NCBI GenBank assembly: GCA_024345305.1
Contig: BRON01000008.1
Coordinates: forward strand, 744,001-808,000
Direction of reading: 5' to 3'
DNA length: 64,000 bases
Source: Mrakia gelida
Lineage: Eukaryota; Basidiomycota; Tremellomycetes; Cystofilobasidiales; Mrakiaceae
This document shows positions 1 to 64,000 of the stretch, piece by piece. A model generated the notes under the pieces. That model saw nothing but the letters and a program-made list of their open reading frames with translations, had not been told where the DNA came from and did not search any database. The stretch's first letter is position 1, and each line of letters opens with the position of its first letter. A program made the translations under genes and the position numbers.

Positions 1-11
1 CGCGAACGCAC

Positions 12-1996
12 CTCGACTCGGCTAAGAGGAACAGATCCGTTGTTGACGGCCGCGGTGAGGTTGGCTCCCCAGTACGACCTTCCGTCTCCGATTGTCTCCC
101 AGCTTACACCACCGAACATGTCTTGATCGAGACCGGAAAGAGCAGAAGCGACTCCTGATTGAGCGGCAGCCCAGTCCGAGATGACAGGTCCCTGGAATCC
201 AAGCTCAGTCTTGAGGTAGCCGTTGTTGAGCTTCGAGTCTGCGAAGAGGATGAGATGTGGTGAGCGTGGGTCAGCGAAGTCAAGACGCCGAGCGGACGCG
301 ACGCGGGGAGATCGAACGAACTCTGGCAAGCGAACGACTGGTTGACTTTGTTGTACGAGCACATGACCTGGAGATGCAGCGATAGAGATGGTCAGAGCAG
401 CTCGAGAGAGAAGTATTGGGTCGTGAGAGGACCAACCGAGGAGACCTCGGCTTGAACGGCTCTTTTTGGACGCGAAATCAACTGTTGGTCAGAACGAGAA
501 GCTCAAAAACGAGTATTCGAGGGGGACGAACTTCAGGTAAGGGTGCATGTAGATCTCCATCATGGTCTTGTCGTCAATGTTCGAGGAAGCCTGCAAGAAA
601 GAGGGAGAAGCGTCGGTCAGGCTCGGAACGAGATCGAGCTCGACGCGACTTTGAGGGAGAGGAAGAGAATTGACGGTGTGACGATCGTGCTCCTGCTCAC
701 TGTAGATAGAGAGATGCAAAAGGACGGACGAGAGAGGTCAGCCCATGGACTCCTCGAAGCCTGCGAAAGGTCAGAACGAGAGTGACGAACTTTCCGATGA
801 AATGCTTGACGGCAACTTGGCATCCCTGACCGGCGGTCTGCATCCCCGTAACAGTCTCGAAAGTGGCGATCCCGTTGAGGTAAGGGCTTCGGAGCGTTCA
901 GAAAAGGGAGGAAGCGATCAGTCGAGACGCGTCGAGAACTTGAGCGAACGAGAGAGCGACGCCGAGTGACTCACTCTGCACCAAAGCCTTCCCAGTTTCG
1001 ACCTCCTCGAGGAGACCTGGACATTCCGAGAGATGGTCCCAGAGCAACGTTCGCCTGCGAAAGAGGGAGGCGAAGAAGGAGCTCAGCTAAACGCACGAGT
1101 CGACGCGTCCGAAACGAGATGATCTATCGAAACTCACGCCCTTCTGCCTGAACTCAGAACCCATCGCGAGACCTCGTGCTCGAATGAGAGCTCGATCGAA
1201 ACTGAAGAGCAGAGGAAGGCGAGAGATGAAGTCAGCGCGAAGGTCAAACGAAGACGCGACTCACTCCGATGGCTCGAGTCGTTCTACGAAGGACTCGAAC
1301 CGCCCACCGGCGACGACTCACGTAGAAGCGGTGTTAATACCAGAGCTGAACGCGGTCGTGAAGTCGGCGAGAGCGATTCCAGTCGGTGAATCTGACCGAC
1401 GACGAGTGAGACCGAGGGAAGGAGGTCAGTGAAACGCGCGAGCTCTCGTCGGTTTCGCAGGCCGATCGGTACAAACCTGCGTAGCAAAGGCCAGGGAACC
1501 CAACCGAAGGTATAGCGTTGATGTTTCCAGCGCAGAGTCTGGAAAGAGGGCGAGGCGAGAGGGGAGGAGATCGGGGAAAGAAGGTGGGTCAGCGACGAAG
1601 GAACGAAACAGGAGAGGTGAGCGAAAGTTCCTTCATCTTTTCAAGATCGGGGTCTCTAGACACTCACCCAGGTGGTCCATAGCCTCGTCCAGTCGCAAGA
1701 ATGACGAACTCCTCGAGACCCCAGCCAGGTTTGGCGATCTCAGCTCTCGCTTTGGCGACGGCAGCAGCCCACCCTCCGCTTCCTCGGGTCTCAGCTGCAT
1801 CAGAGAGAAGCAGAGCAGGATAAGCCGAGCTCTAAAAGGTCCACGCCAAAGAGAGACCAGACGTACGAGTAGGGTAAACGGGGGGAGAGAAGGAGTTGGT
1901 GAGAGCAGACCTCGAAGAAAGGGAGCTCGGAGACCGCTCTTGAAGAGAAGCAGCCTCAACCGAAGCAACGACGAGGAGGAGACCGATGAAAATCAT
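12..1996 (-). CDS. GH3 beta-glucosidase, 5' part (3' end off the window)
   Basis: Glycoside hydrolase family 3 enzyme that releases glucose from beta-glucosides; probably secreted. The ATG at 1996 opens a hydrophobic signal peptide (MIFIGLLLVVASVEAAS). Exon 1 (1867-1996) ends in SPPVYPTP and exon 2 (1668-1794) starts ETRGSGGWAAA, the usual GH3 N-terminus. Later short exons spell DSPTGIALADF, GPSLGMSRSPRGGRNWEGF, NEQEHDRH, ASSNIDDKTMMEIY and MCSYNKVNQS. The last complete exon (12-238) carries GPVISDWAAAQSG, whose Asp is the family's catalytic nucleophile, then GLDQDMFGG. At least ten introns, several containing GACGCGTC. The acid/base region and the C-terminal (beta/alpha) and fibronectin-like domains lie beyond base 1. 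Bases 1-11 are the start of the next intron. Family assignment is secure; substrate is not. Confidence 0.9.
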
Positions 1997-2565
1997 CACG
2001 AGGGGGAGGTGATGAAAGAAAGAGGAGAAAAAAAAAGTGGAAGGAAGGGGTTGGGAGGGAAGAGAAGAGGGAGGGAAGGAAGGCTGAAGAACTCAAGTCG
2101 GAGCTTTTGCTTCGGCATCCTTTGCTCTTTGCCAACTACCAGAGCGGAGTCGGGTTGCTCCATACGAGAGACAGACGAGAGGAGAGGGACGTGGGAGGGT
2201 CTGAGAGTGGGTCGGTCCTTGTAGAGCTCGCGGTTGGAGGGAAGCAGCGGATGGACGAGGGGTTCAAGGAGGGAGGAAGAAGCGCTGAGCTCAGCTGATG
2301 AGCTTTCTGCGCCTTGTCTCGTCTTCCCTCAGCCTGAACAGGCCAACGTCTCATTTCCTGTACCGCGAACTTCTCATCTCGAGGCTGAAACTCCTGTTTT
2401 CCTGTTCCCACGCGAGGCTAGCTGAAATCTTGCAGGGGGGAGAACAGGAGGGCAACGTGGGCGGAGAGCGGACCGCCGTCGCGACCTTCCTTCTCTCGTC
2501 TCTTCTGCTCCGAAGAGCTCGAGCATTTCCCGAACTCAAGGCAGATTTCTACACTTCTCACCGCC
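1997..2565. promoter_or_regulatory. Divergent intergenic region, GH3 / DUF6534 genes
   Basis: This stretch separates two divergent start codons and must hold both promoters. It is purine-rich on the plus strand near the GH3 start and pyrimidine-rich towards 2566. I see no convincing gene, RNA or canonical box. Confidence 0.5.
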
Positions 2566-4641
2566 ATGTCCGCTATCGATCAGTCGCAGGTTATCTCGCC
2601 AGCTGGAGTTCCCTTCGCGCTCGAGCCCGACAAGTGGATAGGGCCGCTCCTCTTGTCGAACCTGTTTGGGTGAGCTTCTCGTCTGCCTTCCTTCTTGGCA
2701 TATTCTTCTAGTCCAGCCAGCTCACTCCCTTCGCTCACCATCTCTCTAGATGCGTTCTTCGTGAGTCTTATCTCGTTCTCGACCACGTACGAGAGAAGAG
2801 AGAGCCGAGTGCTCGCTCATCAGTCTTACCGTCGCCCTCTGTCCCTACTCTTCGTCGTTCAGTCGGAGTTTCGATCGTTCAAGCCATCAACTACAACACG
2901 GCATTCAGCTCTGGGCATCGTCTTCGTAGGATCGGAGTCAACCTGTGAGTCTCTCGCTCCCTGTCTCCCCGAGCCTCGAAGGTCAACAATCGACTCGTTC
3001 GAAGCTCGAGCTCACACCTCTCTCTTCCTTCGTTTTCTCGCTAGCATGGTCTTCTTCCTCCTTTGGAAGCAGACTCAGAGGTCCTACGTTCTCTATAGCG
3101 AGCTCAGCACCAACTTGTTCGTACTCCTTCGCTTCTCTGCACTCGATCAAAGCTGACCGAGGATCGACGCGACTTCGCAGCTGAAACTGGACGTTCCTTG
3201 GGGACTCGCAGACGTTCGTCGTCAACATCTCGAGCGGATGGACAACGGCTGCTGTCGTTCTTCTCGTGCAGAGCTTCTACGTTGATCGTTCGTTCCTCTC
3301 CTCCTTTTGCGTTGACCGCCAATGCTCGTGCGAAGCTGGTTCCTAAACTGCTGCCACTTCCTCTTCCCAGGCTGCTATCGATTGAACTCAAACAACAGGT
3401 GGGTACTCTTGCCTCTATGCACAGGCATGTTTGTGACCTTCTTTTTCGGAATCGCTGTGAGCTTCTATCTCTTTGTTTTTGTTTTCGGCTCGTCGACGTC
3501 CAGACCTCAGCCCTCTCCATCAGGACCTCGACCATCGAAGGTCAAGGAGTGCCAATTAGTTTGGTTATCGCCTTCTCCAACGGACTCCTTGGAGCATCTC
3601 TCGGTGAGCTTCCCCTCTTCCAACAAACGAAGGCGAGCGTGGACTGATCACTCGGCGCGACTCGTTTTTTTCCTCTCAGCAACGGACCTCATGATCTCGG
3701 GTGCAATGGTTTTCACTCTCTTCAGGATGAGAACGGGCTGGAGCCAGACGGATACGATCATCAACCAGCTCATCAGAGTGTGAGCAAATTGTTTCCCCTT
3801 CGCGTCGTTCTCGTCGTGGCCTTCTCTTCGATCGCCCGCCGTTCGACGCGAAGGTCTTCTCTTCGCGCTTCGTCCCCTCATCTTCGATGTTTTCGTCTTC
3901 CTCCGCGAATCCGTACTGAGTCTTCTCTGATTTCTTCGCCTCAGGACCCTCGAATCTGCCTTGATCCCGGCCGTTCACGCGATCTGTCTCTTCATCCTCG
4001 CGGATCACTTTGGAAAGACGAGGGACTCGTTCTTGTACAACATTTTCGGTTTTACTGTTGCGGGGATCAACGTCGCAACCTGTCTCCAAGGTGAGTCTAC
4101 TGCAGGGGATGTTCAAGACGAGCGAGAACGACGACGCGTCGAAGCGAGATGAGTCGTCGTCGGCCTCAGCTCTCCTTTCGATCCTTCCATTCCCTCTTTA
4201 TCTCCTCACAGAGGCCGTTTTGACTTCCCTCCTCTCTTCCCCTTCCTCTTACAGCTCTCCTCATCAAGACTCGCATCCGAGGTCAGCTCTCCGGTCAATC
4301 CGACTCGAACGCTAACAAAACCTCAGGTCCCTCGCGAGGAGTCAACATCTACCCCACTCAGAACAGAGTCAGTCCATCCTCCTAGCACCAAACATCTCTC
4401 GTCTCTCCACTATTGACAGACTCTCTCTTTCTTCTAGACTAACGGCCAGCAGCAGTTCGAACTTCGTTCAACTCCCTCTCGAGGTCAGGTCCTTTCGCAC
4501 GGAGGCATTCACGTCGAGACGGACGTTGTCACCTACGCTCAGGACGGAGATTCAGAGGGAGCGGACGATTGGGAGTCTCAGAAGGGAGCGAGCTCGAGTA
4601 CTCAGCTTGCGAGTAGAACGAAGGGGGATTCAATGGTTTGA
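2566..4641 (+). CDS. DUF6534-type multi-pass membrane protein
   Basis: Integral membrane protein of the basidiomycete family that ends in DUF6534; its molecular function is unknown. Start MSAIDQSQVISPAG at 2566. Exon 1 (2566-2669) ends LLLSNLFG. An 11-nt micro-exon (2750-2760) and the next exon complete the first membrane helix as GCVLLGVSIVQAINYNTAF. Following exons are strongly hydrophobic (MFVTFFFGIAV, LVIAFSNGLLGASL). The DUF6534 block is ATDLMISGAMVF, then FRMRTGWSQTDTIINQLIR, then ESALIPAVHAICLFILADH. The tail (GVNIYPTQN, then an acidic Gln/Ser-rich stretch) is probably cytosolic and ends at TGA 4639-4641. Internal exon borders in the middle are approximate. About seven membrane segments are expected from the family. 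Confidence 0.75.
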
Positions 4642-4843
4642 TCGAAGTCGCGTCGGGCTTTTCATTTCGTTCCTTGGTTCCCGCTTCAGTTTCTTTCTCC
4701 CTCCATCTCTTTGCTCTGATCACGAGCGATACCCCTACATACGGATACCTTACATCACTAACTAATGATACCGAAACGAAAATGAAACCAGATTGGTCGA
4801 GGATTCGAAAAACGAACGCGAGTTCACTTCTGTCTTCCCTTGT

Positions 4844-6177
4844 TCACTCCTCCCTCTCCTTCAACCACCCAACCACAACCCTCTCCTTCCCTCCCCAGTC
4901 CACCCATCCCTCAACCCTCTCCATCCTCTCCGCCGCAGGTCCCTTTATCAAGATATCCTCGACCTCGCCAGCCTGATCGTGTCCGACTTCGAGAACGACT
5001 TGAGGAGGACGAGGTCCGGTCGACGTTGTGGGTCGAGGAGCTGGAGAACGGACGAGTCCACGGGAGATGAAGTGGGAGATGAGGAGGTAGAAGTCGAGGC
5101 CTCTGTTTGGCGCGAGGTGGGAGAGGGAGGGTGGGTAGAACTGACGGAACGAGAAGGTTAGACAGACGAGGCGGTGTGAGCGACAAGAACGAGAAGCGAC
5201 GCGACGACGAGCGAAGGAAGATCGCGCGAGACTCACCGAGGGAGGGAGAAGATGAGGAACATCCCCAACGAGGGCAAGATGAGACTCGTACCCGCTGACC
5301 GACCGATCCAAGGACTCCATCTCCTCCAGAGGGATGTAAGGAGGGTTCGACGTCAAGACGTCCGGGTTCGTCCTCCCCTCTCCTCCCATCATCTCCTCCA
5401 GGAATCCCTTCGCGAAGATGTCCCTCTTCAACACCTCGAGCGTGTTCCCTTCTCCCTTCGAACCTCGATTATCTCCAGCGAGCTCGATCCCATTCGCGAC
5501 CGCGTTCTCCCTCGCGAGTTCGACTGCTTCTTCCAAGACGTCGACTCCCGTTGCTCGAACCGTTCCGGGAGGTAAGGAAGCACAGAGGAGGAGTGGGATA
5601 CATCCTGTTCCTGTGCAGAGATCGAGAATTTGGAGTGGTGGTCGGGAGGTAGAGGAGAAGGGAGGATGGGTGGCTGGGTTGGGCTGAACGGAGGGAAGGA
5701 GGAGAGCAGCGAGTTTGGTTGCCCAGTCGTCTGTTTCTGGACGAGGAATGAGGATGGGAGGTCGGACGTTGATGAGAAGGGAGCCGAAGGGTTGGTTTCC
5801 TGTACATATCAGAGCAGAAGAAGAGGTTCAGCGATCCGAGGGAGGGAACGAAAGATGGTGAGCTCGAGAAGGAAAGCCGAAGCTCAACACTGACCTAGAA
5901 CGTACTGCAGAGGCTTCCCTTCTGCTCTTTCCCGCACCATATCTTCCAGCCTAGTCTCTTTATCAGCCCCCTCCCTCGTCCCTCCAAGATCTACAACTCG
6001 TTGAATCTCCTCTGTCATCCATCTCAGCTCCCTTTGAGCATCCTCCTCGTTTCCTTCGTTGACGGGGAGGAGAAGCTTGGTGAGAGCCGCTCGGTTGGAA
6101 AGAGCTCGACTTTGATGGAAGGCAGGTCGTAGATGGGTGAGACGAGGGAAGAGTAGAGTTCGAAGGGGTGTTGCCAT
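4844..6177 (-). CDS. MTQ1: Mitochondrial HemK-type peptide-release-factor glutamine methyltransferase
   Basis: Uses S-adenosylmethionine to methylate the Gln of the GGQ motif of the mitochondrial release factor. Three exons fit in frame: 5895-6177, 5237-5799 and 4844-5140. The N-terminus (MATPLRTLLFPRLTHLRPAFHQSR) is a typical mitochondrial presequence. Family motifs in order are LQYVLGNQPFGSLLI, LIPRPETDDWA, the SAM loop LDLCTGTGC and the catalytic TSNPPYIP. The C-terminus GLDFYLLISHF and KERVVVGWL match HemK/PrmC. Odd point: roughly 20 residues rich in Pro and Leu are inserted between the NPPY region and GLDFY, encoded across the intron at 5141-5236. Start chosen as the first ATG giving a targeting sequence. 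Confidence 0.88.
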
Positions 6178-6548
6178 CCAAGTTTGGGGAGGGAAAGAGG
6201 TCGTCGGCGTTGGGATCAAGAAGAGGTGAGCTCGGATTCAGCGTTGCTTGTTTGAGCTTCCTTCGCGACCGCTCCTGGACTCAAATGTTTCTCAATCGAA
6301 CTCGAACTCGAAGGACCTCATTTCGAGTATCCTAAAAGAGATTCAGCATTTTTTCGACCTCAAAAATCTGTCGAGACACGACTGAGACCGAGCTAAACGC
6401 GAGACGCGTTTTCGTCGAGCTCACACTTTCGCTCCTTCCTTCCCGACTTCCATCCCGCTCTCCCTCCCCATTCGCTCCTGCTGATGAGCTTCCATCCTTC
6501 TCGTGAGCTTGGACCACATTCGTCATCACCCGCACGCAAGCTAACATC
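6178..6548. promoter_or_regulatory. Divergent intergenic region, MTQ1 / unknown gene
   Basis: Holds the promoters of two divergent genes. It contains an ACGCGT core near 6408. No gene or clear regulatory box is visible. Confidence 0.4.
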
Positions 6549-7453
6549 ATGTCTTTCTCCCTTCCTTGTTCGACAGTCCCTCCGTATCGAACCCCCATCG
6601 ACGACCTCTCCCTCGACCAACGAGGTGCGGTTCTCAACATCCTCCTTTCAGACCCCAATCTCCACCACCACGTCCACGACCTCTGCTTATGGGCTCGCAC
6701 TCTACCCCCACCACCCCCGCCTCCGTGAGTCTCGGGCTCGTCTCCTCAGCTCGTCTCGTTCCCTCAGGTCGTTGATCACCTCTTTCTCGCACCTCAGCCC
6801 CTCAATAACCTGCCTCTCCGTGGCCGCCTTGGAAAAGATGAAGGACTCAATATGGTCGGAAGCCGACAAGGGATGCGACGAGGTCAGGGCCGAGTGGAAG
6901 GAAGAGGTGTTGAGCATGTTTGACTCGGAATACGGAGTGGGTCGACGAGGGAGCGATTTGCTTGGGATGTACTTCGAGGACGTTGAAGGTGACCTCTTTC
7001 TCTTTCCGTCTATCTTGAACAGCAGAGACCTCAAGCTGAACCAAGCGTACTTCTTTTCCCCGTCCCCTCACAGGACCCAAACTGGGAGAAGCTCTCCTAC
7101 CCTTCCTCCAAGAAGCTCTCGACCTCGCGTCCCATCGTCCTCACGGCCCTCGTGTCGCTCTCTCTCTCCTCCTTGATATCGTCGCCATATTCGGGTATGG
7201 CGAAACTCCCCGGAACGGTGCCGACTCTGGAGGATTCGAGACCGACTCGGATGAAGCCGTCGTCGAGATGCTGGAGTTGATCATCTCGGAGGAGGACTGG
7301 ACGGCTCCTGGAGCTGCTGTAAAGAATCTGAAGAGCCTTTGGGCCGACTTGGAGCAGTGCTTGGCTGAGATGGAGACGGAGGAGGACGACTGCTTGGAAG
7401 GAGGGCTCGATTTGTTGCGGAGAGCGTTGGCAGAGCAGGGCGTGAGGGTTTAG
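6549..7453 (+). CDS. Conserved-looking helical protein of unknown function
   Basis: I do not recognise this protein. Start MSFSLPCSTVPPYRTP at 6549; three exons join in frame through PPP|SLITSFSHLSPS and FEDVEG|PKLGEALLPFLQEA. About 260 residues. The N-terminal part has a proline run (LPPPPPPP), the middle contains LGMYFEDVEG and LSLLLDIVAIFGYGE, and the C-terminus is acidic and helical (AEMETEEDDCLEGGLDLLRR), ending at TAG 7451-7453. Codon use (C/G-ending) is like its neighbours. It is transcribed away from MTQ1 and converges on ADE6. Confidence 0.7.
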
Positions 7454-7882
7454 AACGCAGGAGCGCGATTCGCGTAGATGTATTCGTCGATTTCCTCAAC
7501 TTATCGCTTGACACATCACGCTTTATTCAGGGCTCATCGAGAAGCAGAGCGAAGAGCTCGAGACGCTGTCCTGTTGCTGAAACACGACGCGTCTTACTTG
7601 ATCCTCGACGCGTTCGACGTCTTCGTCCCTGTCGTCCTGCTGCACGTTTCGCGGACACCGAACGTATCCGGAGTGATGCAGAGCAAGAGAAGTTTGTCCA
7701 AGAAAGAGATAGATATAATAAAACCATACGAGCGAACCATAAAACAGATTGAGAAAAACAAAAACGCGACGCCGACCTGATCTCTTCTTCCTCCTCGACG
7801 CGATCGTCTCGAACACTACACTATACGAACTAGACTAAAGCATCTTCCCCTTCCCTTTCCTTCTTTCCTCTCCCTTCTCCTC
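7454..7882. other. Convergent intergenic region
   Basis: Lies between two converging stop codons. It is AT-richer than the flanks near 7700-7770 (aaagagatagatataataaaacc), consistent with 3' UTR and polyadenylation sequence. One GACGCGTC lies near 7586. No gene is visible. Confidence 0.4.
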
Positions 7883-10800
7883 CTACCGCGAGTTCTCATC
7901 GACCCAGCTTCTCGCGTTCTGGAAGATCCTGAACCAAGGTCCCATTCCTCCTCCGCTCTCTCCCCTCATCGACTCCGGGAACCAACTGCTCGTCTCGAGG
8001 GCCACATTCCTCTCGGGATGAGGCATGATAGCCAGCACCCTTCCGTTGGTCGACTGAACAGCGGCGATTCCTTCGGGGGATCCGTTGGGGTTGAGAGGGT
8101 ATCGTTCGGTGGGAGTTCCGGAGTGGTCGACGTATCGAAGAGGGACAATGGCCTGGGAGATCGACGACGAGGGACCGAAGTTGGCTTTTCCTTCTCCGTG
8201 AGCGACGGCGATGGGGAGGATGGATCCGTCCATGGAGTTGAAGAAGACGGATCCGGGAGTGGACTCGATCTTGACGAGCGCGACTCGACCCTCGAAGACC
8301 TCCGACGTGTTCCTCTTGAACGTGGGCCAGGCTTCCGATCCGGGGATGATCTCTCGAAGCTGAGCGAAGAACTGGCATCCGTTGCAGACTCCGAGAGCGA
8401 AGGTGTCCTCCCTGGTGAAGAAGTTGCTGAACTGCGAACGAGCTCGGTCGTTGAGGAGGATCGACTTGGCCCATCCGTTTCCGGCTCCGAGAACGTCTCC
8501 GTACGAAAATCCTCCACAGGCAGCGATACCTCGGAAGGAGTCGAGAGTGACGGTTCCACCGATGATGTCCGACATGTGAACGTCGACGGCCTCGAATCCA
8601 GCGGCGGCGAAGGCGAACGCCATCTCGACGTGTCCGTTGACTCCTTGCTCTCGAAGGATGGCGACCTTGGGCTTGGGGGATTCCGAAGCCTCAGCGAGAG
8701 GGGAGGGGCACGAGGGAGTGTCGATGAGAGGGAGGAAGGGAGCGGTGACGTTGTAGGTGAGTCCAGCCTCGTTGGGTCCGAGGAGGATGTCGTCGAATTC
8801 CTGTCGAGCTCCGACGGGATCGTCTCGCGACTCCTGCATCTTGAACGAGGTCTCGGCCCACATCTGCTGAATAGCTCCTCGACTCGACGAGTAGACGTTC
8901 TTTCCGTGATGGAGGATGGAGATGGTCTGATCCTCGGGCGAGTTGACCTTTCCGACGACGTGGATGTCTCGGTGAGGGAATCCGGCCTGGTCGAGGACGT
9001 CGGTGAACTCGAAGAACTTCTCCTTAGCGACCTGGAAGACGGCTCCGAGCTCCTCGTTGAAGAGAGCGGCGATGGGGAGGTCCGAGGTGGGGGTGAGGTC
9101 GAGCTCGTCGAGGTCGATCTCGGCTCCGACTCGTCCAGCGAAGCACATCTCGGTGATGGTGGCGAGGAGCCCTGAGAAGAAAGGGAAAGACGCGTCGAGA
9201 AAGGGTCAGCTTCAGTTCAAAGAGCCTGAACGAGGAAAGGAAGTCGCGACACACCCCCGTCGGATCGATCGTGGTACGCGAGAACGGTTCCAGCGTGATC
9301 CTCCTTGAGGGTCTGAACGGCAGCGAAGAAGGATCGGATGACCTTGGGATCCTCGACGTCGGGAGGAGTGGATCCGATCTGCTTGAAGACCTGAGCGAGC
9401 GACGATCCTCCGAGCCTCTGCTTTCCTCCAGCGAGATCGACGAAGACGAGAACAGTGGGTCCGACGTCGGTTCGGAGCTGAGGGGTCCAGGTGAGGGAGA
9501 CGTCCTTGACGGGAGCGAAGGCGGTGATGACGACCGAGACGGGGGAGGTGACTTCTCGAGCGTCTCCTCGCTGGTTGTTCCACTTCATCTTCATGGACAT
9601 CGAGTCCTTTCCGACGGGGATTCCGACTCCGAGAGCGGGGCAGAGCTCCATTCCGATGGCCTTGACGGCCTCGTAGAGACCAGCAGCCTCTCCAGGGTGC
9701 GAAGCGGGAGACATCCTGATGAGGAAGGGGAAAAGAAAAGGAAGACGCGTCAGTCGAGGGTTCGAGAGTCGAAGCCTGTGAGCGAGAGAAGCGAGAGAAG
9801 ATGAAGAGATAGAAGACTCACCAGTTGGCCGAGAGCTTGATCTTCTCAATCGACTCGATGGACGCAGCGGCGAGGTTGGTGAGCGACTCGACGACGGCCA
9901 TTCGAGCCGACGCGGCTGGCGAGAGAAGAGCGAGGGGAGTCCTCTCTCCGAGAGCCATAGCCTCTCCGTCGAGCACATCGTCGAATCCGTACGAAGCTCG
10001 AGTGACAGCGACGTCGGCGACGGGAACCTGCCAGGGTCCGACCATCTGATCTCGAGTGACGAGTCCTGAGATCGTTCGATCTCCGATGGTGATGAGGTAC
10101 GACTTGGATCCGACGGAGGGAAGGTGCATGACCCTCTTGACGGCCTCTGCAATGAGTCCTTCGGTTCCGGTAGGAGCGAGTCCAGGGAGGTAGGAAGCGA
10201 GAGTGGGGTCGAACTCGATTCGTCGAGGGTGGACGGTGAGTCCTTCGAGGACGAGTTTGGGAGGCTTTCCGAAGAGGGTGGACATGGCGAGGTGGATGGG
10301 TTCCGAACCGAGGAGCCGATCCGTAACGACGAGCTCCTGCTCAGAGGTGGCGACTCCGACGATGGAGTAAGGGCATCGCTCTCGCTTGCAGATGGCCTCG
10401 AAGGTCGCGAGAGCGGATCCGGTGGGAGCGATGGCGAGGACATATCGCTCTTGACTGAAAGCGATGGGTAGGAAGCAGACGAAGAAACGATCAGCTCAAT
10501 TGGAAACGAACGAGTCGGAGGAAAAGTCGAGTCGGAAACTCACCTCTCGTTGCACCAGATCTCCATTGGGCTCATTCCTCCGTCGTCGACCAACACATCC
10601 CTGATCTCGAACCTTCCTCCAAGATCCGAATCGTGGACCAACTCGGGGAGAGCGTTACTGAGTCCTCCAGCTCCAACGTCGTGAATGGAAGCGATGGGGT
10701 TTCCTCCGCTCGAATCGACGAGACTGGTGCACGCGTCGATGACCATCTGACACCTCCTCTGCATCTCAGGGTTCTCCCTCTGCACCGACGCGAAGTCGAG

Positions 10801-12562
10801 CTCGGCGGTGGAAGCTCCCGAGGTCATGGACGAAGCGGCTCCTCCTCCGAGACCGATGAGCATTCCAGGTCCTCCGAGGACGATGATGTGCGAGCGGACG
10901 GGGATGAGCTGCTTGAGAGCGTTGGAAGGTCGAACGGTTCCGAGTCCTCCAGCGAGCATGATCGGCTTGTGGTAACCTCGAACCTCGAGAGGAGCGTCGG
11001 GAGCGGTAGAGGAGGTCGAAGGGAGAGGGAGGGAGAAGGTTCGCCAGAATCTGACGAAGGCAGAAAGGAAAGACGCGTCGAGGTCAGCTTAGAATCGTGC
11101 GAAGGCAGCCTCGTTCGAAGCGGAGGAGCTGCAGCGACGAGATGAATATCCCGGATCGAGAGTAGCACGAGGAAGAGGGCTTACCCAGTGAGTCCAGGTC
11201 GTCCGAACTCGTTGTTGAAGGCTGAGGATCCGAGGGGTCCAGCGATCATGATCTCTCGGGCTGACGAGACGTGCTCAGGCTTTCCGACAGCCTTTGCGAC
11301 GTCCTTCGACTCCTCCTCGGACTCCTCCCAGGGTTGCCTGAAGCCCTCGAGGTTGAGATCGCTCGTCATGAATCCAGCGAGTCCCATCTTGGGTTTCGAT
11401 CCTCGACCGACGGCTCCCTCGTCTCGAATCTCTCCTCCTGATCCGGTCGAGGCTCCCGAGAACGGCGAGACGGCAGTAGGGTGGTTGTGGGTCTCGACCT
11501 TGATGAGGATAGGCGACTTTCCAGGAGCTTGAAGGGAGTAGGCAGTCGAGAGGGAGTCGGAGGTGGGGTTGGGAGTGAAGAGTCGGATCTGGTTCGACAC
11601 CGAGTCGAGCACGGCAGCGTTGTCCGAGTAGGCTGAGATGGTTCCCTCCGAGTGAAGCTTCTCGGTGTTCCTGATCATTCCGAAGAGGGAGTTGTCCTGC
11701 TCTACTCCGTCGATGGTCCACGTCGCGTTGAAGATCTTGTGTCGACAGTGCTCGGAGTTGACCTGAGCGAACATGAAGAGCTCGACGTCCGTGGGGTTTC
11801 GAGGGGGATCGAGAGCGAGGTAGGCTTGGAGGAGGTAGTTGAGTTCGGGAGGGGAGAGAGCGAGTCCGAGGGTGGTGTTGGCTTTGAGGAGGAGGTCCAT
11901 GGGCGACGAGTCGGCGTCGGCGGCGACCTTGCCTTCCTCTGGGAGGATAGGGACGAACTTGAGAGGTCCGGGAGCTGATCGAGCGAAGATGGACTCGGCT
12001 GAGGGAGCGGCGAGGAGGAGAGTTTGAGTCATCCTGTCGTGGAGGTGTCGGTTGGCGGAGGGAAGGAAGGATCCCTCGACGTCGAGAGGTCCCTCGGAGA
12101 CGACGGAGAAGATGATTCCTCGCTCGATCCTGTTGACGACTCCGGCGAGGTTGCACATCCTCGAGATATCGGTAGCCTTGGAGGACCATGGAGAGAGAGT
12201 TCCGAGACGGGGAACGACCCAGATGGTGGTGGTGACCTCGGAGGAGGAGGAGGAAGGAGTTGCGACCTGAGCTGACTCGTCTCCGTACTTGAGGAGGGTG
12301 TCGAGGATGGTTCGCTCCTTGGAGGAAGGAGTGGAGAGGAGGGTCTCGGCCTCAGGGGAGGAGGTGTCGATAAGATGAATGTAGGTAGAGGAGATGGAGG
12401 TGACGGAAGGGGAGGAGGATTGAAGAGTCTTGAGGAGAAGAGCGAGCTTCGTTTGAGAGAGAGCTGGGGTACCTTGAAGGGTGAGCCTGGAGAAGGGGAG
12501 AAGTATAGATCAGAACTCGAAGGTTGTATAGATTCGATGTCACTCTCTTACTCTACTCACAT
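7883..12562 (-). CDS. ADE6: Phosphoribosylformylglycinamidine synthase
   Basis: Catalyses the fourth step of de novo purine synthesis, FGAR + Gln + ATP to FGAM; cytosolic. About 1,370 residues in six exons, the normal length of the large fused PurL. In order: N-terminal domain ([19 protein letters not shown]), linker and FGAR domain ([30 protein letters not shown]), PurM-like halves ([42 protein letters not shown]) and the glutaminase domain. In the last, [10 protein letters not shown] carries the catalytic Cys near 8370-8392, with HGEGKANFG and IMPHPERN downstream. Introns lie near 9172-9255, 9718-9822, 10444-10541, 11050-11186 and 12487-12560. The start codon is split: AT at 12561-12562 and G at 12486. 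No in-frame upstream ATG is visible. Confidence 0.95.
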
Positions 12563-12808
12563 TTCAGCTAGGAAAAGCTCCTTTGGAGGAGGAGGGGAGT
12601 GGGTGAAGGTTGGAGAATCGAAACGCAAAAAAGTCAAGTCACGAAAACTCAAGTGCGTCCTTCCCTCCGTCCGTTCGAAGCCGTAGCCCTGCCTAGGGCT
12701 GGCTTCTCACCAACCGCCATCTTCGACTTTTCTTCAACTTCTTATCTCTTCTCCCCCTCTCGAACCTTCAACAAGAGCCGCGTCGCTCTCCCACCCTCTT
12801 CTGCCCTC
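12563..12808. promoter_or_regulatory. Short bidirectional promoter, ADE6 / DPH2
   Basis: About 245 bases separate the two divergent start codons, and they include the ADE6 5' leader. The region is pyrimidine-rich approaching DPH2. No purine-regulator box can be named with confidence. Confidence 0.5.
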
Positions 12809-15800
12809 ATGGCCTCCTCCTCCTCGACTTCAGCCCTGCCCACGCTCTCGGCTTCCTCCCTGTCGAGCTCATCCACCAAAGAAATCGAAACTCCCGTCGC
12901 TCCTGGAACGTACAAACAGACTCCCGAGGAGGAGATCGATAAGGTCTACGATATTCAAGGAACACTAGCTCATCTCGGAAGAGTCGTTCCACCAGCAAAG
13001 AGCGTCTCCCTTCAGTTCCCAGATCACCTCCTCATCGACTCCGTCGAAGTCTTCAGGAGGATCCAAAAGGGACTGGACGGATTCGGTCACGGTGGTAGAG
13101 CGTTTGTACTCGCAGACACTACCTACGGAAGGTAAGTTTCGCTCTTCTTGTGTTGTAGGAAAATCAGCAGGAGGAGGGGAAGCGAATGGGAACGAGCTCA
13201 TCAATCAGCGAAACCGAAAAGCTGACCTTCGTCTTCCTTCCTCCTCCTTCCCTCCTCTTCTCTGTTCCCATATTTTGTTCTCACCATCTCGTAGCTGCTG
13301 CGTCGATGCTCTATCCGCTCTTCACATCTGCTCGGATTTCCTCGTTCATTACGGCCACGCCTGCCTGACTCGGTCGTCGGACCCAGCCCTTCGACTTCGA
13401 TACGTCTTCCCCTCCCTCCCTCTCTCCATCCCCTCAACCATCGACGCAGTCCTCTCTCTCGCCTCCTCCTCGACAGAATTGGAGGACAGGGACAAGGGAG
13501 TCGTCGTCATGTACGATGTTGGGTACTACTGGGCGGTGGGAGAGCTGGAGGCCGCGTTGAAGGAGAGGAGGAGGTTGGAGAAGGGCAAGGGGAGGGAGGT
13601 CATCTTCTCGAGGATCGAGTTGGAGGAGCAGGAGGTCCCTCTGGCAGCTGGAGCTGAGTCGCTCAAGATCAAGAGGTCGGAGGACAGCTCGCCCCCAGAG
13701 GTCTCGCTGTGGCCCGTTTCGAAGCAGGGAGAGTCGTCGACGTCGACGAGTGCACCGACGACGAAACCTCACACCTGCACCTGCGACAAGCCCAAGGGAG
13801 GACCGTCTTGCTCAGGCTCCGTCGATCTCGATACCACTCCCAAGTGCACTCGAGTGACCTCTGTAGTCACCGCCGGTCCAACTCCTCATCCTACCTCCCT
13901 ACCTCCCTCCTCCTCCGGCGAATCCCACAAGACAACCTCGTTACGGTCCTACTCCCTCCCCTCCGACAAGACCATCTCCGACTACCACCTCTTCTACATC
14001 GGCGACGGAGACAGTCTTCAGATCAGGAACATTCTAGTTACTCACTCGAGAAACCAGGTTCGTTACGCCTTTCCTTCGTTTTGTTCCGAAAACCTCGACT
14101 GACGATTTCGCGACGCGTCGTTTTGCTTCTCCCTTCAGGTTTTCTCCTACACTCCTACCATCTCTCCCTCCGATCCACCACCCGTTCCAGTCCTCCAATC
14201 CTTTCGAACCAACCGACTGCTCATGCGTCGTTACGCTGTGATGCAGAAGGCTCGAGATGCAGACGTTCTGGGTCTTCTCGTCGGAAACGTCAACCTCGGT
14301 TCGTCCTTTGCTCTTTTCCTCGTCTCTCGACGCGTATTCTAAGGCTGACCTGATCCTCCCACCCTCTGTCTATCAGCCAACTCCCTACCACTCCTCACTC
14401 GACTTCGAGCCCTCCTCCGAGAAGCTCACAAGAAGACGTACACCCTCTCCGTCGGAAAGCTCAACCCAGCGAAGCTCGCCAACTTCGCCGAGATCGAGTG
14501 CTTCGTCCTCATCGCATGTGGCGAGAACAGTCTGGTGGACTCGAAGGTACGACCTCTTTCTTGCTCTTCCTCTCGGCTTCATAGTTTAGCTCGTTCCCCT
14601 TTCTTCTCTCGTCGCGTCTTTTTTTCCTTTCTCGAACCCACACCCCCGCCTAAAAAGCCCACCCTCGTTACCTCTTTCAACGAAACGAGGGTCGGTGCCC
14701 AACTCAACCCATCGATCCCTCTCCTTGCCTTCTATAGCCATCTCGAACCTCTCCTTCACCGCTTCATTGCGCCGTCGAAACGTTTGAGATTGGTGGGCGA
14801 GCTTGAGGCTTTCGGTGTGGTCTTTTTACTATCAACCGCGGGGGGATAACGACGCCAGTCTTTTGATCTTCGCCTTCGGGAGGAGGTCGAGGGACGTAGC
14901 TTATTCAGCCCGTCTTCTGCTTTTCCACGAAACTTTGCTGTTCTCTGGGAGCCGGAAGGGAGAGGGGTTTACTTTCGCTTCGACATCTCTCTCTTGTTTC
15001 CGTTTCTTCGTTCTTCGTCTCGTCTCGTCTCCCTCTTCCCTTCGCTGCTCGACTCTTCCGCCTCTCCGTTACTGACCATCTTATCTTACTTCCTGGCTGG
15101 TACGAACAGGACTTCCTCCAACCTATCATCACTCCTTTCGAACTCGAGCTCGCTCTTCAGCCCTCGCCCGAATGGACTGGAGACTACGTCCTCGACTTCA
15201 CTCGACTGCTCGAGATCGTCGCTACGGAAGAAGGTAAGCCTATAAGCCTCGTATCCCAACCCTTTTTCGACCTTGTCACTGACTGCTCTCTCGTCCGCGA
15301 ACCTCAGAAGCCTCCCACGACGAAACCGATCCGACTGAAGTCGACGCGTCTCCCGCTTCCAACACCGTCGACGCTTCCCTCCCCACTGGCGATCTTCCCG
15401 AGGAGTTCGACATGGAGGATCCTCTCAACCAGCCCGTCTTCTCAACCGTCACTGGAACCTATCGACATCCCAAACGATTCGGAGCTCCTTCGTCAGGTTC
15501 GTCTCGTCTCGTCTCGTCTCTCCCGTTTATTCGTCCCTTCCTCCCCCTTTTTTCCCCCTCTTCGCTCTCTTCCTTTACTGACTTCGCTTTCTCTTCCTTC
15601 GCGCTCCTTCGACAGATCTCCTCAACTCCACCAAATCCCTCTCCCTGCGTTCAACCGAATCTCAAATCACCAAACACACCCACATCACGAACCCTTCTGA
15701 GCTCTTCAAGGCTCGATCCTGGGTTGGGTTGGATCCTCGCATCGGGCTGGATAAGGTCTCCGCGCTGGAGGAAGGACGAGGTGGTCGAGCTTGGGGATAC

Positions 15801-15854
15801 GAGGGAGAGGGAGAGAGGAGGGAGAAGGGAGAGGGAGAGGAGGAGGAGGACTGA
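12809..15854 (+). CDS. DPH2: Diphthamide biosynthesis protein 2
   Basis: Partner of DPH1 in the first step of diphthamide synthesis on elongation factor 2; cytosolic iron-sulfur protein. Start MASSSSTSALPTLSAS. Exon 1 (12809-13131) ends DTTYG and is followed by SCCVDALSALHICSDFLVHY and GHACLT, the conserved Cys-containing core of the DPH1/DPH2 family. Later blocks are GVVVMYDVGYYWAVGELE, YHLFYIGDGDSLQIRNIL, VLGLLVGNVNL, KLNPAKLANFAEIECFVLIA with CGENSLVDSK, and DFLQPIITPFELELAL. A Cys/Ser/Thr-rich insert (TTKPHTCTCDKPKGGPSCSG) sits mid-protein. The intron at 14547-15109 is 563 nt, far longer than the rest. The C-terminus is Glu-rich and ends at TGA 15852-15854. Confidence 0.92.
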
Positions 15855-16129
15855 TCTCGATGTCTTCACGAACTCAATCGAGCACAGAAGTGTCTGCGAG
15901 AGAGAAGGAGTGGGACTTGGGCACTGAGTTCGAAGATCTTTGACTAAGGCGGAAGAGAAGAGAAGAAAAATGAGCCAGCGCAGGAAGGGCAAGCCCGACT
16001 CGACGCGTCGATCTGTCCTCTTGACTTCTCACGACGCTCGTCGTAGCCCTTCTCGATGAGAGACTTTCGTCACGCCCTACCAGACTACCGCTACATGAAG
16101 ATAAGGTACCGACACACCTCAAACAACGT
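15855..16129. other. Convergent intergenic region
   Basis: 3' region shared by DPH2 and the minus-strand gene. It contains one GACGCGTC near 16004. Nothing else is seen. Confidence 0.4.
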
Positions 16130-17311
16130 CTAAGATAAACAAACGATCTCCCCGTCGTCCTCCTCGTCCGAATCCATCAACTCTACCACCTCCCCGTTCG
16201 TAAACCCTCTAGGCGGCGGCGACGGCTGTACCTCCTCCTCCTCCTCTCCTCCCTCAGGATCAAACACGTCCTCCAAGTACTCCAACGAGCTCTGAAACTC
16301 CAACCCATCGAACGGCCCCGTCGCTTCAATCGTCTCCTCAATCGACTCCCTATCCTTCTCGAAATCCAGCCCGTCCACCTCGCCCAAAGCCTTCAGAACA
16401 TGCAGCATCGCGTTATCGATATCGTTGCAGAAGTCCTCGGTATCCTCTGGGGGTTCGGAAGCCTCGCCAGGGAAGGCAGACGAGGTGAGGTCGAGAAGGA
16501 GTTTGAACGCTGCTCGAGGACCGCCGGGGAGGGAGAGTCGAAGTTCGAGGATGGAGGGGATGAGATCGCAGAGTGCGTCGGGGTAGCCTGGACCTGGGAG
16601 GAGAGAGAAGGGGGAGAGAAGAGGGAGACGGGACGGGAGGAGGAAAGAGGTGAGCTCGACGAAGCGAGGGCGAGCTCAAGGGAGGAAGAAGTTCCGACCA
16701 GTCAGGAAGACTCACTAGGATTCCCTTCGAAGAGCTCCTCGTCATCTGCATCCCCGTTCGCGTCGTTCCGTTCGAAGGTACTCTGATACTCCATCGGCAT
16801 GTTCTCTCGACGTTTCGAGGGCCACTCCGCATCGACCTCCGAAATAGCTTCTTGGATCTCCCGTTCGATGGCCTTGACCTTGTCGGCGAGCACGGGATCC
16901 ATCACCCTGAGGGCAAGAAGAAGAAGGTCAGTGTCGAAGATAGGGAAGTCGAGAAGGAAACGGATGGACGCGTCTCGGAGAGGAGGAGGAGACGAAGGAA
17001 GGAAGGAAGCGAGCGAGCTCACTCTTTCGTCGAGGGAGGAGCCAGAGCACGAGAGACGTAGACCTTCGCTCGAGCTGACGTGGAGGGGTCCGCGAGTAGC
17101 TTGCGAAGTACCTCAGACGTCTGCTGAGGTGTTAGGCGGGAGACAGAGTCCTGGGGAGCGGAGGACGGTCCTGAGACGGGTTGAGCTGAAGGGAAAGCGG
17201 GAGGAGAGGGTCAGCTTCCTATCCCTTCTCAAGTGCTAAGATCCAACAAAGAGGACAGAACGCACCCTCTTCTTCCTCGGTCCGCGGTCTCTTGTTCGGA
17301 TTCGAGTCCAT
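16130..17311 (-). CDS. Acidic, probably nuclear protein of unknown function
   Basis: Not recognised. Exon 1 (17266-17311) reads MDSNPNKRPRTEEEE, a short basic patch resembling a nuclear localisation signal. Exon 2 (17023-17185) gives AQPVSGPSSAP and TSEVLRKLLADPSTSARAK. A later exon has DPVLADKVKAIEREIQEAI, likely a coiled helix, followed by DAEWPSKRRENMPMEYQ. The last exon holds PDALCDLIPSILELRLSLPG and DFCNDIDNAMLHVLKALGEV. The C-terminus is strongly acidic with a poly-Glu run and ends EEDDGEIVCLS. Roughly 290 residues. The helical core suggests a scaffold or subunit of a complex; no catalytic motif is visible. Confidence 0.7.
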
Positions 17312-17533
17312 CGTAGGCGGGAGAGGGTTGGAGAAGACGAGGACCAACGCAAACGTTGAGCTTCGCCTCGAGCTTTCGTCTCGATGAAGCTCGATGACGA
17401 CCTGTCGATTTTTCTTCTCGCTCTAAGCTTCCTCTTCCTGAACGTCAAGAGAGACGTAGATTAACATGAGATTCGTACGTGAAAAGCAAACCGAAAACAA
17501 AAGCAACAACCGAAAACGACCTCGATCTCTTCC

Positions 17534-20500
17534 TCACCTCCCCTCGTCTAAACTGTTCCCCAACCTCATTCCTCCCACCCGCTCTTCTCCTATCCCCCAA
17601 TCCTTCACCCTCACCACCAACCTCCTCTTCGCCGCCCCATTCATCTTCAGCACCCCTACCACCCACTCCAACTTCTCCTCCCCTCCCATCCTCGCCAGGT
17701 CTGCTCCTCCTCCGTCGCGTGCGACCGTCGTGCCCAACGACACCAAGCACTCGTTGCATACCATCCGAGCAGGTTCTGCGAGTTCGATCTTTTTGAGGAA
17801 TTTGACACTCCCGCCTGCCATGCCGCAGAACCAGCAGTAGCGGTGTGGGGAGAAGGAGGGAGCGACGCCGACTTGGAGGAACGAGGGTGGTTGGGCAAAG
17901 CGAGAGAGGGAGGAGACCGGTGGTGCGAGGGAGGGGAGGGGAGGTGGAAGGGATGGGAAGTTAGGAGGTCGAGGTGGAAGTGCTGAGGGAAGTTGAGATG
18001 GGGGGAAGGTTGTTGAGAGGAGGGGAGGGGGAGGACGCGAGTAAGATCCGGACGCGACCGACGAGGCTTGATTTTTGGAGGGGATTTCGACAGTCCTAGG
18101 ACGGTTGAGCCATGATGGATGAGCTAGTTGATGACGGAAGGGTTGAGTTGAGGAGGACGACGACGACGACGAGGACGAGGGAAGGGAAGAAAGGTTGAGC
18201 GAGGAGGAGCAGAACGAAGCCGACGGGTCCGTCGTCATGGCGAGTAACGTCGCGTTGAAACGACTTGGGTCCCTTTGGTACCACCATCGAATCTGTCCGA
18301 TGGTCCTCTCCGGATGCTGCGTTGGGATTGGGTTACGAAGGGAGAGAGGTTGAAAGGGTCAGTGAAGAGCAAGGGTTCGAGGAAGAAGACGAACAAGGTG
18401 CGAGAGGGTCGCTCGCGCTCGTAAGTCGGGCTAAAGTCGAGCCAAGAGCGAAAAAGGTGAGAGAGATACTACTCACGCGAGTGATGAAGGAAGCAAATGC
18501 AGCCTCGGTGTAGCCTCCGTGGGCGTGAACATGGCGAAGCAGTTCCGTGACGAGGGAGTCGGTCCAGGGTGGCAAGCTCTTCGGAACAGCCTGACCCGAT
18601 GCGACTCTTGAAGAGGAAAGGTTGCACAAGAGAGTAAGTGCGTTAGCTCGGATTCTTCAGCTGCGAGAGGAAGGGGCAGAGGCGAGCGAGGGAGCTCACA
18701 ACTTCGCCGTTCTCAGCTGCCTGACCAGCTCGTGGAAGTGCTCCCGGTTACTAGCGTAGCAGTGTTTGACGCGCTCGAAGGGGAGGTTGGGATGCTGCAG
18801 GTGGGCGAAGAGAGTGATTGAGAAAAATAACGATCAGCGAGGACGAGAGGAAGAGGAGGAAGCGAGCGACGCGTCCTTCGAAGATTCAAGCGTACCTTGA
18901 GTGATAGAATTTTGATGGCGCCGTTTATCGAACGAGACTCTTCGAAAGCAAATATACGAGCTAAATCTTCCGTCTGTTTCGTGGTAAGAGCTTGGAGGGA
19001 ACCGTGTTGAGTGACGTCGAGGACATGAACGGCCTTGTTCTTAGAGTAGTATACGTTGACGGCGACCTTGCTTCGAGTAGGATGCTGGAGAAGAAACGAG
19101 AGAAGGGTTCTTCGATCAGCACAGAGCGTCGACTAGGCAGGACGGACTATCAGAAAGTGAAAGAACGAAAAGACGAACCGAGTTCACGAACTGTTTGACG
19201 GCTTCCGGTAGGGAGAAGCTCTCACGAAGACAGACTGCGAATTCCTCAGCCTCCGGAGGCGTCCATCGGTGGCTGAAGCGGCTGAAGCGATGGGACAGAA
19301 ATGACGGGTTGATCAGCGAGAGAAAGAGCACGACGCGTCCATGTGCGAGAAACTCACTTCTTCGCGGCCCCGACACTCGAATCCTTCCGAGACTCCTCAG
19401 TGCGCAGCTCGGTGACCCCAGACTCAACCCTGGAAGTGCATACCACGAGCGAAGAAGAGTCAGCTCGCGTTCGGGTAAGGTTTCGTCTAGAAAAGATTAA
19501 CTCACCTCCTCGACGACAGCAGTTCCGCCTTATCACTCGAAGCGCCCTCAGGCTCCTCCCTTAGAAGCGTGATCATCGGCAGGAAGTAGAAGTCCCTCTT
19601 TCGATACTCACTCCTGCACTCCTCGGCGGTTCGCGTTGAAGTCTGACGCGTCCGAATCGAGGGAAAACGGTCAGTCCCTCGTTCCTTCCTCCAACGGCTC
19701 GAGTCGAGCTACGAAGCTGACTCACAGTAGAGTTATCAACGAAGTGGTCAAAGCTATCCAGTCCATCGTAGCCTTTGGTGAACGGATCAACGTCCGAATC
19801 GAACGAAGCGAGGAAACCAGCGAGGTTCTCGTCCTCGAGAGCGAGTAGACCTGCCGGGTCCGGATCGTCGTCCTCGTCGCTGCAGACGCAGACCGAGGAG
19901 AAGAGATTCAGCAAGGTGAGAAAGGACTGACTGGGGGCCGGAATGTAGGCAGGAAGGCGCTCTACTCACTCCAACTCATCGACTTCCTGATCACTGTCCA
20001 GCTCGTCCTCCTCCTCCTCCCCCAAAGCAATATCCCCTCCTGAGAGGTCCTCTTCTGCCTCACCATCTCGAAGTTCCAACTCCTCAGCATCTCCCATCTC
20101 GACGTCGGCTTCATCTTCTGCCTCAGCAACGAGTTCCGACGGCTCTCCGCTCGCGACGTTGAGCTCGACCTCGTCGACGACGATTCCTTCGCTCTGGATC
20201 GAGAGCTCCTCCTCCTTCACCTCCTCAACCCTTGGGATGTAGAGGTAGATCCCCTCGGGCTGCCACTGCTCGAAACGGATGCTCTCCTCGATCCATCTGA
20301 AGGCCAGGATGAAGGGAGGTCGAGAGGAAGGAAGGGGAGGAAGTGAGGGCTGAGCTTGAAGAAAGTCTTGTCCGAACGTCGAGAACGGGTTGAGGACGAT
20401 GTGGGTGGCTTCCGAGAGGGTGGTGGTGATGAAGGGAGTGGAGGTAGAGGCAAACTCCTGTATAGCATAGAGGGAAAGCGAAACAACGAGGTCAGCATGA

Positions 20501-20678
20501 GAGACGAGAGGTAGGGTCAGGAGGGCTGGAGTTTGAAGGAGGTGAAGGAACGAACGAGAAGCTCTTCAGAGAGGATTCGAGCTCGATCAGAGGTTGGGTC
20601 GAAGTAGAGTAAGAGTCCTTGGCCTCCGTTGGGGAAGCGGGTGGGAGTGGAGGCGGGAAAGGGAGTGTCGACGACCAT
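17534..20678 (-). CDS. BRCT - triple Myb-like - zinc-module protein (Rap1-like)
   Basis: Ten exons join in frame to 754 residues: 20556-20678, 19970-20457, 19726-19879, 19506-19642, 19358-19429, 19179-19272, 18896-19084, 18700-18794, 18477-18606, 17534-18316. Residues ~25-117 form a BRCT-type domain (LLLYFDPTSDRARILSEELL, PFITTTLSEATHIVL, FILAFRWIEESIRFEQWQPE). An acidic linker follows. Three Myb-like repeats follow, with recognition-helix starts at HPTRSKVAVNVYYSKNK (357), HPNLPFERVKHCYASN (420) and HPERTIGQIRWWYQRD (495). These resemble the Rap1-type Myb pattern hPxHTxxSWRxRY known from the family. A Ser/Pro-rich stretch leads to a C-terminal module (638-733): QPPSFLQVGVAPS, CWFC (655-658), KKIELAE, CNEC (681-684). 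BRCT + Myb suggests a telomere- or chromatin-binding role; that is inference. Homologous to both genes at 40.4-45.9 kb. Confidence 0.85.
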
Positions 20679-21460
20679 GGGAGAGGAGGGGGAAGGAAGG
20701 AGGAGGATGTTGAGCTCGAAGAAGAGAGGACGGCGAGCTCGTTCGTGAGGTTCCTTCTGAGCGACGGCTCGAGTCTCCGTGGCGAGAGGAGAAATCTAGG
20801 GGATGTGCTGAGACTACGACGAGGGTGAGAAGCGTTTCATGGGAAGGGAAAGAAGGGGGGAGGGTGAAGGTTGAGGTCGACGCAAAGTCAAAACCGTGTT
20901 GGCTCTTCGCTCTTTGCTTTTCTTCCTTTTTAGTGGCACTTTTTTCTCGAGGTGTCCAGCCCGAATCAGAAGAGACCAGTCTTAGGCCATCTGCCTTGTA
21001 TCGAACCCTTTAGCAACCTGCTGGTACCGAAAACCCGATCCAGCAGCGATTTCGGACGCGTCGCGACCCTGAGGTCGAGCTCACTCGATCGGCGAACCCG
21101 TTCACTTCTTGCCACAGACTCGGAAAGCTAGTTTCGTTCCCGCGAAGAGATCTGAATCTACTCCAGATCATCAGCTCGAGAACTTGATCCTCGCAACGCG
21201 CTCCAGCGCCCTCTCGAGCGTGCTTTCCCTCCCTCCCTCTCGTCCGTCGCTCTCGTCCGTCCTCCCTCTCCGTCCAAAACAAGCTACCAAAAGATCGTCG
21301 TTCATCTAGAACGAAAAGCGTCCAAAAGGGATGAGAAAATGCAAAAGAGAAGAGAAAGTCAAGTGAAAACGAGAAAACGATGCGATGCAAAAGAAACCAA
21401 CCCGGCGCGTCTCCCCTCTCCCACCTTCCAACCACCCACCACCCACCCACACACCCACCA
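20679..21460. other. Intergenic region between two minus-strand genes
   Basis: Contains the promoter of the BRCT-Myb-zinc gene and the 3' end of the upstream gene. A GACGCGTC lies near 21056. Short open frames occur on both strands but none has good codon use or domain content. Confidence 0.4.
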
Positions 21461-23922
21461 CTAACCACCAAACAACCTCCCCAACCACCCAACAAACCTA
21501 CTCCACCAACCCCCCCTCCAGCCCTCTTCCCTCATCTTATCCCCCTTCCACATCCTCCCCGTCCACCCAACACCCTCCAGCACTCCCTTCCCAACCTTCT
21601 TCCCTTCTTCCCCTCTCGCTACCCCAGCGAGTCCCTCCTCCAACTCCTTCGGCGTTCCTGAAGACCCTCGCCGCGACCCCGACGTTGACGTCGAAGTCGC
21701 AGGCCCAGTGTAAGGGAACCTCGTATTCTTCACCGACGGCTGTGAACCCGTCGACTTGGTGACATGCGACGGGAACAGCCCGCACAATCTCAGAAGTTCG
21801 GGGTTGGGGAGGTTAGAGGGAGCTACCCACGTTCTCCATCTCGGAAGCAAGGGGTCTTCCTCGTCTTCGTCCGAGCGAGGTTCCGAGGATTCGTCCGAGG
21901 AGAAGGATTCTTCGTCGTCGACTGCTGAGGAGGAGTGGGAGAGGAGGGGGTTTGCTGAGCCTGGACTTCGAGCGGAGGAAGAGAGAGCTGATGGGGAGTG
22001 ACCTGGGAGGAGGAGGAAGTCTTCTTGACCGTTGGGAGTGGTGAAGCCTGGGGAGTGGATGTGGGAGGAGGTGTTGGACATGGATCGACCGCCGCCGCCG
22101 AGGGGAGAGGGAGTGTTGCTGTTCGCTGCGTCGAGGTTGAGGAAGGTAGGATGAGGGCGAGTTGGTGGTGGTGGTGGTGGTTGCGCTCCTCCTCGTCGGT
22201 TGACGGTGTTGGGAGGGACGGGAGGCGGTTGACGCGACATGTTGGCGTAAGGGTCTGAGAACGGATCCGACGAGGCGCGTCGGCGAGAGGAGATGAGGGG
22301 GTTGGAGGATGAGGAAGAGGAGAAGAGTTGTTGTTGAGTTGCTGTGGGTTGATGTCGTCCGTTGGAGGGGATGGGAGGAGCTTTCCCTCGTCGACCGGTC
22401 GCGGTCGCGGGAGGAGGGGAAGCGTACCTCCTCGAATCGTACAGAGGACCAGCCTCGTCATCTTCCGGGGTGGGACGAAGTTCCTCGAGATCTGAGGGAC
22501 GTCGATGGGAGGGACCCGCTGCTCCGTTGGGTAAAGAGTAGGAGGAGGTTCCTGTTGATTGAGCTGAGTTGGAGAAGGAACGACCGTTGGAGTTGGAGTT
22601 GGAGTTCGAGTTCCCTGGACGTTGCTGATGGCGGTGATGTCGACGAGGTTTCGTTCGAGGAATGTCTTCGAAGCCGAGGACCTGTGAAAACGATTGGAGG
22701 GAAGGAAGAGTCGAGAAGGAGGTGAGCTCATGTAAAAATGGACGCGCTCATCGTCTGTGCGAAGGAAGCGCGCGAAGGGAGGACGACGTACACCTTTGAC
22801 GACGGCGATGGCCTCAATCATGAAGTCCTTCCCTCCAGCTTCCATCCAGACAGCTAGCACAGAATAACAGAGAAAGCGATGATCAGCTCTCCTATTCGAA
22901 ACCCAAAGACGAAAGCAAGAGAAACCGAAAGACGAAACGAGCTCAAGCTCAAGCTCACCATCATCGACCTCCCACTCTACCCTCCTCACTCCCGCCCCAC
23001 CCTTCTCCTCCCCAACAGTCTGCAACCTCAACGCCGTCCACAACCCCACCAAGAAAGGTCTCGGTCCAACCTCATTCTTCCCCCCATAAGCCTTCAAGAA
23101 CCCTTTCAACCTCTCCTCCCTCTCCCTCCTCGCTCCCTTCCCCTTCGGATCCCTCCTGTTCCCAACTTGCAACCCCCCTCCACTTTCCGTCCCTCTAAGC
23201 AGCACCTCGAACTCGTTCCTCCTCCTGATTTCCTCATCAGCGTGGTAGCTGGCTCTGACAGCTGCTTGTACGCGAGTGAAGGCTGCTCGATGGGAAGGGG
23301 GGAGGGAGGAGAGGACGGATTCGATGTAGCGTTGAGCTTTTGGGTCTTGGAGGTAGAAGAATCGATGGCACGCGTCGTGGAAGAGGGAGATGTCTGCTGG
23401 GGAGGGGGAGGAAGGGTTCTGGGGGGCTTTGGAGAAGACGGAAGAGGATCCGGGGGTGGGTGAACGTAAGGGAGGAGGAGGAGTGAACGAGGAGGGTTGG
23501 TTGTAGGAAGGGCCGCGAGTGGGTTGAGGATGGTGAAGGGAGGTGGAAGGGTAGGACCGAGAGGTGGGAGATCCGTATCCACCGCTGGTTGAGTGAGTGG
23601 GAGAGAAGGGAGGTGGAGTGGAGCCTCCTTGGTTGTACGAAGAGAACGACGGAGGGGGAGGAGACGTGATCCCTCCTCCTCTCCCAGCCAATCCTCCTGC
23701 AGTCCTCCCTCCTCCGCCTCCTGCTGAGCCCGAAGAGGTATGCTGGAGTAAGGAAGGAGGAAGGTCGTACATGGGCCTGAAGTTGGTAGGCGTCCCAGCT
23801 CCTCCTCCTGTTCGTATAGGCGAAGGGGAGTGAATCGTCGAAGAGGAGAAGGGAGACGGCGCCGGAGGGGCAGGAGGGTGTCGTCCTTGTCGATGAGAGG
23901 GAGGGTAGGCTGTAGAGGTCAT
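21461..23922 (-). CDS. Large low-complexity protein with a short conserved-looking core
   Basis: Not recognised. Start MTSTAYPPSHRQGRHPPAP at 23922; three exons (22959-23922, about 22792-22856, 21461 to about 22683). The N-terminal ~180 residues are Pro/Gly/Ser-rich and look disordered. A folded segment follows: ISLFHDACHRFFYLQDPKAQ, RYIESVLSSLPPSHRAAFTR, ASYHADEEIRRRNEFEVLLR, then RPFLVGLWTALRLQTVGEE. Across the introns it reads VWMEAGGKDFMIEAIAVVKG and VLGFEDIPRTKPRR. The C-terminal half is again disordered (polar, Asn/Ser repeats). It ends with a Trp/Gly-rich tail, WRGGWWSRFVGWLGRLFGG, which could be a membrane-interacting helix. Function unknown. Confidence 0.7.
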
Positions 23923-24683
23923 CTCTTGAGAGGAGCAGAGGGTAGGTCGTCCTCCGTTCTATACGACGAAGGGCGAGCTAGACGAGGGGAAGGAGGGAAG
24001 AAGGAAGGGAGACGTGGTTGAGGGACAGACCAGCTTCGAAAGCGAGAGCAGAAGGAGAAGGGCTCGGCTGCTTCGCCTCTTTCAGGGCCGCGAAGCTGTG
24101 ATTCAACGACTTTTCATCACTCTTTCCGAACACGTCTCAGCCTCTCGACTGAGTGTATGGACTCGCTTCTCTGTCTCAATCGCTCCCATCTCCTTGCAAA
24201 AGAAGCTCAAGAACAAGGACGACGTGAAGAAGAAGGTTCCATGTCGATCTCCCAAGCCGAGAAGACGCCGACCCTCCCCTTGATTCAAAACGAAACACGA
24301 CCTTTTTGTCTCTTCTGGGAGGCGAATATCCGCCAGAGGTACGTGTTTGGATGTCGTGAGAGTGAGGGAGGTCGATAGATCTGTGGGAAAGAGGTGGGAG
24401 GAGGGAGGGTAGGGAGGGAGCGCGTCGCGTCAGTTCAGGCTGCCTCGTCTCGCTCGACTCGACTCGACGAGAGCTCGAAGGAGGAGATTCGACTCACCCA
24501 GCTCACTCTCAGAACATCTCCTGGATCTCCTCTTCTTCCAACCAAGCGCGTCAAAGAGCGCCGTGGCAAACTAAGAAGCAAAAACGAGGGATCTCGAGGT
24601 CAGCTCAGCTCAGTCCTCACGCGTCTCCTCGTCTCCTCCCTCCTGCCCTCCCACTTCGAACTCACCTAAACGACACCCAACCC
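23923..24683. other. Intergenic region
   Basis: Promoter of the low-complexity protein gene and 3' side of RRP40. Mixed purine-rich and pyrimidine-rich tracts; no gene recognised. Confidence 0.4.
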
Positions 24684-25772
24684 TTACTCAGCCACCACAC
24701 CCTCCAACCCATCCACCCACTCTCCCACCTTCTCAGCTCCAACCCTGCCCTCATCGACCTCCTTGATCGCTCGTCCAAGCGCAATCGTCTGCGTGATCGT
24801 TCCAGCTCGGATCCAGACCTGTCCGTTGACTCCGATGGCGGTCTCGAAGGGGAAGCGAGCGGCGAGGAGAGGGAGGAGAGGGTAGGTTGGGTGAAGGAGG
24901 CTGCAAACGCAAACGAGGACGAGGAGGGAGAGGGTCAGAGAGAGCGAGCAGGAGCGAGACGAAAGAGCTGGATGGAGCTGAGGTTTAGAAGGAGGACGGC
25001 GAAACTCACTGCCTAGACATCTGAAGCGAACAAGGGACGACCATCCCTCCCTTGAGTTCCTCGAAGCCCTCGGCTTTGCGAGTGGTAGCGTCGAAGCATT
25101 CGAGCTCAGGTTCCATGTCCCTGTTGGCGAGGGAGACTCGAGCGTAGACGAGGGAGCCAACCTGGTAAGAGCGAGAAACGAGACGAAGACGTGAGAACAA
25201 CCAGAGTAAGCTGCTATCGCACTGAAGCCTCGAGGTATATAGAGAAGCTCGGAGGAGAGAGCAAGGGCTGACCTTGAGGTTGGGCTTGTTCCTCTTGGTC
25301 GCACCTTCGAAAGCGAGAGCGTCCAACGAAGCCATCTGAGCTGATCCGATATCGACTCTGTAGCCCTCAGCATGACGAGCTACAACGGTTCCGATGACGG
25401 ATTCCTGGGTTGCTGGGATGTACTGTAAAAGAAAGAGGGGGGGAGGAAGGGAGATCGAAGGGAAGGGAGGGAAAAAAGGTCAGCTTCGCTCGTTTCCAAC
25501 TCCTTCCCCTTCTAGCAGTCCTTGTTCTTCTCGAGCTCAGACAGGAGATATGTAAAGAAGTTACTAACCCTCTTCCCTTTTCCCTCTACCCAGACCTTCT
25601 TTCCTCCCTTATCGAACCCTAGGACTCCTGCTCTTGTAGCGACGAGGAACTGAGCTGTGGAGGACGTCCCTCTCGACGAGGTTAGGAGCGTTCCAGGACC
25701 GAGTTTGGAGACGTTGGAGGAAGAGACGGAAGGGAGAATATCTCCCGGAAGGAGGACAGCGGCTGTAGACAT
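24684..25772 (-). CDS. RRP40: RNA exosome cap subunit Rrp40 (EXOSC3)
   Basis: Non-catalytic cap subunit of the RNA exosome, acting in nuclear and cytoplasmic RNA processing and decay. Exon 1 (25569-25772) is the N-terminal domain: MSTAAVLLPGDILPS, LGPGTLL. Exon 2 (25273-25422) starts the S1 domain: YIPATQESVIGTVVARHAEG, YRVDIGSAQMASLDALAFEG. It continues VGSLVYARVSLANRDMEPEL and FEELKGGMVVPCSLQMSRQ. The last exon carries the KH-type part, FPFETAIGVNGQVWI, with the family's G-x-N-G, then a variable C-terminus ending GLEGVVAE. Its start codon is 188 bases from that of the divergent PWWP gene, so the two probably share a promoter. Confidence 0.92.
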
Positions 25773-25960
25773 GATGGAGAAGGAAGAGAAGATAGGAGAA
25801 AGGGCGGTGTGGTGGTTAAGGTCGCTCCAAGGGGAGGAGGTCGCTTCTCAAAATCGTTGAAGAGTTGGAGTCCTCCTCGTCCTCCCTTCACCTCGACCAC
25901 ATCAACCTTCTTCACCCCTTCCCCTTTTTTTTCTTCTTTCAGCCCCCTTCCCAGTCCATC

Positions 25961-28639
25961 ATGTCATCCAAAAAGAAGTCAGCCGCATCCAAGGTAAGCA
26001 GACATCCCTCTATGTATATATGCGTCGAGAAAAGGAGGAAGGAGAAGCTCGTGCGAGACCCCCATCGAGGTTCTCTCCTCCTTCCTTCCCCTTCCTCCCT
26101 TCGCCTCCTCGACCCTTTCTCGACGCATCCCGACTGACTCCTCCTTCATTTTTTGCTCTCTTTCTTCTGCTCAGGTGTACGCTATCGACGATGTTGTGAC
26201 TCACAAGATGAGAGGTTACCCTGCCTGGCCTGGAAAGGTCAGTTTCTTCGACTCCTTCTCGCTCTCCCCTTCTCCTTCCTCTTACCTCCGCCCATCCAAC
26301 CGAGGGAACGACGCGTCTTTCACTCGATATCCGACCTTGCGACGCGTCTTTTCGTTCTTCTCGGATGGATAGATGGACTGGGAGGATGGATGGCTCGTGG
26401 GTGGGGAGGGTCGAGGGTGAAGGGGCAAGCGTGTGGGAAGGAGGAGGACAGACGGAGGAGGGAGAAGCCTAGCTCGAGAGAGATGGCAGACGACTGGTCG
26501 AGCTCGTACTGACTCCCTTCTCTCTCCTTCCCTCTTTCAGATCGTCGCTTCAGAGTCACTCTCGAGGGAAGTCATCAAGGAGAAGCCTCGTCAGGGAAAT
26601 TTCCACTGCGTTCGATACTACCCCAAGGGAGATCAGTACGTTTTGCCACCCTTCTACTCGCTCACTCCCTCCTGTCCTCCTCCTCTCCCTCTCATACCCT
26701 CCTCGTGTTGCTCGTCTTCCTCGACTCTCGTCTCGTTCTCTATCCATCCATCTGTCACCTCAGCTAACCTCTCGTCTCTGTCCTCCTTGTCTTTCCCTTC
26801 ATCCAACTCAACCCTCATCACGTCACTCCCTTCCAAACCTCACCTCCTCCTCCTCGCTCCGTCCCTCCCATCAGCTCTTGGGCTTCCCCTCGAGATCTGG
26901 ACATCCTCGAACCCTCCCAGATCGACGCCTTCCTCGCCAAGAACAAGGGAAAGTCCTCGGAGATCGTGACCGCCTACAGGACAGCGAAGGATCCTACCGA
27001 ATGGGAGGAGGAGCAACAAGCCAAAGCTGAGGAGTTCGCTCGGAAGAACCAGGCCGTGGACGAGCTCGACGAGGACGAGGCTGAGAAGGAGGAGGATGAG
27101 CTGGATGAGGGTGGAGAGGAGGCTGCTGCTGGGGAGAAGAGGAAGCGAGCGAAGGCTGAGAAGAAGCCTTCGAGCGGGAAGAAGGTGAAGGTCGAGAAGC
27201 CCAAAGCCGAGAAGAAGGCGAAGGTGAGTTCCTGCTTCCTCCTTCCTTCCCTCTTTCTTTCCTTGGGTTGAGCTGGGTCTGGTCGACGAGGAGTGGATGG
27301 ACGAGCTGGTCTGGATGGTCGAAGGGGTCTCACCTGCATGCTGGGAGATGGGAATGAGAGACGTCCGAGAGCTGACCCGCCTTTCCCTCGGTCCCCTTTG
27401 CTTTTCTTTGCTGGTGGACCATCCAGGCTGCTACACCCGCCAAGTCCAAGTCCACCAAGGTCAAGTCTTCCACCCACATCGAATCGGAGGAGGAAGATGC
27501 CAAAGGATCCACCTCCAACGGCAAGATCGAGAAGGTTGTCGCGCCAGCTCCTCCTCCCACCGGGGCTGCCGACGAGGAAAGTGCGTCACGCTCCCTCCTT
27601 CCCTCCCACCCTCCCCATTCTTTCGTCATCCATCCCTCCGCCTCCCTCTCCGACTGCCGACCTCTCACACGAGTTGCCACCATCTTTTCCGGGAGCATAG
27701 ACTGACCTTTTCGCCCCATCTCCCTTCCTTCGCTTTGCTTTTCCTCCCAAACAGCCGATGCTGAGTACGTCACCACTCCCTCTCTCTCCCTCCTCAACGC
27801 CTTACCTCTCCACGAGCCTCCTCGATTCTCTTTCATCTCACCAACTGACCTCCTTCCCTCTCTACTTGGCTCCTCTCTCCTCGCTCTCCCCTCCTCAGCT
27901 CCCAGAAAGTCAAAGACTGGCGACACAAGCTCCAACGTGCCTTCCTCGGAAAAGCTCCCCCTACCGTACGTTCCCCATCTACCTCTTCACCTCCCTTACG
28001 CCTCTCCATCTCGCCTCGTTCATCTCTATCAACCTCGTCGCGTCGCGTCACGTCCATCCCTCGACCTCGCGCACGAACGCTCACTGACCTCTTCTCCGGC
28101 CCCTTCCTCCCTCTTCGTACCAAACAGGAGAAGGACATGCCTTCTGCCGACCAGATGTTCACTACCATCGAGGCCTACGACGCCATGACCATCACCCAGC
28201 TCCAGGTCAGTTTCTCCTCCGCGACGCGTCTCGTCCGTTTCGAGTCGACGAACGAAGCTGACTCTCGTCCATCTGCTCGCTTACCTCGCTCGGAACAGGT
28301 CTCCAAAATCGGAAAGGTCATGCGAAAGATCGCCGCTCTTACCACGATCCCTCGAGAGGAGGAGTTCAACTTCAAGACTCGAGCTGCGAAGCTGATGGGC
28401 AAGGTTCGTTCGCGTTTCTCCCTTCCCTCCCTTCCTCTCCACTTCCCGCCTCCCACCAGCCCATCCCACCTCCTCCCTTCGTCTACCACCATCCACCTTC
28501 CCACCCTCACCACCTCGAACTAACCTCTCCCTCTTCCTTCCCTCTCTTCTAACAGTGGCAAACCCAACTCAACTCCGCCGGAGCCAACGAGGACGGAGGA
28601 GCTCATCACGCCAATGGGAACGGGAAGGCTGAGGAGTAG
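25961..28639 (+). CDS. PWWP-domain chromatin protein with TFIIS-N/LEDGF-like C-terminal domain
   Basis: Probable histone-methyl-lysine reader. Exon 1 reads MSSKKKSAASK; the next two give VYAIDDVVTHKMRGYPAWPG and IVASESLSREVIKEKPRQGN. PAWP is this protein's version of the PWWP motif, followed by FHCVRYYPKGD and SWASPRDLDILEP. The middle is a highly charged Lys/Glu linker (GEKRKRAKAEKKPSSGKKV) suited to nucleic-acid binding. The C-terminal exons (MTITQLQ, VSKIGKVMRKIAALTTIPRE, EFNFKTRAAKLMGKW) match the TFIIS N-terminal/LEDGF fold, in which S/TKIGKxVxKL and a final K-W are typical. The architecture resembles LEDGF-type adaptors. Ends GNGKAEE at TAG 28637-28639. At least eight exons; small exon borders are approximate. 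Confidence 0.82.
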
Positions 28640-29529
28640 AGTAGACTAGACCCCCCTCTCGACTCAGCCTCAAACCCTTCTCGTCGTCGTCTCTCCTTTT
28701 TGGTTTCCCCGGTCCTCTCTCTCTCTCTGATCTTTCGCGAAGGTGGTGTGTACGTGTGCGTCGTTTGCTTTTATGATTCCCTCTCCCTCTCTCCTCTCTC
28801 TCTTTAGTAGTCGTGGTCGATGTTCTTTACGGTTCGATGTTCTCGTTTTTCGTTCGTCCCCCCCCCCCCCTTCCTCTCTCTTTTTTTTCCTTTCGTTTCG
28901 GATCGTCTCAAATCAAACGAACGAGTGATTGATGAAGCTTTTCTCTCACGTACTTTCTGGGTTGAGAGCAGATGAAGGGGGAGAGGGAAGAACGCGAGCG
29001 AGAGGGAGGTCGACGCGTCGTGTTCCTTTGCGTTGAGTGAGAGAAGACTTGCGAGAGAGGAAAGAGAAGAGGGACAAGGATCGAGGGTCGTTATATTAGA
29101 GAGTGAGTCGTGACTACGCTATCGTATATAGAACGAGCGTGGAGTGAAAAGAGAGGGAAGGGAAGGGAAAGGTATGCTTCGAGTGTGACGAGCGAATGAA
29201 CGAAAGGGATATGATGGATGGGATGTTGATGCGAAGGAAAGGAGAGGATATGATTTGAGGTGACAGGTGGATGAGGTAGCACGTATTCGAAAAAAAAGAA
29301 AGGTACGGGTGCTGAGTGGAGCGAGGGGGGGACGGAGGGGTGGGAAGAGAAGGGGAAAGCGTCGCAAAAGGCAACGAGAGCGGTCGTAATGTAACGTTAA
29401 AAGAGGTGGAAAGGACGGGGAGTGTCTATAGAGAGGAAGCCCAAGAGTGAGAGAGAAAGAAGAAGAAGAAGCAAGAAGGAGAGCAATGCAAGACGAACCC
29501 GAGACGACGCGACTCGACTCGAAACGGGC
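28640..29529. other. Convergent intergenic region with C13 homopolymer
   Basis: Long 3' region between two converging genes. It contains pyrimidine tracts, a run of 13 C at 28858-28870 followed by T-rich sequence, one GACGCGTC near 29012, and short ATG-less frames. No gene is supported. Confidence 0.5.
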
Positions 29530-31094
29530 TCAGAGAAGTTCCAGGCTCATCCTCGTTCCCCTCTCCGCCAACTCGATCTCAACCCACTGAGCCTCGACTT
29601 CCCTCTTCACCTCCTCCTCGTCTTGCTCTTCGACTTCTTCGACGATGGTGAGGGTCGACGACGACGAGGGGAAGGCGAGAGGGAGGAAGGATTCGTTGGT
29701 CGTCCAGCCGTCGGCGAGGAGAGGGGAGACGAACGTTCCGGAGGGAAGTTGGGGGAAAGGGTGGTGGATTTTGGAGGCGACGAGTTCTTTGATGTGGTTG
29801 GGGAGGTAGTCGAGAGAGGAGGAGGAGGTGACGGTACCGAACGAGCGATCCGATTCGAACGACGCGCCGTGAGGAGGAGTGAGGAGCCCGGTAGATGAGG
29901 AGGAGGAGGTGGACGACGACGAGGATGAGGTGGAGGTAGTGGTTGAGGTTTGGTTGTTGAAGTGGTAGGAATCCGAAGACGAGGTTGACGAGAAGGTTTC
30001 CGAGGCCTCGTCGACGTCGTCCGAACTCGAACCGACCCGCCACTCGGCGTAGAAACCCTTGAACTCCTCGTCCTCGTCGTCCACGACCCTGAGGAAGAAG
30101 GGAGAGTCCGAGACGTTTCTAGGTCTTTGAGCGACGTCGGGAACCTGTCCGAGAGGCATCCTCCAGCCTTCGACTCTCCTCGTCTGTCCGTCCGTCGCGT
30201 CCGAGGGAGAGGAGGGTCGACTGCTTTGCTGCTTGTGCGAAGACCTCGACGACGATGATGCTGGTGGAGGGGAGAGAGTGTTAGGGATGGTGATGGCGGT
30301 GTATTGAGGGATGGAAGAGGGAAGGTGGAGGTGTGCTTGTCGATCGAGGTTCGGTTTGGTAGGAGAGTAGCGAGGGAGGGGAGTAGGCGAAGCTTGAAGA
30401 AGGTGAGACCTGTCCATCGATGAAGACGAGGTCGAAGCTCGATTGTTTCTTTCTGAGCCGACCGAAGAGTTGAGGGAGAGTGTCGAAGGCATGGTCTGCT
30501 GCAGAGAAAACAGCGAGAAGGGCGAGGGTTGTCAGCGGGGTCTCGAGCGAGCCTTGCGAACGAGAGGGGATAGCTCACCTTGAACGAGAACGGGAGGGAG
30601 AAGCTCTCCTTTTGAACGCTGTAGATAGAGAAGAAGTCCGTTCCTTGACGAGTCTGAGCGAGGAAGGAAGAAGAGGGTGTGGGTTAGCTCGTGCCAAGGA
30701 GGGAAGGCGAGGAAGGAGGAAGGAGAAGGGATATGAGCGTGAAGAACGAGACGAACCTTGCGAGAGACGTTGCTCGAGAGAAGGTCGATGTGGAAAGCCT
30801 GGTAGATAGAAGACGGTGATGGTTGAGGTCAGGACATAGATCTCGATGAAGGGAGGGATCGAAGGATAACAGGAAGGCAGAAGGGAGAGCACGAACCTTT
30901 TGGGCGAGAGAGAGAACAGACCTCTTCGTCAATCGAGTGACGAGGAAGACGACGGCGAAGAGTACGAAGAGAACAAAGAGGATGGAACCATCGAGGAAGG
31001 AAGGGGAGGTCCTGAGAAGAGGAGGTTCCGAGGTCGTTGGATCGCTGAAGCTCCTGATATGGTGAGGAGAGCCGAAAGCTCTTCGTCGGTGCAT
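29530..31094 (-). CDS. Single-pass membrane protein of unknown function
   Basis: Not recognised. Four exons (30897-31094, 30757-30798, 30579-30653, 29530-30498) give 427 residues in frame. Residues ~36-55 form one membrane helix (DGSILFVLFVLFAVVFLVTR) after a basic/Ser-rich N-terminus (MHRRRAFGSPHHIRSFSD). Next come FHIDLLSSNVSRKTRQGTDF and FSIYSVQKESFSLPFSFK, then a long Ser/Thr/Pro-rich region with WRMPLGQVP, SDSPFFLRVVDDEDEEFKGF and YAEWRVGSSSDD. The C-terminal part has DYLPNHIKELVASKIHHPFP and an acidic end. The acceptor of exon 4 is a tandem CAGCAG. Likely an endomembrane or plasma-membrane protein; no enzymatic motif is seen. Confidence 0.75.
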
Positions 31095-31774
31095 TCTGAA
31101 TGAAGGTAGCCGGCGGGAGGGGAGGAGAGGTGGGTGCGTCGAGGGAGGACGAGGAGCGAGCGAGCGAAGGCGAAGAAACTTGAGCTCTGGAAGAACAAAG
31201 TCGAGTAGAGGTAAGGGAGTGGGAGGGGATGGTCGTGGTTTGAGGATGGGAAGAGAGTTTTGTTCCGTGAGGGAAGGGAGGCGAGGGGGAGGGGGAGCGA
31301 TCAGGTCCAGAGTCAGGAACGGCGGGGGTCGGAATGAGAAGATTTGAAGCAATGACGAGATGCTGAAGCGTGTGAGAGTGTATGTACTCGAGAGCTTGAG
31401 GTCGAAGAGGTTAGAGGATCAAAAGCAACGACCAAATCAGCTGTTTCTTTGCTAAGATGGAGCGTTGAGGGAAGGGAGAGGGAAGGGAAGGGAGAGCGGG
31501 AAGCCCGAGACACTTCCTCGATGATCTCTTCCCCATCTTTTGGGTCGAGGAAGTTTTTCCGGCGTGATCGAGAGCGGTGTTGATACCTGGGGTATGGGTC
31601 CGTTTGGACGAAGCTGATTTTCGTCGAAGATGCGGTTAGAGAGGTTCAAGGAGGCCAGGAAGAGGAAAGAAGGAAAGCTCAAGCTCAACAAAAGTGACAC
31701 GACGTTTCCTTCCCTCGACAGTCATCATCTCCCCTTCCCTCCTTCTTACCCTCGCTCGCTACAGGACCTCTAAG
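31095..31774. promoter_or_regulatory. Divergent intergenic region before DAP1
   Basis: Promoter region for the membrane-protein gene and DAP1. It ends in a pyrimidine-rich leader just before the DAP1 ATG. No box or RNA gene is recognised. Confidence 0.4.
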
Positions 31775-32660
31775 ATGGCCTCTACGCTACTCTCCTCGAC
31801 GATCATCCCCCTCCTCCTTTCGCTCCCACCTCTCTACCTGATCTACACACTCCTCTTCCCTCCCATCCCCGCTCGCTTCTCCTCGTTGAACCCTCCTCCT
31901 TCCTCTCACCACGACGGCTACACCTGGCTCCCTCTCAAAGCTCAGGAGTCGCTTCTCCTCAAGGACTACACTCCCAAGACCCTCGAACCTTTCAACGGAA
32001 CAGAGGGGAAGAAGATTTTCTTGGCCTTGAAGGGAACCGTCTTCGACGTCAGTCAAGGAGCTCAGTTCTACGGACCAGGTGCGTCTTCCGTTCGCCTTTC
32101 TCGTCGAACTGTAGGGATCAGAGCTAATCAAAGCTCTCTGATTTGGATGGGACGTTCAGACGGACCGTATGGAAACTTCGCTGGACGAGATGCTAGCAGG
32201 GGAATGGCGAAGCAGAGCTTCGAACCTGGTGAGTCGTCGTACGAGTTGTGCTCAAGCTCGAGCTCACCTTCCCTTCCCTTCCTCGCTCTACGACGCGAGC
32301 GTTGCGCTGACTCTTGTCTCTTGCTCTTGTTCTCTATTGACAGAAATGCTCACTCCCGTGGATCAACCCATCGACAAGCTCGAGGACCTCGACAAGGGCG
32401 AGATGTTCGTTTCCATCTCCTCGCTTTGCTCGACTCCCATCCCCCTTCTCGCTGCCCTCGAAGAACTGACTCGTTCTCGGTTCCTCCTCTCTACCATCAG
32501 TGAGAACATGGATGGTAAGCCTCTCGTTTCCCCATCATCGCTGCTCGTCCTTCCAGCTCGAGGCTGACTCTCCCTCTCTCTCGTTCCTCTCTCGGCAGGT
32601 TGGATGGAACACTTCACCAACAAATACGTCGTCTGTGGGCGTCTCGTCGAGAACGAATGA
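31775..32660 (+). CDS. DAP1: MAPR/Dap1 haem-binding cytochrome-b5-like protein
   Basis: Membrane-associated progesterone-receptor family protein; yeast Dap1 binds haem and supports the cytochrome P450 Erg11 in sterol synthesis. The N-terminus is a membrane anchor (MASTLLSSTIIPLLLSLPPL, YLIYTLLFPP). The cytochrome-b5-like fold follows: KDYTPKTLEPFNGTEGKKIF, LALKGTVFDVSQGAQFYGPG, then GPYGNFAGRDASRGMAKQSF, the MAPR signature. The last exons give EMLTPVDQPIDKLEDLDKGE and WMEHFTNKYVVCGRLVENE, stop TGA 32658-32660. Length and order match the family. Five exons. Confidence 0.9.
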
Positions 32661-33015
32661 CTCCCACACATCTAGCTTCTCGCTTCGACTATCTGAATGC
32701 ACCGTTGGAATGGCCCTCGTCGTTGTGAGCAAGGTCGGTTGAACGCGTCGCGCTTTTCGACTCGTCCCTCTTCCCCCTTCCTTCCTCCCTTCGGCCATCA
32801 ACCTCGAGCCCCTCTCTCCTCTTGTCATAGCTCGGCGTAACTCCGCACAGCTTTTGCGCTGCCATATGAAGCCTCACACTCGCCCACATGAGGCGTCGTC
32901 GGACTTCCCCTCTCCCAAAGCTTCCTTTGTTCTCCTCTCCGTCCTTCTCTCTCCCCCACCCTTCCATCCTTCTCTCTCCCAACCACTCTCCCTCCTCTCA
33001 ACCACATACACCACC
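32661..33015. promoter_or_regulatory. Intergenic region before secreted peptide gene
   Basis: Contains the 3' end of DAP1 and the promoter of the small secreted peptide gene. A long pyrimidine tract (about 32915-33000) runs into CCACCATG. Confidence 0.4.
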
Positions 33016-33318
33016 ATGCGCTTCCTCTCCCTCCTCACCCTCCTCACTTTCGTCGTTGCCTCCGCCTCAGCGTCCGCTCCTCTTTGTCCTCCGTTCACTT
33101 GCGAGGGAGGTGAGCTCGTTCCCTCTTTCCCTTCCTTTCGATCGAGTTCATTCTGACTCTCTTTGTATTGGTTGCACACAGCTCGATGTTGCGACCAGTA
33201 CTCGTACCAGATCAAGACTTTCTGTTCGTCGTCTCGATTCGTTGCGAGTTCTGCGAGGACGAGAAGAAGCTGACTAGCTTTCAACGCTTTGGTCTCGACA
33301 GGCTGCCAGGAGGAGTAG
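33016..33318 (+). CDS. Tiny secreted cysteine-rich peptide
   Basis: Three-exon model predicting a precursor of about 50 residues. Exon 1 encodes a signal peptide (MRFLSLLTLLTFVVASASAS) and APLCPPFTCEG. After an intron starting gtgagctc comes ARCCDQYSYQIKTF. A second intron (gttcgtc donor, gctgac branch, cgacag acceptor) joins TGCTGCCAGGAGGAGTAG, giving CCQEE and stop. The mature peptide, about 30 residues, has six Cys in the pattern C-x4-C-x3-CC-x10-CC, suggesting three disulfides. If the second intron is not removed, reading continues to a stop near 33270 with a Ser/Arg tail. Too short for family recognition; role unknown (possible secreted signal, defence or host-interaction peptide). Confidence 0.55.
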
Positions 33319-34054
33319 GAGATGAGCGAGAAGCTAATTTTGGATCTAGGGGAAGAATGGGGATTGTTGACAGGAGGTGAGTGAGGAAGATGAGCAGAGG
33401 AAAGACGACGCGTCGACGGCGAGTCTTGCCCGTTGTCTCGAGACGCTGACCTGGGTCTTTTGCTCCGCTTCAGTCGAACCAGCGCGGAGATGAGGATATA
33501 TGTGATAACCTAGCTTCTTCCCTCGGTGAAATACTCTGGATCGGGGCGTGGGAGCGAGAGTGGAAACGTCGAACGACGCGGCGGCTCATTTTCGATTCAG
33601 CGCCCTTGAGGTTGAGCTGAGTGCTCGACAGCACGCGGCATGAACTGCGAGGCAATCCTTCTCTTTGGGTGTTAGGTCAGTAGAGGTCGATACTCTGCCC
33701 TGAACGGGAAAGAAGCTCGAGCGAAAGTGCGACGCGTCCTCGTTCGAGCTTCATCCTCTCTCTTCTCAATGGATCCCCTTTTCCCAGCCGTTTCCACTGA
33801 CCTCTGCGATCCGGTAGCTCTTTCGAGACGAAAAGAGATGTCGATACAATCATCACTATCGTCGTGAAGTACAAGAGAAAGAAGAAAAACGAGAACTATC
33901 GAGTGTGAACAACGGACAGGGAGGGAGAACTAGTCGAGAACAGACGAAGAGGGAGAACATAGGTGAGAGACGAATCGAGAAACGAGAAGGTACAAAGAAG
34001 ATGATAGCAAAACTAGGTCGTGAGAGAGGGAGGAGAACGAAGAGCGGCGTCGGC
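33319..34054. other. Convergent intergenic region
   Basis: 3' regions of two converging genes. Holds two GACGCGTC palindromes (near 33408 and 33731). No coding region with good codon use. Confidence 0.4.
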
Positions 34055-34895
34055 TTAGACGTTCCTCATCGAGTCTCCGGCGACGTGTCCGTTCTTGTCG
34101 ACCTTGTAGACGACCTTGTTGACGGCGGGAGGAGCGTCCTCCATGTGTCCTTCAGCGTTTTTGTATCTGTAATGAAACTGCGCGACCTTTCCTCCGGTGT
34201 CGTGGACTGATGGTAAGACGATGGAAGGGTCAGCGTCGACGTCGCGCGGGCTGAAAACGAATCGACTGAGATCGAAGACATCGAGGGTCACAAAACTCAC
34301 GAGAAGGGTCATCCCAGGGCATAACGAGCTTCTGGGTACCGTGGAGAGACATGGCAGGGTCGGCGCTGTAGTATAAAGAAGGAACGAAGATCAGCGATCT
34401 GCGAGAACGAAAGGAGGGGAGGGAGAGGGAGGGAGGGACTCACAGCTCAGACATTCGCCCGACGACGCAGTAGGAAGCGAAACCAAGGATTCCGAAGACG
34501 ATTGAACCGAGAACGACTCGAGGAGCTCCCGATCGAGGGAGAGGGTGTCCGACTCCGTTGGCTCGGAGAGGGACCATCTGCAGAGGTGGACGAGAGAGGG
34601 AGGAGAGAGGAAAGAGGAAGGTTGAGGAAGGTTCGAGATCGGCATCGAGGAGGGCGTTAAGGATGGATCGGTGGAAGTTGAAGAGGTGGGAGTAGCGAGA
34701 GGATGGTGTGAGGATGGTGGGGAGGAGAGAGGGAGAGATAGAGAGGAGTAGGGAAAGGGAAGAGGAGAAGAGGGAGAGGACGAAGGAGAGGGTGGGGTCA
34801 GATCGCGGAGAGCAAGGGGAAGGGCGGGGGAGATACGATAACGAAGGGGAGGGAGGGAAGCTCACAGGATTGGAGGAGAGAGGAAAGGCAGGCAT
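34055..34895 (-). CDS. Small single-pass membrane protein, possibly mitochondrial
   Basis: Not recognised. Exon 1 (34866-34895) reads MPAFPLSSNP; exon 2 (34444-34577) has MVPLRANGVGHPLPRSGAPR and one membrane helix, VVLGSIVFGILGFASYCVVG, followed by RMSEL. Further exons give ADPAMSLHGTQKLVMPWDDP and VHDTGGKVAQFHYRYKNAEG, then VNKVVYKVDKNGHVAGDSMR. About 125 residues. The basic, acid-free N-terminus and short length resemble small mitochondrial inner-membrane proteins, and it shares a promoter with OMA1, but the location is inference. Confidence 0.7.
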
Positions 34896-35099
34896 GATGT
34901 CTGTGAAAGGATGGATGTTGATGGTAGGCAAGAGTGGGGGTTTGGGTAGATGGTGGTTGGTGGGAAGGAGAGGGAGAGCGAAGAGTCAGCTGGTTTTGGA
35001 AGACGAGGGGAGATCGAGTCGATGCGTCGTTCTGGGCCCTGCGGACTCAAACCACCTTGTGCTTGCCCTTCGTCTTGAATCTTGATCTCGCAAACGACG
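34896..35099. promoter_or_regulatory. Short bidirectional promoter, small membrane protein / OMA1
   Basis: About 200 bases between two divergent start codons. No named box recognised. Confidence 0.45.
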
Positions 35100-37492
35100 A
35101 TGATGCTCGCAAACACTTTACATCGATCTCTTAGTCTTGGAACTTCATCAACATCAACTCTACGGTCAACGACCCTTCTGAAGCCGCCATCCCGCTCTCT
35201 CCTCCTCCTCGCCTCTTCCTCGTCTTCGCTCCCTCGTCCAGCTGTCTCGAGACCATCTCCTCTTCCTCCCTTTCGTCCTCCAAACATCCTCACTCTTTCG
35301 ACACGAACCTTTCACTCTTCGAGTCCGAGAAAGGACATCGTCGTTTTCGCCTTTCCGGTAAGCAAAATATTCCAGTCGAGACGAGCTCAATCTCTCTCCA
35401 ACGAAGCTGACCTTCCTCCTCCTCCTCCTCCCTCCCTCTCTCCAGGCTCTCAAGTCCGGCCTCTTGACTGTCACTAGAGTCACACTCCTCATGCTCCCTT
35501 TCGTGTGGAGATGGAAGTGAGTGATCTCTACTGCCTCGTCCTGAGCTCGTACTGATCAAGCTCGTTTCGCAGACTTTGGCGGAGATACCGAAAGATGTCG
35601 CTCGCACTCGTCCAGATCCCCGTTCGTCCCTTCGTTCCCCTCCCTTCCACTCGCCTTTGCTGACTCTTGGCTACTCCGCGCACTCAGATCTTCGCATTGT
35701 GCCTCATCTTCGCTCTCGGACTCGACCAAGCTCCAAACACTCAGCGCTGGAGGCTCCTGCTCATGAGCGAACCCGAGGAGCTCGCTTGGTCTCGTCGTCG
35801 GTTCGTCTCGTCTCTCCTCTAGCCCTTCTACGGTTTCTTTGGATCCAGGTCTCGAAAATATACACAGAAGAAGGACGCGACTGACTTCCCACCTCCTCCT
35901 TCCCTCTCCCTCGTCCTCCGTAGCGCCGAAACCCAACTCTTCACCGACCTCCCTCTCCTCCTTCCTTCCACCTCCCCTCAATCCATCCAAACCCTCCGCG
36001 TCGCCACCCGTCTCGTAGAAGCCATCGACGCGGCCTCTCTCAAGCAGTCCAAACCCATCGTCTCCTTCGCTCGGTTCATGTCCGGAGGGATCGCTCGAGA
36101 CCCTCAGGACGAGGAGATGGTCGACTTCGAAGCTTTCGTCGGAGGAGAGGACGAGTGGGGTCCCGGAGCTTGGGGAGAGGCGAAATGGTTGAGGGAGAGG
36201 AGTAGTAATCTTGCTGCGAAGGCGGCGAAGAAGAACGGTACGGGTGGAGGGCAACAGAGGTCGAAAGGAGCGGAGTACTCGGACGGTGTGGAGAGGGGAG
36301 GGGAGGGAGAAGGAGGGCTCGCGAACGTGGTGAATGTAGGGGAGTGGAAGATCTATGTGGTGGATTTGGTGAGTCAACTTGTTATGTTTGCGTAGAAGTG
36401 GGTCGTGAAGAGCAAGCTGACCTTCATTCGCCGTCTCGCTCTCGTTCGACGCAGCCGAAGATCAACGCCTTTGCTCTGCCTTCGAAGGAGCTCTTCGTCT
36501 TCTCTGGTCTCGTTGATCTGGTCGAGGAGGACGAGCTGCTGGCTGCTGTACTATCCCACGAGATGGCACATGTGACTCAGCGTCACGCTGTCGAGAACGT
36601 GAGTCGAGTTCGACCGTCCTTTCTTTTCGTTTTCGACGCGTCGTGCTGACTCCTCTCGTCCCTCCTCTTCCGCCACAGCTCGGAGTGAGTTTGCCTACTG
36701 TCCAGATTCTGCTAGACCTCCCCTGACTCTTCTCTCGCCTTTTTCAGTTCCTCAACGTAGTAACGGTGCTCTTCGACGTCGTCCGAGGAATCTCGTACGC
36801 GCTCACCCTCTCCTTCCCTCTCGTGACCGACGGATTTGCTCTAGGGATCAACTATCTCAACGATGGTTCGTCTTCTCGGTCCCAGTCGATCCTTCCGAAC
36901 CTCGGCTGACTGACTCCTCTCCTCTCGTGCAGTCGTAACCCACCGAGCCTACTCTCGGAAACTCGAGATGGAAGCTGACGAGGTTGGACTCGAGGTTCGT
37001 TCCGTTGGCTCTTAGGACTCCTCCGAGCTCGCTCTTCCTTCGCGAACTGATCTTCTCCCCTCGTCCCTTCCTCGTCTTTCGCAAACATAGTTCATGGCAC
37101 GAGCAGGCGTTCGTTCTTGTCTCTCTTTCTCTGTTCCTCACCTCCCTCCCGCTGACCCGTCTCCTCCCCTTCTTCTCCTTCGGCAGTACAACCCCCAAGC
37201 AGCTCACGCCCTCTGGGACCTCATGGCCTGCGTCGAGTCCGACGCCAACGCAGCGGGTCAACCCGTCTCGATTGGAGAGAAGTTCGCTTTCCTTCAGACC
37301 CATCCCAACAACGGACAGCGACAACGTCACATCGAGAGGCTGCTGCCGAGAGCGTTGGATATCTGGAGGGACGCGAGGAAGGCGGGCGTCGGAGTTGGAG
37401 CGACGACGGTGGTGGGCGTGCCGAAGGCGGAGGAGAGGGCGGAGGAGGTGGTTGGAAAGAAGGACGAGGAGGTGGTCCTGGCAGCGGTCTGA
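35100..37492 (+). CDS. OMA1: Mitochondrial inner-membrane metalloprotease Oma1
   Basis: Zinc metalloprotease (peptidase M48) of mitochondrial inner-membrane quality control. The N-terminus MMLANTLHRSLSLGTSSTST and a Ser/Arg/Pro-rich stretch form the presequence. A hydrophobic stretch follows (SGLLTVTRVTLLMLPFVW), then LWRRYRKMSLALVQIP and IFALCLIFALGLDQAPNTQR. The catalytic block is INAFALPSKELFVFSGLVDL with HEMAH (the HExxH motif) at 36557-36571, then the third zinc-ligand region KLEMEADEVGLE. The C-terminal block is YNPQAAHALWDLMACVE and LQTHPNNGQRQRHIERLLP. About ten exons. One is only 6 nt (36679-36684, Leu-Gly), directly after VEN. Compared with yeast Oma1 it has an extra Gly/Lys-rich insert before IYVVDL. 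Confidence 0.92.
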
Positions 37493-38044
37493 TCTCGACG
37501 ACGTGACGAGGAAACGAAACGGCTGAAACGATCTTTTGATGACCTTTGTACGTCGATTTTGCTGTTCAGCTTCTCTGAGGGAAGTCCTCGATAGCTTGGA
37601 GAATAAAGAGCGAGTTTGAGAGTAGAACGACTCGGCGCTCGAACGCGACGAGCTAGCGAAATCGATGCGAACGCCTTTCTTGCAGATCTCTTCTGTTCTT
37701 CTTGAAAGCACATGAAGGGTGGGGGGCCTGCAGTGCCGAGAGAGTGGAAGCTGAGTTTCGCTTTCTCGGCGAAGTCGCGAAAGGAAAGGTTTTTGAAAGT
37801 TTGCGTGAAACAGAACGACGCGTCGCTACGCGCGCCTCGTCCTTTTCGATCCGAGCACTCCAGCAGCCTCTTCCATCCTTCGCTCGAGCTCCAAACTAGA
37901 GACTCTGACACATCTGAAGTTTCTGACTCTCGTCTGAAGGCTTAATCCTTCTTCTAAGCCGACTCAAATTGATCAGCTTGAGGGCTGTTCGTTCCTTTGT
38001 GCTTCCGAAAGCTCGCTTGCTTTCTCTCTCTTCCAACCACCATC
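37493..38044. other. Intergenic region
   Basis: 3' end of OMA1 and promoter of the GPI-type protein gene. One GACGCGTC near 37817. Nothing else recognised. Confidence 0.4.
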
Positions 38045-39040
38045 ATGATCTCTCCCATCTTTTACGCTTTCGTCGCCCTCTCGGTCATTGGGTCTGCTGC
38101 TGCCGACGGAGGATTCTGTACGGTCTTCAAAGTCGCTCGCGACGCGGTCAGAGAACCTAGAGATGAGCTGACCTTCTCCCTTCCCTTCCTCGCATCGATG
38201 ATGATCTCGCAGTCCAGCTGCCGCCCTTGGAGTATTGTCAGCAGGTCACCATCGTGAGTGGCGAGGTTGAGGAGGTTACCACAAACCGAAGCTGACCTCT
38301 CGTCGTTCTTTCCTTGTCACTCGAAGGGTCCCTGGAGCGGCCCTCCTCCCTACAACCTCACTTTCTTCCACGGCAGCGGAGCAGAGTTCAGCTCTGCTAA
38401 TCCTACGGTCAGTGACTCTTCTCGACTCTCGAGACGCGACAGTCAAGACGAACGAGATTCAAACTGATGGTCATGGCTTCTGTTCGGTCGCATAGGGAGA
38501 TCTCTCCCAGGTCTTGGTCAACACCAATCAGACGACATACGACTACTTCGTCGATTATCCAGCTGGCCAGAACCTGTGAGCTCGCATCGCTCGATTGAGG
38601 AACGGAGATGAAACACGACTGACGAGGAATCAATTCGCGTCGCAGGACCTTCTCCGTACAGGTCGACGGAAACCGCTTCAGCTGGACCAGTTCGGTTGAG
38701 AAGACATCGCAGACTTGCAAGTGAGTCATACCACACTTGATAATGCACATTTTACAGCACTGACTCCATCGTTTCAACTCTTCCCCAGCCAAAGCCGGTA
38801 AGCTCGAACGAGAGTTCAATCGACTACGCGTCGAAAACTTCGAGCTGACCTTCTTCTCGATTCAGGTTGACGCACCCTTACGATGCCGACTCGATCATCC
38901 TCCCAAGCAGTACTACGAGTCAGCCTCCTGTCTCAACCAGTACTCAACCGGCTTCGGGAGCGCTCACACGAGCCTCGTCGATGGGAAAATGGATTTCAGC
39001 GTCATTCGTTGTTGCGACTCTCGTTTCTTTCGCGCTCTGA
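38045..39040 (+). CDS. Secreted, probably GPI-anchored cell-surface protein
   Basis: Signal peptide MISPIFYAFVALSVIGSAAA, then DGGFCTVFKVARDA. Short exons follow: LPPLEYCQQVTI, GPWSGPPPYNLTFFHGSGAE, GDLSQVLVNTNQTTYDYFVD, LTFSVQVDGNRFSWTSSVEK. The pattern of a beta-sandwich-like ectodomain with N-glycosylation sites (NLT, NQT) and then a Ser/Thr-rich stalk and a hydrophobic tail (GKWISASFVVATLVSFAL) is typical of fungal GPI-anchored surface proteins. The stop is TGA 39038-39040. The family is not recognised by name. Cys residues are few (three to four), and the ligand is unknown. Confidence 0.7.
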
Positions 39041-39534
39041 GAGGAGAGGACCCAGGACCTAGGACTTTGAATAGCATAGCTTCGATCTATCACCCTCTTG
39101 AGCGAGCCCATCAGCCCGATTCCGAACCCAACCAGCGAGAGAGCGAGGGGGGAACCAAATCCGATCGAGCGTCGAAGAAGTCGACGTCGGTTCCTGGTTC
39201 GACTGATCACCTTCGTTCCTCGTCTCTCGCTCACCCAACCTCAGGTATCTCTTCCTCCAGAGCGTTCCTACCAAAGCGGAAGCGGAACACAAACCCTCTC
39301 GGATCCAGATAATTAATCAAAGCTCGCGTGGGGAGGGAGGGGGCGTTCGCTTCTGACGCGTCGATTCTCCAGCTTTTCCCTCTCCACGAAGTCATCGCAC
39401 GGAACTCACCTTCCCTCTCTCGATTCTCATCCGAACGCTTGGACAGAATCGAGCAAACCTGAGCTTCAGTTGTCTTGGTGTAGGTGAAGAGAGACAAGGT
39501 CGCTCTCAACGACCACCAACGAACGAAACAGCGA
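39041..39534. other. Intergenic region
   Basis: Promoter region of the next uncertain gene and 3' end of the GPI-type gene. GACGCGTC near 39356. No gene supported. Confidence 0.35.
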
Positions 39535-40129
39535 ATGTGCTCAGACTCCCCTCCTCCTCTCCAACCCTCCTCCCCCGAAGTCAGCTCGGACGAAGTCGAA
39601 GCTCAAGTGGACCAGGGAAGACGTCGTCCTTCACCTAGGTTCTCTCAGGATTCGTCCTCCTCCTCGACTTCGAGCATCGACACCCTCCTGGTCCCCTCCT
39701 CCTCTTCCTCAATAAACCCTCCCAGCTTTTCTTCCTCCTCGCAAGCTTCTCCATACCCAAATCCACCACCACCTTCCACATCCTCCTCTTCCGTTCCTCC
39801 CCCCAAATCAGCTTCCGGCCGCTTACCTTCGACGAGCTCAAACCTATCACCTCCACCTCTTGCAACGAGTGAGTCTGTCCCTCTCTTTTCCTCCCTCTCT
39901 CCCCTCTCCATCCTCCCTCCCCTCCCTTTATAACTCCTCCCTCGCTTTCGCTTTCAGAACGAACCTCAACGCGCTTCTCCCCAACCTACCTCCTCCACCA
40001 CCCTCCCTCCCGAACAGGCGACGTCGGTCCCATCCCACCTAGACTGGTGAATTCCAACTTGGTCAAAGCGAGGGAGATCATCTTCGATAGGAGGATGTCG
40101 GGGGAGAGGATTGGTGGGGGGAGGGGATG
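39535..40129 (+). CDS. Uncertain gene, Ser/Pro-rich N-terminus
   Basis: Low-confidence model. An ATG at 39535 opens a Ser/Pro-rich frame (MCSDSPPPLQPSSPEVSSDE). A clear intron (donor gtgagtctg near 39870, acceptor ttcag at 39958) follows a segment that reads best in a different frame: RPLTFDELKPITSTSCN. Beyond the intron that frame continues FSPTYLLHHPPSRTGDVGPI and LVNSNLVKAREIIFDRRMSG to a TGA near 40129, with the C/G-ending codons typical here. The first frame across the same intron stops at 40042. Joining the two good frames needs a 35-nt intron (CTG|gtcccc...cccag), unusually short. Either this is a two-frame gene with a missed intron or only the 3' frame is real. Confidence 0.35.
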
Positions 40130-40409
40130 AGCGAAGCAGAGCGAGCGTGGGAGGTAGGGGTGGGGGAGGGAGGGAGGAGGAGGGGTGCGACGCGGCGACT
40201 CAGCCGAGCGTTTGACGTTTGAGCTTCGAGACCAGACGAGGACGCTTTTCTGTATCGGTATAGACTGCTTGGCTGGACTCGGAAGTGTTGTATCAGTAGA
40301 TCAATATATAGAGTAGGTTCGTAAATTCGTAGATGGTCGTTAAAAGAAAAAGGCGTGCGTGCAAAACGTGAAACAAATCGAAGCGAAGCAAACCAACACC
40401 CTCCCTCTC
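40130..40409. other. Convergent intergenic region
   Basis: 3' region between the uncertain gene and the BRCT-zinc gene; AT-richer around 40280-40345. Nothing recognised. Confidence 0.35.
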
Positions 40410-42406
40410 TCACGCGTCTTCCATACCCCCCTCGTGAACCAACATCCTTCTCTCCCTCAACCCATTCTCCTTAAGCATCTTCGTCACCGTCGCCAACCTC
40501 TTCAACCCCTCCCCAGCCCCGTCCCCTTCCTTCGTCGTCGGCGCGGGGAGCCTACTCTCGTACCTCTCGACGCAGAACTCGCACGCCAACCTCGCTTCCA
40601 CCCTCACGAAGGTTCCAGAGTCAGGTGGGAGCTCGTCGGCGAGGTCGAGGGTCTTGAAGGAGTTGGATTCGAGGGTTCCTGTTCCGCAGAAGTAGCAGAA
40701 CGGCAAGGTGGGCGTGCAGATGTTGGTGGAGGGAGGGACACCGAGGTTGAGGAAGGTGGGAGGTTCGGAGTTGGAGGAGGAGGGGTGGAGAGGAGAGGTG
40801 GGGTGGGGAGGAGCAGGGGGAGAGGGGTGGATGGGGTTGGTGGAGGGAGAGGAAGAGGAGGGAAGGGTGATGGGTTGGTTGGGGAGGGACGCGACTGGAG
40901 GAGGAAGAGGAGGAGAGGCGATGGGTTGGGGTCTGACGGCTTCGTTGAGGGTGGATTTTGATGCGACGGTCGACGATAACTTTGGAGTTCGAAAGGAGGA
41001 GGGAGTGTCGAGAGGAGGAGAAGATGGGGAGGGGTGGCGAGGAGGTTTCGAGGTGGGAAGGGATCTCGACGCGTCGATGCTCGTTTCGACTCGCGACTTC
41101 TTTGACGGCGATGGTTCCGACGAAGTGGAAGGGGATGGTCTCTTGGAAGGGACGACCGGAAGAGGGTGGGCGATGACCGTCGTGGTGCTGACCGGCATGG
41201 AGGAGAGGACCTGAGCGGACGAAGTGCGAGCCGACGAGGACGAGGAGGAGGAGGAAGACGTCTCTGCTGTTCCACCATCCTCAACCCTCACCCTCACCCG
41301 TCTCTTCTCCAACCCTCTCTCCTTCAGCTTCCTCGTAAACCAGATCAACTCCTGCAAGCTCCGCAGCTTCTCAGCGCCCCCGACAGAGGCTCCTCCAACG
41401 ACCGCATTCAACTCAACCCACCCAGCTCTGACGCATTCCGGACAGCCGTACCTCGCGAACCTCATCACCTCCCCAGAACCAGCTTCGATGACCTCAGCCA
41501 GCTCCGTCCTCTTGAGGGTGTTCGTCTCGTTGGCTTCGCTAGCGCAAAACCAGCAGAAGGAGGCCGGCCGAGAGGAGGAGGAGGAGGGAGCGACGCCGAA
41601 TCGGAGGAAGGAGGGAGGTTCGAGGGAGGAGGTGCTGAGCGAGGTTGAGGTAGGGTGGGGAGGAACGGTGCGTGCGAAAGGGTTGGTTGGACGAGGTTGA
41701 GGGATGGAAGTGGTGATGGTGGTGGTGGTGTTGGAGGAGAAACGGAACGAGGGAACGACCTGCTTGTTCGGATCGACGACGGCAACCACCTCCCTCCCTT
41801 CGACGCTGCTCTGACTGATGCCCTGACGGTCCTTCGCGACCTCCGGAACGTAGAGGTATCCCTCCTCTGGCTGCCAGGTCTGAAGCCTGATGCTGTCCTC
41901 GAGCCATCGAAAACTGAGGATGTACTGGGGGCGAAGGAGGGAGGAGGAGGTCGAGGAGGAGGAGGAGGACTGAGCGTGAGCTCGGAGGAGGAGGTCCCCT
42001 AGAAAGGAAGGAGGTTCGACGAGGACGTGAGATGCTTCCGAGATGGTAGTGGTGATGAAGGACGTAAAGTCTTGGGTCTGATTCTGCAAAGTGAAGGAAG
42101 AGAGGAGCGGTCAGGACGAGAAAGAGGGAAGGGGAGGAGGAGATGGGACCCAGGACGAACGAGCAGAAGCTTGCGGAGTTTCCCAGCCTTCTCCGAGCTG
42201 GCATCGAAGTATATCAGGGGTTTCTGAGGGTCCGGTAAGGGAATCAAAGGGCTGGAGGCGAAGAGGGAAGCATGGTCTTGGAGGAGAGGGAGGCGAAGGA
42301 GGAGGGGTGGAGGAGGAGGGCGGCGAGCTCGAGGTGGAGCTCGGATGGGTGCCAGGGGAGCTGGAAGGGAGCGAGGATGGAGGGTTTGATGGTGCGACGT
42401 CGACAT
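40410..42406 (-). CDS. BRCT protein with two CxxC-CxxC zinc-type modules
   Basis: Two exons (42161-42406, 40410-42083) give 639 residues. The BRCT-type domain spans ~64-165: LIYFDASSEKAGKLRKLLL, then after the phase-0 intron FTSFITTTISEASHVLVEPP and YILSFRWLEDSIRLQTWQPE. Module 1 (~237-350): EPPSFLRFGVAPS, CWFC (259-262), LKRTELAE, CPEC (296-299), RKLKERGLEKRRVRVRV. Module 2 (~521-635): EPPTFLNLGVPPS, CYFC (545-548), FKTLDLADE, CEFC (583-586), KMLKENGLRERRMLV. A Ser/Pro-rich linker with basic clusters (PSKKSRV) may hold a nuclear signal. It has no Myb repeats. The module is the same as in the protein at 17.5-20.7 kb, and the start codon faces that of the BRCT-Myb gene 362 bases away. Function unknown; probably nuclear. 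Confidence 0.85.
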
Positions 42407-42768
42407 GGAATGACGAGAGGTCTAGTAGGCTTTATCGAAAGTGGGGAGGGAGGGGCAAGAATCCCATTGAAGGAAAGGAAGGGTCGTGGTTGGAGGTCAC
42501 CTCGACCGGAGAGAGTAGGAGGTGGGAATGAGTCTGTTTCGGGGGCAGTTTTCATCCAGAAAAACTGCAGATCTCGAGGGTAGGTACTCGTCTGAGCTCG
42601 TATATCTCCTCAAGAAAAATCAGGATTTTGGCGGAAAAGAAAGCGGAGGAAAAGGAGGGAAAAAAGTGAGACGGCAGGTTGACCATCGACCGTCGCCTCT
42701 CCCTTCCTCCCTCTTCTTGCTTCCTACCCTCTTGAGCATCACACACCTTGTTGGACCTCCTCCTCTCT
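42407..42768. promoter_or_regulatory. Shared promoter of the divergent BRCT gene pair
   Basis: 362 bases lie between the two start codons of the paired BRCT genes, so both are likely driven from here. The sequence is purine-rich, with a pyrimidine-rich leader (42690-42740) before the plus-strand gene. No ACGCGT core is seen in it. Confidence 0.5.
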
Positions 42769-45700
42769 ATGTTGACCTCGACATCCCCAGAAATGGTCTC
42801 CTCATCTCTCGACTCGATCCCTGGATCTCCTTCTTCCACTCAACCTTCCCAACCTACCCTTCCTTCGGCCCTCCCCTCCCTCCCCTCCCTCCTCCCACCT
42901 TCAAACGACGCCGACCCCTCTGCCTCTCCGCAAAAGACGCTAGGTCGACCTCAGGACTACATCTTCTTCTTTGATCCTACCTCTGAGAAGGCAGCCAAGC
43001 TCTCAGCGGATCTCATCGTTCGTCCATCTTCCCCAGCTCGACCTGCTCTTCATGTTCCCTCTGCTCCTTCTTCGTTTCGTCTCGTGCTGACTTCGTGCCC
43101 GCTTCCCCTTTTCACTTCTTCAGACTCTCATCCCCGACGAACCCTCTTTCATCACCCCTACCCTCGAAGAAGCCACCCACGTCCTTCTCGCTCAGCCCTC
43201 AACCTACGCAGACCAACTTGTTCAAGCCCGAGCTCGCTCCCCTCCTCCTCCCTCCTCCCCATCCTCTTCCTCTCGACCCCAGCAGCTCCTCGCCCTCGAA
43301 TGGGTCCGGGAGAGTATCAGGTTGAAGGAATGGCAGCCTGAGGAGAGATACATCTACGTTTCGATGCCTGAGGAGGGGAAGGGAAGGGTTGGCAGGGTCT
43401 CGAGGAGGTGAGTCGGAAGTCAATCGTCTCGATCTCGTCTTCTTCTCTTCGCTCGTCGTTCCGTTCGAAGCTGATATCGTCCTCGTGGCTGCTCTTCCAC
43501 ATGAATTAGGTCTGCTGGTGGCTCATCTGTTCCTGAATCTTCTCTGCCCAAGGGGACGGTACTCAAGCCAAAGGAGAAGAAGGAGACGACGAAGGCGTCG
43601 AAGAAGAAGTGAGTCTCGCACAACCGACGTTTTCCCTTTCTTTCAAACCCACCTGGACCTTCAACAAATCTCTTCTCCCTTTCCCACAGGGCCGTCTCTG
43701 CAGCATACTCCGTCCAAGAGTCCACCGACCTACGACGCTTCCTTCGAGAGAGCCAAACCATCGCTGACGCTTGCGAGAAGATGGCCGCTGCTGTTCGTCC
43801 TTTCCGTCTCCTCGTTCGAACCTCGACTCAGCGAGATGCATCTTACTTTGACTGACCTTCTCCTCCTTTCTTATCCCCAGCATCCTCGACGAACAGCTGG
43901 AACGGTCCGAGTCTACTACTCCAAGAACAAGGACGAGTTCGAGGACGAGCTGGGATCGGAGGCTCCAGTTCACAGCTGGGTTTGGACGCCGGACGAGCAT
44001 GTTCTCCTCGTCAAGGTCCTCGCTGGACCTGTAGGAAGTCTCAACCGGGGGTTCAAGGCTTTCAGCGAGCAGGTAAGTCAGCTTCTCGTTCGACGCAGCG
44101 AGTTCATTCTCTCGTCGCTCAGGCGATTACTCTCTCCCTTCGTTCGACTGACTGACTCGATCTCTTTCCTTTCTTCCTCGGTTCTGATGGTGCAGCATCC
44201 CAAGAGGAGCGTCATCGCAGCTGCGAAGTACTACCAGAACAACCGGATCCGACTCGAGCTCGAGATTGAAGCGTTGCAGAAGGACCCGTCGTCGTGGTCG
44301 TCCGGATCGAAACCTACGAATGGTTCGCCAGGTTCTCCCTCCTCTTCGGAGTCGTCGACGATGGAATGGGGAGAGCAGGAGGAGATAGAGATTGTTCAAT
44401 CTGAGCCGAAGAGGAGGAAGAAGTGAGTCCACTTCGAGCGCGTTTCGTTTGGTTTCGTTTTGTTTCGCTCGCTTCGCGTCGTTCGACGACCTTCGGCTGA
44501 CGTCTCTCCTTCATCTCCTTCGCTTTCACAGGCCTGCACCGAGTATCCCATACACCGAGGAGGAGACAGCAGACCTTCAACGGATTCTGAGAGAGAGCGA
44601 GACGCTGAAGGAAGCGGCGGAGAAGATGGAGAAGGCTGTGAGTTCGAGTTTCCTCCCTCGTCCTCTCCGTGAAAGGAGCTCGTTCTGAATATCTCTCTCT
44701 CTCTCACTCTCTTTCGATAGCATCCTCGGCGAACGGCAGTATCGATCGGGATGTACTGCTATCGTCACAAGGAGACGTTCGCCACCGACTTCAAGCCTCG
44801 ACCTCCCTCAATCCCGTGGACGAAGCAGGAGGAGCAGGATCTCTTGCGTACCTTCGCTACCTCGACGGAGACGCTCTTGATGCAGTGCCAGGCTGTACAT
44901 GATATGGTGAGTTTTTACTTCGCCTGTTCTTCGCGACAACTTTGCGTCCTCGTCTCGTTGTTGACTTCTCGGATTGACGCGTCGTTTCCTTTGCTCCCCC
45001 TCGTCTCCAGCACCCTCATCGAACTCCCCTCTCCATCTCAGCCTACTGGTTCAAGCACCGAGATCGCCTCAGTCCCCTCGTCGACGCCATCAAGCAAACT
45101 CTCCCACCACCACCGCCCCCTCCTCCTCCTCCCGTAACTACCACCTCCTCCGACGCTCCTCCCTCCTTCGCCTCGATCTTGGGCAGCATCAACTCCCTCC
45201 TTCAGAACAACCCTCAAGCTTCATCATCATCATCGTCATCCAAACGGCCTTCGGAAGAACCATCAGCACCTACACCGCCAAAACGAGGTCGACTCGACGC
45301 CTCTCCTCCCCCCGAAGTCATCCTCGCGTCGTCGTCGACCTCCTCAGGATCCGTTCTCGGCCTCCTCGCTCTTCCTCGACTCGCTCCTCCCAAACCACCT
45401 CCTACCAAGCCTCAGCCCAAGCCGAGGAAGTCGAATCCGACGACGACGAAGATCAAGGTCGAAGAGCAGGAGGTCGTCGCCTCTCCGGTCGCCGTCGCGT
45501 CGAAACCAACTCAACCCGGTCGAATCATCCTTCGCCTACCTCCCTCCTCCTCCGCCTCTAAACCCTCACCTTCCAAGAAGCTCAAAATCGAACCCCCCTC
45601 TCCCTTAGCACCACCACCTCCTCCAGCTCCCGTCGTCGCACCTACTACAATCCCAAAGTTCTCGCTCCCCCGCCTCTCCCTTTCCGCTCGTCCTTCAGTC

Positions 45701-45859
45701 CCCAAGGTCGTCGTTCCCGCAGCCCAAACCCCTGCAGCTCAACCTCCAACGGCCGATAAACCACTCATCCCCGTCTCTCAGGAGGAACGGCCTGCACCGG
45801 AAGCGGAGGAGGAAGTCGGAGGAGGGAAGGGAACGAGGAGGTCGTCAAGGAGGAGGTGA
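42769..45859 (+). CDS. BRCT - quadruple Myb-like protein (Rap1-like)
   Basis: Nine exons join in frame to 764 residues: 42769-43017, 43124-43407, 43510-43608, 43690-43792, 43881-44072, 44196-44422, 44532-44637, 44721-44906, 45011-45859. The BRCT-type domain is residues ~70-165 (YIFFFDPTSEKAAKLSADLI, PSFITPTLEEATHVLL, LALEWVRESIRLKEWQPEER). Four Myb-like repeats follow, with recognition-helix starts HPRRTAGTVRVYYSKNK (246), HPKRSVIAAAKYYQNN (310), HPRRTAVSIGMYCYRH (421) and HPHRTPLSISAYWFKH (483). First helices include YSVQESTDLRRFL, VWTPDEHVLLVKVL, YTEEETADLQRIL and WTKQEEQDLLRTF. The C-terminal ~260 residues are Pro/Ser/Lys-rich and disordered, ending RRSSRRR. It has no zinc-type module. Likely a chromatin or telomere DNA-binding protein; no Rap1 C-terminal domain is visible. 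Confidence 0.85.
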
Positions 45860-46353
45860 TGGGATGGGGGTCGGAGTGGGTTGAGCGGTGTGTAGTCGTT
45901 GGATACCCTTCTTACTCGTTCGTTCGTAGTCCTCTCTGTATCCGGTTCCACCCTCTTGTTGTACAAACGCTCGTCGATTCGAGGGGTGGACTCGACGCGG
46001 ACACGCCTCTTTTCCCTTTCTTTGTCCGCGATGCCAGCTTCACTACACTTCACGGTACACATGCATACTCGTCTCTCTATTTTATGTAACTAACTTTGCG
46101 TCTCAGCGACCCTTGTACCAAGTTTCGGCCGGCGAGACGACGCGTCGAGATGAGTCGATTCTCGCTTCGTTCGAGTGTCGCTCGCACGCTTTGAAATCCA
46201 CTGCAGAATCAACCTCTCGCTCGAAGGAAGGCTGTAGTGGAGAGTGAGATAGTGAAATCAGAGAAGGAAGTGAAGAGATGGGAAGGAACGGAAAACGACG
46301 AGACGACCAGGACGAGCGACGTCTTCCACGTTCTCTCCCAGCCCAGTAGAGTT
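45860..46353. other. Intergenic region
   Basis: 3' side of the BRCT-Myb gene. Contains GACGCGTC near 46140. No gene supported. Confidence 0.35.
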
Positions 46354-47192
46354 CTACAAAAGAACGTGACCCGTCAAGGAGACGCCCCCTCTCGCCTGCC
46401 CTGCTGCAAGAGGACTGCAAACTCCCTCAACTTCGGTCGTCGTGCTCAAACGCGTCCTCGTCTTCCTCGACCTGCTCGCCAAGGTCTCGCGTCCCCTCCC
46501 TCGCTCTTCTCGTCTCCCCCTCGTCGCACCTCCTGCTTCACCACCATCCTCCTCACCTCCCCACGACGACAGATGCCCTGCCTCTCTCTGTGAAGTCAGC
46601 GAGAGCAGGTTTTCACACTCGCTCCCTTTGAGGTGAGTGAAGAGGTCGAGACGTCGAGAGGGTTTCGACTCGTCGAGTTGAGCGAGGCCAGTTCCCTCCC
46701 GAAGACCGACCTTGGGGGACAAAGGGTGGGAGAAGTCTAAGTTCTGATAAGGGAGTCTGTCCGTATCTCTTGGGTTTGGAATCTGGGAGAAAAGAGATCT
46801 GGAAGAGAAGGGAAGGAGGAGGAAAACGCGACGTCGTCGGTGAGCGAGGAGGGACAAAGGGACGAGGACAAGGGCGAGAGAGAGAGAGAGAGAGAGAGGG
46901 AAAGTGGATTCGCTGTAAGCTGTTAGGTTTGCTCGGAAGATGTGTTTTAGTCGAGAAGGGGTTGTTCCAAGGAGGAGGGAGCGAGCGGTGAGGCTATGTC
47001 GAAGGAAGATGGGAGAAGGAGGACGGAGGGGAGGGAGGAAGGAGGTTGAGCTCGACCCTTCGGAAGACCAGGGAGAGGCGAGCTCTTCAAGAGAGATAAA
47101 GGCGTGATTTCGGGAGGCAGCGAGGTGCTGAGATGGTAAAGAGTGGTCTTGAAGTCGAGAGAGGGTCCTGGGAGGTAAGCAGCGGTTGGCAT
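46354..47192 (-). CDS. Uncertain gene, no recognisable domain
   Basis: Low-confidence candidate. A frame opening at 47192 (MPTAAYLPGPSLDFKTTLYH, STSLPPEITPLSLLKSSPLP) has codon use like real genes here and runs to a TAA at 46947. A second frame, downstream on the same strand and bounded by a possible acceptor ttctcccag, reads IPNPRDTDRLPYQNLDFSHP and VGLREGTGLAQLDE, ending at 46354. A gene joining them by an intron that spans the (GA)n tract near 46876-46898 is possible but I could not settle the splice sites. It lacks motifs and may be a young or non-coding locus. Confidence 0.3.
46876..46898. repeat. (GA)n microsatellite
   Basis: Perfect dinucleotide tract of about 11 GA units, seen directly, within the uncertain minus-strand gene (as CT on that strand). 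Confidence 0.85.
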
Positions 47193-47845
47193 GGCAGCAG
47201 AACGGAAGGGTGGAGGTCGACGTTGGTGTTCAGAAAAGCGAGCTCGACGTTCTTCTCCCTTTGACCATCAAGATCTCGTTTCTTTCGACTTGGTCCCATA
47301 GATCTCGGACTTCCTACGACATCCATCGTCGACGTCCATCTGATGCTAGCAACTTAGCTCTCCCTCGACGACGGATTTGATAGGACGAACGTCGCGAGCT
47401 TCCTTGCACGATTGGACGAGCTGACCTCGTCTTGCTCCTTCTTTTCCCCAGCAACACACTGCTTTTTCTCCATGAATGAATTAGCGCGGAGCAGATCCGC
47501 CAAGTCTTAGAAGGTTAACCCTGATATCCGGATCTCGGAGACCTCGGAAGCAGGACAACCGTTGGGTTTCAGCTTCGAAGGGCGCTCTGATCTTCGCTCT
47601 CCTTCTTCAGCCTTCCCTTTCGACCCCCGTTCGCTGTCACCTAAAGGGCTCCCTTATCAAAAAGCTCACTCGGAATATCCAGACTGTTCTGTTGGATTTC
47701 AGACCCTTGATTTCGTACTTGGACTTTCAGCAAGCCTTCGCCACGGCCTCCTCCCAACAACCATCAACCCATCGACCCAACCTCCCCCCCTCCCTTCTCT
47801 CAACCCTCCCCCCCCCTCCCTCCTCATAGCTCAAGATAGCTCTTG
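47193..47845. promoter_or_regulatory. Intergenic region upstream of the GMC gene
   Basis: Probable promoter region. It contains C-rich runs just before the GMC start (47780-47822). No gene or known box recognised. Confidence 0.35.
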
Positions 47846-50800
47846 ATGATCTCTCTTCTACCCGTAGCCATCCTCGCTTCCGTGCTAGTCCCTGCAAACG
47901 CAGCGTACAACGCTCACTCGCCTTGTGAGTCGACGATGATTCGACGAGCTTTGCCTTTCCCTTTGTTTTCCTCTCAGCTTCTCTTGGGTTTCTGACTTCG
48001 CTCCTGCTCCTCCTCCTACTCCTCCTACGACCTTTATTCTCTGCAGACAAGGCTCTTACGCGTAGATCTCTCGTCTCTGACCCCAATGTCATCGCCGATA
48101 AAAGCTTCGACTTCGTGATTGCTGGAGGAGGAGTCTCTGGTCTTGCTCTCGCTGCTCGTCTCTCCGAGTTCGCCAACGTCACAGTCTGCCTCATCGAAGC
48201 CGGAGGGACTGGAGAAGACGTAGCGGATAAGATCAACATCCCTGGGTACTCGTGTAAGTCCTCTCGCCCTCGTTTTGTGAGCTTTGGTCGTTTCAAGAAG
48301 TTGACCTCGAGGCTCACGTCCCTCCTCCGTCTTCTTCCTCCTCACAGATCTCAACGGTCTCGGAGGAACTGCTTACGATTGGGCTTACAAGACGACACCT
48401 CAGAGTGATGCTAGCTCGACCGTCAAGTCGTGGCCTCGAGGAAAGGGACTCGGAGGAAGGTTCGTCGCGTCTGCTCCCTTCCTTCCATTCTTCTCGTTCG
48501 CCGATCACCCATTCACGCGTTTCTTCGTCTTCTTTTCCCTTCTTTTCTCAGCGGAGCGACGAATGGGCTATACTGGTTCGCCTACTCTCTCATCAAGCCC
48601 TCCTCTCTCCCTTCTCTCGACTAACTTTCCCCCTTCCCTCGACCTTGGCAGGACGAAACCTTCCGAGAAGGAATACGACGCGTGAGCTCTCTTCTGTCCC
48701 CTCAGACCATCTTTTCCTGGGAACCTGACTGCCTATTCATCTTCATCAGCTGGAACACCCTCAACCCTGGAGCTACAGAAGACTGGGGATGGACGGAGAT
48801 GCAGAAGTACACTCAGAAATGCGAAACCTACACTCCTCCCTCCGACGACCACATCGCCGCCTTTGGAATCGTCGCCGACCCCTCAGTTCACGGAAGCAGC
48901 GGACCCATTCACTCTGGACACTCTGCATACCTCTTCGACGTGGTGAAGGCATGGGTTCCCACTTGGGTGAGTGGTCACGTCTCGCCTTCGAGGAGAAAGG
49001 AACGAAGCTAACCTCGCGTTCGTTTCTTCTTCTGCCCTCGTGTCACAGCAAGCTATGGGCTTCACTGCGAAGGACCTTCACTCAGGAGACAACCACGGTG
49101 TTAACGTCGGTCCTTCTACCATCAACTCTGCGAACCAGACTCGATCCTACTCGAGGTCGGGCTACATCGACCCTCTCCCTCCTCGTGAGTCACCAGCCTC
49201 GAACTCCGTCGAGTCTCTTCCCGACGATGTCTCGCAATACCTCGCTGACCATCGCTCCCTGTCGCTTTGCGTTCGAACCTTAGGCTCGAACCTGTTCGTC
49301 CTCTCCGGGATTTCTCTACATCGTCCATCACGAGCGCGGACGCTGACTCTCTCCTCGTTGTTTGACTCTCAGTGTCATCCTCACTGGTTTCCAAGTCACC
49401 AAGATCAACTGGAACTCGACTACCGCTGGAGCCGCCGTCGCTGGAGGAGTCTCCTTTTCAGCTTCGAGCGGAGCTCAGGTCTTCTCGGTCACCGCCAACA
49501 AGGAGGTCATTGTCTCGTGAGTTCGATCTCTCCTAACCTCGTCGGACGAAAGCTCTGACTGACCTCGCCCTCCGCTCTTTCTCGCTCATCAGGGGAGGAG
49601 TCATCGGTTCTCCTCAGATCCTTCAGCTCTCTGGAGTTGGACCTGCCGCCCTTTCGAGCTCTCTCGCCATCGAGTCCGTCGTCGACCTTCCCGTCGGATA
49701 CAACCTCCAAGATCACTTCGGAACCGGTGTCACCTACAACACTCCGTGAGTCGGGCTCTCTCAATTTCTCTTTCGACGATCGTCTCGCGAGCCTCGCTGA
49801 CTTCTTGCCCTCGCAACAGCTCGGGAACCAACACTTGGGGAACGCTTCGAGACGACGCGACTGTCGCTGCTACTGCTCTCACCGAGTACAAGGCTGGCAA
49901 CTACGTCGATTCCGAGTGGACCTACGTGAACTCCGCTAACGGATGTAAGTTTGTCTCTCTTGCCATCGGTCGAATCGAGGCTCTCGTCCTCGCGACGCGT
50001 CTTTTTCGAAGGCTGACCTCTTTCGCTTTCCCTCTTTATTCAGACCCTTCCATGGCCGATATCTTGACCGACTACTCCGTAAGTCACTTATCCTCAATAT
50101 CAGTCCACCAAAAACTTCGTCTGACGCGTCGTTCGTTTGCCTTTCGCCTTCGTCCAGTCCTTCGCCGCGACCGCGACGTCCAACCTTGCTGCCAACGTCG
50201 AGGCCATGACTGGCTACCAGACTCTTCCTGCCAACGTCGCTCTCGGACTCGCCGACCAGTACACCATCCAGAACAGCTGGCTCACCTCCGATGTTGGACA
50301 GCTGGAGGTTCGTTTCCTTTCCATCCTCTTCGCTCGCTCTCGTCGCGTTCGACTGACTTTCTTCTTCGATTCTCCTCTCCCTCTCAGATTCTCTTCTCGG
50401 CACTCTCAGGAGGAACCAACCTTGCTATCAAGGTCGCTATCCAGCACCCTTACTCTCGAGGAACCGTCATGATCAACTCGACCAAGTTCGTCCGTTTCCC
50501 TCTTCTGTCTCCTCAGCGACGAAGCTGACCGCGTTCCCTCCGATTCTCCAGTGCTTTCGATTACCCCGTTATCAACCCCGGTGCGCTCTTCTTCTGAATC
50601 AATTTCCCGCTGTATCTTCGCTAACCTCTTCGCTCTTCTCTCTCCTCAGGATACCTCGGATTGGTTCGTCTTTCCTCGCGGCTGCTCTTCCTTCTCGCCT
50701 GTCGCTGACCTCTTCCTCGCTCTTCTCTACTTCAGGGCTACGATGTTGAGATCCTCAAGGCCGGTGTCGACTTCGTTCGAAAGATCGGATCCACTGCTCC

Positions 50801-51598
50801 CATGAACACCATCGCTCTCTCCGAGCAGGCTCCCTCAGCTGGATTGGCCGACGACGCGCTCGCGACTTGGATCGGAACTTCCGGAGGAACTGTAAGCGAT
50901 CTCGCCTCTCCTTCGAACTCGAGCGAGAACCTGACCGATTATTCATCCCTTTTGCAGGATTACCACCCCCTCGGAACCGCTTCCATGCTTCCTCAAGCCA
51001 AGGGAGGAGTCGTTGACACCCAGCTCATCGTTCGTTCTTTTCTTTCCCCTTCTCTCGGTCCCACTCAGCGAGCCTGACCTCTTTCTCCTCCGCTTTTGTC
51101 TCGTAGGTCTACGGAACCACCAACGTCCGAGTCGTGAGTCTTCCTCGCCTCTTTATCTCGACCAAAGATCTTCGAACCTGACCTTACTCTTCTTTCTCGA
51201 ACAGGTCGACGCGTCCATCATCCCCCTTCAACTCTCCTCGCACACCATGTCCGCCTGCTACGCCATTGCCGAGAAGGTCGCAGATATGATCAAGGCCAAG
51301 TACTCTGCCACCACCGATACCTCCCCCTCCTCAGCTCCCGCATCAGGATCCTCGACGACCGGTCGAGCTTCAGCAACTTCCACCACCAAGGCTGCCACTT
51401 CCGCCTCTGCCTCCGCTGGAGTCGGATCCGGAGCCACTGGAGCTGCCTTCCCCGTCTCGAGGAGCTCAGGTCTCGTCGGAGTTGCCGTCGCAGCCACCGT
51501 CGTTGCTCTTTCTTTCGTGAGTCTTCGCGTCTGATCCTTTCGTCTCGACTCTTCCTCGCTAACCCCATCCTTCCCTTTTCCTCCTCCTCTAGCTCTAA
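47846..51598 (+). CDS. GPI-anchored GMC-family FAD oxidoreductase
   Basis: Flavin-dependent alcohol/sugar oxidoreductase of the glucose-methanol-choline family, secreted and surface-anchored. Signal peptide MISLLPVAILASVLVPANAA. The FAD-binding loop is DFVIAGGGVSGLALAARLSE, then VCLIEAGGTGEDVADKINIP. GMC signature 1 is WPRGKGLGGS joined to GATNGLYW. Signature 2 region reads GGVIGSPQILQLSGVGP. The active-site block has YHPLGTASMLPQAKGG and IIPLQLSSHTMSACYAIAEK, holding the two expected catalytic positions (His in YHPLG, His in SSHT). The C-terminus is Ser/Thr/Ala-rich, ending in a hydrophobic tail (GLVGVAVAATVVALSF), a GPI signal. Many introns, including a 14-nt micro-exon at 50650-50663. The final intron (gtgagtcttc to ctctag) gives Leu-stop at 51598; without it the stop is at 51534. 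Substrate unknown. Confidence 0.88.
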
Positions 51599-51985
51599 AT
51601 CCCTCATCTCTACCCTCTCAGCTTAATCTCATTACTTATAAAATCAAGGACGCTTTGCCGATTGTGATCTTCTCTCTTGGACTCCTCCCATCTCGTTCAA
51701 CCAGCCCCGTCGTCGTTCGTTCGTCGACGCTCGCGTTTCCCTCTTTTGATTTAGGCTCTCTCATCTACTACACCAGTTTCTGTATCTAGCATTTATTTTT
51801 TTGGGACTTTTAGTACAGTCTGAAGACAAGCTCTGGAGTTTTTCTCTCTGATTGAAGGACGTTTTTGCCCAGCCGTTGCGCGTTGAGTCTCGTCTCGCCG
51901 ACGTCGAAAGTCAATGAATGACAGCTCGAGACACGTTTGAACGGTAATCGATCGGTTGAAATAGCAGAAAAGTTGGTTACAAAAA
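51599..51985. other. Convergent intergenic region
   Basis: 3' ends of the GMC and F-box genes, AT-richer than coding sequence (tatctagcatttatttttttggg). Nothing else seen. Confidence 0.4.
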
Positions 51986-53873
51986 CTACTCCGACGAGCT
52001 AGCTACTGATTCCTCGTCCGAATGATACTGTGTTGAATCTAACTCTTCCCCCTCCTCGTCCGAAGCGAACGCGATCCTAAGCCAGATCCCCCCCTTCTCT
52101 AACCTCGACTGCACCATCCTCGCTACCATCTCTTCCGCTCCTCTGAGGTGACCACCCTTCACCTTGACCTCTTCCAGCTCGCGACAAACGATCTCCGATC
52201 CCTCCTCCTCGCCGACGGTGAGCGCGTCGAGGAGGCGAAGACTTGGGATCCCCGCCATTCCTTCGACGTTGAGGTGGGTGAGACGAACGAAGAGCTCGAG
52301 TTGGTTGATGAGCTCGTTCTCGATCTCGGGGATGACGGTGTCGCTGACTTTGAGGTGTGTGAGGTGGTCGACGTTGGGAGGGATAGAAGAGGGGAAGAGG
52401 TAGGAGGCGTGGGAGGTGTAGAAAGATCCGCTGAGGTCGAGACGTTCGAGTCGAGGGAGGGAGAGGGGGACCGGACCGAAGGAGTGGGAGAGCGAATCCC
52501 GCAAGGTGAGGTTCGTGAGGTTCGGAAGGACGATTGGAGTCGAAGTAGGAAGGGAGATGGCGATCCCGGTGGTGTCGATGGTTTGGAGGTTGGGGCTTAG
52601 GAGGAAGAGGAACTGGAAGGGGAGGTAGATCTCGTCGTGGTTGGGGGAGGCTGAGAGTTCGAGGTGGAGGAGTGATGGAATTGGCTTGTAGGGAAGAGAG
52701 GGGAGGTCGGAGAAGCGGACGCCAGATAGAGAAATCCTCAGCCGGAGGGTCTGGAGGTTTGGCGAGTATTGAAGATATCCGCATACGCTCCCGAGGTCGA
52801 CATCGATCCGAGAAGCGAACGAAAACGTTCGAAGGCTGCCCATCCTCCCTTTTAACGCGTCGAGGACCTCGTGAACGCTGACCATCCCTTCCGGCTTCCA
52901 CACGAAGAGTTCCCGAACATCCCCCTTCCCGAGATGAGCTAGAAGCTTGTCCAGCTCGTCCCTCTTCCAACGATCCTCGAGTCGGACCAGTCCCCACATC
53001 GCCGGGTCCTGGGTGAAGACGGTCCTCCAGCGACGCGAAACGGCGGAGAGGATGAACGAGATGTCGGACGAGCCTTCTTCCTCGACGAGATGGCGGCCGA
53101 TGCAGTTGAGGATTTCGGGAGGCATGAAATCGATCAAGTTTCGTGTCCGTCGGAGACGCGAGAGGCGAGCCTGGGCTCGACGGAGGACGGTGGGAGGGAT
53201 TGAACTGGGCGAGGGAGAGGGAGAGGGAGAGGGAGATGAGGAGGAATCGAACATTGCAAGCTGGATTGTGGCTGGAAGTTCTGAAAGCATGATGAAGAGC
53301 CGACGAGCGTAAGCCTGATAGTAGAAGTGAAGTAGAGCAAGAAAGAACGAGAATCAGAACAGGAGCAGAGACAGAGACAGGGTCGATCGTCGACTTCGAG
53401 CGACTGGGTGAGTCGGAGAGCTTCAGCTCGAGCTGGTTTCCTCCTCCAGCAGAGTCCCCTCGTCCAGGAACCCCTCCGAGAACCAAAGCGAGACCCACGG
53501 CCTCGTACGAGCAGCTGTATATGTACGGAAGAAAAGAGAAGAAGATGCAGCTCACCTCCGTGAAGTTCCCTTCGTCGGCCTGAAGGTCGACGTTTCCTTC
53601 CTCCTCCTCCGAGCAAGCGACCCTCAAGCGATGGAGATTCCAAAGGACCGTTTCCCTTGAAGGTAGAACCGAGACTTCACTTCCTCCCAGCCGGACTGCC
53701 TGGAAAGAAACGGACGAGAGACGTTAGGAAACACAAAACGAAGGGAGATAGGGAAGGGAAGGAAGAGCGAAGCTCACCTCGTCGAATCCGGTAAGAGCTT
53801 CGTTGATGCAGTTCGCTTGTAGAAACTCGAGACCTCGTTGATAGGGAACGATCCAGGTCTGAGTGGGGATCAT
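51986..53873 (-). CDS. TPR-like / F-box / leucine-rich protein
   Basis: Probable substrate receptor of an SCF ubiquitin ligase. Three exons: about 53778-53873, 53556-53699 and 51986-53314. Exon 1 starts MIPTQTWIVPYQRGLEFLQA, continuing NCINEALTGFDEAVRLGGSE, a TPR-like helix pair. Exon 3 begins AYARRLFIMLSELPATIQLA and carries the F-box (IDFMPPEILNCIGRHLVEEE, ILSAVSRRWRTVFTQDPAMW). The rest has leucine-rich spacing (PNLQTLRLRISLSGVRF, LPNLTNLTLRDSL, LPRLERLDLSGS, LTHLNVEGMAG). TPR + F-box + LRR is the arrangement of Pof3/Dia2 proteins, but the TPR part is short here. Stop at 51986. The (SP)n run after MFDSSS is a simple repeat in the coding sequence. Function beyond the F-box role is not clear. 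Confidence 0.8.
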
Positions 53874-54279
53874 CCGAAGGTGTTAAAAGGCGAGAAGGAG
53901 GCGAAGACAGGCGAGGAAGTGCGAGGGATGGAGGTTCAAGGTCAACTGGCGAAGGGGAAACGTTCAGAGGCCCACCCGTTTCTTTTTTGCGACCGAACCT
54001 GCCTCAGAATGGGCGTTTCATATCTCGGGACGCGTGCGAGGAGAAGGAATATCATCAGCTCAAACAATTGCAGATTCCTTCGTTGCAGAAATTCCAGCGG
54101 GACGCGTCTGAAAAGGGGCCAAACGGACGGCGCGACGGCCTCGTCGAGCTCGCCACCTTCGTCGCCCATCTCTCGATGTACTCGGCTGTGCTCTTTCAGA
54201 ACGAAGCGAAAAATGAACGGATGACTCTCATCCCAGAAGATCAAGATGTACAAGCATCGTCACGCCGTCTTTCTCTCCC
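53874..54279. other. Intergenic region
   Basis: Promoter of the F-box gene. Contains one GACGCGTC near 54101. No gene supported. Confidence 0.35.
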
Positions 54280-55243
54280 TCACCAGACGTCGTCGAGGAC
54301 CTCAACCTGCCCTCTCATCTCCTCCTTCGCACCCTTCGCAGCTTCATTCCCTTCTGCTCCTCGGTGAGCCTCCTCGACCTCCGTCCACTCGGATCCGGTG
54401 TTGGACTCGGTCTTCGTCGCAACGGGGAGAGGAGCGGTGGTCGAAGTCGACGCGACTTGAGGTCGAGGTCCGAAATGCTGATGGATCTGATCCATGATGG
54501 GTCGGATCTCCTGGAGCATGGCGTCATCGGAGGATCTGAACATACGTGAGGGAGGTGGAAGATGAACGAAGGTCAACAGCTCGTCGAGGGAATGAAGGGC
54601 GAACGAGAGAGCGACGCGACGAACTGTTTCCTCTCGAGGAGCGAGCTGATCTTCGCCAGATGGTGGATACTGTCAGAGCGTTCGCAAACGATCAGCGTCC
54701 GAAGCGGTCATGAGCGACGATGAATAGAGGAAGAGAACTCACATCTCGTTCATCTTCTGCATCCCATCTCGCATCTCTCGCTCCGTTCCCTCCTTTCTCT
54801 CCTTCTCCCTCTCTTCGTCCCCGTTCCTCCCTCCCACGCTCCCCTCCTTCCTCGCTTGATCGAACAAGACTTTCATGTCCTTCCAGGTGACGGAGAAACC
54901 CTTCTCTCTCCAGATACGATCCAGGACGGGGCTCTCGACGTTGGGATATCGCTCCTTGACGAGCATCATAAGGAGCCCGATCTGTCCAGTTCCTCTGTAG
55001 GGACCGTCCTTTCCGAAGACTCCGTCGAAATTCTGTGATAGGTCGAAAGGAGGGAAAGGAAAGAGTGGCGAGATATCAGCGAAGCGAAGAGGGGAAGGGG
55101 AGGGGGAAGTTGGAGCTCACGTTGACGAGAGAGTCTGAACCGTGATTGGTCCACCAGATCTTCTGGAGGGTTTCAGCGTCGAACTGAGAGAGATTCCAGG
55201 CGTAGAGGTCTGCGGGAGTTGGAGAAGAAGGAAGAGATGACAT
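54280..55243 (-). CDS. Helical protein of unknown function
   Basis: Not recognised. Start MSSLPSSPTPADLYAWNLSQ at 55243, continuing FDAETLQKIWWTNHGSDSLV. The next exon begins NFDGVFGKDGPYRGTGQIGL, then LMMLVKERYPNVESPVLDRI and KGFSVTWKDMKVLFDQARKE, and a highly charged helix (EREKERKEGTEREMRDGMQ). A short exon gives HHLAKISSLLERK. The last has DDAMLQEIRPIMDQIHQHFG and an acidic end. About 235 residues, mostly helix; charged coiled-coil segments suggest a structural or adaptor role. Stop at 54280. Confidence 0.65.
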
Positions 55244-55394
55244 GGTCGGAGCTGATGGTCGGTGGCGAGGAGGGGAAGAAGATGCGAGAAGGAAGGAAAG
55301 CGTTCCTCCGGCCGGCGACGCGACCAACCTCCTCTCCGCGCTCTCTTCCTAGCAACGAAACGCGACGACAGGAGACGACAAGAAGAAAGACTCA

Positions 55395-56671
55395 TCAATC
55401 GACCTTCCTCGCCCACTTCTTCGGCGGCACTCCTCCTCCCAGCCCAGGTCCACTCCCAACCGTCGGCGAAGGAGGAACACCCACGCTTCTCTCCTCGACC
55501 TCCCTCAGCTTCTCCCTCTCCGAACTGGATCCCAAGTGTGCGTCCTTGGACCCTCCGGCGGAGGAGTTGTTCCAGTAGAGGATCATCTGAGCGGCGATGA
55601 CGGCGTTGAGAGCTGCTGCTAGGAGGAATCCCCACATCACGAGAGGGTCGTTAACTTCCGTGATGGTTGTGAAGACTCGAGCGAGGCAGCCGAGGAGGGC
55701 TGTAGAGGAGAGGAGGGAAGTAGCGAGGAGTCAGTTTGGAGGGTATGCGACGGTGCAAGAGAGGAAGGAGGGCGAGAGAAGAGTCGAGGGAGGTGGTAGA
55801 GAAGGAGAGAAGACGACGCGAAACGAGAACGAACCGTTGAAGACCGCGAACGAAGAGAGGTTTCCAGTAGACTTGAGCCGGTGGTTAGAGATGATCTGAG
55901 GAGCCTTGGAGAGGAGTGATATGGGGACCGTGCACGCCTGGAGGAACTTGACTGAGAAAACGAACGAAAAAGAGCGAAACCAAAAACGCGATCAGCTCGA
56001 GCTCAACACACGTCCCTTCCCCTCCCCTTCCCTTCTCGCATCGCTCCAGAACTCACGAGCAGAGAACGGCAACACCCTCTCATCACTCAACACATATCCC
56101 ACCAGGGCCATCGCCACTCCCGTCAACACAACCTTCCCTCTCTTCCCCTTCCTCTCCTCCGTCAAAGCCCTCCCTGCTCCCTCCCCAAACTGCACGATCA
56201 ACAGCGTGATCACCACGTTCTGAGCAGCCATGAACACGTTCTCCCCATACGTCGAGAAGGGGAACTTGCTCCTGAAAGCGTAGCTGAGGGAGATGGCGTA
56301 TCCTAGAGTTTCGAGGATGTAGGAAGGGAGGGAGAGACCGTGGGCTGATTTGGTTGAGGTGATTTTATGGATTTGAGGAAGCTTGACGATGGCTCCTCCG
56401 AGGACGATGCCGAGTCCGAGACCTTTGGAGAGAGCGTACTTGAGGCAGGGTCCGTTGAGGATGTCGAAATCGTAGATGAGGGTAGTGTAGCATTTCTGAG
56501 GAGGGGGAGAGAAGGGGAGGGAAGGAGGGAAGGCGGAGGTCAGCGAACGAGCTCAATCACTCTTCGTTGGAGAGAGGAAGGAAGGAAGGAAGAGAGACGA
56601 ACCTCTCCGATGATAGCTACGGCTGGATCCCGAAGGAACCAGGGGATGTTGTGGGTGAGAGCGGTGATCAT
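55395..56671 (-). CDS. MPDU1: PQ-loop membrane protein, MPDU1-type
   Basis: Endoplasmic-reticulum multi-pass protein related to mannose-P-dolichol utilisation defect 1, needed for use of dolichol-linked sugars in glycosylation. Blocks in order: MITALTHNIPWFLRDPAVAI, KCYTTLIYDFDILNGPCLKY, ALSKGLGLGIVLGGAIVKLP (first PQ-loop, KLPQI), SLPSYILETLGYAISLSYAF, NVVITLLIVQFGEG, TGVAMALVGYVLSD, FLQACTVPISLLSKAPQIIS (second PQ-loop, KAPQI), NLSSFAVFNALLGCLARVF, VMWGFLLAAALNAVIAAQMI. The C-terminus is polar and ends KKWARKVD. About seven membrane helices. An extra in-frame segment near 56805-56990 (no ATG, Ser/Pro-rich, joinable to this exon) could extend the N-terminus; I chose the ATG at 56671 because it fits the family. 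Confidence 0.88.
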
Positions 56672-57131
56672 CGAGTAGATCGGGCTGAAGACTGGAATGG
56701 AGGGAGGGAAGGAAGGAAGAAAGGTGAGCTCAGGTTCCCTTCTGTGACCTCCAAAGCTTGAGCAATCCTTCCCAAAGGGCGAAGTCTGCGGGATCAAACT
56801 CACGAGAAGAAGATGGAGATGAAGCCGAGGCCAAGTCTGGGATGGGCGGCAGTTCGTTGATGCTCGAGAGCGAAGGGAGAATGAACGTTGCTGGCAAGGA
56901 GGTCGAGCTCTTCGACCTCGCGGTTTGGTTTCGAGTCGAGCCTCGAGTAGGGGTCGCAGCCGAAGAGATCCGAGATCTGGCAGCGATGAGAAAACCTTCA
57001 CATCTTAGTGCTTTTCTCGCTCAAACGCCAGAGCTCTCTCGAAATTTGCTCGTCTCTCTCTCTCGCGACAAATTCTCGAACAAGCATCAACTCGATCTCA
57101 ATCTCTTCTAAACGAAAGACAACGAAGTCCT
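56672..57131. promoter_or_regulatory. Intergenic region upstream of MPDU1
   Basis: Between MPDU1 and the stop of the Egh16-like gene. A minus-strand open frame without ATG near 56805-56990 may be an additional 5' exon of MPDU1. Otherwise nothing. Confidence 0.3.
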
Positions 57132-58708
57132 CTAGATAGACGAGAATCCGAAAGTCTCCTTCCAGGTTCGAGCCTTGATCTTCTTGGCGGCCTTGTTAGC
57201 TTTGGCGGCAGCGTTGGCGGCTCCCCTGTGCGAAAGGAAAGGTGTGAAACGAAAAACGCGTCGTCGCGAGTCAGGTCTCGTTCTTCCTCCCTCTTCATTC
57301 CGAACGAGGAGTAGTAGAATACTCACTTGGCACATCGGTGCTTGTGGTGAGCAGGGCAGTTGTTGGTGGTGGTTGAGGCGGAGGTGGCGACTGGGGAGGG
57401 TGGAACGAAAGGCGCGCGACACGAGAGTCAGTTTGGGGGTCGAGCCTTCGAGAACTTAGAAGAGAAGAAGAGACGAGACTAACCAGCAGCAGCGGCAGCG
57501 ACGGAAGTATCGGCAGCAGCAGCGACGGTCGTGGCAGCAGCGGCTGGGACGCGAGAAAGGAGAGGGAAGAGAGTCAGCGAGAGAAGAAAATAAACAAGAG
57601 CTGAGGAGGCAGGAGTGAGAGGAGGAGATCGTGCTCACCAGCGACGGTAGTAGCCGCGGCGGCAACAGCAGTATCAGTCACGGCAGCGGCGGCGACGGCG
57701 GCTGAAGAAGAAGAAGAGGAAGAAGGAAAAGACTCGTCAGAAAACGAGACGCGTCGACGGAGGGAGAACGCGAGAAACGAAAACTTGACGACTCACCCTT
57801 TCCAGCAGCTAACGAAGGGGCAAGGATTTGGATGAGCTCTTGCTCCAAGGCGACGATCTGATGGGTAGAAAGTTGTACGAAAACTCACCAGGGATGACGG
57901 CGACACAGCTGGAGGCAGCGAGAGAAGAAATCGAGGGAGGGATCAGTTTCTCGTTTCTCTTCGCTGTTTCAAGGACGATGTGAGACTCGCTTTCCGAAGC
58001 CTGTGGGTCAGAGGCGAAAAAAAGGGAGTCAGCATCGAGGAGGGACTGTGGAGTCGAAGGGAAAAGAACGAGAAGACGAGACGGGAAAACGAACCAGCAG
58101 TGTCCGAAAGCTGAACGAGACAAGCTCCTCCAGGTCCCTTGCAGGTAGTCCCAGCTGGGAGCGAAAGCTTGACTGTAGGGTCGAAATATATGTTCGAGTC
58201 AGATCATCGATCCAGGAACGTTGGGAAAGAGAGAGAGAGACGAAGACGAGTTGACTCACTGTCGTCGGTTCCAGTCGCATCGGTCTGCTTGGCGACTCCT
58301 CCAGAGACGACCGTTACTTTCCCAGCGAAAGCCTTTCCGTCAGCGTTGACGTCGAAAGTAGCTGACTTGATGGTACTGCTCGACGCAAGAAGAAAAGAAA
58401 AGCGGAACCAAACGAGTGGTCAGCGACCGAGACCCAAACACTCGACCCTCGAGGGAGAAAGATCGAACGCACGTCGCTCCATCAGTTCCAGCGTTGAACC
58501 ACTTCGCAATGGCAGTGAAACCACCGTTGGCATCGGTCGTAACAGTCGACCCAGCGAGAGCTCCAGCAACGTCGCACGATCCAGCGGAGGTAACGTCGTT
58601 TCGAACAGCAGCGGCGTCGGATTTGGCGTCGACGGTGAAAATGGAGTGAGCTGAGACCTGGGCGGTGAGGGCTCCGAGGATGAGGAGGGATTTGAGGGAG
58701 AAGAGCAT
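57132..58708 (-). CDS. Egh16-like secreted protein with Ala-rich tail
   Basis: Secreted protein with a domain resembling the Egh16/Mas-type family, known from fungal appressoria. Signal peptide MLFSLKSLLILGALTAQVSA, then HSIFTVDAKSDAAAVRNDVT. The core reads IKSATFDVNADGKAFAGKVT, VKLSLPAGTTCKGPGGACLV and SSCVAVIP, matching SLPAGTTC...CLV...CVAV of that family. Beyond this, several short exons encode Ala/Thr/Val repeats (AAAATTVA, AADTSVAAA), followed by a Cys/His/Lys-rich end: NNCPAHHKHRCAKGAANAAA and KARTWKETFGFSSI. The Ala repeats are written in different GCN codons, so they are not a plain microsatellite. Exact borders of the repeat exons are uncertain. Stop at 57132. Role in infection cannot be claimed for this organism. 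Confidence 0.65.
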
Positions 58709-59269
58709 CGTTGGGTTTTTGGGAGAGGGAGGTGGGTTTTTGGGAGGAGTGAAGGGGAGGGGAGAAGGACCGGCCTCTGTGACGACGACAAAGAAGCGCA
58801 AACCGACTCAGTCAGTACGAAGAGGAAAGACAGAGCGAGGGAGACGGAACTCACAAGGAATGGGATAAGATTAAAGAAGGTGGGGACGTGGGAGACTTTG
58901 CCTGAAAGTCGGAGGAAGGGGAAAGAAGGAAGTGATGGTTGGAGGAGAAGGGAGGCCAGCGAAACGACCTCGTCCTTTGACCTTCAATTCGACGGATCTT
59001 TTTCCGTCTGTGTTGGATACGAGGGGGTCTTGAACTACGAGACGGATATGAGGTCCGTTTGAGAGAGATGATCGCACGGAGAGGAGAGGAGGTTCGAGGG
59101 GAGGGCGAAGCGTTGCGTTGAGCGACGGGGTCGATTGTCGCGCGAGTGGGAGCCGAAGTCGAGGGAGACGCGTCGAGATCTGAGAGCTGTTCTCGAAGAG
59201 CAAAAGGGGTGGGGAGGGGAGAAGAAAGATAATGCTTTCGGTCAGAGTATAGAAGAGGCAATGAGTTCG
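58709..59269. promoter_or_regulatory. Intergenic region upstream of Egh16-like gene
   Basis: Promoter of the Egh16-like gene and 3' end of the F-box gene. A GACGCGTC lies near 59166. No gene supported. Confidence 0.35.
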
Positions 59270-60333
59270 TTAGATTTGGTAACCTTTGTAGTCGACGAGA
59301 CCAAAAGACCAAGAAGCGAGACCCCAAACGGGCGACGCCTCGACGACTTTGACGCTCAGCTTCCCTTCGTTCAGCCTCTCCCCAAGACCCAACCTCCTCA
59401 GCATCCGCTCCATAGCAGTCTTTTCCTCCTCGTCTCGCATCCAAACTTCCACTCGCTCTCCCAGTCTCGTCAAATCGTCTCTCCAACCGACCATTCCGCA
59501 CAACGCTTCCTCCGTCACTTCTCGATCCACCCGCTCGAGCGTCGTGAGATCCACGACCACCCCCAAGTCTTCCACCGAGCCCAACGCTCGCAGACCACTC
59601 ATACTACACTCATGCCACTCGGGTATCGCCGTGACGTCTGCGATGCAGCCAACGAAGACGACTTTTTGGAGACGATCCAACGGGAGGGCGATGGGATCGT
59701 TGACGGCGATTTCTCGAGGGAATCCAGATCTTGAATGGGAAAGGTTTTGCTGGACGATGAGCGTGGAAGGGGAGATAAGAGGGAAGGTGATGCTGCCTCG
59801 TCCCGGTTTGTAGTACCGAGAAGGGAAGGGTCGATGGGTGAGGAGGAGGCGAGGGATGGGAAGAGGGGAGGATGGCTTGAGGAACCGATCTGGGAATTCG
59901 AAGGTTTGATGTTGACGAGACGCCGGCGTTTCACGTAGGTCTTGGATCTCGAGAGTCTCGATTCGCTCGAGAGCGAGGTAGGGCAGGATCCGAGGGGAGG
60001 CTGAGGGCAAGGACTAAAGAACGGGAAAGGACGAAAGTCAGCTTCGGCTGTCTCGAACTCCTTCGTGCCTTCTCCCTTAGAACTACGTAGCACACGCGAG
60101 GGACTTACTCTCGAGCAGAACAGTTCGTGGAGTCGGATCAAGGGAATGCGTATCTCTCGATAGAGTAGAGGGGAAGCGAGTTGGAGAAGAGCAAAGGAAG
60201 AGCGGCAGACGGCCGCGAGGGTTGGGGTTGCAGTGAAGGAGAGGATCCTTTCCAGGATCTCGAGAGGGAGGTCAAGGAGAGCGATGCGTCTGGTACGACG
60301 ATGGCGTCGAAATAAACGACGAAGACGCTTCAT
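59270..60333 (-). CDS. F-box-like protein
   Basis: Begins with a very basic segment (MKRLRRLFRRHRRTRR), then an F-box: IALLDLPLEILERILSFTAT, PTLAAVCRSSFALLQLASPL, LYREIRIPLIRLHELFCSR. After one intron (about 60015-60110), SLPSASPRILPYLALERIET and LEIQDLRETPASR open a region with LDRLQKVVFVGCIADVTAIP, LGSVEDLGVVVDLTTLERVD and VDREVTEEALCGMVGWRDD. The C-terminus is KLSVKVVEASPVWGLASWSF and ends DYKGYQI. About 325 residues. Presumably an SCF adaptor, but no substrate-binding repeat is recognised. The basic N-terminus might be a nuclear or nucleolar signal. Confidence 0.72.
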
Positions 60334-60677
60334 GGGAGGAAGGGAGAGGAAGGGAAGGGGGGATGGTCGATGTTGGAGGGAGGAAGACGAAACGAAGCTG
60401 TCCGACGTTCTGCTTCTCTTCTTTTTGCCTCCGTCGACGGCATCGCCTTCGACAGTTTTGATACAGCCTCTACCAACGGTTGAGAACAGCTCCGTAAGAG
60501 AGCACTGCTGCTCGAGGAATCGAATTGAAGGAAGGGAGGAGCGTTTTGCGAGCTCGAGCTCGCTCCCTTCCTCCCTCCCTCGCTCATCTCACCTCTCAAG
60601 CTCAACCGCTCTCCCTCTCGCCTCGCCAGTTCTCCAACCTCACTCGCCCTACGTCAATCGATACACACTCATCTGAT
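60334..60677. promoter_or_regulatory. Intergenic region upstream of F-box gene
   Basis: Promoter region of the F-box gene and 3' end of the small membrane protein gene. Nothing specific seen. Confidence 0.35.
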
Positions 60678-61178
60678 CTACCGTCTCGCCCCCAACCCAA
60701 CCCTGCCTACACTCGTCCCCACGCTCACCAAACCCGTCCATCCCAACCAGAACGCCTTGCCGAGTCCTAGACTCAGATATCGCTGGAACACTGTGAACAA
60801 CCCAACCAAGACCCGCTCAGCAGTCAGCTATCCGTCCAGCCCCAGGTCGCGCGAGCTGACTCGACCTCGAAACAAAGAAGGAACGAAGCGAAGAGTCGAC
60901 GTCGAGTCAAGCTCACCTTTCAACCCAAACTTCCTCCCAGCAAACCCAGCCAAGAACGGGATCGCCAGTCCCAACAACATCTTCGTCTGTCCTACCAGAC
61001 GCTCCCATTCCTCAGCGGCGATTCGGGCTTCTTCTTCTTCGTCGTAGTCCGACGAACCTGAAGAGACGGAAGAGGAGGAGCTGCTGGAGGAGGAGCCGTC
61101 GATGGAAGCGGAGGAGGGACCGAGGGGGAGGGTTGGGTTGGGGGTTTGGGAGGCCAGGAAGGCGGAGGTGGAAGCCAT
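60678..61178 (-). CDS. Small membrane protein of unknown function
   Basis: Two exons. Exon 1: MASTSAFLASQTPNPTLPLG, a Ser run, SDYDEEEEARIAAEEWERLV and a membrane helix, MLLGLAIPFLAGFAGRKFGL. After an intron (gtgagctt donor, cacag acceptor) the second exon gives VFQRYLSLGLGKAFWLGWTG and LVSVGTSVGRVGLGARR, stop at 60678. About 125 residues, two hydrophobic segments separated by a basic stretch (GRKFG). An acidic cytosolic head followed by one or two helices and a basic end resembles small mitochondrial outer-membrane proteins, but no family was recognised. Confidence 0.7.
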
Positions 61179-61737
61179 TTTGAGCTGAGATGAAGGGAAA
61201 GGGGAAAGGGGGAAGGTGGGTTGAGCTGGGTGAGCGGTGAGGGGAGAAGGGAAGCAAGAGGGGAGGGAGGGAGGGAGAGCTCGAGTTGGAGAGCGGGTGA
61301 CGCGATCTCTTCGAGTTCTTTTTTTCTCTCGTCTTTTCTCTGGGCTGGAAGGAGGAGTAGAGACTCAAGAGAGTACGAAGAGGGAAGTGTACAAGCATCA
61401 ATAAAAACCAAGAGTTGCAAAGAGACAGAGAGACAGCGGTGATGTAAGTTGAAAGCGAATCCGTTGCGAGCGAGACGAGAGGCTCCTTGTCTCTCTGGAG
61501 AGAGGAGAGCGATGTAACAAAAGCGAACAAGAAGACGGAATCCAGAGTTAGGAGTAGGTGATTAAAGATGGGTCCAGGTAGAACGAAGGATGGCGAGGGG
61601 AGGCTGAGAGAGGGATAGCGAGGTCGAGGTCAGTCGTCGAGCTTTGAGACTGAGACGAAAGCGGAAGAGGAGACGACTCACAAGGAAGACAAGAGGTGGC
61701 TAGAGTGAAGAGCTGGCGAAAGATGGTCTACCAGGCT
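61179..61737. other. Intergenic region
   Basis: Between two minus-strand genes; holds the promoter of the small membrane protein gene and the 3' end of the MYND gene. No gene supported. Confidence 0.35.
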
Positions 61738-63180
61738 GGCTTGAAGCACATGGGCTTGTGGGACTTCCAATGAGCGCGTTGGTGATCTGGTTGGACGCGA
61801 AGCGAAGAAGAGAGGGAGCGTGGAGGTCAGCCTCAAGAGGGAGGACGGAATAAGAAAGTCGAGTGAGAAGGAGACGCACCCTTGCAGCAGTATCGTACAG
61901 ACTTGCACTGAAAGAAAGAAGGAAAAGAGGAGAGGGGAACGAGTGAGCTCCCTCCTTCGCGTCCGAGCCTCAGCCCACCTCCTCCTCGTCTCCTCAGCCC
62001 ACTCGGAGCCCAAAGAGGGAAGGCATGACTCACCCGACTGCATACCATCATCACCTCCTGCTCTCCCAGCTCCCTACACCCTCCCATCTTGAACGCCTCA
62101 CAGCTAATCCAAGGCAAGCTCGCCACTCCCGTCGCGACGATCTTCCCTCGAATCTCCGTCTCGCTCCACCTCTTCTTCAAAAACCCTGCGGTCCAGTAAC
62201 AGAAGTGCAGAGCACCAGCGAGGGCTACAGCGTGGCCTGAAGCCTGAGGGGAAGCGTCGGGGCGGTTGGCGAGCTGTTTCTGGGAGTTGAGGATCGAGGC
62301 GTACCGACGAAGGAAGACGGAGGTTGGGGTTGGAGGGGAGGCGAGCCGGTAGGCTGAGATGGTTGGGTGGAGGGTAGAGGTGTGAAGGATGGTGAAGAGG
62401 GGGACACAGGCCAGGTCGTGAAGTTTTTGGCAGACGTGGGCTCCGATCATGACTGAGGTCTGAGAGGGAAGGAAGGAGGAGAAGGGTGAGCTCGACCGCC
62501 GTCCGACTTTTTATGGTTTCGTTCTTTATGGAAACCAGAGAGGGACGACTCACTCCGTGGTTGAGGTCCTCATAGGTAGGACAGTCTTCTGCCAGCACTG
62601 TGACTAGGAAAGGGAAGAGGCTTCCTGCGTCCGGGTGTTCTCGAATGTATCGTCCGAAGGAGGGAGTGCGAACGAGTCGACAGAAGAGGGAGAGGAAAAC
62701 GTTGAACGTCTCTGGAGGGGAGTCCTTGCGATGAGATCGGCACGCCTTGATGAACGAAGGGAGGTACTGAGAGGCGAACTCGCTCTACAGGAACGCAAGC
62801 GAAGACGAAGGGAGGAAAAGGTGAGCTCGACGAGTTCGAAAGGGGAGGAAGGAGGTTGCTGAACGAGAACTTGAAAGCTCATCAACTCCATCGAACCAAG
62901 TGAAAGAGTACGTACAACGAGTACGTCACGCTGCTCTGAAGGAAGCTGCATGATCTCAGTGACCTGTTAAGGCAAAGAAGGGAATAGGGAGGCTGTCAGC
63001 TGGACGAAAGGGAGGAGCACGCGAGGTCGAGGGATGGAAGCGAAGGAGGGAAGGAAAGAGACAGACCATCTGCGATCCAGCTATAGCAGGCATGGCCGTG
63101 ATATATCGATACGCTTCTGGCAAGTCCTGGAGGGACAATGCGCTGGCCAAGTCTTGAGCATTCTTGGATCCAGCCGCCAT
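61738..63180 (-). CDS. MYND zinc-finger protein
   Basis: Start MAAGSKNAQDLASALSLQDL at 63180, then PEAYRYITAMPAIAGSQM. Further exons: VTEIMQLPSEQRDVL, SEFASQYLPSFIKACRSHRK, PPETFNVFLSLFCRLVRTPS and GSLFPFLVTVLAEDCPTYED. The middle (VMIGAHVCQKLHDLACVPLF, HAVALAGALHFCYWTAGFLK) is helical. The C-terminal zinc finger starts at WISCEAFKMGGCRELGEQEV and continues MMVCSR, CKSVRYCCKG, DHQRAHWKSHKPMCFKPAW, i.e. the Cys/His ligands C-x6-C...C-x6-C...C...H...C expected for MYND; its final C-terminal exons are short. MYND fingers mediate protein-protein contacts; there is no SET domain, so a methyltransferase role is not supported. Stop at 61738. Confidence 0.82.
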
Positions 63181-63976
63181 CGGAGAAAGGAGAGGAGGGA
63201 GGGAAAGGTGGTTGAGGTGAAGGTTGAACTTGAAAACGGCTCCGCCAACTCGAGTCGAAGTCGTTTGGCTTGGTTTGGGCGCGTTTATGGCAGCTTTTTT
63301 GGCGTGTTCACCTTTCTCGTGCGATCTCAGACCTGTCACTCATAAGCCGAGCCGAGGAGTTCCTGCGAAAAACTGCTTCGCGAGCTTACAGCGAGGATCG
63401 AGTCGAACTCGACGCGGCTCCTCAGCCTCGTTCTTCTTTCCCTCATCCTTACTGCAGCAGCTCGAGGATCCCCTTCCCGACAGATCGGAGAGTTCGTCTC
63501 TTACCTCGCGCATCGGCGCGTCCAAGGGAAGTGAACATCCATCCTCCGCCGCGTCGTCGCCCATCGTCTCGCTTTTCTCTCCTCCTCCTTGCGTCTTCGC
63601 TCGCTTTCCCGCACCTCGCAAACCCTCCAAAGGATAGCACAGAAAGTGTCCATCCCTACTCGGCGAAGCTAAGCAAGGTTTTTGTTCCGAGAAGAAAAGG
63701 AGCGGGAAACGACGAAGGCCTCGTCGTCGGAGGGACGTGAGCAAAGTTGCGAACCGAAACGAGACGAGCAAGCAAGAAACGAACAGCAGTAAGGTGTGGG
63801 AATATGTGTAGTAGAATAAAAGGGTCCAAGAACAAAAGCAACGGGATAGGGGGGAATAAGGAGAGGGTTGGGTTGGGTGCGCGAAACGAAACGAAGAAAA
63901 AGGGAAATCGACGTGATGCGAGAGCAAGCAAACGAAACGAAGAGGAAGCTAGGCTAGGCTAAGAAGAGGAAGGGGT
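63181..63976. promoter_or_regulatory. Intergenic region upstream of MYND gene
   Basis: Promoter of the MYND gene and 3' UTR of a gene entering from the right. Purine-rich and AT-richer towards 63740-63960. No complete gene seen. Confidence 0.4.
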
Positions 63977-64000
63977 TTAGATAGCGAGAGCTCCACCTCC
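63977..64000 (-). CDS. Possible last codons of a gene entering from the right edge
   Basis: The minus strand of the last 24 bases reads GGALAI then TAA. A Gly/Ala-rich C-terminus fits this genome, but eight codons are too few to be sure. Confidence 0.25.
   Translation of the reverse strand, partial: GGGALAI

What the first reader, a model, noticed from the sequence alone, without database searches (positions are those of the whole stretch)
17534..45859. A three-member Rap1-like BRCT family with modular shuffling in one window
Seen in sequence: three genes (17534-20678, 40410-42406, 42769-45859) share the same N-terminal block ([LI]xFDxxSxxAxxL, then FIT[TP]T[LI]xEA[ST]HV[LV]) and [FE]W[ILV][ER][ED]SIRxxxWQPE. 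The first combines BRCT + three Myb-like repeats + one CxxC-CxxC module; the second is BRCT + two such modules; the third is BRCT + four Myb-like repeats. Established: BRCT + Myb is the Rap1 arrangement, and hPxHTxxSW is typical of Rap1 Myb domains. Inference: an ancestral BRCT-Myb-zinc gene was duplicated and its halves partitioned, giving a set that may act together at telomeres or other chromatin. I know of no described three-paralogue system of this kind.
Basis: partly seen in the sequence, partly recalled or inferred. Interest (0 to 1): 0.93.

Follow-up and report, generated by a model that had tools for sequence, protein, structure and literature searches.

The report
One-chromosome BRCT-Myb-zinc protein gene family
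The three related genes belong to a family of over forty likely DNA-binding proteins in a yeast related to Mrakia, almost all sitting on one chromosome, which is an unusual way for a gene family to grow and may mark a fast-changing set of gene or genome regulators.

Summary
The three genes are real and spliced as described: g1 20678-17534(-), g2 42406-40410(-), g3 42793 (or 42769)-45859(+). They share a BRCT domain; g1 and g3 carry Myb-like repeats, g1 and g2 CxxC...CxxC modules. Single proteins match nothing over threshold, but family profiles support BRCT (DNA polymerase mu BRCT, E 7.9e-5) and Myb (c-Myb 8.1e-7 summed over repeats; Rap1-type Myb units best 4.7e-4).

"Three-paralogue system" is wrong. 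Genome searches find at least 47 loci: 45 on the window's contig C8 (528 kb-1.665 Mb; C8 is 5.1% of the genome), one on C1, one BRCT-only remnant on C6. Of 43 loci read, 27 carry BRCT+Myb+zinc: g1 has the common plan, g2 lacks Myb and has two zinc modules, g3 lacks zinc. Myb repeats sit behind phase-0 exon boundaries (23 of 23 tested; 20 of 23 without domain hints). Ka/Ks is 0.26-0.51 in 19 pairs.

The only database relative is from Mrakia frigida, not Pucciniomycotina. Likely role: nuclear DNA-reading adaptors; targets unknown. A KRAB-zinc-finger-like defence role is possible but untested.

The parts
17534..20678 (-). gene g1: BRCT + 4 Myb-like repeats (first one Rap1-type, divergent) + C-terminal zinc module; 10 exons, 754 aa
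   Evidence: splicing; domain hits
20233..20618 (-). g1 BRCT domain, split by a phase-0 intron (20458-20555)
   Evidence: family profile vs PDB
19506..19879 (-). exons holding g1's divergent Rap1-type Myb-like repeat
   Evidence: E 7e-8 in a 34-protein set; Pfam Myb_Rap1 matches 4 of 20 such units but not g1's own
18254..19268 (-). g1 Myb-like repeats 2-4, each split by a phase-0 intron directly before HP
17612..17890 (-). g1 zinc module (CxxC...CxxC)
40410..42406 (-). gene g2: BRCT + two zinc modules, no Myb found; 2 exons, 639 aa
41844..42223 (-). g2 BRCT domain with the same phase-0 intron
41289..41618 (-). g2 zinc module 1
40437..40763 (-). g2 zinc module 2
42407..42768 (.). short shared upstream region between the head-to-head genes g2 and g3
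   Evidence: sequence and gene models
42769..45859 (+). gene g3: BRCT + 4 Myb-like repeats, no zinc module found; 9 exons, 756 aa from the ATG at 42793 (in-frame ATG also at 42769)
42955..43363 (+). g3 BRCT domain with the same phase-0 intron
43706..45070 (+). g3 Myb-like repeats 1-4, each split by a phase-0 intron directly before HP

Best explanation
g1-g3 are three members of a large family of likely nuclear DNA-binding proteins that arose from one BRCT-Myb(n)-zinc gene in a Mrakia-like yeast. The family multiplied almost only within one chromosome, by DNA-mediated, intron-keeping duplication followed by dispersal and inversion. Its members diversified by gaining or losing symmetric phase-0 Myb exons and, less often, the zinc module. 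Shown: domains (at profile level), gene number, chromosome confinement, exon boundaries, purifying selection. Inferred: the proteins enter the nucleus, the Myb array reads DNA, the BRCT (and perhaps the zinc module) recruits a common partner or dimerises, and different Myb arrays send that partner to different sites.
For: At least 47 loci, 45 on C8, which is 5.1% of the assembly; a Myb query gave 17 matches, all on C8; a control family (MFS) gave 10 matches on 7 contigs, none on C8. BRCT profile of 19 members matches pol mu, TopBP1 and BRCA1 BRCTs (E 7.9e-5, 1.1e-4, 6.4e-4). Myb profile of 30 repeats matches c-Myb (8.1e-7); Pfam Myb in 9 of 30 repeats at E<=1, best 5.3e-5, and over the cut-off in the C1 member (3.6e-6). 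27 of 43 loci have all three parts. 23 of 23 tested repeats have a phase-0 boundary exactly before HP and the BRCT intron is phase 0 in 23 of 24 models; without domain hints 20 of the 23 remain. Ka/Ks 0.26-0.51 in 19 pairs; pooled over 8 pairs BRCT 0.26, zinc 0.31, Myb helices 1-2 0.31, Myb helix 3 0.42. Recent copies match through introns and mostly end near the gene. 21 plus- and 20 minus-strand loci on C8. 34 of 35 zinc modules hold two CxxC pairs. A basic KR-rich motif before NAVAS-like residues in 10 of 34 models, though not in g1-g3.
Against: No expression, localisation or DNA-binding data. A genome scan with Pfam BRCT_2 found none of the family, and of 19 members scanned alone only one matched a BRCT family (E 0.038), weaker than a chance hit to an odorant receptor (0.0073). 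Zinc module fold unknown (AlphaFold mean pLDDT 46). The c-Myb score is a sum over repeats; no single-repeat chain scores below E 0.03. Ka/Ks used only well-aligned columns, which biases it down, and the pairs share genes. Similarity and distance along C8 are only weakly linked (Mantel r 0.113, 149 of 5000 permutations as high), so simple tandem growth alone does not fit.
Confidence: 0.72

Rival explanations
1. A fungal counterpart of KRAB zinc-finger clusters: a chromosome-confined arsenal of modular DNA readers that silence transposons or other repeats through one conserved adaptor domain.
For: Conserved N-terminal domain (BRCT Ka/Ks 0.26) with variable DNA-reading arrays (0 to about 8 Mybs) and the least constrained domain part in the Myb recognition helix (0.42); KZFPs are often grouped in clusters grown by gene and segment duplication (abstract start of PMC10547255, seen in the listing).
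Against: No link to any repeat was tested; the helix-3 difference rests on 203 codons and was not tested for significance; no pair's Ka/Ks exceeds 0.51.
Confidence: 0.2
2. One reading: a Rap1-derived set acting together at telomeres.
For: BRCT then Rap1-type Myb order; Pfam Myb_Rap1 is the family matched most often by the Rap1-type Myb units (4 of 20, best 4.7e-4); TTAGGG telomeres.
Against: No Rap1_C in the three proteins or over cut-off in the genome (no positive control); at least 47 loci; passages of PMC7952879 and PMC7744550 name Tay1 and Trf2 as the duplex telomere binders of the basidiomycete Ustilago maydis.
Confidence: 0.08
3. Ordinary birth-and-death of a regulator family with little special function; confinement to C8 just reflects that duplication and inversion act within a chromosome.
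For: Balanced strands, weak distance-similarity link, remnants (C6; BRCT-only at C8:1.665 Mb; a member with an in-frame TGA).
Against: Ka/Ks below 1 in all 19 pairs compared; conserved zinc ligands.
Confidence: 0.3
4. Selfish elements: meiotic drivers confined to one chromosome, or mobile-element genes.
For: Multi-copy driver families are known in fungi (wtf, abstract starts in the listing; their chromosome bias is recalled).
Against: Copies keep introns and have multi-domain architecture; a mobile element should spread over contigs, and 45 of 47 loci are on one. C8 does not look like the mating-type contig: both STE3 receptors are on C16 and none of 11 homeobox hits is on C8.
Confidence: 0.05

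Closest known systems
Rap1 (yeast Rap1 / TERF2IP)
   Same: N-terminal BRCT followed by one or more Myb-like domains (order recalled); Rap1-type Myb units match Pfam Myb_Rap1 weakly
   Different: no Rap1_C domain found, a C-terminal zinc module instead, up to about 8 Mybs, at least 47 loci. A duplicated Rap1 pair is known (HpRAP1A/B, PMC6510891, abstract start seen in the listing)
KRAB zinc-finger protein clusters of mammals
   Same: large DNA-reader family with a conserved adaptor domain and a variable repeat array (recalled), grown in clusters by duplication (PMC10547255 abstract start)
   Different: BRCT instead of KRAB, Myb instead of C2H2, a fungus, one chromosome; target class unknown
Tay1 / TayL of fungi
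   Same: fungal tandem-Myb proteins present in basidiomycetes
   Different: Tay1 has two consecutive Mybs near the N-terminus and binds TTAGGG (passages of PMC7952879); no BRCT or zinc module described in what was read
Mrakia frigida BDY24DRAFT_445028 (hypothetical protein)
   Same: probable orthologue of member P: 73% identity over 111 aa of the zinc region; P is its best match among 34 family models (195 vs 147 bits for the next)
   Different: annotated at 371 aa; no BRCT or Myb seen in it by eye (no domain search made); the gene model may be truncated

Membership tests
Rap1 | N-terminal BRCT domain | tested here: met
   family profile vs PDB E 7.9e-5 to pol mu BRCT; not found by single-sequence Pfam in g1-g3, 1 of 19 members at E 0.038, none of the family in the genome scan with BRCT_2
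Rap1 | Rap1-type Myb domain (PF08914) | tested here: inconclusive
   4 of 20 Rap1-type units match, best E 4.7e-4, g1's own unit not; 3 of 30 mixed repeats, best 0.005; C1 protein 0.18, under the cut-off; no Rap1 chain among PDB matches; genome scan 0 matches, but the control also rang nowhere
Rap1 | C-terminal RCT domain (PF11626) | tested here: not met
   none in g1-g3 or five other members; genome: one sub-cut-off hit on C2, 17.4 bits (the control genomes rang nowhere, so the genome-wide absence is weak)
Rap1 | telomere association | not testable with these tools
   needs ChIP
TRF/Tbf1 | TRFH domain plus C-terminal Myb | tested here: not met
   no TRFH family in Pfam scans of g1-g3 and five other members; Myb repeats are central
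Tay1 | two Mybs near the N-terminus | tested here: not met
   BRCT at the N-terminus, Mybs after it
BRCT domain | profile match to known BRCT structures | tested here: met
Myb/SANT repeat | profile match to Myb families | tested here: met
   PF00249 over cut-off in the C1 member; 9 of 30 repeats; c-Myb 8.1e-7
KRAB zinc-finger proteins | KRAB domain and C2H2 fingers | tested here: not met
   none in Pfam scans of g1-g3 and five other members; compared for mode of working only
mobile element | copies dispersed over chromosomes | tested here: not met
   45 of 47 loci on C8
mobile element | terminal repeats or target-site duplications | not tested
   flanks were only compared for the extent of homology

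The most novel reading that the evidence does not exclude
A fungus has independently evolved the KRAB-zinc-finger strategy with Rap1-like parts: a one-chromosome arsenal of BRCT adaptors whose exon-encoded Myb arrays are added, lost and re-aimed to silence invading repeats or other fast-changing targets.
Probability: 0.2. Interest if true: 0.92.

Novelty: new variant of a known kind. Interest (0 to 1): 0.64.

Why it matters
As far as I recall, BRCT-Myb (Rap1-like) proteins number one or two per genome; here a genome carries at least 47 loci of that general design, nearly all on one chromosome, with Myb repeats on exons that can be added or removed without breaking the frame. If the arrays read different DNA sites, this would be a natural system for studying how a DNA-reader family is re-aimed, and a fungal test of ideas drawn from KRAB zinc fingers. 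It also raises a plain genome question: why would a dispersed family stay on one chromosome for so long?

Tried and rejected
Single-sequence Pfam scans and the first small-profile PDB searches were not enough: E 0.12 for BRCT, 0.3-0.6 for Myb. Only the larger family alignments settled them. Pfam scans of 19 BRCT members alone gave one BRCT match (0.038) beside unrelated families, and the BRCT_2 genome scan found none of the family. The zinc module has no clear PDB match (hits at E 0.76-7.9, mostly copper ATPases, are taken as chance); a weak Pfam TOP3B zinc-ribbon hit in the C1 member (E 0.11) was not used. AlphaFold of the zinc module on three window sequences gave pLDDT 46 and was not searched against fold libraries. 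Protein-database searches with the whole of g3 (7985 candidates) and with the g1 BRCT region (167 candidates) found nothing. Weak off-C8 hits not counted as members: C14 (0.02) and C1 (0.23), C10 (0.40), C3 (0.25) and C1:11562 (0.87); also C8:881486 (0.09). I considered that C8 might be the mating-type chromosome: both STE3 receptors are on C16 and none of 11 homeobox hits is on C8, so this is unlikely. The Myb-repeat tree is mostly unresolved (27 of 39 inner branches open) and is not used. Automatic gene models for B and U appear to have absorbed neighbouring genes and X gave no model; the X-AC pair asked for returned nothing, leaving 19 of 20 pairs. The automatic model of g1 (711 aa) is shorter than the hand-made one (754 aa, reported); the automatic one entered Ka/Ks. 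Literature: ten searches listed no paper on such a family; only open-licence PMC papers are held and only the top rows were seen, so this does not show it is unpublished. I read passages of PMC7952879, PMC7744550 and PMC9119445; all other papers were seen as search listings with abstract starts only.
Full report
What was checked. The window is C8:744001-808000 of a 34.86 Mb, 25-contig genome. Reading frames and splice sites around the three genes were read base by base and spliced. g1 has 10 exons and 754 aa, g2 two exons and 639 aa, g3 nine exons and 756 aa; all introns start with GT and end with AG. g2 and g3 are head to head, their starts 363-387 bases apart.

Are the domains real? The N-terminal blocks of g2 and g3 are each 45% identical to g1's and interrupted by the same phase-0 intron. 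Alone, the three proteins match nothing over threshold in Pfam, small profiles reach only E 0.12 (BRCT) and 0.3-0.6 (homeodomain/Myb) in the PDB, a genome scan with Pfam BRCT_2 finds none of the family, and of 19 BRCT members scanned singly one matches a BRCT family at 0.038, beside unrelated hits as good or better. With relatives combined, the BRCT profile (19 members) matches DNA polymerase mu BRCT at 7.9e-5, TopBP1 at 1.1e-4 and BRCA1 at 6.4e-4. The Myb profile (30 repeats) matches c-Myb at 8.1e-7, but as a sum over c-Myb's three repeats; no single-repeat chain scores below 0.03. Nine of 30 repeats match Pfam Myb at E<=1, best 5.3e-5, and the C1 member passes the Pfam Myb cut-off (3.6e-6). 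Many members also hold a longer-looped Myb, as a rule the first after the BRCT; g1 has a divergent one (residues 219-271, E 7e-8 in a 34-protein set with a profile rebuilt from its own hits). For 20 such units Pfam's most frequent family is Myb_Rap1 (4 of 20, best 4.7e-4; g1's own unit has no match), although no Rap1 structure appears in the PDB comparison. The zinc module (CxxC, about 30 residues, CxxC, then a tail) holds two CxxC pairs in 34 of 35 copies with E<1e-6; the exception has CxxxC, and one of the 34 (member N) is interrupted by a stop codon. Its fold is not known (AlphaFold pLDDT 46).

How many are there? Searching the whole genome with the g2 BRCT block gave 21 matches, 19 with E below 1e-4, all on C8. 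The g2 zinc module gave 34 matches, 30 with E<=2.7e-4: 29 on C8 and one on C1. A Myb query gave 17, all on C8. A second zinc query gave 43 matches, 37 with E<=3.5e-4: 36 on C8 and the same one on C1. A BRCT+Myb query gave 49 matches and added a C6 locus (E 4.2e-7) in which only the BRCT was found on reading. A few weak hits off C8 (E 0.02-0.87) were not counted. The tool says such counts are lower bounds. I read 43 loci (41 on C8, one each on C1 and C6); four more C8 loci are known only from the tables (about 877, 990, 993-996 and 1041-1043 kb). That makes 47 loci, 45 on C8. C8 is 1,792,598 bases, 5.1% of the genome. As a control for the tool, the MFS family gave 10 matches on 7 contigs, none on C8 (only 9 of 150 candidates were scored). 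Duplicates are not independent draws, so no probability is given.

Architecture. Of the 43 loci read, with gene spans set by hand, 27 have BRCT+Myb+zinc, 4 BRCT+zinc, 3 Myb+zinc, 3 BRCT+Myb, 3 zinc only, 2 BRCT only and 1 Myb only. Some apparent gaps are the profile's or the sequence's: F and AH do contain Myb units that a better profile sees, E one only weakly (E 0.06), and D, J and K reach the ends of the stretches held. So g1 shows the common plan, g2 is unusual (no Myb found, two zinc modules), and g3, W and AB lack a zinc module in the sequence held and have several Mybs (AB about 8). Wherever a repeat's HP motif was confidently placed in the models (23 cases with E<1e-3 starting at profile position 1), a phase-0 exon boundary lies exactly before it, and the BRCT intron is phase 0 in 23 of 24 models. 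The splice program had been given the domain hits as coding hints; run again without them it still places 20 of the 23 boundaries there. The helix-3 profile was built from exon starts, so repeats lacking the intron might be under-represented. Exons bounded by phase 0 on both sides can be added or lost without frame shift, which can explain the varying Myb number.

Descent. In the BRCT tree, g1 pairs with the C8 gene at 832 kb (100/99); g2 and g3 fall with W, AB, AG and AH (84/89); the C1 and C6 copies pair (97/82) inside one of the two main groups. In the zinc tree the C1 copy again lies inside the C8 family, next to the C8 gene at 944 kb (96/85). That C8 gene (F) sits in the other main BRCT group, so F may be a recombinant between paralogues; support is moderate. 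Recent copies (M/T, R/N, AA/AD) are 73-81% identical through introns, and the match ends within about 140 bases before the start codon and about 105 bases after the stop; AG/AH share over 1 kb more upstream. Copies are thus DNA-mediated and mostly gene-sized. Strands are balanced (21+/20-), and likeness falls only weakly with distance on C8 (34 zinc modules, Mantel r 0.113, 149 of 5000 permutations as high). Within-chromosome duplication plus inversion fits best; this is inference.

Selection. Over 19 pairs (20 asked, one without a model) Ka/Ks is 0.26-0.51 in well-aligned columns. Pooled over eight pairs: BRCT 0.26 (556 codons), zinc 0.31 (658), Myb helices 1-2 0.31 (274), Myb helix 3 0.42 (203), linkers 0.43 (2226). 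The mask lowers these values, pairs share genes, and the differences were not tested. The genes are under constraint; the DNA-reading helix appears the least constrained of the folded parts.

Which organism. One database protein, of 590 candidates, matches the zinc region of member P: a Mrakia frigida hypothetical protein, 73% identical over 111 aa, closest to P among 34 family models. Mrakia is a tremellomycete of the Cystofilobasidiales. The Pucciniomycotina assumption is therefore not borne out; the species itself is not known. With the g1 BRCT region no relative was found among 167 candidates; the search needs shared exact words, so more distant relatives could be missed.

Mechanism. Shown: BRCT and Myb folds at profile level, conserved zinc ligands, constraint, chromosome confinement, exon boundaries. 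Inferred: nuclear localisation (a KR-rich motif before NAVAS-like residues in 10 of 34 models, not in g1-g3; NLS function not tested), DNA reading by the Myb array, partner recruitment by BRCT. The most likely working is that of DNA-reading adaptors. Whether they control genes, repeats or chromosome ends cannot be told from sequence. Membership of the Rap1 family is not claimed: its C-terminal domain was tested and not found.

Noticed in passing
G000 C16:465013-466017 and 503471-504508 (L046-L049); homeobox hits C16:222554-326504 (L053, L054, L056, L057): Two STE3 pheromone receptors 38 kb apart, and four of eleven homeobox hits (all four below the Pfam cut-off) 140-280 kb away on the same contig: perhaps a linked, possibly homothallic mating-type region.
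   Followed up: no
L044, C8:1123420-1123422: Member N has an in-frame TGA inside its zinc exon: a possible pseudogene.
   Followed up: partly
C8 members Q, R, S, T (1189-1263 kb): Some models carry an extra GATA-like CxxC...CxxC motif (CxNC...KGKG...) between Mybs; named by eye from recall, no profile search made.
   Followed up: no
C8:944347-946983 (member F): Its BRCT and its zinc module fall in different family groups, suggesting recombination between paralogues.
   Followed up: partly
C8:375537-378258: A separate BRCT_2 match on the same contig, below the Pfam cut-off (E 0.001-0.1), outside the family range.
   Followed up: no
C8:1741349-1741378 and C3:2270383-2270406: TTAGGG arrays away from contig ends in the partly listed matches: interstitial telomere repeats or assembly joins.
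   Followed up: no
window 7886-12509(-), 12969-15697(+), 24687-25479(-), 36209-36646(+), 31640-32500(+): Neighbours include ordinary genes: FGAR amidotransferase, a diphthamide synthesis protein, exosome RRP40, an M48 peptidase and a cytochrome-b5-like protein, so this stretch of C8 looks like normal chromosome.
   Followed up: yes
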